DNA from: a virus
Virus record (IMG/VR): IMGVR_UViG_3300044680_000279
Span: 1-29,598 of that record
Length of the DNA stretch: 29,598 nucleotides
Reading direction: 5' to 3' (one strand)
A program made the translations under genes and the position numbers. The notes under the pieces were generated by a model, which was not told where the DNA came from, ran no database searches, and was given only the letters and a program-made list of their open reading frames with translations. Numbering within the stretch: the stretch's first letter is position 1; every line of letters starts with the position of its first letter. This document shows positions 1 through 29,598 of this stretch, in pieces.

Positions 1-828
1 ATGAATAGTGGGCTATTGGATCGATTCAACGAATACCAGGAGAGGCGCGGGCTTTTGGCCACAACGATCAGAACGAGGGGGCTCATCATTCAGTCCCTTT
101 CTCGGCACCTGAACGATCTGAGTCTTCTGTCGGCCACTCGAGAAGACATCGAGGGATTCCTCGCTCAGACCCCGATCTGCGCCGCCACCCGTTGTTGCTA
201 CCTCTCGCACATCAGCTCCTTCTTCCGATGGGCAATCGTTGAGGAGCTTGCCGAGACGGACCCGACGATACGGATGGAGAGGCCGAAACAGCGCAGGCGC
301 CTTCCTCGCCCCGCCAGCTCGGACCAACTGGCGGAGGCGCTCAAGGTCGCAGCTCCACGAGACCGTTGCTGGGTACTCCTCGCCGCCTACCAGGGACTCC
401 GGTGCCAGGAGATCGCCGGGCTCGATTGGGCCGACATCGAGGAGGAGAAGAGGCTGCTCCGTGTGGTCAGGGGAAAGGGCGCCAGGGAGCGACTTCTGCC
501 GCTTCACCCCGACGTCGCGCTGGCTCTGAGGTGCCTGCCTCGCCCGCACCTCGGGATCGTATTTCGCCGCCCGTTGGGTGGCCCGTACACCCCGACTCAA
601 ATGTCGGCGGCCTTCAACCGAGTCCTACGCGATCTTGGGGTCGACGCCGCGGCTCACCAACTGAGACATTGGTTCGCAACCAACCTCTATGCGAACACTC
701 AGGACATCCGCGTTACTCAGGAAATGCTCGGGCACGCAAGCCCGGAGACGACGGCCATCTACACGCAGTTCTCCAACAAAGCGGCGGCCAGAGGCATCGT
801 CTCTCTTAACCTTGAAGAGGCCATCTAG
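1..828 (+). CDS. int: Tyrosine recombinase / phage integrase
   Basis: Site-specific recombinase of the tyrosine (XerC/D and phage integrase) family, expected to join phage and host att sites through a covalent 3'-phosphotyrosine intermediate. The 275-residue protein has an N-terminal SAM-like core-binding domain (about residues 1-90) and a C-terminal catalytic domain. All catalytic positions are visible: R134 (in GLRCQEI), K159 (RGKG), H219 and R222 (HQLRH), H245 (LGHAS) and nucleophile Y254 (AIYTQF). It is Xer-sized and lacks the extra arm-binding domain of lambda-type integrases. The ATG is the first base of the window, so its promoter, RBS and any att site upstream cannot be seen. It runs opposite to the structural operon; its TAG overlaps the stop of the last structural gene in a shared CTAG. 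Family assignment is firm. The role as integrase rather than Xer-like resolvase is inferred from the phage context. Confidence 0.95.
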   Translation: MNSGLLDRFNEYQERRGLLATTIRTRGLIIQSLSRHLNDLSLLSATREDIEGFLAQTPICAATRCCYLSHISSFFRWAIVEELAETDPTIRMERPKQRRRLPRPASSDQLAEALKVAAPRDRCWVLLAAYQGLRCQEIAGLDWADIEEEKRLLRVVRGKGARERLLPLHPDVALALRCLPRPHLGIVFRRPLGGPYTPTQMSAAFNRVLRDLGVDAAAHQLRHWFATNLYANTQDIRVTQEMLGHASPETTAIYTQFSNKAAARGIVSLNLEEAI

Positions 829-1145
829 GAAGGGATGACTACCTGGGGCCTGACCACGAATGGGGCCACCGCATAGGTCTGACAAACAATGGGCACGGTC
901 CCATCGGGGTCACTGGTGAGAATGGCGCGGCAGCCCCCGGACAGGTTGGTGGTATCGAAGGTCGCCTGATAGGAGCCCTCCGAAATCTTGGTGCAGGTCA
1001 TCCCTACGTCGGGAGCGGACCCATCTCCATTCTGGATGACCAAAGAGTAGGTCGTTGGGTCGACCGGCTCTCCGCTCTCGGCATTCTCGAAACCGAAGAA
1101 GACCACGCCTTGATTGCCGGCATAGATGGGTTGGACTGCGATCAT
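825..1145 (-). CDS. Small beta-rich virion protein, last gene of structural operon
   Basis: A 106-residue protein, unrecognised at family level. It reads as a single beta-sandwich: alternating hydrophobic strands, Gly/Asp turns, no signal peptide and no membrane segment. It contains three cysteines (in GMTCTKI, SGGCRAI and PIVCQTY). This composition resembles the small Ig-like or adaptor proteins that accompany phage tail fibres, and its place at the end of a run of fibre-like genes supports an accessory adhesin or fibre role; that is inference only. It starts 3 nt after the stop of the repeat-protein gene. Its stop codon shares CTAG with the convergent integrase, so it closes the minus-strand late operon. 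Confidence 0.7.
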   Translation of the reverse strand: MIAVQPIYAGNQGVVFFGFENAESGEPVDPTTYSLVIQNGDGSAPDVGMTCTKISEGSYQATFDTTNLSGGCRAILTSDPDGTVPIVCQTYAVAPFVVRPQVVIPS

Positions 1146-1148
1146 GGG

Positions 1149-1898
1149 TCAGACTCCAATGCTCACGGTGGACTTGGGGGCGATGCTCAGCCCGGCGGCT
1201 CCTGCGGGCCCGATGGAACCGAAGGTCGCCGACCAAGCCTTTCCGACTGAAATGGTTGCCCGGCCCGTGGTCGCGGGGTGCGGATCGACGAGGACGAAAT
1301 GAGTGCTGGCATCGAAGCAAAGTGCCCGCTCGGTGTTGGGCCGGTTGTGGTTTCTCTGGCCCTGCTCCGCATCGACGGCGACCAAGAACTCGGTGCGGGC
1401 CCGCACCAGGGCCACAGAACGCAGGACCGCATCCACGGCCCCGGCCGCCTCGTTGGCCGCGGCCGGATGGGACTCCATGCGCGAGCCGCTGTCGATCGAG
1501 AGGGTCAGCTCCGCCAGCGCCCGGGACTCGATCTCGAGGCGCCCGTCGGCATCCATCGAAAGTGTGAGCTCGGTGGGCTGCCGGACGGAATCCATGGCCC
1601 GGGCCGAGCCGTCCTCAGCGGCCGAGCTCTCGCTGGGCAGCCGTGCCTGGGTCGCGACGCGGGATTCTGTATCGAGGGCCGGCGTGGGCTCTGTGGCCGA
1701 ACGAGATTGAATCTCCAGCCGGCCGTCGGCATCCATGCTCAACGTCAGTTCTGAGGGAACCCGCGGCGAACTCAACTGCCGGGAGCAGGAGTCCGAGCAG
1801 CCGGCGGTCTCGGCCCCTGCATCCGTCGCCCCAAGCGCCGAGGCCGGGACGAAGGGGAAGGAGGCTAGGCCGGGAACCGCGGTCAGCGATTGGGCCAT
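1149..1898 (-). CDS. Virion-associated protein built of nine 20-residue repeats
   Basis: A 249-residue protein with no recognised domain. Residues 26-205 divide exactly into nine tandem 20-residue units. Position 5 is Glu in 9 of 9 units, position 11 is Asp in 9 of 9, and position 15 is Arg in 7 of 9. Units 2 and 5 are nearly identical (both contain ELTLSMDADGRLEI). The strand-turn-strand pattern would suit a beta-solenoid or fibrous rod, with the acid and base residues pairing between coils, but the fold is inference. The N-terminal 25 residues are Ala/Pro-rich, and the C-terminal 44 residues include a short Gly-Pro-Ala-Gly stretch. The ATG at 1898 has an AGGGA-type RBS overlapping the upstream stop region. 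Its position among tail-fibre genes suggests a fibre shaft or host-contact protein. Confidence 0.75.
   Translation of the reverse strand: MAQSLTAVPGLASFPFVPASALGATDAGAETAGCSDSCSRQLSSPRVPSELTLSMDADGRLEIQSRSATEPTPALDTESRVATQARLPSESSAAEDGSARAMDSVRQPTELTLSMDADGRLEIESRALAELTLSIDSGSRMESHPAAANEAAGAVDAVLRSVALVRARTEFLVAVDAEQGQRNHNRPNTERALCFDASTHFVLVDPHPATTGRATISVGKAWSATFGSIGPAGAAGLSIAPKSTVSIGV
1284..1823 (-). repeat. Nine tandem 60-bp coding repeats (20 residues each)
   Basis: The nine in-frame 60-nt units encode residues 26-205 of the protein at 1149-1898. The pattern per unit is E at position 5, D at 11 and R at 15. Most units have diverged at DNA level, but units 2 and 5 keep a long shared segment: CCGTCGGCATCCAT on the plus strand occurs near 1543 and again near 1723, exactly 180 nt (three units) apart. 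This indicates growth by tandem duplication with later divergence. Confidence 0.85.
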
Positions 1899-1909
1899 TC
1901 AGGGCTTCC

Positions 1910-3001
1910 CTATGTCGTCGTGCAGGTGATGGTCAGGGTGAGTTGGTCGCCCGCGGCGGCGAGGGTGGCCGACGGCGAAATGGTGTTGTAGTAGAGCATC
2001 GCTGCGGCGGTGCCGGCCACCATGGAATCGAAGACTCCATAGGAGGAGACGGTCACGGGCAGGGCGTCCGAACCATTGGCCGTGAAGACGGGGACCAGGG
2101 TCCAGGTGTTGGTCCCTGCCGTGTGTGCCCACGGGGCGATCTTGCGAATGAGCCCGCCCCCCGACGTGGTGATCTCGGAGGTGAGCGAGGTGTGCGAATC
2201 AGGAGGAGACCCCGCCGCCGCGGTCGATGAGGCGGAGAGGCCCACGAACCAGGCTGGTGCCCCGCCGTCGAGGATTAGGAACTCGAACCCTGCGGCCGGA
2301 GTGGTCGCGGCGACCCCGCCCGGAGCGCCAGCGTTGTACCACTGGTCGACGCTGACAACCGAGGCGCCGGAGGCATTTGTATTTCCGGTGATGTTCCCCC
2401 ACACGCACTGGTTGTTGGTCGTGTCGGCCACCACGATCCGATAGCCGACGAACTGATTGGTGACAAATGTGGATGCCGTCGTCAGGCTGGTAGCACTGGC
2501 AGCGGTCCCCTTCCCGGCCGCTCCGACCCCGAACCCGCCAAGGTTGCGAGCCACGATGTCCCGCCCATTGGAGGTGATCTGCATGGACAGGTCGGTCGCC
2601 GCTCCGGGCACGACCCCAGGGGGGCCGGCCTGCGTCCAGTGCGTGTCCTCGAGCGCGACCAACTGGTCGGCGCCGAGGACCGGCACCCCGTAGTACCGGC
2701 CGAGCCATTCGGCCAGAACATCATCATCGGAGTGGATCCAGGTCGGAAGAGTGCCGGAATGGGAGCGCACGAAGCCGTCGGGATGGATCACCGCCAGGAG
2801 TCCCTCGTTCTCGGCACCCAGGCGAGTGATGCTGCGCCGGTTGAGCAGCGCATCGGCCAGATGATCCTTGACGTCCTTCGGGTCCAGGCTGCCGACATTG
2901 TGGGAATAGTCGTGGAGGTTGAGATAGGCGACCGAGGGCGCATCGCGCTCAGTGAGCTGGCCACCATCGAGGGCGTGGGTGGTGCCAATCTGGACTTTCA
3001 T
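1910..3001 (-). CDS. Putative minor structural / tail fibre protein
   Basis: A 363-residue protein with no catalytic motif that I recognise. Residues 1-120 form a distinct N-terminal region (AYLNLHDYSHN, then TLPTWIHSDDD). Residues 135-250 are rich in Ser, Thr, Ala, Gly and Asn, with repeated beta-strand patterns. The C-terminal 110 residues (ending in GDQLTLTITCTTT) look like the short-strand beta domain common at the ends of actinophage fibre proteins. There is no signal peptide or transmembrane segment. The start is supported by AGGAG six bases upstream; that RBS overlaps the TAG stop of the preceding gene, so the two are tightly coupled. Its position in the post-lysis block of fibre genes suggests a receptor-binding or decoration role, which is inference. 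Confidence 0.7.
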   Translation of the reverse strand: MKVQIGTTHALDGGQLTERDAPSVAYLNLHDYSHNVGSLDPKDVKDHLADALLNRRSITRLGAENEGLLAVIHPDGFVRSHSGTLPTWIHSDDDVLAEWLGRYYGVPVLGADQLVALEDTHWTQAGPPGVVPGAATDLSMQITSNGRDIVARNLGGFGVGAAGKGTAASATSLTTASTFVTNQFVGYRIVVADTTNNQCVWGNITGNTNASGASVVSVDQWYNAGAPGGVAATTPAAGFEFLILDGGAPAWFVGLSASSTAAAGSPPDSHTSLTSEITTSGGGLIRKIAPWAHTAGTNTWTLVPVFTANGSDALPVTVSSYGVFDSMVAGTAAAMLYYNTISPSATLAAAGDQLTLTITCTTT

Positions 3002-3010
3002 TGCGGGCTC

Positions 3011-4186
3011 CTATGTTTCGGTGATGGTGAGCTGGGAGGCGATGAGGTTGGAAATCCACCCATGCGGCGAGTCGAGCTCTCCGTACTGCCAGCAGACCAC
3101 CCCATCGGCGATGGCGCTGGTCTGTCCATAGATGCCGCTCGGATCAGTCCCGAACTCGCTGACCCAGAACAGCGGGGGGATCCCGGTATAGCTCCCGGCG
3201 GTGAGCTCTGTGAGCACCTGCGAGTAGGTGTTGAGATTGTTCGGCCAGCCGGTCGTCAACCCGCAGTAGATGATCGGGACCTCGTTCTGAGAGGTCTTCC
3301 AGTTGCACCAGTTGAGGGCGAAGCTGTAGTCGGCAAACAGCCCACAGTGAGACAGGACGACTGCGGGCGACGCCCCGAGATTGATCGTCCAAGTTGGATC
3401 GGTGAAGGGATACCCTCCGACCGGCCCAACCACGCTCAGGGTGGACTGTCCTGACAGAGGATTGATGACGTTGCCGCTGCCCGGCCAAGACCCCACGAGG
3501 TAGGCCGTGCCTCCCGACGCAGCAATACTCAGATATATACCGCCATCGCTCGGGGGCACCCAACCTGACGTGCTGGCGACGGTCAGCGTTGCAATGTCAC
3601 CGACGGTCGATCCGCCGCTGTAGGTGATGGCGGTGGCATGGGTCGGCACGCAGTATCCTCCGACGCCCTGCCCGTTGCCGCTCGTGCTGCTCCAGTCCCC
3701 TTCGAGGTCGAGATAGCCCATATCGATGCCCGATCCGGCAACCCAGTTGGCGGGGGGCACTCCGGTCGAGACCGCGTTCAGTTGCTGAGGCGCCCCGTCC
3801 CAACCGTTCCAAACGTCGCCAGCGCTGGGGAAGAGCGCGAGGTCGGCTGATGACCAACCTGACACGGCAAGGGCGCGGGCCGTCTCGGGGATGTAGGTGT
3901 AGTCCCCCGCCGCATAGGGCGGCAGGACCCCGACACTGCCGCCGAACTGGGTCAGCCGGCAGAGCTGTGGTGCATAGACATTGATCGCTTCGCCGGGGGG
4001 AACGAACAGAGACTCCCCCGGCATCAGATGAGGACCGCCGCCGACCTTCGCTGTCGTTCCGATGCCCAACCAGACGTCGGCTATCCCGGCCGCATCGGTA
4101 TTGGTGATCTTCCGAGTGGATGCGCTCCCGGCCGTGCAGATGGGCCACGAGTTGCCGGGGACTGCATAGCGGAGGTAGGTGCTCAC
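3011..4186 (-). CDS. Structural protein with muramidase-like (GH25-type) C-terminal region
   Basis: A 391-residue protein that appears modular. Residues 1-95 are a beta-rich virion-type domain. Around residues 152-165 the segment GIDMGYLDLEGDW contains a D160-x-E162 pair like the catalytic DxE of GH25 lysozymes. Residues 185-275 look like an inserted Gly/Ser-rich beta domain. Residues 303-370 resemble the last strands of GH25 or DUF1906 barrels: VPIIYCG, then LFWVSEFG, then DGVVCWQYG, matching the family's 'piiYt ... lWiA.Y ... WQY' order. The first barrel strands are not recognisable, so the hydrolase may be divergent, permuted or inactive. If active it would cut peptidoglycan glycan strands during entry or release. 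The ATG at 4186 overlaps the upstream stop (ATGA). A plain fibre protein remains possible. Confidence 0.5.
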   Translation of the reverse strand: MSTYLRYAVPGNSWPICTAGSASTRKITNTDAAGIADVWLGIGTTAKVGGGPHLMPGESLFVPPGEAINVYAPQLCRLTQFGGSVGVLPPYAAGDYTYIPETARALAVSGWSSADLALFPSAGDVWNGWDGAPQQLNAVSTGVPPANWVAGSGIDMGYLDLEGDWSSTSGNGQGVGGYCVPTHATAITYSGGSTVGDIATLTVASTSGWVPPSDGGIYLSIAASGGTAYLVGSWPGSGNVINPLSGQSTLSVVGPVGGYPFTDPTWTINLGASPAVVLSHCGLFADYSFALNWCNWKTSQNEVPIIYCGLTTGWPNNLNTYSQVLTELTAGSYTGIPPLFWVSEFGTDPSGIYGQTSAIADGVVCWQYGELDSPHGWISNLIASQLTITET

Positions 4187-5571
4187 GAAGGCATCAGATA
4201 GGCGCAGGACGCCCGGAACACGAAGTTGGGAGCCGGCACCGGTGATTGCCCTCCGACTCCTGCTTGCAATTGGTACGGCTGTGTCCCGCTCACGTTGCTG
4301 ATCGCCAGGGCCAGCCAGAGTTGGGTCTCAGCCGTGAGAACGATGGTCTTCCTCAAACTGACCTGCCCCATCACCTTCTGCGCGCCCGCCGTGCCCGAGC
4401 TGGGAACGGGTGCATAGAGGAAGCCCGCTGCGGCCACAAGGTCGTCGTCGAACGGGTTGGTCGAGGTGGCGGCGAAGGTCCCGCTCCCGTTGCCGAATAC
4501 CCACCCACCGCTTGGTGCGGTCGTGATGGCCGCGTATGCGGCCACGCCGGCGGCTGTGTTGTTGGAGAGGATCGCCGCAAAGATCGTTCCTTGCGCTTCG
4601 ACATTCCACACCCCCGGCGGGAGCCACAGACCCGAGCCGGTCGAGGTGTACCAGTTGTTGCTGGCCGCATTGGGATAGAACTGGTACGTCGAAGCAGTGA
4701 GGGTGCCGATCGTCCCGGTCAGGGTGACCGTGCAGGTCCCGCCCGAGGGTGCGGCGATCGAGCTGATGGTCGCGGCTGTGATTCCTGCACCGGTCACGGT
4801 CATTCCCACCGTCAAGGTGTTCGCCTGCGTGGGGGTCACCTGGAAGGTCACACCGCTTGGACTGGTGACCGCGATCCCGGCCCCGGATGCGCTCGGGTTG
4901 AGCACGAAGCCGGGTGAGGAGTTGGCCTCTTGGAAGATCGGAGAGCTCCACCCATAGTTCGGGAACCCGTAGGTGTTGACCTGGCTGTAGTACGGAAGCG
5001 TGATCGTGCCGGTGGCGGAATAGGTGTTGCCGCCGTAGAGGGTGATGGTGGTCGAGGTGATGGCGACGACGATGAAATATTGGGTTCCGTTGGACGAATC
5101 GTGAAGCCTGAACCGATAGCCGACCGAGATGTAGGGGGTCAGGTCCCCGCTCGTCGAATAGGTGAAGGCATGGCCCGAGGTGTCAGTCGACGAGTAGGTC
5201 AGGCTGAACGGAGCGGGAATCCAACTATTGGGCGAGCTCAGGTTCTCCAGTCCCCCGACGGTGATGACCCCCTCGATGGTGAAGGGCTCCGTGTGGCTGA
5301 CCGGAGTGGTCCCCTCCGCGCCCCTGGTCACGGTGAGGGTGTTCCCACCGGATCCGCTCTGATTGGTGACGAGGATGATCTCGCTCGGGGCATTGGGATC
5401 GACGACGCGGAACTGGGTCGGCGGGGTCGCGGAAGAACTGGCACCGTTGACAAACTTCGCCATGGATGCTGAGGTCCAGGTCTCCGTCGTCCCCTGTGCC
5501 GGGGTGGTGCTCCCCCCGACGGTGATGGTGGCTGATGCCTCGTTGTTGAAGACCTCTTCGGCGGCGCTCAT
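4183..5571 (-). CDS. Tail fibre / adhesin-like protein
   Basis: A 462-residue protein very rich in Ser, Thr, Gly, Ala and Asn. Residues 10-105 look like the virion-attachment domain found at the start of many actinophage fibre proteins, including EIILVTN followed by LTVTRGAEGTTPVSH. Residues 110-200 form a beta domain; residues 225-290 resemble an Ig-like module (VTFQVTPTQANTLTVGMTV). The C-terminal 150 residues (LWLPPGVWNVEAQG to FRASCAYLMPS) read like a globular C1q- or TNF-like receptor-binding head, an inference from strand pattern only. There are no catalytic motifs, signal peptide or membrane segments. It overlaps both neighbours by 4 nt (ATGA). Likely role: host recognition. Confidence 0.7.
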   Translation of the reverse strand: MSAAEEVFNNEASATITVGGSTTPAQGTTETWTSASMAKFVNGASSSATPPTQFRVVDPNAPSEIILVTNQSGSGGNTLTVTRGAEGTTPVSHTEPFTIEGVITVGGLENLSSPNSWIPAPFSLTYSSTDTSGHAFTYSTSGDLTPYISVGYRFRLHDSSNGTQYFIVVAITSTTITLYGGNTYSATGTITLPYYSQVNTYGFPNYGWSSPIFQEANSSPGFVLNPSASGAGIAVTSPSGVTFQVTPTQANTLTVGMTVTGAGITAATISSIAAPSGGTCTVTLTGTIGTLTASTYQFYPNAASNNWYTSTGSGLWLPPGVWNVEAQGTIFAAILSNNTAAGVAAYAAITTAPSGGWVFGNGSGTFAATSTNPFDDDLVAAAGFLYAPVPSSGTAGAQKVMGQVSLRKTIVLTAETQLWLALAISNVSGTQPYQLQAGVGGQSPVPAPNFVFRASCAYLMPS

Positions 5572-6179
5572 TGGGCACCCTGCCTTTCAATTGCGATGTC
5601 GAAGTACCAAGCGAGGTGGGCGGGGGTGACCGCATAGGGGGAGCGATCGGGGACGAGCCCCAGGCGCTCGAGATAGCGGCAGGTCTGCGTGGAGCAGACC
5701 ATCCGGTTCCCAATGCCGAGGCCGATGTCGAGGCCGGTGAGGGCATTGATGAGATCAGCCCCGATGGTCAGGAATCCGTACCCGGAACCGAGCGTGCAGT
5801 GCAAAAACTGGGCCCCGGCGGTCATCTGTGATTCCGTCACGGTGTCGAAATGGGTCACCGAGTAGGACTCCATGACCATCTCGGCGAGGGGCGTCACGAT
5901 GGAGCCCTTCCCCGTCTCCTGAATGACCAGCGCATCGGGGCCGCCCGAGAGGGCGACACACGCATGGTTCGTCCAGCAATAGGGCTTCTGCACCCTCAGG
6001 CGCTCGGCCGCCCGGATTGCCTTGGCCGTCCGGCTCGAATGCCGGACCAGGATCATGTCCCCCTGCTGGGCATCGAGGCAGACCTGGCCCGGGCCGAAGA
6101 ACCGGGTGCTGTGAGCAGGGACGATGGTCGTCCCGCCGGGCCCGCTCACAATGTTGATGAAGGGTCGGTCACCCACCAT
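5568..6179 (-). CDS. Permuted papain-like (YiiX/NlpC-P60 superfamily) cysteine hydrolase
   Basis: A 203-residue protein with the signature order of permuted papain-fold enzymes (YiiX-like). It has GDMILVRHSS near residue 40, H72 in TNHACVAL, E88 in VIQETGKG and C162 in MVCSTQTC; the His comes before the Cys, the reverse of classical NlpC/P60. Such proteins cut amide or ester bonds, often in peptidoglycan peptides or lipoproteins; the substrate here is unknown. I chose the ATG at 6179 over the GTG at 6185 because GGAGG lies 10 nt before the ATG and only 4 nt before the GTG. It overlaps the preceding papain-like gene by 11 nt. It has no signal peptide. It follows the endolysin and holin-like genes, so a lysis or cell-wall role is plausible. 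Confidence 0.65.
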   Translation of the reverse strand: MVGDRPFINIVSGPGGTTIVPAHSTRFFGPGQVCLDAQQGDMILVRHSSRTAKAIRAAERLRVQKPYCWTNHACVALSGGPDALVIQETGKGSIVTPLAEMVMESYSVTHFDTVTESQMTAGAQFLHCTLGSGYGFLTIGADLINALTGLDIGLGIGNRMVCSTQTCRYLERLGLVPDRSPYAVTPAHLAWYFDIAIERQGAQ

Positions 6180-7062
6180 TGGCACCGAGCCTCCGCTCGA
6201 GCCAATCGAGGAACCGGAGCCACCAGGAGGTCGTCGTGGGCGGAACGGGAGCCGGGGGTGCCGGCTCCGGGGAGGGGGGGGTGACGTCCGGCGTGACAGC
6301 GGTCCCTCCGAGGGCCTTGAGATCAGCGATCAGGGCATCGAAGTCGCCACCCTGCGCCTCGACCTGCGGACGAGTGACGACAGCGAAGGCTTGCTGGAGG
6401 CACTGCTCGCGGAACTTGGGGGTGCAGGAGGCACTGCCTCCCCAGGTGATGAGCTCGGTGTCGCCGCCGGCCGAGACCACCCCCTCGAAGTCCATGCAGT
6501 GCCCTTCGCTCGGGTCGGGCGGGAAGTCGGCGCTGACGTCGAAGGGAATGCCCTGGCCGAACTCCTGATCCGTGTTGTCGGTGAGGATCCAGCCGCCGAC
6601 CACCACGTCGAAGGTGTCGAGGGCCGCGTCCACCTCGGTGAGCTCGAGCTTCAAGAAGCCCTCGATCAGGCCCTTGTTGAACAGCCAGAGCAGCCAGTCC
6701 CCGAGGTCGACCCCGGTGTCCTGGCCGCCCGTGTACTCGAGATAGAGCTGGACGACCTGGTTGGAGGTCATCGCCGTCCACTTCACCCCGAGGATGGCGG
6801 CAGTGAGCATGTCGGCGTGGAACGGCACCCCGCAGGGTCCGCAGTCGCCAACGGGCGCGCCCGGTCCGTTCGGGGTGGTGATCGTCAGGGACGGGTCGGG
6901 CCCATTGCCCCCCATGCCCCAATCCGTGATCCCGGTCGGGTTCTTGTTGATCGGGTAGGTGGGAGAGGGGAGAGCGAACCCATACGCCCGGGCCGTCTTG
7001 AACCGAGCGTGCTTGAGGGGATCGAAGGGGAGCAGTCCTCGCATCGGGCGCGCGTCAGCCAT
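6169..7062 (-). CDS. Papain-like cysteine protease-type protein
   Basis: A 297-residue protein with a papain (C1-like) motif pattern. GDCGPCGVPFHADM places C77 in a CGxC arrangement as likely nucleophile, with C74 beside it. H188 lies in EGHCMDFEG and is followed by ELITWGG, which matches the usual 'NSWG' segment, but the catalytic Asn position is Ile205. The active site is therefore atypical, or another residue such as D201 serves. Residues 260-277 are a Pro-rich linker and residues 278-297 a Trp-rich amphipathic tail (SWWLRFLDWLERR) that might contact membrane. The start has GGAGG four bases upstream of the ATG and overlaps the holin-like gene by 8 nt. Role (wall peptide cleavage, virion processing or other) is unknown. 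Confidence 0.6.
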   Translation of the reverse strand: MADARPMRGLLPFDPLKHARFKTARAYGFALPSPTYPINKNPTGITDWGMGGNGPDPSLTITTPNGPGAPVGDCGPCGVPFHADMLTAAILGVKWTAMTSNQVVQLYLEYTGGQDTGVDLGDWLLWLFNKGLIEGFLKLELTEVDAALDTFDVVVGGWILTDNTDQEFGQGIPFDVSADFPPDPSEGHCMDFEGVVSAGGDTELITWGGSASCTPKFREQCLQQAFAVVTRPQVEAQGGDFDALIADLKALGGTAVTPDVTPPSPEPAPPAPVPPTTTSWWLRFLDWLERRLGANGG

Positions 7063-7378
7063 GGTGCCTCCGTTTCATCTGTTCGATTCGGCTGGCGGGG
7101 AGCAGCCGGGACTCCTTGCCGGTGGCAAGGTTGGAGGTGAAGTAGGAGGTCGCCGCCACGGCCAGGGTGATGAGGAAGAAGGACCCGCTGAGGATGCCGT
7201 AGTTGACTGCCGCCACGGCCGAGATGGCGCCGCCGTACCGACTCACGAAGTCGCCCGCCGCATCGAACAGGCCGGGGTAGGTGGCCAGTCCTCGAGCCTG
7301 GGAGATGGTCAGCCCCACGCCGAAGACGTCCTGCAGCGCCATGAAGACGACGACGCCGAGGACCGAGAGGAGGATCAT
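7055..7378 (-). CDS. Two-helix membrane protein, holin-like
   Basis: A 107-residue protein with a hydrophobic segment at residues 1-23 and another at about 52-80, then a basic tail ending RIEQMKRRHHG. Two membrane helices, a short loop and a charged C-terminus fit class II-type holins, which time lysis by opening the cytoplasmic membrane. It sits in a cluster with an NlpC/P60 endolysin, another membrane protein and two papain-fold proteins. Its ATG overlaps the stop of the preceding membrane protein (ATGA), as is common for holin/antiholin pairs. Holin identity is inferred from topology and context, since holins are too diverse to recognise by sequence alone. Confidence 0.6.
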   Translation of the reverse strand: MILLSVLGVVVFMALQDVFGVGLTISQARGLATYPGLFDAAGDFVSRYGGAISAVAAVNYGILSGSFFLITLAVAATSYFTSNLATGKESRLLPASRIEQMKRRHHG

Positions 7379-7755
7379 GCCGCCGGCACCTCGGGCGGGA
7401 CCTTGGCCCCGAGGCTCTGGAGGGAGGCCCGGATCAGCTCCCAGGTCGCCGCATCTGCGGAGATGTGAGCATCGAGCTTGTCGGCCACACTCCCGATCTG
7501 CGCCTTGGCATCGAGCGCCACCTCGAGCACGTCGCCATGGCCGTTCCCCACGGTGGTCTCATAGACCCCCTTGACGTGGGTCGAGCCCTCGTCGTACCCG
7601 AACATGGCCTCATGCAGGCGTCCCATCGACCGAGACAGCTTCCAGAGGGCGATGAAGAACCCGGCGACGACCGCGATCCCACAGAGGATGCCGGCCACCA
7701 TGTAGATCCCAGTGAAGATCGAGACGACCGATAGGGTGAACGCCGCGACAACCAC
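7375..7755 (-). CDS. Membrane protein of lysis cassette, possible holin or antiholin
   Basis: A 126-residue protein starting at GTG 7755, 4 nt after the endolysin stop. A longer frame reaches back to 7851, but the extra part lies inside the endolysin gene and has shadow-like Pro/Arg/Ser composition, so I rejected it. No clear Shine-Dalgarno precedes the GTG, so translation probably depends on coupling to the endolysin. Residues 1-40 are almost wholly hydrophobic (one long or two short helices), then a basic WKLSRSMGR. Residues 45-126 are soluble and predicted mostly helical (DVLEVALDAKAQIGSVADKL). Together with the next gene it forms a pair of small membrane proteins behind the endolysin, as in many actinophage lysis cassettes. 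Confidence 0.55.
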   Translation of the reverse strand: MVVAAFTLSVVSIFTGIYMVAGILCGIAVVAGFFIALWKLSRSMGRLHEAMFGYDEGSTHVKGVYETTVGNGHGDVLEVALDAKAQIGSVADKLDAHISADAATWELIRASLQSLGAKVPPEVPAA

Positions 7756-7759
7756 AAGA

Positions 7760-8482
7760 TCAGACCGAGCCGGCCTTGTCCGGCCGCAGGGTGCCCCGCT
7801 CCTTCGCCTCGTCGACGATGGCGGCATCAAGGGAATCGGGGTTCCCGCCATAGCCGCCGTTCGCCGTCGACTCGTAGAAGCAGAAGAGAAACAGGTTCTC
7901 CTCGGCCTCCGTCATCGAATCGGTGTGGTACTCGTTCCACTCCTCGCGGATGTGCTCGCGCACAGCCCCTTGGTCGGTGCAGCCGGTGGGGATTCCTCCC
8001 ATGATGATGACCTCCTGAGAGTCGGAAGAAGGGGGGGGTGCGGGCTCGGTGAGGAAGGCCATGCGGACATAGCCGATGGGGAAGATGACGCCCGGGATGT
8101 TCGGGATTTCCTCGACCCTCACGACAGCGCCCGTGTGCGGGTCGTCGACCATGACTCCATTGCCAAGGGCAACGCCGACATGATCCGGCCAGCCGTCCTC
8201 CCCGCCATCCCCCGGCACCCGCATCTCGGGAAGGTCGCCCGGTTGCATCCCCGTCAGGGTCGGGTCGGCCACCCGGTCGAGATCGGCCCACTCGTCATCG
8301 GTGGTGCGTGGGAACTTGATCGGGTTCCCCTCGAGGTCGACGCACTGCTCCGCCGCCCACTGGACATCGCCCGAGCAGTCGGCCCCCCCGTCGAACGGCT
8401 GATTCCCGCCGAACTTGTACGGGGTGCCCTCGGTCGACTCCATGAGCCGGAGGAAATTGGCGCGAGTGAACAGCAACGACAC
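7760..8482 (-). CDS. NlpC/P60-type endolysin
   Basis: A 240-residue protein whose first 145 residues form an NlpC/P60 cysteine peptidase domain. The motifs are YKFGGNQPFDGGADCSG (nucleophile C36), PGDLPEMRVPGD, H101 in WPDHVGVALG, and a polar third residue near DDPH (D114/H116). Enzymes of this family cut bonds in peptidoglycan stem peptides. After a Pro/Ser linker (residues 148-155), residues 160-240 form an unrecognised C-terminal domain (GCTDQGAVREHI, then LFLFCFYES), perhaps wall-binding. There is no signal peptide, so export would need the holin-like partners. The GTG start has no Shine-Dalgarno, but it coincides with the predicted transcription start of the promoter-like site at 8489-8526, pointing to a leaderless mRNA. 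It is the first gene of the lysis module. Confidence 0.8.
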   Translation of the reverse strand: MSLLFTRANFLRLMESTEGTPYKFGGNQPFDGGADCSGDVQWAAEQCVDLEGNPIKFPRTTDDEWADLDRVADPTLTGMQPGDLPEMRVPGDGGEDGWPDHVGVALGNGVMVDDPHTGAVVRVEEIPNIPGVIFPIGYVRMAFLTEPAPPPSSDSQEVIIMGGIPTGCTDQGAVREHIREEWNEYHTDSMTEAEENLFLFCFYESTANGGYGGNPDSLDAAIVDEAKERGTLRPDKAGSV

Positions 8483-8488
8483 GGCCGG

Positions 8489-8526
8489 AGGATACGGGTG
8501 GGGCTGGCCGGGAACCCGACAGTTTC
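8489..8526 (-). promoter_or_regulatory. Candidate late promoter A (shared 15-bp element + 17 nt + TATCCT)
   Basis: The plus strand carries GAACCCGACAGTTTC at 8512-8526, the same 15-mer as at 19016-19030 and 24220-24234. Read on the minus strand it is GAAACTGTCGGGTTC. Seventeen nt further on is TATCCT (8494-8489), a TAnnnT-type -10 hexamer. A start 7 nt downstream of this box falls on the G of the endolysin GTG at 8482. The site fills the 49-nt gap between the OB-fold gene and the endolysin. It shares 19 bp with site B. Confidence 0.65.
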
Positions 8527-8531
8527 GTGCC

Positions 8532-8792
8532 TCAGATCACCGCATCGGCCACCACGTAGAGATTGTTGACGATATGCATCATTACCCTGTCCCCCACGGC
8601 GCCGGTCCCCGCATACTGCCGTTGCTGGAGGACTGGAGCCGGCGTTTGGGCCCCGTCGATCAGGACCAGGAGCGGCGATACCGAGGTCACGGTGCCGAAG
8701 GCGATGTCTGGCTTGGCGGCCAGGTGCCCCCGGATGTGGGTGTTGAGAACGGTGATGAGCTTGGAGAGCTCGAGCTGGGAGCGGGCCGTCAT
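8532..8792 (-). CDS. Small OB-fold-like baseplate/tail spike protein
   Basis: An 86-residue protein starting at the ATG that overlaps the hub gene stop (ATGA); the longer frame to 8870 is a shadow of the hub gene. Residues 1-30 are helical (QLELSKLITVLNTHIRGHL). Residues 35-86 show the strand pattern of phage OB-fold spike and hub-tip proteins: FGTVTSVSPLLVLIDG, then PVLQQRQY, then GDRVMMHIVNNLYVVADAVI. Small proteins of this type follow the tail hub gene in many siphophages and sit at the tail tip. It is the last gene before the lysis module; the repeated promoter-like element begins 5 nt after its TGA. Confidence 0.65.
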   Translation of the reverse strand: MTARSQLELSKLITVLNTHIRGHLAAKPDIAFGTVTSVSPLLVLIDGAQTPAPVLQQRQYAGTGAVGDRVMMHIVNNLYVVADAVI

Positions 8793-10186
8793 TCGTCGGC
8801 GTCCTCGAGCCAGTCGCTGCCGCCGAAGTGGAAGTTGGGGAAATCGCGGAAGATCCGGCTGCCGTCCCACAAGATGCGCCGGAGCGGTTCGGCAAGGAGC
8901 CGGAAGCCCTCCAGTCCCGCCAGCCGCCCCCCGCTGCTGGTCGAGTAGGTCGACCCGAACGGGCTGTACTTGTAGCCGGTGTTCACGAAGGCATAGCGGG
9001 CGCCTCCTGCCGCCAGGTTGGAGGTCTGAGCGAACTGGGCGTCGGATGGGCCGGAGTTGGCGACCAGATCGGAGATGGGGGATCCCACAGGGATGAAGGT
9101 GAAGTTGTCAAGGACGGAATAGTCCATCGAGATCGTGGCGAGCTGGAGGATGAAGCTCCCCTGCACCGCGGCGGGCCCGCTGTTGAGATAGGCGACGTCG
9201 TAGGCGTTGAGGAAGGGGAGGGGGAGCGTGTCCATCGCGACTGTGCGCGTCAGGCCGAGCACCTGCGGAAGGAGGGCCTGAGCGATCGCAGTGCATTGGG
9301 CATTGTCGGTGACTGTGGCGATCTGGACCGGGGGCGCCGGCACGAATCCATAAGGCCCGGGGGCATAGGTCGGAGAGGTCGGGTCCATGTCGTAGGCGCT
9401 GCCGAAGAGGGCTGTATCGTTCGTCGGATTGGTGCCCGTGACGATGACCCCGTTGTAGCCCGGGTTGTTGGAATAGACGGCCGTGATGTCGTTGGCCACG
9501 TTGCCCGGGCCATCCTGAATGGCGCAGACCACCGCGCTCCCCCCATTGGAGGGGCTCGGGGCCACCACAAGAATGCCGTTCGGATCGAAATAGGCCACCA
9601 TGCCGGCCGCCATCGCGATCGACTGGATGCACGCCCACGGGTCGGTGCCCGGCGCATATATCTGCTGGGCACAGGTGAAGGTCGTCGGCGCGATGTTGTA
9701 GATGACCCCGGGGGCCTGCTGCTCGAGAATGGCGATGATGACCTCGGGCACGGTGGCGCCCACCGCCGAGGTGAATACATCGTTGAAGAGGGCATTGGAA
9801 ATCCTGAGGCTCCGGTCGGTGCCATCAACGGTGAGGATGGGCCCCGGGTCGTCGTTCCCGCCGGCACCCGTCACGACGTCGCACTCGCCGACGCCAAACA
9901 CTCCTTGCGGATACCAGATCGGCTCGCCGTCGACGAGAAAACCCTTCCAAATCTTGACCTCGACCCCGGCCGGCTGGAGGAGGCCGGCGCCTCCGCTGGT
10001 CGGGATGAGGAGGCCGGTCGGATCGACGCACTGGAAGGTGCATGTCGCCATGTTCTCCGAAGTGATGTCAAGGGTGACCGAGCCGCCCGGCAGGATGTTG
10101 TCGATGCTCCCAATGGTGACGTCGTTGACGAGGACATCGACCTTGCAGATGACGGTGCAGGAGTTGGCACCCAGCGTGTCGGTCAT
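8789..10186 (-). CDS. Tail hub / baseplate protein (Tal- or gp27-like)
   Basis: A 465-residue minor tail protein. Residues 13-110 resemble the first hub domain of siphophage tail-tip proteins: VDVLVNDVTIGSI, then TCTFQCVDPTGLLIPT, then PQGVFGVGECDV, where substrate strands pack around the tail axis. Residues 115-390 continue a gp27-like pattern including VPEVIIAILEQ, DPNGILVVAP, ITAVYSNNPGYNGVIVTG and LNAYDVAYLNSG. The C-terminal 70 residues are Gly/Ser- and Arg-rich and lead into an acidic end. It starts with ATGA overlap on the preceding minor tail gene, and it is followed by the OB-fold protein, a standard hub-spike pairing. The assignment rests on pattern and order, without a catalytic signature. 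Confidence 0.7.
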   Translation of the reverse strand: MTDTLGANSCTVICKVDVLVNDVTIGSIDNILPGGSVTLDITSENMATCTFQCVDPTGLLIPTSGGAGLLQPAGVEVKIWKGFLVDGEPIWYPQGVFGVGECDVVTGAGGNDDPGPILTVDGTDRSLRISNALFNDVFTSAVGATVPEVIIAILEQQAPGVIYNIAPTTFTCAQQIYAPGTDPWACIQSIAMAAGMVAYFDPNGILVVAPSPSNGGSAVVCAIQDGPGNVANDITAVYSNNPGYNGVIVTGTNPTNDTALFGSAYDMDPTSPTYAPGPYGFVPAPPVQIATVTDNAQCTAIAQALLPQVLGLTRTVAMDTLPLPFLNAYDVAYLNSGPAAVQGSFILQLATISMDYSVLDNFTFIPVGSPISDLVANSGPSDAQFAQTSNLAAGGARYAFVNTGYKYSPFGSTYSTSSGGRLAGLEGFRLLAEPLRRILWDGSRIFRDFPNFHFGGSDWLEDADE

Positions 10187-10626
10187 GGCGGGGAGACAAC
10201 CTGACAGACCATGCTCACGTTCCGCACCACCTTGTCGGAGTTGAAATACCGGAGCGATGGAAGGTTGGTCGAGTCGTTTTTGGTCGGCCCGAGGCGCACG
10301 TAATACTGGCCGGTCGGATAGGGGCCCTTGAGGATGAGCACGTTCTGCGTGGCGCGCATGTTCTCGAACGCCTGGTAATCCGAGTCGCCGATGAAGGTGA
10401 GCTGGAAGGAGATCGACGGGAGTCCGAATGCGTCGGAGAGAACGACGGGATCAGGGCGCCCAATAATCGGGACGATCTGCTGCCGGTCCTGGGAGACGGT
10501 ATCGAAGGTCCCGGGCGCCAGGCTGAGTCCGAGGACCTGGCTCGTCACCGGGTCGGCGAGCCACCAAACGAGACTGTCGGGAACATTGGTGGTGACATCG
10601 GTCCAGTTGCCGGCGATCGTGCCCAT
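10183..10626 (-). CDS. Minor tail protein
   Basis: A 147-residue protein that starts 3 nt after the stop of the preceding fibronectin-like gene. It has a strand-rich sequence with DPVTSQVLGLSLAPGTF, GRPDPVVLSD, ISFQLTFIGDSDYQAFENM and PTGQYYVRLGP. This order resembles the small minor tail proteins placed between distal-tail and hub genes in actinophages. No cysteine pairs, catalytic motif or membrane segment is present. Likely a component of the tail tip; the exact position is unknown. Confidence 0.65.
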   Translation of the reverse strand: MGTIAGNWTDVTTNVPDSLVWWLADPVTSQVLGLSLAPGTFDTVSQDRQQIVPIIGRPDPVVLSDAFGLPSISFQLTFIGDSDYQAFENMRATQNVLILKGPYPTGQYYVRLGPTKNDSTNLPSLRYFNSDKVVRNVSMVCQVVSPP

Positions 10627-10629
10627 GAA

Positions 10630-11946
10630 TCAAACCTCCGCTGTGAGCTGGCACCGATAGAGGCGGGTGTAACCATGGGGGGCCTCGAGGTCGACGACGC
10701 TGACCGTCTGAGTGTCCGCCGGCAAGGGGAGATTGGTGCCGTTGCGGAGGGGCCACCATGTAGATCCCCCATCGTCCGAATATTGGATCGAGGCGAAGGT
10801 GTGACCAACGAGGCTCTGGACAAGAGGCATCCCCGGAGCGAAGGGAAGGCGACCCAAGCCCGGGACGGCGTTGATGTCGTTGGAGACGTTTCCGACAGGA
10901 TCGTTCCCGACGACCGTGCAGGTGACAATGGGCATGCCGCCAGGCCCCGTCCCGGGAGTGGCCGTGAACGTCGGGTCGGCAGGAGCCGCGAACGAGGTGG
11001 TGAATGCCGAGGATGCCCACGAGCTCGTCACGCCGCCCGTCTCCGTGATCTGGACATAGGCGCAGTAGGAGCCCTCCGACAGGGCAACGGGACAAGGGAC
11101 GCTGTTGGTATAGGCCCCGGAGATCGTGCCGGAGTCCCATACGGCCGCGCTGACCCCCGGCTCGAAACCGCCTGCCGCGACCTGCGCTGCCGTGTAGACA
11201 ATGGCCCGGTAAGCGATCTGCTGGGGGGTGACGGTATCGTTCGCGGTCGGCGTGAAGGGCGCATAGCAGACCCAACCCATCGACGTCTGGCCCGTGGGAT
11301 CGAACACCGCATCCCCGACGGTGGTCGGCCAAGTCGGCTGCACACTTCCCGAGGTTTCGGGGGCCTCGGTGCTGCCCCTGCGCAGATAGACAAAGCCATT
11401 CGGGGGCGACGGCTGCACCTGATCGCCGAACTGATAGGTGGTGCTGGGAGCCCAACTGGGGATCGGGAGCTGGGGAGAGGGAAGTCCCGGCGTCCATGTC
11501 ACCGTCACCATCGCATCGGCCACCGTCCCGGTTGGAGAGGTGATCGTGGCCGTCGGAGCGCACAGGGCCGTGACGGTGATGTCCTGCGCGAAGGGGCCCG
11601 TACCATTGACATCGGAGGTGCAGACCGAGATGTTGTAGATGACTCCATCCTCGAAGGCACCCGGCCAAATCAGTTCGCTCTCCTCCGTGCTCGAGTTGAG
11701 AACGAAGGTGGATTGCCATGCCGAGAGGGAGGCATTCCAGAAGAGATAGCTACCGGCTCCCGTGATCTTGGCCCGGATGGCATAGCTGGTCTGAGTGACT
11801 CCGAAGATCGATGGGTTGTACTGCCATTCGACCAGACACCCGGCGTTCGGGATGCCGGCCAGGTCCGCATAGCTCGCGTTGACCGGACTGAGGATGGTGG
11901 GTGCGAAGCAGGGAGTGGCGAGGATCCCGCCGACGATGATGGGCAT
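10630..11946 (-). CDS. Minor tail protein with fibronectin-III/Ig-like domains
   Basis: A 438-residue protein with three or four beta-sandwich modules. The first (about residues 15-130) contains VEWQYNPSIFGVTQTSYAIRAK and ends in GPFAQDITV. The second begins with TITSPTGTVADAMVTVTWTPG (residues 133-155). A third ends in SYCAYVQITETGGVTSSWASS (about residue 310). A last module covers residues 320-438 (PTFTATPGTG to LYRCQLTAEV). The repeating 'W ... Y.A.v' pattern is that of FnIII-like modules used in tail tips to contact host surfaces. A Trp-rich insert (PSWAPSTTYQFGDQVQP) resembles a carbohydrate-binding module. It follows the fibre paralogues and precedes the hub. Confidence 0.75.
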   Translation of the reverse strand: MPIIVGGILATPCFAPTILSPVNASYADLAGIPNAGCLVEWQYNPSIFGVTQTSYAIRAKITGAGSYLFWNASLSAWQSTFVLNSSTEESELIWPGAFEDGVIYNISVCTSDVNGTGPFAQDITVTALCAPTATITSPTGTVADAMVTVTWTPGLPSPQLPIPSWAPSTTYQFGDQVQPSPPNGFVYLRRGSTEAPETSGSVQPTWPTTVGDAVFDPTGQTSMGWVCYAPFTPTANDTVTPQQIAYRAIVYTAAQVAAGGFEPGVSAAVWDSGTISGAYTNSVPCPVALSEGSYCAYVQITETGGVTSSWASSAFTTSFAAPADPTFTATPGTGPGGMPIVTCTVVGNDPVGNVSNDINAVPGLGRLPFAPGMPLVQSLVGHTFASIQYSDDGGSTWWPLRNGTNLPLPADTQTVSVVDLEAPHGYTRLYRCQLTAEV

Positions 11947-11951
11947 TTAGA

Positions 11952-12602
11952 TCAACACCCCAACGCGGACCAGTTGAGCCGCACCGGCATCGAGTTCCAT
12001 GTGTTGGCTCCATCGACATAGAGACAGATGGCCCGGAAGGAAGAGAGGCCACTCCCGAGGCCATCCAATGAAACGAACGGATTGTCCGGGGTGCCGAGAT
12101 TGGAGCCTCCCGGCACGATGTGGGTCGGATATTGGCCGGCATCCACATTTAGGGCGATGATTGCATTGGCGAACGCGGTCGGATAGTGGACCACGACGAA
12201 GCCGTTGCTGTCGGAGGTCCCGAGATAGACCCCCGACTGCCAGGTCCAATGGGGAGTGGTCGGCAGCTCGCCCCATATCGGATTCGGGTTCTTGACGTGG
12301 GGGAGATTGCCCAAGGCGCTGTAGTACGGAAGAACCTGCACCCTCTCGATCATCGGGTCGCCCCCGACCGCATAGGAGAGGTCGTAGAACCCGGGCTCGG
12401 CGAAGAAGGAGATGTTCCCGAAGCCATCCGTGTTCACCGGATTGTCAGCGGCGGAGTCTCGGGTCTGGTCGGTATAGAGGCGCGTTGCATTCTCCGTGCC
12501 GGCCGCATAGACGGTCACGGGGGTGTTCGGGCATGGGCCTCCCCCGGAATCGAGGAGGCCACTGGGGCCGAACATGCCAGCGAGACCATAGGGAGACTTC
12601 AT
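11952..12602 (-). CDS. Tail fibre protein, paralogue 1 (gp53-like C-terminus)
   Basis: A 216-residue protein, clearly a tandem duplicate of the gene just upstream (12604-13209). Shared blocks in the same order are PNTPVTVY, LYTDQTR, VLPY, WQSGV, ALNVD and a terminal WSALGC. The N-terminal 75 residues look like a small beta-sandwich that docks fibres to the tail. Residues 110-216 resemble the phage fibre C-terminal fold (gp53-like) in which a strand-rich head ends in '.W.A.G.'; this copy carries an extra GSNLGTPDNPFVSLDG insert. I chose ATG 12602, one base after the preceding stop, over the longer frame from 12668, which overlaps the paralogue. Probable role: receptor binding. Confidence 0.7.
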   Translation of the reverse strand: MKSPYGLAGMFGPSGLLDSGGGPCPNTPVTVYAAGTENATRLYTDQTRDSAADNPVNTDGFGNISFFAEPGFYDLSYAVGGDPMIERVQVLPYYSALGNLPHVKNPNPIWGELPTTPHWTWQSGVYLGTSDSNGFVVVHYPTAFANAIIALNVDAGQYPTHIVPGGSNLGTPDNPFVSLDGLGSGLSSFRAICLYVDGANTWNSMPVRLNWSALGC

Positions 12603-12603
12603 C

Positions 12604-13209
12604 TCAACACCCCAGCGCCGACCAGTGAACCCGGACAGTCGCGGAGTCGTAGGCACCGCCGTTGGCATCGGTGCAGAGCACCTTGAAAGAGCTCAGGCCG
12701 CTGTTCGCAGCGTCCTGAGACACGAAAACATTGGTGGTCCACTCGCCAGGGTCCACATTGAGCGCCACGACCGCATTGGGGAACGCTGCCGGATAGTTGA
12801 CGACGATGAATCCCGAAGTCGAGGAAGTCTGCACGCTCACCCCCGACTGCCACCACCAAGTGGGATTGGAAGGAATCGACCCCCAAATGGCCGAGGCGTC
12901 CTGAACCTGCGGGAGGCTGGCGAGATCCCCGAAGTATGGGAGCACCTGCACGGTGAGTGGCGTGACGATTCCGCCGACCTCGACCACCAGGTCGTACAGC
13001 CCGGGATTGGCGAAGAACAGGAGCTTTCCATTGGCGTCCGTGTCGACGGGATTGGTCGCCGCTGTCCCTCGGGTCTGGTCGGTGTAGAGGCTCGCCGGCG
13101 TCGTGGTGCCGTGGTTGTAGACGGTGACGGGAGTGTTCGGGACCGGGGTGCCCTGCGAGTCGAGGATGGTCTCCGCCCCGTACATCCCGGCCGAGGGGTA
13201 GTTGCTCAT
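12604..13209 (-). CDS. Tail fibre protein, paralogue 2 (gp53-like C-terminus)
   Basis: A 201-residue protein starting at ATG 13209, with AAAGGAG just upstream and an ATGA overlap on the zinc-ribbon gene. Residues 1-75 (PNTPVTVYNHG, LYTDQTRGTAATNPVDTD, FFANPGLYDL) form a beta-sandwich module. Residues 100-201 form a second module with WWWQSGV, FIVVNYPAAFPNAVVALNVD and a final VRVHWSALGC that matches the end of gp53-like fibre domains. It is the more compact of two tandem copies, and the DNA around the two stop codons is still alike (TCAACACCCCA on the plus strand at 12604 and 11952). No signal peptide. Likely host-range determinant at the tail tip. Confidence 0.7.
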   Translation of the reverse strand: MSNYPSAGMYGAETILDSQGTPVPNTPVTVYNHGTTTPASLYTDQTRGTAATNPVDTDANGKLLFFANPGLYDLVVEVGGIVTPLTVQVLPYFGDLASLPQVQDASAIWGSIPSNPTWWWQSGVSVQTSSTSGFIVVNYPAAFPNAVVALNVDPGEWTTNVFVSQDAANSGLSSFKVLCTDANGGAYDSATVRVHWSALGC

Positions 13210-13442
13210 GGTGCTCCTTTGGATGGAATGAGGGCATGTCGGCGTTCGAGAGCGACCGCTTCGGCGACTTCCCCGCGATGACCGAAGTCGCGCTTCGAGC
13301 GGCGCCACAGCCGGCGCGCTTCGGGGCTGAGTTCCGCCTCCCACCATGCATGCCGGCATCGGGAGCACAGCCAGGGGGCGTGCTCACCCGAGAGCCGCAC
13401 TCTCTCGAGCTCCCCCCCGCACATGAGACAGGTCATCATCAT
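13206..13442 (-). CDS. Small zinc-ribbon protein behind tape measure
   Basis: A 78-residue protein with two CxxC pairs, C5-C8 (TCLMCGG) and C26-C29 (LCSRCRHAWW), a classic zinc ribbon, followed by a basic helical tail (EARRLWRRSKRDFGHRG). The start region is three consecutive ATG codons (13442-13434) that overlap the tape measure stop, so the exact start is uncertain by two residues. Its own stop overlaps the fibre gene start (ATGA). Function is unknown; zinc ribbons of this size may bind nucleic acid or act as structural adaptors. A small zinc protein inserted between tape measure and fibres is unusual. Confidence 0.7.
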   Translation of the reverse strand: MMMTCLMCGGELERVRLSGEHAPWLCSRCRHAWWEAELSPEARRLWRRSKRDFGHRGEVAEAVALERRHALIPSKGAP

Positions 13443-16400
13443 GCTGCCATCGGTCCTGTCGGTGCGCGCTGGAGAGCGCGTCGGAGATCGGGGATCACGC
13501 TTGCGACTCCCTTCTGTGCGGCCTGCTGAACGGCCCATGGATCGCTCGAGCCCCTGGCATCGACGTTCACCTCGATATGGGTTCCGGCCCCACCGCCACT
13601 CGCGGCGACCATGGCACTCGACATGACGAACTCTCCGCCGTGGACGATGGCCAGCGAGGGCGCCCCCTCTGGACCGCCGACCCAGCCGCCGGTATCGAAG
13701 GATGGGATGTTCGGGATGTGGGGGAACAGGTGGATGCCGAGGAACGAAGGATCGTGGGCGTTGGCGAAATTGATGGCGCTGTTCAGGGGACCGATCAATC
13801 CGTCGATGATCTTTTCGCCCACCCCGGCGAGCCAAGACCCGGCACCGGCGAACGCCCCTTGCACCGCCCGCGCCATGCCGGAGAAGGCATTAGGAAGCGA
13901 GGACGTGACCCAGTGGGTGATGCCACTGACCACTCCATCGAAGGCATGAGGGAGCTTCTGCGTGACGAAGGTATCGATGGCCCCCGTGAAGCTGTCGAAG
14001 GCCGAGGCGATGACGTGACGCACGTTGTCGAATCCGTGGGGCAGGGAATTGGTCACCCAGTTCGCGATCCCGCTGCGCACCAGATCGAAGGTGTGCGGCA
14101 GGGAGTTGCTGACCCAGTTCGAAACGCTGCTGGTCACCAAATCGAACCCCGAAGCGATGGCATGGCGGGCGGTATCGAATCCGTGCGGTAGGGAGTTGGT
14201 GAACCAGTCAGCGATCCCATGACGCACCAAATCGAACGTGTGAGGAAGCGAGTTGGTGACCCAGTTCGAGACCCCGCCGGTTATGTCATCGAATCCGTGC
14301 GCGATGGCATGGCGGGCGGTATCGAATCCGTGCGGCAGGGAGTTGGTAGCCCAATTCCCGATGTCCTTGGCGCCCTCGCCCAGCCAGTGCTCGAGGTCGT
14401 GAGTCCAGTTGGCGAGATCCTGCGACCCGCGGTTGAGAAAGCCGCCGAAATCCCTGGCGGCGATATCGGCCGCGTGCCCGACGTCGAAGAATGCCTTGGA
14501 GATGTGCTGGAGCTCTTGGAGCCAGCCCGGAGGAGGCTTCGGCGGTAGCGGGGTGTTCTCCTTGTAGTTGGCCTGCTGGAGCGCCCTGAGTCTCTGATCG
14601 GCCGGCGTGTTTCCGATGATCCCCGTGTCCTGCAAGTCGCCGAGCTTCGAGCGCCCGGTCGGCGAGACGGGGTTCGACGGATTGAGGTAGGGAGCCAAGG
14701 CTGCCTGTTGCGGGATCGGCACGCCCCGATAGGCCGCCGCGGCGATCGCCTCATTCTCCGCCAGGGTGCGTTGGTTGGCGGGAAGGTTGGCCCCATAGGC
14801 GCCGAGGAACTGCTGTGCCGGGGTCAGGGCCGGAAGCTGCGGGGGGTGCAGCAACCCTTGGATCTTCTCGTAGGCCCACCCGATGGCAAGGATGGCGGCG
14901 GGGATGGCGAGGAACGGGGAGGCTTCGAGAGCGAGACCGCCGAGGACCCCGCCGAGGATGGCGAGTGCCGCGGTGAGATCACCAATCGGGATCTTCTGGA
15001 TGAGCCCGGTGAGCCCCTGGAAGGCCGGGGTCAGCACCTTCATGATGGTCAGACCGATGGGAGCGAGCGCCTTGAAAAGATCGACCAAGACGTGCCAGAC
15101 CAGATCACCGGCCGCCCCCAGGAATCCGAAGGCGGTCGTCATCCCCTGCATGAAGCCGGGGCCGAGCTTGACATGGTTCAGGAAGGTGGCCAGGCCGCCA
15201 GACACCCGATCGAACCATTTGCCGACCGCCTGTGCTGGGGCACCTCCGAACAGCTTGAGGAATCCACCGAAGGCATTGCCCATGTTGATGAGGAAGTGAC
15301 CGAATTCATCCATGACCGGACCGACGTCCTTGGTCATGGTGGCCATGAACGACCTGAAGCCGCCGCTCTGGAGCCCCCGGTCGATCGAATCGAAGAATCC
15401 GGACATGGACTTGATCGCGGCCTCGCCGAACGGCGCGACATAGTGGAGCGCGTCGCCGAGCGAATGAAGGAAGGTGATGATCTGTGGGTCGATCTCTTGC
15501 TCGGCCTTGCCGAGATAGGAGGACCCCGAGGAGACGATGGGGGCGATCGCCGCGGCGATGGAGTTGGCCTGAGGGGTGTACGACGCGAGGGTCTGCTGCT
15601 CGGTGATCTTGGCGGTCTCATTGGCTGTGGCCGCCTGTGCCGGCGTCATCAGGCCGGCCGCCACGGCAGCCGCATCGGAGCTCACCGTCGACTGATAGGT
15701 GGAAGCCGCGGTCTTGGCGCCGGAATATGCCTCGTAGCCCTTCACGAGGTCGAGGAGACCGGGGATGAATGCCGCCGCGGTGCCGGCCAGTCCGATCGAG
15801 GTGCCGGCGATGGCGCCGCCCGTGGCGAGCCCCACCGCCCCGAGAACAGGGACGGCGAGCGAGGCAAGGGGAACGCCGAACTGGAGGGCCGGGGAGAGAT
15901 TGCCGAGGGAGTCGACGAAGCTGCCGGCGCCGCTGACCGCGCCAGTCAGTAGCTTGCCGAAGAACCCTCCCCCGCTCCCGCCACCCAGCGCGCTCTCGGC
16001 ATCGCTGATGATCCCCTTGGACAGGGCCGAGGTGAACGAGCCCGAGACCTCCTTGCCCGCCTTGCTGGCCCACTTCTTGAGGTCGGACTCGATCTGGCTC
16101 CTGCCCTTGAACAGAGCAGAGAGCGGGTTCGTCTTGCCCTGCGCCCCGAACTGGCCGAACACCTCGTACTCGCCGTCGGTGAGGGCGGCCTTGGCGTCGG
16201 CCTTCCACATCTCGGCGAACTGTTCGGCGTCGGACTTGACCGCGCCGCCGCTACCACCGAAGGCCCGGAAGATGACCGAACCATCACTGCCGATGCTGGC
16301 GGCGCCCGGCAGGCCATTCGTGAAATCGTTGAGGAAGGAGGAGTCCGCCTCATTGGCGGCCACCTTCTCGGCGAGGTTCTCCGCCCTGGCGATGGCGGCG

Positions 16401-17521
16401 GCATGGAGGTTGTCGGCCGCAAGCTGGTCGATCGCCTTGGCGGCTGGGTTCGGAGGGGGCGGGGCCTGATCCTCTGCAGAGCCGAACCAGCCCTCACCGA
16501 AGGAGGAATTTCGGAGCCCGTTCGATCCATAGAGGCTGTTGATGAGGTTGGTTGCCTGGGCCTCGGCCTGTCGGACGGCCGATTCGTAGCCGAGACGCTC
16601 CTCCTCGGCGAGCTGCTCCTCGAGGTCCGAGCCCACGCCGAGCGCCGGGGTCGGGGGCAGGAAGGAGGATGCGGCGCCGGGGGGCACCTCTTGGGCGAAC
16701 GCATCGACGATGCTGGCCGGCGGGATGGCCGGCGGGGCGGCCGCTGCTTCGAGTGCCCTGGAGACCTGATCTATCTGCGCCGGGGGGAAGCCGGCGAACC
16801 CCATGACATCGTTCAGCTCGGAAAGGTTGAGGCCCTGGCCGAGGATGGAGCTCAGGATGTTGGTGCGCGCCGCTCCGAGCTCACTATCGCCGAAGACTCC
16901 TGCCAGGAATGCCTTGGCGGCTGCCGCCTCGATATAGAGCTCGGCCAGATTGAGATTGAGGGGAATCTCGATCGGCTCGCCGGCCGTGAGCTTGGCGGTC
17001 TCATGGGCCGCTTCGCCCTCGACGGCGAGGGCCGGCTGGTCGAACTCAGCCGGGATCTTGACCGGAGATTCGAGCGCCTCCTTGACGCCCTCGATTTCGG
17101 CGGCGTCTCGGTCGACGGTGGAGGTCTCGAGCTCTGCCGGGATTTCGACCGGCGACTCGAGGGCGCTCTTGGACTCCTCGAGCTCGGCGGCCTTCTCATC
17201 GAAGGATTCGGATGATGCGCCGATAGGGATGTCGACAGGCTTCTCGAGCTCGTCTTTCTTCCCCTTGACCTCATCGACTTCTTCGTCGAGCTTGTCCTTG
17301 TCGACCGAGACCTCGAACTCGACAGGCTTCTCGAGCTCGTCTTTCTTCTCGTCGACCTCATCGACGTCCTCGTCGAACTCTTCGAGGTCGAGCTTGACCT
17401 TGGGAGACCAGACGGTATCGTCGAGCTCCTGGCCGCGCTTCTTTACATCGTCGAGATCCTCGTCGAACTCTTCGCGGTCGAGCTTGAGGTGGGCGGTGAT
17501 TGCCCCGGCGTCGAAACCCAT
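13439..17521 (-). CDS. Tape measure protein
   Basis: The longest gene (1360 residues). Tape measure proteins set tail length and are later ejected; at about 1.5 Angstrom per residue this one suggests a tail near 200 nm. Residues 10-165 are acidic repeats of about 30 residues (FDEDVDEVDEKKDELEKPV and variants), probably coiled coils with short strands. Two long hydrophobic stretches (about residues 535-580 and 845-885) fit the membrane segments typical of tape measures. Residues 1056-1202 hold three 49-residue Trp/Phe-containing repeats. The C-terminus (HIEVNVDARGSSDPWAV) resembles the usual tape measure end. I see no peptidase or lysozyme motif. The ATG overlaps the chaperone stop (TGATG). 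Gene order after the frameshifted chaperone pair makes the call secure. Confidence 0.95.
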   Translation of the reverse strand: MGFDAGAITAHLKLDREEFDEDLDDVKKRGQELDDTVWSPKVKLDLEEFDEDVDEVDEKKDELEKPVEFEVSVDKDKLDEEVDEVKGKKDELEKPVDIPIGASSESFDEKAAELEESKSALESPVEIPAELETSTVDRDAAEIEGVKEALESPVKIPAEFDQPALAVEGEAAHETAKLTAGEPIEIPLNLNLAELYIEAAAAKAFLAGVFGDSELGAARTNILSSILGQGLNLSELNDVMGFAGFPPAQIDQVSRALEAAAAPPAIPPASIVDAFAQEVPPGAASSFLPPTPALGVGSDLEEQLAEEERLGYESAVRQAEAQATNLINSLYGSNGLRNSSFGEGWFGSAEDQAPPPPNPAAKAIDQLAADNLHAAAIARAENLAEKVAANEADSSFLNDFTNGLPGAASIGSDGSVIFRAFGGSGGAVKSDAEQFAEMWKADAKAALTDGEYEVFGQFGAQGKTNPLSALFKGRSQIESDLKKWASKAGKEVSGSFTSALSKGIISDAESALGGGSGGGFFGKLLTGAVSGAGSFVDSLGNLSPALQFGVPLASLAVPVLGAVGLATGGAIAGTSIGLAGTAAAFIPGLLDLVKGYEAYSGAKTAASTYQSTVSSDAAAVAAGLMTPAQAATANETAKITEQQTLASYTPQANSIAAAIAPIVSSGSSYLGKAEQEIDPQIITFLHSLGDALHYVAPFGEAAIKSMSGFFDSIDRGLQSGGFRSFMATMTKDVGPVMDEFGHFLINMGNAFGGFLKLFGGAPAQAVGKWFDRVSGGLATFLNHVKLGPGFMQGMTTAFGFLGAAGDLVWHVLVDLFKALAPIGLTIMKVLTPAFQGLTGLIQKIPIGDLTAALAILGGVLGGLALEASPFLAIPAAILAIGWAYEKIQGLLHPPQLPALTPAQQFLGAYGANLPANQRTLAENEAIAAAAYRGVPIPQQAALAPYLNPSNPVSPTGRSKLGDLQDTGIIGNTPADQRLRALQQANYKENTPLPPKPPPGWLQELQHISKAFFDVGHAADIAARDFGGFLNRGSQDLANWTHDLEHWLGEGAKDIGNWATNSLPHGFDTARHAIAHGFDDITGGVSNWVTNSLPHTFDLVRHGIADWFTNSLPHGFDTARHAIASGFDLVTSSVSNWVSNSLPHTFDLVRSGIANWVTNSLPHGFDNVRHVIASAFDSFTGAIDTFVTQKLPHAFDGVVSGITHWVTSSLPNAFSGMARAVQGAFAGAGSWLAGVGEKIIDGLIGPLNSAINFANAHDPSFLGIHLFPHIPNIPSFDTGGWVGGPEGAPSLAIVHGGEFVMSSAMVAASGGGAGTHIEVNVDARGSSDPWAVQQAAQKGVASVIPDLRRALQRAPTGPMAA
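13916..14356 (-). repeat. Three 147-bp (49-residue) tandem repeats in tape measure
   Basis: The segment encodes residues 1056-1202 of the tape measure as three units of exactly 147 nt. Each unit splits into a 30-residue and a 19-residue half, both starting with a variant of NWVTNSLPHGFD. The period shows at DNA level: GGTATCGAATCCGTGCGG on the plus strand occurs at 14171 and again at 14318, 147 nt apart. The first two units are closest; the third has drifted (TFVTQKLPHAFD). Confidence 0.85.
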
Positions 17522-18143
17522 CAGGCGGCGCTCACGGTGCCAACGGAGAAGCCGAGACCGGCAGCGGCCAGACCCTCGGGGGTGGAGGCGTCGATCACTT
17601 CGTCTGCCTCATCGTCGCCGTACTCGACGGCCAGGCCCTCCAGATAGACCCGCTTCTGCCACCATGGGAGCGAGCGCACTTCATCCACTCCCATTCCGAG
17701 CCGACGCCGGAACACATAGAGGAGCAGCCGCTCGTTCTCTGTGCCCGCGAGGGCCTCGTAGCGGTCTCCTAGTCTTTTGGGTCCCCGCCCCCCAGCTCCT
17801 TGAGCAACCAGGCCACGAAGGCGGAGAGATAGCGGGGCGGGATCTGCGCGATGTCCTCGGGCGAGATAGTGCCGGCGGCGAAGTCGACCACGACCGCCCG
17901 GGTCTTCTCGATGACGGTCCGCTGGGCGTCGGCATCGTCGGCCTCCGCATTGACGTCGGAATCGTCCTTCGCCGCGGCCTTCCGCATGGCATTGAGCGCC
18001 TCGTAGAACGCCACAAGGCGCTCATCGGTCGGCTCAGGCAGCACTCCCTTGAGAGTGAGGTTGCCGGCGCCGTCCAGCCGAGGAGCAGCGGTGAAGTCGT
18101 AGTCGAGGCTCGGGACCGACCCCGCTGCGGTGAAGCCGCTCAT
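17521..18143 (-). CDS. Tail assembly chaperone, frameshifted long form (gpGT-like)
   Basis: Predicted 207-residue product made by -1 ribosomal frameshifting at 17781-17775. It consists of the first 123 residues of the short chaperone followed by 84 residues read in the -1 frame (starting RLGDRYEAL, continuing LYVFRRRLGMGVDEV and LPWWQKRVYLEGL). The -1 frame is open from before the slip site to the TGA at 17523-17521, which overlaps the tape measure ATG. In lambda, gpG and gpGT keep the tape measure soluble and recruit tail tube subunits; this pair occupies the same position between tube and tape measure genes. If only standalone frames are counted, the T part appears as a fragment starting near GTG 17715, which has no good RBS. 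Confidence 0.85.
17769..18143 (-). CDS. Tail assembly chaperone, short form (gpG-like)
   Basis: A 124-residue acidic protein (MSGFTAAGSV to LLKELGGGDPKD). I placed the start at the ATG overlapping the tail tube gene stop (ATGA) and not at the longer frame to 18188, which is shadow. Residues 40-90 are helical and Asp/Ala-rich, and residues 95-115 are IPPRYLSAFVAWLLKEL, a helix typical of chaperone C-termini. The gene ends GAC CCA AAA GAC TAG, containing the slippery heptamer that yields the long form. The role is to chaperone the tape measure during tail assembly in the cytoplasm. Confidence 0.85.
   Translation of the reverse strand: MSGFTAAGSVPSLDYDFTAAPRLDGAGNLTLKGVLPEPTDERLVAFYEALNAMRKAAAKDDSDVNAEADDADAQRTVIEKTRAVVVDFAAGTISPEDIAQIPPRYLSAFVAWLLKELGGGDPKD
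17775..17781 (-). promoter_or_regulatory. Programmed -1 frameshift site CCCAAAA
   Basis: On the minus strand the end of the short chaperone reads GAC CCA AAA GAC TAG. The heptamer C CCA AAA fits X XXY YYZ in the correct zero frame, two codons before the stop. Slipping back one base gives CCC AAA, then AGA CTA GGA, which stays open to the tape measure gene. A GC-rich run (GGGGGGCGGGGA) lies just before the site. I did not find a clear downstream stem by eye. Confidence 0.85.
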
Positions 18144-18712
18144 TCGACGGCCGTCGCATCGGTGATGACGATGGAGGACATGGGGCACACGGCCGAGAAG
18201 GTGGCCGGATAGCTCCGGTTGGCCTTGGCCCGGGAGTAGGTCGTCTTGACCTTGCCGCCCGAGATGACGGTCGGGATGTAGACGAGGCGCGTGAACCCGA
18301 AGGAGTTGGTCGCGGTGAAGCAGATCGCCAGGGTCTCGAGCGCATCGGCCAGGGTGAGGATCGTCTGGCCCGGGGTGCTCGGCGAGGCCGCGGCGACAGT
18401 GGTGATCGTCCCGCCGCCGTAGGCCGTCTGCATGTTGAGGATCGTGTCCTCGGAGAGGGTGATGTCGATGGTGACATCCGTGGTGTCAGGGACCACCAGA
18501 ATCGGCGTCGACTGCTCCTCGACCATGATGTTCGTGACCTTGCGGTCGACGTTGATGGTCACACCGGACTCGGTGAATCCGATGGCCGCCCACGGAGTCG
18601 TCGGCGTGCAGGAGACGACGGTAGAGGTTGACGTGATGGCCGGCGCCGCGGTGCCCGATGGGGCGATGTACGCCTGTGCCAGGCCGACGATGACGGCTGC
18701 TGCTGTTCCCAC
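18140..18712 (-). CDS. Major tail tube protein
   Basis: A 190-residue protein that should form the hexameric rings of the tail tube. The pattern is typical of siphophage tube proteins: AAIGFTESGVTINVDRKV (residues 42-59), IMVEEQSTPILVVPDTTDVTIDITLSEDTIL (residues 62-92), and a C-terminal strand pair around AKANRSYPATFSAVCP. The GTG start has a near-perfect GGAGGT five bases upstream, the strongest RBS in the region and suitable for a highly expressed protein. It lies directly before the chaperone pair, as expected. It is the second gene behind promoter-like site B. Confidence 0.85.
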   Translation of the reverse strand: MGTAAAVIVGLAQAYIAPSGTAAPAITSTSTVVSCTPTTPWAAIGFTESGVTINVDRKVTNIMVEEQSTPILVVPDTTDVTIDITLSEDTILNMQTAYGGGTITTVAAASPSTPGQTILTLADALETLAICFTATNSFGFTRLVYIPTVISGGKVKTTYSRAKANRSYPATFSAVCPMSSIVITDATAVE

Positions 18713-18715
18713 GGG

Positions 18716-18985
18716 TTACCTCCGCTCGAGGGTCACGCCGGAGGATTCCCCCGCCGCGATCACTTGGTCGACTGTCGCTGCTGGCCCTGCTGTGCCCTCG
18801 GGGGTGATCGGGAGCCATCCCTCGATGCCGGAGATGAACTCGCTGATCCGCCAGGTGGTCACCGCCAGGACGGCGACCTCACCGGTGGCGGCCTCGATCG
18901 CTTCGATTTGCTCACCCGGGCTGAGGCTCTGATCCGGTACGACGATGGGCGCATCGGACGCGGCCGAGGTGAGGGTGTCGGACAT
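18716..18985 (-). CDS. Small protein preceding the tail tube gene
   Basis: An 89-residue acidic protein of unknown family. I chose the ATG at 18985 (MSDTLTSAAS) rather than 18997 because the 18997 ATG lies inside the -10-like box of site B, and neither start has a Shine-Dalgarno. With the 18985 start, the predicted transcription start of site B coincides with the AUG, giving a leaderless mRNA. The protein has a Ser/Ala-rich start, a central helix (PGEQIEAIEAATGEVAVLAV), a TTWRISEFISGIEGWLP segment and a second helix (AATVDQVIAAGESS). It has no membrane segment. It is the first gene of the tail module; a tube-associated or assembly role is possible but not shown. Confidence 0.65.
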   Translation of the reverse strand: MSDTLTSAASDAPIVVPDQSLSPGEQIEAIEAATGEVAVLAVTTWRISEFISGIEGWLPITPEGTAGPAATVDQVIAAGESSGVTLERR

Positions 18986-18992
18986 CGGGGGG

Positions 18993-19030
18993 AGCATCGC
19001 AGGCGCGGTGCTTGCGAACCCGACAGTTTC
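18993..19030 (-). promoter_or_regulatory. Candidate late promoter B (shared 15-bp element + 17 nt + GATGCT)
   Basis: The 15-mer GAACCCGACAGTTTC lies at 19016-19030 on the plus strand, identical to sites A and C; with flanks it shares 19 bp (GAACCCGACAGTTTCGTGC) with site A. On the minus strand, after 17 nt, comes GATGCT (18998-18993), which matches TAnnnT at all but the first base. The site fills the 36-nt gap after the tail terminator gene and precedes the tail module. It is the weakest of the three -10 boxes. Confidence 0.55.
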
Positions 19031-19033
19031 GTG

Positions 19034-19423
19034 CTATGTGGCCGCGGCGGTGGGGGTCATGGCCGAATAGGTGGCGATGTAGGTGGTGCGTTCTTGCGTA
19101 TCGCGGAGGAGGAACATGGGCGGCCCACTGATCGGCACCACGCTCAGGACCCGGGTCTCTCCCATCTGCACGGTGCCGTCCTGCACGCAGAAGAGGGCAT
19201 GGATGGCGAGAGCGGTGGCCTCGGCCGCCGCATCGGTCGTGTCCCGACATCGGACGTGAATGTGCATCGGCTCGAAGGCCCCATCCATGACGGGGGTGCC
19301 CCCGCTGCCGCCCGAGACAACGACGACCGCATCGGGCTCGGGGGGAGACCAGTTGGCGAGGATGGTGGCGCCGGAGGTATTGGCGGTGAGCCAGGAGACG
19401 AGATCGTCGAGAGGAAGGGCCAT
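19034..19423 (-). CDS. Tail terminator / tail completion protein
   Basis: A 129-residue protein with the usual terminator layout. It has an N-terminal helix (LPLDDLVSWLTAN), then strands DAVVVVSGGSGG and PMHIHVRCRDTTDAAAEATALAIHALF, where a strand leads into the long helix found in gpU-like terminators, and a closing set with RVLSVVPISGPPMFLLRDTQERTTYIATYSAM. Such proteins cap the tube when it reaches tape measure length and join it to the head. It starts by TGATG overlap on the preceding gene and ends at TAG, after which the shared promoter-like element begins. Order between connector proteins and tail tube supports the call. Confidence 0.7.
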   Translation of the reverse strand: MALPLDDLVSWLTANTSGATILANWSPPEPDAVVVVSGGSGGTPVMDGAFEPMHIHVRCRDTTDAAAEATALAIHALFCVQDGTVQMGETRVLSVVPISGPPMFLLRDTQERTTYIATYSAMTPTAAAT

Positions 19424-19920
19424 CAGGCCACTCCTCCACCGAACAGATCGAGCACCTCGGGCGAGAGCTCGTGGACCCGGCGGAGATCACCGTTGGCATG
19501 GGTGACATCGGCCTCGGTGCTGCGCTTCATGGCCTGGAGCACGCTTTCGGCCACACGGGGTATGACGGGCGGCCGGTCATAGATGAGATCCCCGTCGCTG
19601 TGAACCGAGGGATGGGCGGAGCCGGCCAACATCCAGAACTCGCGGGGGGCAAGGCCGGCCGCCTCCATGCCAATCTTCTCAACCTGGCCGATGGCCACCG
19701 TGTCCAGCGGCCGCTCCTCGCCGATCGAGTCGGCCCACTCCTGCGCGACCTCGGGCCCCATCCGGGTCAGGGTCTCGGTCAGATAGCCGGCCTGGCCGCC
19801 CCGGGGGTGATCGAACGTGGGCCCTGGCTTGCCGGCGGGGCCATGGGAGATCTCTGAGGGAGTGATGACGCCCGTGTCGTCGCCCGGATCACCCCATCCG
19901 TCTTGATACCTCGCGTTCAA
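19423..19920 (-). CDS. Neck/connector protein, main part, probably frameshifted at its 5' end
   Basis: A 165-residue reading frame from TTG 19920. The core looks like actinophage neck or minor capsid proteins: TFDHPRGGQAGYL, a helical stretch ending QVEKIGMEAAGLAPREF, then LAGSAHPSVHSDGDLIYDRPPVIPR. The position is between head closure and tail terminator. The TTG overlaps the stop of the 31-residue frame upstream (TATTGA) and has no RBS of its own. Restoring one T (TATTGA to TATTTGA) would fuse the two frames into a 196-residue protein reading FDQVYLNARYQ across the join. So this is likely the larger part of one gene split by a one-base deletion or sequencing error; reinitiation at TTG is the alternative. 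Confidence 0.6.
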   Translation of the reverse strand: MNARYQDGWGDPGDDTGVITPSEISHGPAGKPGPTFDHPRGGQAGYLTETLTRMGPEVAQEWADSIGEERPLDTVAIGQVEKIGMEAAGLAPREFWMLAGSAHPSVHSDGDLIYDRPPVIPRVAESVLQAMKRSTEADVTHANGDLRRVHELSPEVLDLFGGGVA

Positions 19921-20012
19921 TAGACCTGGTCGAAGGTAACTGCTCCGACCAGGTCTCCCCGTCCCACCTGCCTGCGGAGTTGGTCTATCCGTTCCGCAAA
20001 GGTGTCTGCCAT
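19917..20012 (-). CDS. 31-residue ORF, probable 5' part of the neck/connector gene
   Basis: The frame starts at ATG 20012 with a strong GAGGGGG Shine-Dalgarno about 5 nt upstream. It encodes MADTFAERIDQLRRQV, then GDLVGAVTFDQVY, and ends at TGA 19919-19917. The start looks like a normal phage protein N-terminus (helix plus short strand) while the product is implausibly short. The next frame begins one base back at TTG 19920 and continues naturally. The simplest reading is the intact start of the following gene cut off by a one-base loss. The strong RBS shows that translation is meant to begin here rather than upstream at 20052. Confidence 0.55.
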   Translation of the reverse strand: MADTFAERIDQLRRQVGRGDLVGAVTFDQVY

Positions 20013-20023
20013 GGGTCACCCCC

Positions 20024-20599
20024 TCAGGCGGTCTGAGCGTGCTTGCGCTCATAGAAGGCTTTGCGGGATGCGAGTGCTTTCGCTATCCGTTCGGGTGAAT
20101 GTTTCCGACCGCGCTGACCCGCCGCGATGCGCTCACGGGCCTCGGGGGAGAACCCGACCTCCCGATGCCATGCCCTGTGCTTGGCCGCGGTCTCAGGGCC
20201 GCGCTTTTGACCGGTCACGGCGAGGCGCAGTTTCTCCTTGGTCTCCTCCGATGTCACGCGCCCGCGGCCCGCTGCCGCGATCTTGGCTCGAGTCTCGGAG
20301 GAGCGCTTGAGTCCCGCGTTGGAGTCGACGATCTCTCGGCTGTTGAAAACGGAGTCCAGAAGGTCAGCCCAGTGCTGCTCGCGCACCGTCAGGAAGTCCG
20401 CGCTGCACGGCTCCAGCATCTCGAAATCGAATGCCTCTTCCCCGTGCTTGTCCCATGACCGCTGGAGATAGCGGGAATGGTGCTTGCCGTGGGCCAGGTC
20501 GAACCGGTGCTGTCGCCAGCGAGCGCCGATGTCCCGCGCCTGCCCCACATAGCAACGACCGGAATCTCGGTGGACGATCCTGTAGATGCCGGTCTTCAT
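20024..20599 (-). CDS. GIY-YIG endonuclease with NUMOD3 motifs (copy 2)
   Basis: A 191-residue free-standing GIY-YIG nuclease. Catalytic domain residues 1-90: Y6 (GIYRIVH), Y17-V-G19 (CYVGQ), R27, E74 (TVREQHW) and N86 (VFNS). The C-terminal half holds several NUMOD3-type DNA-binding motifs (LKRSSETRAKIAAAGRGR, then QKRGPETAAKHRAW, then GRKHSPERIAKA). It is paralogous to the nuclease at 20883-21341, aligning without gaps over the first 86 residues with 43 identities. Its ATG overlaps the stop of the head closure gene (ATGA). Such genes usually act as homing endonucleases cutting related phage genomes lacking the insert. It has no intron partner here. Confidence 0.85.
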   Translation of the reverse strand: MKTGIYRIVHRDSGRCYVGQARDIGARWRQHRFDLAHGKHHSRYLQRSWDKHGEEAFDFEMLEPCSADFLTVREQHWADLLDSVFNSREIVDSNAGLKRSSETRAKIAAAGRGRVTSEETKEKLRLAVTGQKRGPETAAKHRAWHREVGFSPEARERIAAGQRGRKHSPERIAKALASRKAFYERKHAQTA

Positions 20600-20886
20600 C
20601 GGGTGAGCGCCGTGACGCCAATGAGGGAGCCGTCGATGTCGATGAGGCTGGTGATCGCGACCACTTCCCGGCTGTCGAGGAGGTCGCCAATGGCCGGACT
20701 CTCGGTGAGAAGGACCGAGGTGGTGGCCGTGATCGTCTCCCCGTCGGCGCCGAAGATGTCGCGGAGCTTCTGCACCTTCCGACAGGGGACCGTCTGCGGC
20801 TGCCCATAGATCGGGTCCGATCGGTTGTCGGTTCCCGTCTTCGGCAGCCATTCCACCGTCTGCTTGAGGAAGGGGGAGATGTTCAC
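20596..20886 (-). CDS. Head closure / head-tail joining protein
   Basis: A 96-residue protein: MNISPFLKQTVEWLPKTGTDN, then PIYGQPQTVPCRKV, then strand-rich VLLTESPAIGDLLDSREVVAITSLID ending GVTALTR. The short N-terminal segment followed by a small beta-barrel is the layout of siphophage head closure (stopper) proteins that seal the portal ring and dock the tail. It lies between two GIY-YIG genes, overlapping both by 4 nt. Without those two inserts it would follow the connector gene directly, the normal head-to-tail order. No catalytic motifs are seen. Confidence 0.7.
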   Translation of the reverse strand: MNISPFLKQTVEWLPKTGTDNRSDPIYGQPQTVPCRKVQKLRDIFGADGETITATTSVLLTESPAIGDLLDSREVVAITSLIDIDGSLIGVTALTR

Positions 20887-21341
20887 GCCGCTCGATTCCT
20901 GCGGATCTCGGTGAGCTCGGAGCGGCGTTCCGGCGAATAGCTATCCCACCGTCGCTTTGCCGCTTCGCTCATCCTGCGACGGGTCTCGGCCGTGTGCTTC
21001 CCACCGCGGTGTGCATCAGCCATCTTCTGTCGGGTCTCGGGCGTGTGCTTGAATCCGCGGGGACTGCCGGCGGCCGGGGCTGAGTTGAACTCGGGGCGGA
21101 GGGCATCCATCCAGAACTGCTCGCGGGAGGTCAGGGCCTCCGGATCGCACTCCTCCAGCACTTCCCAGTAGAAGGCTGCTTCGCCGTACTGATCCCATGC
21201 GGCCTGGAGGTGCTTGCCATGGTGATAGCCACCACGGAGGCGCGTACGATGGTTGGCCTCGCGGCGCTCGAAGTCGACAGTCTGACCGATATACCGCCGT
21301 CCGGTGTCGGCATGGACGATGGCATAGATGCAGGTCAGCAT
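20883..21341 (-). CDS. GIY-YIG endonuclease with NUMOD3 motifs (copy 1)
   Basis: A 152-residue nuclease starting at ATG 21341, which overlaps the connector stop by one base (TGATG); the longer frame to 21665 is a shadow of the connector gene. GIY-YIG residues are Y6 (CIYAIVH), Y17-I-G19 (RYIGQT), R27, E74 (TSREQFWMD) and N86 (EFNSAP). Residues 96-133 are two NUMOD3-like motifs (GFKHTPETRQKMADAH and GKHTAETRRRMSEAAKRRW). It is shorter than copy 2 but aligned with it over the whole catalytic domain. Both copies read in the same direction as the late genes and use overlapping starts, so they are co-translated with virion genes. Function by family: site-specific DNA cleavage and homing. Confidence 0.85.
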   Translation of the reverse strand: MLTCIYAIVHADTGRRYIGQTVDFERREANHRTRLRGGYHHGKHLQAAWDQYGEAAFYWEVLEECDPEALTSREQFWMDALRPEFNSAPAAGSPRGFKHTPETRQKMADAHRGGKHTAETRRRMSEAAKRRWDSYSPERRSELTEIRRNRAA

Positions 21342-21877
21342 CACGTAAAATTTATGAATGGCTGGCTGTGCCCCTGGCGGATCAGGAATGGCGAGAGGAG
21401 CGATGCCTGGATCCGATCGAGCTGGGAGATGCCGTCTCGGATGTCGTAGCGGACCGAGATGCCCGTCACACTCTCCGAGACAACGCTCCGGTCGAAGGGG
21501 AGGGTGACCATCCGGTACGCCTCGAGGCAGACCCAATCGACGACCTGCTCGGGGACGACCCCCTCGTAGTCGAGGTAGAAGGCACCCGCGAGCTGGTTGC
21601 TGACCATGATCGGGGACGGGGCCCCGAGCATGTTCGGCCACCCATACTTGAAGGTGCGCGGCCATTCCCGCTCTTGAGTGACCGTGTACTTGACGCCGAT
21701 GAACGGCGCCTCCTCATCGACCGCCATTGTGGCGGCCAGGAGAATGCCGTCAGCCAGGTCCACCGTGAGCCCGTACCGGGTGCTCAGCCGGTCTTCCGCG
21801 TCCTTGCTGGTGACATAGGACTGCGGAGTGTCCCCCGCCGCCGGAACATTGGGGATCTCCGGCTGGACGTCGCTCAC
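21341..21877 (-). CDS. Head-tail connector protein
   Basis: A 178-residue protein with a helical N-terminal half (YVTSKDAEDRLSTRYGLTVDLADGILLAATMAV), a strand region (FIGVKYTVTQEREWPR), PEQVVDWVCLEAYRMV and a C-terminal helix (LDRIQASLLSPFL). This layout matches the gp6/gp15-type adaptors that bind beneath the portal and receive the head closure ring. It overlaps the small head protein upstream (ATGA) and the GIY-YIG start downstream (TGATG). Order after the major capsid protein supports the role. Confidence 0.7.
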   Translation of the reverse strand: MSDVQPEIPNVPAAGDTPQSYVTSKDAEDRLSTRYGLTVDLADGILLAATMAVDEEAPFIGVKYTVTQEREWPRTFKYGWPNMLGAPSPIMVSNQLAGAFYLDYEGVVPEQVVDWVCLEAYRMVTLPFDRSVVSESVTGISVRYDIRDGISQLDRIQASLLSPFLIRQGHSQPFINFT

Positions 21878-22134
21878 TTCACCCCATCGGTCTCCACGGG
21901 CTTGAGCGGCGCGCCCGTCGCATACAGGCGCTCTCCCACCTCACCCGTCACCGGGTCCCCCTTCTTGAAGGAGAGGAGCTGGGTCAGGTGGTTGGCACAG
22001 AAGTCGCGGATCGCCACGAACTCCCGATAGACCACGTTCTCGGCGGTCACGATGTCCGCTTCGACCTCGGCCTCGACCTTCTCGACCACATTCTCCGGCA
22101 CCATCTCGGGTGCCTTGGACGTGCTGGCTGCCAT
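21874..22134 (-). CDS. Small head protein behind major capsid
   Basis: An 86-residue protein of unknown family. The first 30 residues are Glu/Val-rich and helical (ENVVEKVEAEVEADIV); the rest is a compact beta unit (FVAIRDFCANHLTQLLSFKKGDPVTGEVGERLY) resembling an SH3-like fold. It starts at ATG 22134 with AGGAG four bases upstream and lies 11 nt after the capsid stop. Small proteins at this position are often decoration or head-fibre proteins, or simple linkers. There is nothing to decide between these. Confidence 0.6.
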   Translation of the reverse strand: MAASTSKAPEMVPENVVEKVEAEVEADIVTAENVVYREFVAIRDFCANHLTQLLSFKKGDPVTGEVGERLYATGAPLKPVETDGVK

Positions 22135-22145
22135 GTCGCTCCTGA

Positions 22146-23477
22146 CTAGGCGTGCTCGACGACGACGGCCCGCTTGTAGGCGGCGCTGTCACCCGTGAGC
22201 ATGTCGGTTCCGACGGTGTACCCACCGATCCACGACCAGGTGCTCGAGAGCACTTGTCCGAACCGGTCGAGCGGTGCCCGGAGGATGCGGGCGACTCCGC
22301 CGATCATGTCGACCTGGACGGTCGAGCCGGCGTTCAGCGTCGAGACCAGGCTACCCATGCTCTCGAAGGGGGCCTTGATGAGGCACCCATCGCCGCACAC
22401 GATCGGACGGTAGTACGTCACGCCCGAGGGGTTGGTGCCGGTCGGGGTGACGTTGTTCAGCACCCAGTCGATGCCGACGAACCGACCGAGGAACTCGATG
22501 CCACTATTGCCGGAGGCGCCCGAGCCGAGGGTCAAGTTCTCGTAGGCCGGCGTGTCCGCACGCCCCTGGTAGACCTGGCGGAAGTTCGCGTCTTGGAACA
22601 GCTCATTGAGCGTCTGCGGCGCGATGTGGGCGGTGTAGGCGCCCCCGACCGGATGGACGTTCTGCGAACGCAACCGGGTCACAGCCGACTCGAACAGAGC
22701 CAGGGTGGCGACGTCGCCGGCAACCAGGGTCGAGGCCGAGGTGCGAGCGTTCGGCCGGTACTGGACCGGAGCGATGGACGAGACGACGGCCCAGCCGGTC
22801 GTTGCGGAGACCGCAGTGCCGAGGGTCAGCGTGTCGCTCGCATGGCCCGCCGTGATGGTCACGCCGGTCACGGTGTTCGCGACACCGTTGACGGTCACCG
22901 TCAGGGGGTTGGACCCGGAGACGGGCTGGAGCTGAGGAACCGCGACGCCGGTCGCCGCTTCCACCCCGGAAGTGGTGGACAGCGTGACGGGAGCGAAGGC
23001 GAACCCGGAGGCGTCGGCCACGTCCAGCGTGGTCGAGGAGGTGCTGCCTGCCGTCGCGTAGGTCGTTCCCTCGCCATAGGCCCCGTACAACGAGAGCTGG
23101 GCGATGAGGTTCATGGACTGCGCGGCGTTGATGCCGAGCTGCTTGTTGTCCTCGAGGAACTTGGAGGCGAGAGCCTGCGCGCTCACGGCCATGTTGGTGT
23201 CGATGGAGTTACCGAACTGATCCATCTTCACTGAGTACTGCTCGAACCCGTAGGCCGAGGCGCTGGCGTCGGAGCCGGTGACGGCAGTCGTCACCGGAGC
23301 CATCAGCCCGGCGCGGGTGAGGATGGACTGCGAACCGAGCTGCGCACCCCACGGCCGGATGTCGGCGAGGGTGTCATACAGGAAGAGGGGAACGAGGGCG
23401 TCGTCGAACACGCGGTCGAGGAGGCCGTTCTGCACGATCTCTTGGAGCGAGGCGGGGAGTGCGTCGCGAAAGCTCAT
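22146..23477 (-). CDS. Major capsid protein (HK97 fold)
   Basis: A 443-residue protein placed directly behind the scaffold gene. The N-terminal arm (residues 1-60) is followed by strand-helix segments including the long spine-like helix around residues 95-132 (AVSAQALASKFLEDNKQLG, AAQSMNLIAQLSL). Residues 140-240 are Thr/Ser/Val-rich with strong strand alternation (PLTVTVNGVANTVTGVTIT), most likely an Ig-like domain inserted into the capsid fold. The core resumes at 248-300 (AGDVATLALFESAVTRLRSQNV, AHIAPQTLNELFQD) and closes with IGGVARILRAPLDRFGQ. Features of the N4-gp56 or HK97-like families are plausible. The start has AAAGGA 12 nt upstream. Confidence 0.85.
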   Translation of the reverse strand: MSFRDALPASLQEIVQNGLLDRVFDDALVPLFLYDTLADIRPWGAQLGSQSILTRAGLMAPVTTAVTGSDASASAYGFEQYSVKMDQFGNSIDTNMAVSAQALASKFLEDNKQLGINAAQSMNLIAQLSLYGAYGEGTTYATAGSTSSTTLDVADASGFAFAPVTLSTTSGVEAATGVAVPQLQPVSGSNPLTVTVNGVANTVTGVTITAGHASDTLTLGTAVSATTGWAVVSSIAPVQYRPNARTSASTLVAGDVATLALFESAVTRLRSQNVHPVGGAYTAHIAPQTLNELFQDANFRQVYQGRADTPAYENLTLGSGASGNSGIEFLGRFVGIDWVLNNVTPTGTNPSGVTYYRPIVCGDGCLIKAPFESMGSLVSTLNAGSTVQVDMIGGVARILRAPLDRFGQVLSSTWSWIGGYTVGTDMLTGDSAAYKRAVVVEHA

Positions 23478-23502
23478 CTCAGGGGGTGTCCTTTTTCAGG
23501 GG

Positions 23503-24153
23503 CTAGAGTTTGACGTTGTATTTCCTGGCTGCTTCGGCCAGCTCGTCCCTCGACGCCTTGCGGTAGTCGACGTCCCCGACAGCGCCGCCAGTGGCATCGG
23601 GCGAGCTCGGCCTCGGAGTCACCTTCCCGAACCATTCGGGGGTGCTGGCCTTCACCGCCTCGATCGCCTCCGGTATGCCGGCGACTTCGAGCCCATCCAC
23701 CTTGAGGCCCGTGGTATCGACCAGCTTCATCGCTGCGGGGATGCGCTCGGGGTTGATTCCCGAGTCCCTCAGCGCACCTTCGAGCTTGGTGAGGGCGAGC
23801 AGTTGCGTCGCGGTCTGCAAAGTCCGGTCCGCTTCCTGCTTCGCCTCGTCGCGCTCTTTGGTCAGCCGTTCGACCTCAGACAACTTGGCGTCTTCCGCTG
23901 CCTTGGCCTCCGCTAGGAGAGCCTTGGCGGCATCGAGGTCCGTCACCCCCAGCGTCTTGAGGAGATCCGTCTCCGCAGTGGATCGACCGTTTGCTCGGGC
24001 TTCGCCGGCAATCCTGTCGAGGTCCGCTTGCGTGAACTTGACCTCTTTGGCCTTGCGCTCATCCTCGAGTCGCTTGGCTTCGGCTTCATCGGCGATTCGC
24101 TTCGCCTCTGCTGCTTCTGCCGCGGCCTTCTCTTCTGCTGTCGGTTCTGGCAC
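23503..24153 (-). CDS. Scaffolding protein
   Basis: A 216-residue, highly charged, Ala/Glu/Lys-rich protein. Residues 1-40 and 85-120 are coiled coil (AEAKRIADEAEAKRLEDERK, KLSEVERLTKERDEAKQEAD). In between lies the segment FTQADLDRIAGEARANGRSTAE, common in phage scaffolds. The Pro/Ser-rich linker near residues 185-195 and the basic C-terminal helix (ELAEAARKYNVKL) fit the capsid-binding end. Scaffolds guide capsid assembly and leave before DNA packaging. The GTG start has GGGGAG five bases upstream. The promoter-like site C and a 5-bp stem (24164-24180) lie in the leader. It is directly followed by the major capsid gene. Confidence 0.8.
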   Translation of the reverse strand: MPEPTAEEKAAAEAAEAKRIADEAEAKRLEDERKAKEVKFTQADLDRIAGEARANGRSTAETDLLKTLGVTDLDAAKALLAEAKAAEDAKLSEVERLTKERDEAKQEADRTLQTATQLLALTKLEGALRDSGINPERIPAAMKLVDTTGLKVDGLEVAGIPEAIEAVKASTPEWFGKVTPRPSSPDATGGAVGDVDYRKASRDELAEAARKYNVKL

Positions 24154-24196
24154 TCACACTCCCCTTGATTTCCCGTCAAGTACGGTCGTGGCGGCG

Positions 24197-24234
24197 AGAG
24201 TACGGGGCGCGTTATCGGGGAACCCGACAGTTTC
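24197..24234 (-). promoter_or_regulatory. Candidate late promoter C (shared 15-bp element + 17 nt + TACTCT)
   Basis: The 15-mer GAACCCGACAGTTTC lies at 24220-24234, identical to sites A and B, and shares GGGAACCCGACAGTTTC with A. On the minus strand it is followed after exactly 17 nt by TACTCT (24202-24197), a TAnnnT hexamer. The predicted start near 24190 gives a leader of about 37 nt that includes the 5-bp stem CTTGA...TCAAG and the scaffold RBS. The site lies between divergent genes, so control of the plus-strand endonuclease gene is also possible. Confidence 0.65.
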
Positions 24235-24276
24235 AGATTCGACTTCGGCGGCGACCCCTCGTTGTAGGGTTTGTCC

Positions 24277-24729
24277 ATGCCGAACCCGGGCCATCCGATG
24301 ACCAATATGCCCATCGCCATTCGCACCTACGAAGAGACCGATCTCGGATATGAGGAAATCGCCAAAGTCTTGAAGGTGCCTCGTCGCGCCCTCAAGGATC
24401 ACCTGATCGAAAGGGGAACATTCCGAGGGGCAGCCGCCGGAACGGCTCTCGCCCGGGATCGCGGTGAACGCACCCGAGCGGCCAGTCGCGAACCAAAAAT
24501 CGTGAGGTGGAGGAGGTCGGCCGAGACTCACCGCCGGCAATCTCTGAGACGTCGATACGGGCTCACAATCGAGCAGTTCGATGAAATGCTCGCGGAGCAG
24601 GGAGGGGTCTGTGCTATCTGCGGGACGGACACGCCGCTAGGCCGAGGCACATTCCATGTCGACCATGACCACCAAACGGGTCAGGTCAGGGGGCTTCTCT
24701 GCCATCCCTGCAACTGCGAGTGGGCGTGA
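24277..24729 (+). CDS. Endonuclease VII-like HNH nuclease, C-terminus lost by frameshift
   Basis: A plus-strand gene inside the minus-strand late operon. From ATG 24277 the product has 150 residues. Residues 15-45 look like a helix-turn-helix (YEEIAKVLKVPRRALKDHLIE). Residues 85-150 match the endonuclease VII family: YGLTIEQFDEMLAEQGGVC, C112 and C115 (CAIC), H127-V-D129-H130-D131-H132, then C142 and C145 (CHPCN). The frame stops right after CNCEWA, whereas the family continues. The -1 frame carries on in family style (GVIENAEWCGRADAYLRST) to TAG 24803, so one base (GGGG read as GGG) seems missing near 24723. Zinc and metal sites are intact, but the dimerising tail is lost. The function would be DNA junction cleavage or homing. 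Confidence 0.75.
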   Translation: MPNPGHPMTNMPIAIRTYEETDLGYEEIAKVLKVPRRALKDHLIERGTFRGAAAGTALARDRGERTRAASREPKIVRWRRSAETHRRQSLRRRYGLTIEQFDEMLAEQGGVCAICGTDTPLGRGTFHVDHDHQTGQVRGLLCHPCNCEWA

Positions 24730-24768
24730 TTGAGAACGCCGAATGGTGCGGGCGGGCCGACGCCTATC

Positions 24769-25386
24769 TCAGATCGACGGCAACAGCGGCGCACCCGGGA
24801 TAGGGGGCCCGCAGGTGCATCTACAGGCCGCGTGCACCGCGCCGGGCCACCCGATGAGTGGCATTTGATCGGCCCGGAAGTTGGAACCATCGGCGGCGCG
24901 ACACTCCGGCGTAGTGTGCTCGTCGAGGACCGCGTGCCATCCGAGATAGGCGAGTGTGGTCTCGGTGCGATCTCCGAGGAGGCGCGCCGTCATGTCTTGC
25001 AGTGCCGCGGCGCGCTGCCGTCGTTCCTCCGCTTGGAGATGGAGGGCGTAGTACCGCTCCTCGGCTTGCTGCGCGGCGGCGACATCGGTCGCCTGCGCCA
25101 GCCGGTCATGCGCGGCCACGACGTACAGGGCGAGCCATGCAGGGGCATGGGAGCGTTCGATCTGCTGGCAGGGACCATCCGGCACCCCGAGGTCGCCGAT
25201 CTGGTTGCCGTTCTCGACGAGGGCCGCGAGCCAGCGGATCAGGTCATCACTGATCGAGGGGGTCAGTAGCGCAAGGAGATCAGCCAGTCCGAGCCGCAGG
25301 CCATAGCCGACCTGCTCAGTGGCGATGAGGGCGGCGATCTCCTCGAGGATCTGCCGATTGGTCTTCTTCTGTGTCTGCGTGCTCAA
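24769..25386 (-). CDS. MuF-like minor head protein
   Basis: A 205-residue protein behind the portal gene. Residues 1-140 are helical (long amphipathic stretch around AAQQAEERYYALHLQAEERRQ). The C-terminus has the SPP1 gp7/MuF signature: HAVLDEHTTPECRAADG (C162), then FRADQMPLIGWPGAVH (H185) and CRCTC (C188, C190). This domain binds portal and is packaged in the head in related phages. The start is TTG 25386, overlapping the portal TGA (ATTGA), so expression relies on coupling. It is shorter than typical MuF proteins and has no fused toxin or enzyme domain. Its 3' end would overlap the restored endonuclease VII frame by 35 nt. Confidence 0.75.
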   Translation of the reverse strand: MSTQTQKKTNRQILEEIAALIATEQVGYGLRLGLADLLALLTPSISDDLIRWLAALVENGNQIGDLGVPDGPCQQIERSHAPAWLALYVVAAHDRLAQATDVAAAQQAEERYYALHLQAEERRQRAAALQDMTARLLGDRTETTLAYLGWHAVLDEHTTPECRAADGSNFRADQMPLIGWPGAVHAACRCTCGPPIPGAPLLPSI

Positions 25387-26882
25387 TCGACACCGCTGGT
25401 CGGGTCGATGCCGTCACCCGCCGGGGTCGAACCCTTGCCGCGGAGGATGTCGACGACGTGCTTGCCGAGCTGGCCCACACCCTGCCCCTGGCCCGCGCCG
25501 GGCGGGAACATGCCAGCCTCGAGGATGGCGTCGACCTCTTCCTGCACTGCCTCGGGGCCCCAGGTCGGATGCACGGTCTCCACGAGGGTCTGCGTCGATG
25601 CCGCCGCGGCCTGCCGCAGATAGAGCACCTCTTGGGCGCCGTCGAGAGGATCGCTCGGGAGGCCGTCGCCGAGCTCGATGTCGGGGAGTTGGCCGGCGAC
25701 CTCGCTCTCGCCCCGGATGATGGACATGGCGATGGCTGTGCCCCAGCCGAGGGCCTGGAGCGCCATGTGTTCCTTGCCGGAACGGGTGAGAAGGGTGCGG
25801 AGCTGGGCCAGCTTCATCGCATAGCCGGAGACCGCACGCTGCACGCTGGCCGTCTCGCCTTGGATCCCCCAGGTGGTGGGCGCATAGCCCGCACAGGTGA
25901 CCATGAGCTGAGCGAGATGGTTCGTCCAGTCGGTGTGCTCCTTGAACTGGAGTTTGATGTCGACGGTGTTGATGAGGTCGGAGTTGCCCGAGCCCATCGG
26001 GGCTCGCATACGCGACCCGCCCGTGATGATGGCCGCGTCGAGTTGGTGCCGGCCCGTGTCGTCGATCAGGGACTTGTCGACGAAGAGGCGCGGGACCGAC
26101 TTGCGCCCCCGGTCGAGCATGAGGGTCTCGGCCTCATTGATGTCGTCGAAGAGGGGCCCGAGACCGAACAGGTCGGACTCCGCGCCGGGCACGTTCTCCC
26201 ATGGGATGAGGGTGGGTGTGTCGAGGCCGGTCTCCCATACGGGCTCGAGATCGGCGAACTCGGGCACCTTGGTGAGTGGAACCTCTTTGCCGAGCTCGGA
26301 GCGGACGCCCTTGTAGAGGTGGCGCTCGACCAGGCCCTTCGTGTGCTCCTCGAGGAGGCGGTACACGTCGTCCTTGGTGTGGTCGGGCTTGCGCTCGATG
26401 ATGACCATGCCGCCGGCATAGAAGGACCCATGCCGGATGTCCCATACGATCTGATCCTCGGGGACCGTGGTGACGAGGGGGACGTTCTCCGAGATGTCGC
26501 GGTCCCACAAGATGCGGATTCCGAGCCGGCCCTCGCACGCGACATCCACTCCTCCGCTGATGCAGAAGGCCCCGAAATCGTTGACCCTGAGCAGGTCCAT
26601 AAGGTCATCGGGGTCGCCTGGATAGGACACCTGCGGAGTCTCCGAGAACAGGAGGGACGAGGAGAACCGGCAGAGCTCCCGCGGCCAGGGCACGGGTACG
26701 AATGTCTCGACCTTGTGCTGGTCGGTGGAGAGGTTCGGGTTCGCCGCGATCATCTCCGCCCGGTCGTTGCGATACCGCTTGCGGTAGCCGTCGATCTCGT
26801 CCCAGTGCTTGCGGACCTCGGGCGGTGGCCAGGTCGGCTCCTTGGACGACCAAAGCGTGCGGAGATGGTCAAAGAGGTTCAT
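25383..26882 (-). CDS. Portal protein (SPP1 gp6-like)
   Basis: A 499-residue protein between large terminase and MuF-like genes. It carries typical portal features: KHWDEIDGYRKRYRND near the start, PWPRELCRFSSSLLFSE (residues 66-82), and VPEDQIVWDIRHGSFYAGGMVIIERK, part of the wing strands. ENVPGAESDLFGLGPLFDDINEAETLMLDRGRKS is the region before the stem, and TASVQRAVSGYAMKLAQLRTLLTRSG is the long helix lining the channel. The Gly/Pro-rich C-terminus (GAGQGQGVGQLG) lies on the crown side. Portals form the dodecameric DNA channel and dock the terminase. The ATG overlaps the terminase stop (ATGA). Confidence 0.9.
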   Translation of the reverse strand: MNLFDHLRTLWSSKEPTWPPPEVRKHWDEIDGYRKRYRNDRAEMIAANPNLSTDQHKVETFVPVPWPRELCRFSSSLLFSETPQVSYPGDPDDLMDLLRVNDFGAFCISGGVDVACEGRLGIRILWDRDISENVPLVTTVPEDQIVWDIRHGSFYAGGMVIIERKPDHTKDDVYRLLEEHTKGLVERHLYKGVRSELGKEVPLTKVPEFADLEPVWETGLDTPTLIPWENVPGAESDLFGLGPLFDDINEAETLMLDRGRKSVPRLFVDKSLIDDTGRHQLDAAIITGGSRMRAPMGSGNSDLINTVDIKLQFKEHTDWTNHLAQLMVTCAGYAPTTWGIQGETASVQRAVSGYAMKLAQLRTLLTRSGKEHMALQALGWGTAIAMSIIRGESEVAGQLPDIELGDGLPSDPLDGAQEVLYLRQAAAASTQTLVETVHPTWGPEAVQEEVDAILEAGMFPPGAGQGQGVGQLGKHVVDILRGKGSTPAGDGIDPTSGVD

Positions 26883-28153
26883 GCGGCTTCCGTTTCCTCG
26901 GTGTCGGAGTCGCCGAGGACGTAGTGCCGGCTGGCGTAGAACGCCGTGGCTGCGTCGACGGAGTGGTCGTGGCCCTTGGCATACACGTCGTCACCCGTGC
27001 CCTTCTTGGCGTCGTAGTGGTATGCCTTGGAGTCGATGAGAAGCTGGACGTTCCTCTCGGAGAGGATCTCCCGGTCGCGCTCGAGATAGTGAACCCGGGT
27101 CAGGACACCCGCCTTCTTGTAGGCGTTGAAGGGCACCGGCTGGACGTAGGTGGGGGCGTTGCGCTCCTCGAGCACTTTGGCCAAGGTGACGTTCTCGTCC
27201 GCGCCTGCCGCGTCCGCATAGATGGTCTGGATGTTGTACCGGATGCAGTAGTCGGCGATGATGTGACACTTCGCGACGAGCTCGATCCGCTCGAGCACCT
27301 CCTCGTCGATCCATGCGATGCGTCCGTCGGCGAGCTCCACGTTGACCTCGAGCACGGTGAAGTTCCATCCCCAGTCGAGGCCGGCCTCGCAGGAGGGGGT
27401 GTCCGGCACCACGAGCTCGGTCCGAGCGCGGTACGCCAGGTCGAGCTTCTCCCCGTCGAATACGGCACCGGCAAAGGCGAGGGGGGAGGCGAGGTACTCC
27501 TGGCCGAAGACTTCCTTGGGCAGGGAGCGGCGCGCCTCTTCGATCTCGGCGACGGGGATGTAGGGGTTCTCGGCCGTGGGGAAGCGCCAGCCCTGCCATT
27601 CGGTGTTCTCGGGATCGAGCGCGAACCTGTAGAGGTCGTAGAACCAGTTTTCGCCATCGAAGGTGGAGATGAGGAGGGCCTCGCCCTGCTTGTCCGACAG
27701 GGCCGGCCGGATGGCCTGGGTCCAGAGGTCTTGGGCGACGAATGCGGCCTCGTCGATGATGACCAGATCAAGACCCTCGCCTCGGAGGTTGTCCCACCGC
27801 TCCCCCGACTTGAAGGAGATGCGGCCGCCCGTGGAGAGATAGATCTCCCCGAAGGTCTTGTTGACCTCGCGATGCTTGGTGGGGATGAGCTTTGCCACCA
27901 TGCGGAGAGCCATGCGGCTCTGACTGTGTGAGGGAGAGACCCACCAGACGACGGCATCGGGTTTACTTGCGGCCACAATTACCGCCTTGGCCGTGGCGAG
28001 CATGGTCTTCCCGAACCGCCGGCCGGCGGCGACCACTTTGAACCGGGCAGGATCCTCGAATACCTCCTGCTGGGCAGGGTGCATGTTGAGCTCGAACCGC
28101 CACTCGGACGCCCCGGTGCGGGAGATGCTCTCCTCGCCGGCCGGCCTACCCAC
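26879..28153 (-). CDS. terL: Terminase large subunit
   Basis: A 424-residue packaging motor. ATPase domain: HPAQQEVF adenine-binding segment, Walker A AAGRRFGKT (residues 42-50), Walker B LVIIDE (residues 130-135) with catalytic E135, and coupling motif LLISTFDG (160-167). The nuclease domain shows acidic residues in AGLDWGW (D260), IYADAAG (D314) and DHSVDAATAFYA (D396/D400), the RNase H-like triad. The length is typical. The GTG at 28153 overlaps the end of the 48-residue gene by 8 nt; an internal ATG at residue 24 (NMHPAQQ) is a possible alternative start. It cuts concatemeric DNA and drives it through the portal. Confidence 0.95.
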   Translation of the reverse strand: MGRPAGEESISRTGASEWRFELNMHPAQQEVFEDPARFKVVAAGRRFGKTMLATAKAVIVAASKPDAVVWWVSPSHSQSRMALRMVAKLIPTKHREVNKTFGEIYLSTGGRISFKSGERWDNLRGEGLDLVIIDEAAFVAQDLWTQAIRPALSDKQGEALLISTFDGENWFYDLYRFALDPENTEWQGWRFPTAENPYIPVAEIEEARRSLPKEVFGQEYLASPLAFAGAVFDGEKLDLAYRARTELVVPDTPSCEAGLDWGWNFTVLEVNVELADGRIAWIDEEVLERIELVAKCHIIADYCIRYNIQTIYADAAGADENVTLAKVLEERNAPTYVQPVPFNAYKKAGVLTRVHYLERDREILSERNVQLLIDSKAYHYDAKKGTGDDVYAKGHDHSVDAATAFYASRHYVLGDSDTEETEAA

Positions 28154-28292
28154 GGAACGGCTCGCAGGTCCAGAAGCCCTCAGCCGGGCCCGAAGGCTCG
28201 ACGAAGTGGAACCCGTTGCCGCGGCAACGGAAGCAGATGATCTCAGCCGAGGGAACGACGGGAGTGGGAATGTCCCGGCGGAGCCAGCTCAT
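28146..28292 (-). CDS. 48-residue zinc-binding-like peptide between terminase genes
   Basis: A very short gene that exactly fills the space between the terminase subunits. It encodes MSWLRRDIPTPVVPSAEIIC, then FRCRGNGFHFVEP and FWTCEPFRG. Cysteines C20, C23 and C43 suggest a one-sided zinc ribbon or knuckle with a missing fourth ligand (H29 could serve). The Shine-Dalgarno is excellent (GAGGAGGAG, 8 nt before ATG), and the ATG overlaps the small terminase stop (ATGA). Its TAG lies inside the start of the large terminase (GTGGGTAG). Context suggests an accessory to packaging, but no function is known. Confidence 0.7.
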   Translation of the reverse strand: MSWLRRDIPTPVVPSAEIICFRCRGNGFHFVEPSGPAEGFWTCEPFRG

Positions 28293-28786
28293 GCGGCGGT
28301 CTCCTCCTCGAGCACGCCGACGTCGATGACGTCATCGCGGCGCGACGGCACTCCCCCGCCGAACCGGACCACCACGGTCGTCGATCGAGTTCCGCTGGCC
28401 TCCTTCTTGAGCCCGTCGATCCCACGCAGGCGGGCGATGACCTGCACGGCCTCGATGACGGTCTTGAGGTAGGACGGTCCGGCCATGGAGTTGTCGGGAA
28501 GGCGGCCATGGGACTCCCACGCCTTGCTGGCCACGGCCTCCATCTGGCCGATCAGCCGCTCCGTCTCGTACTCGACGTCCTCGGCCCTGGTGCGCCGCTC
28601 CTTGGCATAGCGGTCGAGCCAGTTGCGGATCGTGGTGGGGGTGACGCCGAACCGCTCGGCGACCTTCCGCTGGCTCCAGCCGGTGTTGCACAGATACCAC
28701 GCCTCGGCATGGCGGTCGTCGGCATCGGCCTGCTCGATCTCGGCCTCAGTGAGGGGGGTGAGGGTGCCCCGGGGTACGGTCGCCAT
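28289..28786 (-). CDS. terS: Terminase small subunit
   Basis: A 165-residue protein with a clear helix-turn-helix at residues 37-60 (WSQRKVAERFGVTPTTIRNW) that should bind the packaging site. A helical oligomerisation region follows (VEYETERLIGQMEAVASKAWESHG, then LKTVIEAVQVIARLRGIDGLKKE), and the C-terminal tail is charged (RRDDVIDVGVLEEETAA), as in tail segments that contact the large subunit. It starts by TGATG overlap on the basic peptide gene and lies just upstream of the large terminase. The order and motif make the call reliable. Confidence 0.85.
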   Translation of the reverse strand: MATVPRGTLTPLTEAEIEQADADDRHAEAWYLCNTGWSQRKVAERFGVTPTTIRNWLDRYAKERRTRAEDVEYETERLIGQMEAVASKAWESHGRLPDNSMAGPSYLKTVIEAVQVIARLRGIDGLKKEASGTRSTTVVVRFGGGVPSRRDDVIDVGVLEEETAA

Positions 28787-28938
28787 CAGGTGTACCGTCC
28801 CCGGGGGGTCTTTGGCCGGCTCGGGTGCTTGGGGCGCTTCGGGCGGGTGGGCGCCTGGTGCTCCCGGGCGAGCAGGCTCCGTCGAACCTGACTCACGGCG
28901 GTCTTCTTCGGCCGGTCGATGCCCTTGGATCGCGCCAT
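28786..28938 (-). CDS. 50-residue basic peptide
   Basis: A short gene encoding MARSKGIDRPKKTAVSQVRR, followed by a Lys/Arg/Pro-rich tail with repeated RPKRPKHPSRPK elements. The net charge is strongly positive and the tail is disordered in appearance, which fits a nucleic-acid-binding peptide; this is inference. I chose ATG 28938 because it overlaps the preceding stop by one base (TGATG), and its own TGA overlaps the small terminase ATG in the same way. The longer frame to 29088 lies within the preceding gene. Not recognised by family. Confidence 0.6.
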   Translation of the reverse strand: MARSKGIDRPKKTAVSQVRRSLLAREHQAPTRPKRPKHPSRPKTPRGRYT

Positions 28939-29252
28939 CAGCGGTACGTCCAACAGCCCACGGCCGAGGAGTGCTGGGGGGCGGAACAGATCCACAGCGA
29001 ATCGTTCCCGTCGAGAATGGCCTGGCCGTTCACGCCCACTGCGGATTCGGGGACGATCTTCTCGCCACTGGGACCTCGCTGGACCCATCCGGTGCCCCGA
29101 TACTCGTCGGGCCAGACGCGGACGACGATGAGTGGTACGACATCGCCAGGGCTAGGAGAGTTGCCCCATCCGTGCCTCGCAGCTGCCTCGCCAATGCGAT
29201 GGCAGTCGTTCGGGCTCAGCCGGTAGAGAACGGTATCGCCGACAGCGACCAT
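28938..29252 (-). CDS. Small conserved-type phage protein before terminase
   Basis: A 104-residue protein: MVAVGDTVLYRLSPNDC, then PGDVVPLIVVRVWPDEY, then GVNGQAILDGNDSLWICSA and GCWTYR. The strand-rich 'V.GD.V.Y ... vP.IVV.V ... vN.Q..LDGND..W ... G.W.' layout is that of small beta-barrel proteins often placed ahead of terminase genes in actinophages. Their function is unknown. It is linked to both neighbours by TGATG overlaps and has no RBS of its own, so it is probably translated by reinitiation. Confidence 0.65.
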   Translation of the reverse strand: MVAVGDTVLYRLSPNDCHRIGEAAARHGWGNSPSPGDVVPLIVVRVWPDEYRGTGWVQRGPSGEKIVPESAVGVNGQAILDGNDSLWICSAPQHSSAVGCWTYR

Positions 29253-29470
29253 CAGGCAGCGAGGTCGTCGACCAGGCGGTTGCGCCGCTCGAGGGCACAG
29301 GTGGCGCAGACCTTGATCGGGTCACCCTTCGGGGCGAGGGGGTCCTGCACGAGCTGGCCGGCGTCGGTCGATTCGCACCGCCAGCAATAGCCCTCGTCCA
29401 GCCATTGCTTGCTCAGCCACGGGAGGTCGCGGGTGGAGCACTGGTTGAGGGGGATGGGAGGGAGTTCCAT
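29252..29470 (-). CDS. 72-residue zinc-ribbon protein
   Basis: A protein with a four-cysteine zinc ribbon: C29-C32 (YCWRCES) and C55-C58 (VCATCAL). The N-terminal part LPWLSKQWLDEG and a basic segment ERRNRL surround it. The start ATG 29470 overlaps the stop of the membrane peptide by one base, with GGAG 11 nt upstream. The longer frame to 29545 is shadow. Such small ribbons may bind nucleic acid or partner proteins; no specific role can be given. It is one of three small cysteine-pair proteins in the window. Confidence 0.65.
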   Translation of the reverse strand: MELPPIPLNQCSTRDLPWLSKQWLDEGYCWRCESTDAGQLVQDPLAPKGDPIKVCATCALERRNRLVDDLAA

Positions 29471-29598
29471 CAGTCCGAGAACTCCGCCCACAGCCAAAGG
29501 CCGAGGCCGATGCAGTCCAAGAACAGGACGCTCACCGCCGCACACGCGACGCCGTAGACACAGGCGATGGCGAAGAGGATGCCGAGCGCGATCAGCAC
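29470..29598 (-). CDS. Small membrane peptide at right window edge (possibly partial)
   Basis: The minus frame that ends at TGA 29472-29470 is open to the window edge, where the last three bases read GTG. It encodes 42 residues: a hydrophobic helix (VLIALGILFAIACVYGVACA) followed by VSVLFLDCIGLGLWLWAEFSD. One or two membrane helices are likely. Because the edge falls exactly on a possible GTG start, the gene may be complete or may extend further. The stop overlaps the next ATG (TGATG). Function unknown. Confidence 0.5.
   Translation of the reverse strand: MLIALGILFAIACVYGVACAAVSVLFLDCIGLGLWLWAEFSD

Follow-up and report, generated by a model that had tools for sequence, protein, structure and literature searches.

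Introduction

Host-recognition fibres decide which bacteria are infected by a phage, and many of them are unrecognisable by sequence. Among the described systems closest to the protein studied here are the right-handed beta-helix tailspikes (P22, Det7, Sf6, and CBA120 TSP2), which share beta-rich repeats with the models of the family reported below, but which, to our knowledge, are built of irregular coils with no fixed 20-residue frame. The triple beta-spiral shafts of adenovirus, reovirus, and phage are trimeric virus fibres composed of tandem short beta-repeats; in contrast to these shafts, the present family has a charged frame. Repeats of about 20 residues (19 in 3p4g) with a conserved Asp are also a feature of RTX beta-rolls and of 3p4g, a beta-helical antifreeze protein that depends on Ca2+, whereas the protein examined here carries arginines at two conserved positions. 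Curlin repeats follow the Ser/Gln/Asn motif S-x5-Q-x-G-x-G-N-x-A-x3-Q. Repeats of about 20 residues are likewise common to curli (CsgA) and the family; curli genes are treated in PMC7029224.

This study concerns P0001, a 249-aa repeat protein encoded on the minus strand (1149..1898, ATG start at 1898) of the 29,598-base virus record IMGVR_UViG_3300044680_000279, which is the whole stretch of DNA analysed and is referred to as the window. We examined its repeats, its relatives in other viruses, and its neighbouring genes, and weighed the roles that such a protein may play.

Results

Genomic context of P0001

An integrase gene occupies positions 1-828 on the plus strand of the window, and a minus-strand late operon encodes terminase, portal, scaffold, major head protein, tape measure, and tail protein. 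The P0001 gene sits at the far end of this operon, beyond the tape measure and tail genes. Its product begins with a 25-residue segment (1824..1898, minus strand) that has no signal peptide by a simple rule, and ends, after the repeats, with a 44-residue segment (1152..1283, minus strand). The partner gene P0002 (363 aa, 1910..3001, minus strand), whose homologues adjoin repeat genes in other viruses, lies directly upstream at a distance of 11 nt, and the 106-aa gene P0005 (825..1145, minus strand) lies directly downstream. P0005 seemed homologous to the genes of about 105 aa located downstream of other repeat genes, but this was not confirmed, as it did not appear among the window matches of an HMM made from 13 of those genes. 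The viral scans found no relatives of P0005 or of the tail protein encoded at 8789-10186.

P0001 had no match in PHROGs (0 families at 0.01), Pfam, NCBIfam, PDB, or a tblastn search of isolate phages, and tblastn with P0002 against isolate phages and plasmids returned nothing. L001, the one relative that the first viral scan gave for P0001, was discarded, as the match was the octapeptide MDADGRLE within an unrelated 687-aa ORF.

Repeat array of P0001

Residues 26-205 of P0001 (1284..1823, minus strand) divide without gaps into nine units of 20 residues, from unit 1 (1764-1823) to unit 9 (1284-1343), with the frame R1-E5-D11-R15. This confirms the nine units with E5, D11, and R15 read in the earlier note on this DNA, which had left R1 unmentioned. 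Glutamate at position 5 and aspartate at position 11 are present in all nine units, and arginine in seven of nine at position 15 and also at position 1. Identity at increasing lag peaks at 20, 40, 60, and 80 residues, and the best lag statistic of 6.87 was reached by none of 5000 shuffles (maximum 4.48). Two columns are invariant over the nine units, while not one of 1000 shuffles had even a single invariant column at any period tested.

Units 2 (1704..1763) and 5 (1524..1583), both on the minus strand, share 17 of 20 residues, which agrees with the near-identity in protein noted earlier; the DNA identity that had been described as retained is weak, at 40 of 60 bases, with the same codon used for only 7 of the 17 identical residues. 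This low codon sharing indicates that the likeness of the two units is old and was held at the protein level. No family of direct DNA repeats was found in 1000-2300, and no tandem array in 1284-1823. The repeat pattern of P0001 is old and maintained as protein, and recent DNA duplication is not its source.

Charged residues amount to 48% at odd positions versus 4% at even positions of the array, and hydrophobic residues to 32% at even versus 10% at odd positions. The frame positions 1, 5, 11, and 15 are all odd, so that in a unit folded as a strand the conserved charges would share one face. With 30 acidic versus 17 basic residues in the repeats, the charges cannot all pair.

Relatives found by repeat spacing

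Viral contigs were searched for four E-x5-D pairs with a 60-nt period (ED pattern), which gave at least 120 stretches. When the frames of the 120 matches listed were read, 107 encoded proteins full of a 20-residue repeat, and these 107 loci with 111 ORFs formed the ED-pattern set, the remaining 13 (L012, L020, L032, L058, L061, L078, L079, L084, L096, L107, L113, L120, and L121) being set aside. The ETATG-type repeat is exemplified by xxVSETATGTDAVSSxxTFx. The R pattern, in which R15 and R1 were added to the ED pattern, was found in 26 stretches of viral contigs and in 13 of genomes; judged by their reading frames, 24 and 2 of these, respectively, were members; those set aside (viral L129 and L147, and 11 of the 13 from genomes) were near-identical tandem repeats or charged low-complexity sequences. 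After the near-duplicates L134, L136, L141, L142, L144, and L153 had been left out of the R-type statistics, 20 ORFs remained; a unit of L145, RTTSESPTTSDVATRTGTFN, is an example. Their 241 units, far more than those selected by the pattern, have R1 at a frequency of 0.85 and R15 at 0.73.

Altogether, the two spacing patterns recovered more than 100 proteins with a 20-residue period from viral contigs. In bacterial genomes, matches to the A1 profile at E <= 1e-8 were rare: 2 were found among 297 genomes, the centre genome accounting for one of them, 0 among 394, and 1 among 199; since this profile was made from E5 sequences, arrays with D5 may escape it.

For the repeat itself, the proteins tested had no convincing Pfam or NCBIfam match, and some family members match PHROGs, through families of unknown function only. 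One of these, phrog_12240, matches the ETATG-type proteins L008, L112, and L041 and the D-type proteins L207 and L211, whereas P0001 has no match to its profile (0.01); another, phrog_23524, matches L189, a protein of 52 units, at 2.8e-44. Neither family carries a function or a description of repeats. The searches of the literature, limited to open-licence papers, met no description of an R1-[E/D]5-D11-R15 repeat. In tblastn searches of isolate phages with the repeat proteins, in which the BLAST low-complexity filter may mask such repeats, nothing was significant except Methanosarcina virus MetMV (E 1e-4), where L169:7725-9125 encodes a hypothetical archaeal-virus protein with imperfect 20-residue E-x5-D units.

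Sequence similarity of P0001 to the family

An HMM of 16 R-type nine-unit windows, from which P0001 was excluded, scored P0001 at 59.5 bits, compared with 9.0 for the best of 2937 scored shuffles and 7.0 for the next-best ORF of the window. However, shuffles that keep R1, E5, D11, and R15 equal the score of P0001 in 936 of 1000 cases, and without the four frame columns 1220 of 5000 shuffles fit the R-type as well as P0001 does. Because frame-keeping shuffles score alike and the rest is near chance, the sequence link between P0001 and the family is the frame itself. In profile-profile comparisons, P0001 matched the R-type at 79.9% and the R-type matched the ETATG-type at 92.8%, but P0001 matched the ETATG-type at only 4.8%, which compares with 0.1-13.2% for five column-permuted controls. 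P0001 does not fit the ETATG-type, which is marked by a hydrophobic position 3, an aromatic position 19, and a C-terminal Trp array; across its units, position 3 holds P, A, L, G, R, or N, and it has no LWEIIDD-like end. It has the exact 20-residue period over several units, the conserved R1, E/D5, D11, and R15 and, as in the R and D branches, a P0002-like neighbour gene. Since the spacing patterns were built from the frame, they are partly circular as evidence of membership.

Conserved gene order

In L138 (95.7 bits), L123, L133, L143, L145, and L130 (21.5), a P0002 homologue is found immediately upstream of the repeat gene; in L126 and L149 it is immediately downstream. When eight window proteins were compared by tblastn with the loci gathered up to then, all four matches at E <= 1e-3 were to P0002, and each adjoined a repeat gene. 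A search of viral contigs with the P0002 domain only gave 51 loci, three of them on contigs already seen (L198, L199, and L219, the contigs of L135, L123, and L138), which were left out of the P0002-linked HMM. The repeat HMM detected a repeat ORF in 40 of the 51 loci. In 39 this ORF shares the strand of the P0002 homologue and lies downstream of it, with 18 within 150 nt, and in L174 it is on the opposite strand. In three of the 11 loci without a repeat match (L175, L197, and L214), the sequence continues for no more than 112 nt downstream of the P0002 match.

In the P0002-linked repeats, D mostly replaces E at position 5, a form that the E-based patterns were unable to find, and several proteins mix both. 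Over 34 loci and 540 units, the frame reads R1 (0.84), D5 (0.93) or E5 (0.07), D11, and R15 (0.60), where positions 5 and 11 are fixed by the way in which the units were cut and R1 and R15 are free. Glutamate at position 5, invariant in P0001, is hence not obligatory in the family as sampled, and D5 is the commoner residue in the P0002-linked set. The HMM of these 34 loci scored P0001 at 42.3 bits; none of 2955 scored shuffles exceeded 10.8, and the next ORF of the window reached 6.2. With positions 5 and 11 disregarded, none of 5000 shuffles reached P0001; with the whole frame disregarded, 173 did.

By these comparisons, the similarity of P0001 to the family appears to lie almost wholly in the four frame positions and the conserved gene order. 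On the strength of both, we take it as established that P0001 belongs to a large, unnamed viral repeat family, R1-[E/D]5-D11-R15, which is not rare, occurs in many uncultivated viruses, and makes a larger find than was first noted.

Features of the repeat family

The earlier suggestion that repeat number might vary between phages proved right, as arrays in the family range from 4 to 52 units; by a stricter count of E-x5-D, 17 complete R-type ORFs have 4-38 units and 88 complete ETATG-type ORFs 4-37. Homologues keep the period, contrary to the refuting case named in the earlier note, successive units being spaced by exactly 20 residues in 1130 cases, by 40 in 104, and rarely otherwise. Only 8 of 164 arrays contain any pair of units identical at 54 or more of 60 bases, so the exact length of 20 seems to be kept by structure and not by recent slippage; the best pair of P0001, at 40 of 60, is close to the family median (39-42 of 60).

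Among 280 R-type units, which are not independent within one protein, R15 and the R1 of the next unit occur together in 196, singly in 11 and 37, and not at all in 36. The same units, phased on E5 and D11, have both of these residues in 254, one in 5 and 16, and neither in 5. In the groups other than P0001, odd positions are more hydrophobic than even ones; as P0001 has its hydrophobic residues at even positions, packing may differ between them.

The repeats are combined with various other segments. A lectin-like Laminin_G_3 domain precedes them in two R-type proteins (L138 and L139), and in the protein encoded at L218:5733-10223 a GH16 glycosidase domain comes before 27 units of the D-type. 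When L149 is compared with L153, both located in Acidobacteria genomes, conservation is visibly higher in the repeats than in the preceding domain. ETATG-type proteins often finish in a Trp array (e.g., LWEIIDDTQTANWQNINN), and ORFs of this type (L003-L122) were repeatedly seen with the N-terminus MFGxxxFAQxPFASL or MAEGGWGSGTWGQAGWG, followed by the 20-residue repeats and a C-terminal Trp array such as LWEIIDDTQTANWQNI. A collagen-like run of at least six consecutive GXY triplets is absent from P0001, and a GXY run was found in 4 of 110 ETATG-type ORFs. The curlin motif was found in none of 168 repeat-family proteins, P0001 included.

Structure prediction

AF2 models were made from alignment A1, comprising P0001 and 63 of 78 windows, and alignment A3, comprising 42 full-length or partial ORFs. 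The monomer prediction proposed in the earlier note gave an all-beta model of P0001 (63 aligned relatives) of low confidence, with a mean pLDDT of 56 and 54-74 in ten-residue blocks over residues 21-180. The model of L051 (41 relatives; pLDDT 64) has two strands per unit, at about positions 2-7 and 11-19, and the two models place their strands differently. Foldseek found no match to either at E <= 0.001. The best structural alignment of the L051 model was with 3p4g (Z 19.5, rmsd 3.8, 205 aligned residues; the next had 16.5). Alignment to the tailspikes with VIA-align gave Z of 9.2-10.3 for the P0001 model and 14.2-14.9 for the L051 model, and three BFVD matches of the L051 model were named 'Curlin associated' (E 0.04-0.4).

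These results need to be discounted, since AF2 makes false beta-solenoids from 20-residue repeats: Pratt et al. report that, of 50 models predicted by AF2 for tandem copies of random 20-residue sequences, 36 were beta-solenoids, with negative charges stacked internally (PMC11795689). The alternating pattern of residues makes beta structure likely for the P0001 repeats, while the solenoid fold of the models is unproven. The earlier interpretation of the array as a structural repeat was right in kind and is partly supported, while its solenoid or fibre fold and its salt-bridge ladders stay proposals.

Discussion

We put at roughly 55% the probability that a temperate tailed phage uses P0001 as a structural protein, namely as a charge-framed beta-repeat shaft or spacer on the virion surface with a length that varies by units. 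A shaft or spacer of a surface fibre is the most likely role given the late-operon position past the tail genes, the lectin-like and glycosidase domains of relatives, the variable array length, and the tail-spike-like neighbour in L054; gene position would make it a tail fibre. The nine units would build a short rod, each unit giving about two short strands, so that R1, E5, D11, and R15 share one face and recur every 20 residues. Charges of opposite sign on adjacent strands, units, or chains would cancel and so fix the register, a pairing suggested by the composition and co-occurrence of the frame residues. Changes of array length by whole units would set the reach of the adjoining domains.

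The same shaft could instead stand on the capsid as a head fibre or head decoration. Genes neighbouring repeat genes elsewhere include head, packaging, and lysis genes: terminase and portal flank the repeat gene of L126, a portal gene comes after that of L143, L183 has a head maturation protease upstream, and L201 has an endolysin nearby. Such neighbours make this a live rival, but one that we hold to be improbable for P0001: its gene is found beyond those for the tape measure and tail, at the distal end of the operon, and the gene next to the repeat gene of L054 matches tail spike and virion structural families. It is similarly doubtful that the repeats form a metal-bound beta-roll like RTX beta-rolls and 3p4g, in which the acidic residues at positions 5 and 11, joined in the ETATG-type by its TG.D loop, would bind Ca2+ and arginines would replace the ion in the R-type, with P0001. 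This idea draws on the alignment of the L051 model to the Ca2+-dependent 3p4g and on the 35 of 110 ETATG-type ORFs with at least three TG.D.[VILA] loops. However, that loop set is absent from P0001, the R-type, and the D-type, the RTX motifs GGxGxDxU or GTGND occur twice or more in none of the 168 repeat-family proteins (0 in P0001), and the models combine low confidence with the known AF2 bias.

A quite different role, that of an adhesin made by the phage but exported to the host surface for lysogenic conversion or exclusion, with no part in the virion, has in its favour the lectin-like domains of relatives, the hydrophobic segment with which the P0002 homologue of L126 begins, and signal-peptide-like starts, which are unusual on virion parts, in 4 of 19 R-type ORFs (L126, L130, L139, and L149; the simple rule flagged L146 too). 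Those four members make export conceivable for the R-type branch. The same rule found no such start in P0001, P0002, 98 of 99 ETATG-type ORFs, or 36 of 37 D-set ORFs, and P0001 belongs to a late structural operon, so for P0001 itself we consider export very unlikely. Nor do we give much weight to the view that P0001 is a chance low-complexity repeat of the same spacing and its family link spurious. Likeness outside the frame is indeed near chance in both shuffle tests, and low-complexity sequences can fit the spacing, as did the 2 viral and 11 genome stretches set aside; yet the adjacency of P0002 homologues was found without using the repeat, and the best unit pair of P0001 is as diverged in DNA as those of the family, unlike the near-identical tandem or charged low-complexity stretches set aside.

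If P0001 is a virion-surface shaft, its family is a variant of phage fibre and adhesin repeats unless its fold proves new. We tentatively raise the further possibility of a widespread, undescribed class of viral surface fibres with a charge-coded beta-repeat, in which a single R1-[E/D]5-D11-R15 register would recur each 20 residues and Ca2+-bound and arginine-neutralised versions would share one fold, modular with lectin and glycosidase domains and a P0002-like partner, in very different hosts (uncultivated phages, Acidobacteria genome elements, and possibly a Methanosarcina virus). With the four-residue frame and the partner gene, the family can be recognised in metagenomic viruses whose proteins, as far as tested, had no convincing Pfam or NCBIfam match for the repeat. 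The persistence of the frame where little other likeness is left makes it a clean case for testing how charge pairing may set the register in repeat shafts.

Other features of the window

Three further observations concern the remainder of the window. The tape measure gene (13439-17521) contains DNA tandem repeats at 14028-14347 and 17232-17391, with periods of 57/147 nt and 87 nt. Two homing-endonuclease genes, both matching phrog_314, lie side by side at 20024-20851 and 20883-21665, the pair (20024-21665) being placed between the connector and major head protein genes. The gene at 5568-6185 matches weakly the C92 permuted papain-like amidase family, at 25.2 bits, under the curated cut-off of 27.

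Follow-up and report, generated by a model that had tools for sequence, protein, structure and literature searches.

A repeated 15-bp element probably marks the late promoters of a temperate tailed phage whose relatives carry elements of their own

A 15-bp element stands ahead of virion-gene modules in a 29.6-kb IMG/VR phage contig (the window, meaning the whole 29,598-nucleotide stretch analyzed) and very probably acts as a custom switch for them, judging from its sequence and placement. In all likelihood its three copies mark promoters for the late (virion) genes of a tailed, temperate phage; there SigA-RNA polymerase would work without the usual -35 sequence, in whose place a phage activator that coevolves with its site would bind. 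Should this be true, three things follow: a rule for late promoters in an uncharacterised phage family, a role for phage-encoded WhiB proteins that can be tested directly, and a naturally occurring set of fast-diverging matched promoter-activator pairs suited to cis-trans coevolution studies and to orthogonal promoters in actinobacteria.

The minus strand of the window carries genes for terminase, portal, scaffold, capsid, tail tube, tape measure, distal tail, NlpC/P60 and C92-peptidase-like proteins, and a tyrosine integrase lies at its end. The early region falls outside the window, and the candidate activator is visible in relatives only. The features at the three sites are:

8512..8526, minus strand: putative late-promoter element, copy 1, exact repeat of GAAACTGTCGGGTTC
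8489..8494, minus strand: -10-like hexamer TATCCT, 17 nt downstream of copy 1
7760..8482, minus strand: NlpC/P60 (distal tail/lysin) gene, GTG 6 nt past the -10, predicted leaderless, predicted transcription start about 8482
19016..19030, minus strand: putative late-promoter element, copy 2, exact repeat of GAAACTGTCGGGTTC
18993..18998, minus strand: -10-like hexamer GATGCT (not TANNNT), 17 nt downstream of copy 2
18716..18985, minus strand: small ORF ahead of the tail tube gene, ATG 18985 being 7 nt past the -10, predicted leaderless
24220..24234, minus strand: putative late-promoter element, copy 3, exact repeat of GAAACTGTCGGGTTC
24197..24202, minus strand: -10-like hexamer TACTCT, 17 nt downstream of copy 3
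23503..24153, minus strand: scaffolding protein gene (PHROG 2303), leadered, with a Shine-Dalgarno sequence

The three copies are exact and share one orientation, as the original prediction had it, and the exact 17-nt interval to each -10-like hexamer was confirmed as well. The only further match in the window at up to three mismatches lies at 10570 and has all three. The repeat exceeds what 60 second-order Markov shuffles of the window produced, where the longest k-mer found three times on one strand was 13 nt and no 15-mer occurred that often. Other parts of the prediction need amendment. Besides the three gaps said to be the only ones longer than about 25 nt, a few other apparent gaps above that length exist, filled by small ORFs or a GIY-YIG gene. 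Nor is the third gap empty, as it holds a plus-strand Endonuclease VII-type HNH gene (24271-24729) inserted just upstream of the element at the putative scaffold promoter; a different inserted gene occupies the same gap in one relative, G001. The GIY-YIG/NUMOD3 homing-endonuclease-like ORF (20024-20851, minus strand) overlaps the head-tail connector region. The sites do precede the tail and scaffold modules, while the label "lysis" for the module after site 1 is uncertain because the NlpC/P60 protein also matches minor-tail families. The partial dyad symmetry once taken to hint at an activator or repressor site is lost in relatives, and the idea of a dyad bound by a repressor is unsupported.

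Relatives, here IMG/VR contigs collected by capsid and terminase searches, show what is constant at these sites and what is not. About ten related lineages have their own -35-region element at the same module boundaries (packaging, scaffold, tail, distal tail/lysin), followed at a fixed distance by TANNNT. In orthologous gaps the element is GAAACTGTCGGGTTC in L022 and L013, GAAAGTGTCGGGTTC in G003, L005 and L007, and GAAACGGGCGGGTTG in G005. G001 has four copies of GAAAGTGAGAGGTTC, L004 has GAAACTGTCCCCTTT at one site only, G008 has TGATTGCCCCCTTCCCT at five sites with one copy mismatched, G002 has GTGCCCGCTT at four sites with one copy reading GTGCCCGCAT (GCAT), and G007 has CTAGTTCAACCCACAC at two. 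Two-site elements in G006 (CTAAGTTA, 8 nt) and G013 (GGTGGGA, 7 nt) are short and make weaker cases, and G014 and L017 show no clear element. The elements of the distant lineages came from a motif-free search or from inspection of orthologous gaps.

The equivalent gaps of close relatives had been named beforehand as the place where the prediction of coordinated late promoters should stand or fall. The element or a variant of it is found there in six relatives (L022, G003, L007, G005, L004 and G001), with TANNNT at exactly 17 nt in 12 of their 14 independent sites against a background of 0.17% per position, so that on sequence grounds the prediction is well supported. Over all 32 catalogued sites, with spacing fitted for the distant lineages, 25 carry TANNNT, the SigA -10 pattern, and 30 carry NANNNT. 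The suggestion of a phage-specific promoter class holds beyond what was originally claimed, as the elements that distant relatives have in this position are wholly different. When all 2.9 million IMG/VR contigs were scanned for the 15-mer together with TANNNT, three came back: two relatives (scaffold and packaging sites) and L028, an unrelated contig whose match falls within coding sequence and was set aside as chance. In Streptomyces phage Kromp the capsid protein is related (42% identity), but the equivalent gaps are devoid of the element, and no comparable set exists in the part of Kromp scanned or in shuffled sequences. The early regions of G001 and G008 contain no copy except one in G001 (contig of L011), reversed and with one mismatch, at late-oriented position 18074 on the minus strand; it sits 66 bp from the putative packaging promoter, has no clear -10, and is perhaps a divergent promoter or an extra binding site. 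Also at the packaging promoter, near the start of the late operon, is a conserved small protein of about 50 aa (W.K.HGI..GSW.D.AIDAA), at late-oriented positions 18185-18340 in G001, 1472-1624 in G002 and 10953-11123 in G008.

Sites of one lineage share an element identity of 0.83, against 0.42 for orthologous sites in different lineages, whereas spacer identity stays at chance level (0.35 within, 0.33 between) and the -10 is conserved across all lineages. None of 5000 label permutations came near the observed within/between difference for the element. The four closest lineages behave alike, with element identity of 0.99 within against 0.77 between, and spacer identity of 0.38 against 0.37. 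Paralogous sites of one phage thus resemble each other more than orthologous sites of sister phages do, which is the mark of cis sites that depend on a single trans factor. That each relative has its own spelling of the element in the same places suggests a matching activator of its own in each phage.

The anatomy of the sites fits a promoter. Relative to the -10 hexamer the element spans about -32 to -18, the place of the -35 hexamer, and inspection of the catalogue found no TTGACA-like -35 at 16-18 nt, the position reading GGGTTC, AGGTTC, CCCTTT and the like. In nearly all cases the start codon at packaging, tail and distal-tail/lysin sites comes 6-9 nt past the -10 (ATG 18985 and GTG 8482 in the window, ATGs at three sites of G001, ATG and GTGs in G008, GTGs in G002), and therefore the mRNAs from these sites should be leaderless. 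Read from the sequence, such a geometry suits a promoter and is wrong for a translation signal. Scaffold sites retain the -10 with the start codon about 40-50 nt further on, which ties the element to the -10 and not to the start codon; it begins about 45 nt and ends about 30 nt before the leaderless start codons, and lies farther away at scaffold sites. At the second site of the window, GATGCT overlaps ATG 18997, the start given by the ORF finder for the small ORF before the tail tube gene; comparison with ortholog starts in G001 and G005 makes the in-frame ATG at 18985 the likely start instead.

How could one phage switch all these modules together? In the mechanism we propose, host RNA polymerase with its principal sigma factor would read the -10 (TANNNT), a phage-specific element of 10-17 bp would take the place of the usual -35 hexamer, and a phage-encoded activator would bind this element and recruit sigma region 4. 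Switching on this one factor would then turn on the packaging, scaffold/capsid, tail and distal-tail/lysin modules at once, and because factor and sites would coevolve, every lineage would come to have its own element. The factor itself may be an early-region WhiB-domain protein with a Cys-rich C-terminal extension. Three relatives with early regions (G001, G007 and G008) have three early genes in common, encoding this extended WhiB-domain protein, a Zn-ribbon-like protein whose gene adjoins it in two of the three, and a RuvB-like ATPase. The WhiB domain (PF02467, with its conserved cysteines) is found in each at E values of 1e-14 to 1e-17, and the extension is rich in Cys and His (CPIC..PK.P.ALGC..H followed by C..RG..H....Y..GC.C). 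The nearest solved structures to the candidate are WhiB proteins, and searches turned up full-length relatives in the G001, G007 and G008 contigs only; an AlphaFold model (pLDDT 54) had too low a quality to support a fold search.

Contacts with sigmaA region 4 and with DNA near -35 are established for known WhiB proteins (PMC10245118). The candidate shares the domain with WhiB7, WhiB3 and the WhiB that acts with WhiA, a family that works through these contacts, and differs in having its family-specific Cys-rich extension and not a known AT-hook. WhiB-like proteins are reported to be exclusive to Actinobacteria and their phages and to have a largely enigmatic role in the phage life cycle (PMC8612146), so the hosts are probably actinobacteria; capsid and terminase profile searches of bacterial genomes found no prophage. 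A WhiB protein alone does not predict the system, because five other WhiB-encoding actinophages have no comparable promoter set, and the Zn-ribbon-like protein and the RuvB-like ATPase are also conserved in the same early regions. With three genomes to draw on, the extended WhiB protein is the leading candidate for the late activator, an assignment that falls a little short of probable. The wider proposal, in which a WhiB/Cys-rich fusion redirects host SigA-RNA polymerase to a private -35 code and thereby controls all late transcription in a family of phages that are probably actinobacterial, is more tentative still.

Could the element be a site of repression instead? The main rival holds that it serves the immunity repressor as an operator or stoperator, keeping late genes off in the lysogen and diversifying with immunity specificity. 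The window phage does encode an integrase, and the stoperators of Cluster A mycobacteriophages are likewise short (13-bp) repeats in one orientation, uniform within a genome and differing between genomes along with the cognate repressor (PMC6550527). Those stoperators, however, number up to about 30, are mostly not linked to promoters, and repress. Here there are only 3-5 copies per phage (2-5 sites in the comparison with stoperators), all at a fixed distance from the -10 in the -35 position of the putative late promoters; we did not find the many sites, at an early promoter and at promoter-free positions, that mark the Cluster A arrangement. The early regions of G001 and G008, where one would look for an early lytic operator, lack copies apart from the single reversed one in G001, and the sites leave no separate -35 hexamer for unaided transcription. 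We regard the repressor reading as unlikely. Marginally less likely is that a phage-encoded sigma factor reads the element as its own -35 box. An exact 17-nt spacing would suit a sigma factor, a divergent gp55-like protein could escape detection, and G002, alone among the relatives, gives a clear match, a sigma-70 region 2/4-like protein at about 22361-22867 (contig of L015). Yet that gene lies in the late region and the G002 promoters resemble those of the others, while G001, G007 and G008 have the elements and early regions with no sigma-70 region 2 found in them. Other region-4 matches, below cut-off, were mostly helix-turn-helix domains of terminase small subunits.

Reading by a host transcription factor or an alternative sigma factor, with differences between elements mirroring differences between hosts, is improbable. 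Hosts may differ between lineages, but close relatives with 69-79% capsid identity already differ in the element while the -10 stays constant. We give least weight to the idea that the elements are boundary sequences of mosaic modules, or RNA-level signals, which we find very improbable. They do sit at module borders, with cargo genes just upstream of the scaffold site in the window and in G001, but boundary sequences would not explain the exact coupling to TANNNT and to leaderless starts, and sequences that differ between relatives would defeat homologous exchange.

Activated late promoters, our preferred reading, resemble the middle promoters of T4, where AsiA and MotA appropriate sigma: the -10 is kept and a phage box near -30 replaces the -35 (PMC6755090). 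The sites here likewise retain the -10 and have a phage-specific box in place of the -35. In T4, however, it is middle genes in a proteobacterial host that are served, whereas here it is late genes, and the box here diverges strongly between relatives. The likeness is a functional analogy without a claim of homology: the system stands outside the T4 sigma-appropriation family, although it would operate in a similar way. The Start-Associated Sequences of Cluster K phages are likewise repeats near start codons, 13 bp long and non-palindromic (PMC3203893). They precede start codons by 3-7 bp, chiefly in non-structural genes, and have a proposed role in translation; the element here is coupled to the -10 and is not found at that distance from start codons. 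In the literature searched, whose coverage was incomplete, we found nothing equivalent for late promoters of actinophages with a phage activator, no private -35 code varying lineage by lineage in one phage family, and no late-activator role for a phage WhiB protein.

Other features of the window were seen in passing. The tape measure gene has internal tandem repeats of 147 nt (49 codons) at 13995-14357 (minus strand), and an ARAGORN tRNA-Met call antisense to that gene (16963-17059, plus strand) is probably a false positive. Rfam has no family in the window. The scaffold mRNA leader contains one more element:

24164..24180, minus strand: predicted scaffold mRNA leader hairpin CTTGA-CGGGAAA-TCAAG, directly before the Shine-Dalgarno sequence GGGGA, covarying across relatives

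This hairpin of 5 bp, whose loop starts with CGGG, is common to the window, G003/G005, G001, G002 and G008, and similar loops in L017 and G014 probably belong to the same structure. Among five lineages both partners vary in three of its five pairs, giving a covariation score of 0.80, compared with 0.31 for shuffles and at most 0.20 when the pairing is slid (five sequences, over a hand-chosen stretch). The hairpin may control translation of the scaffold or capsid genes.
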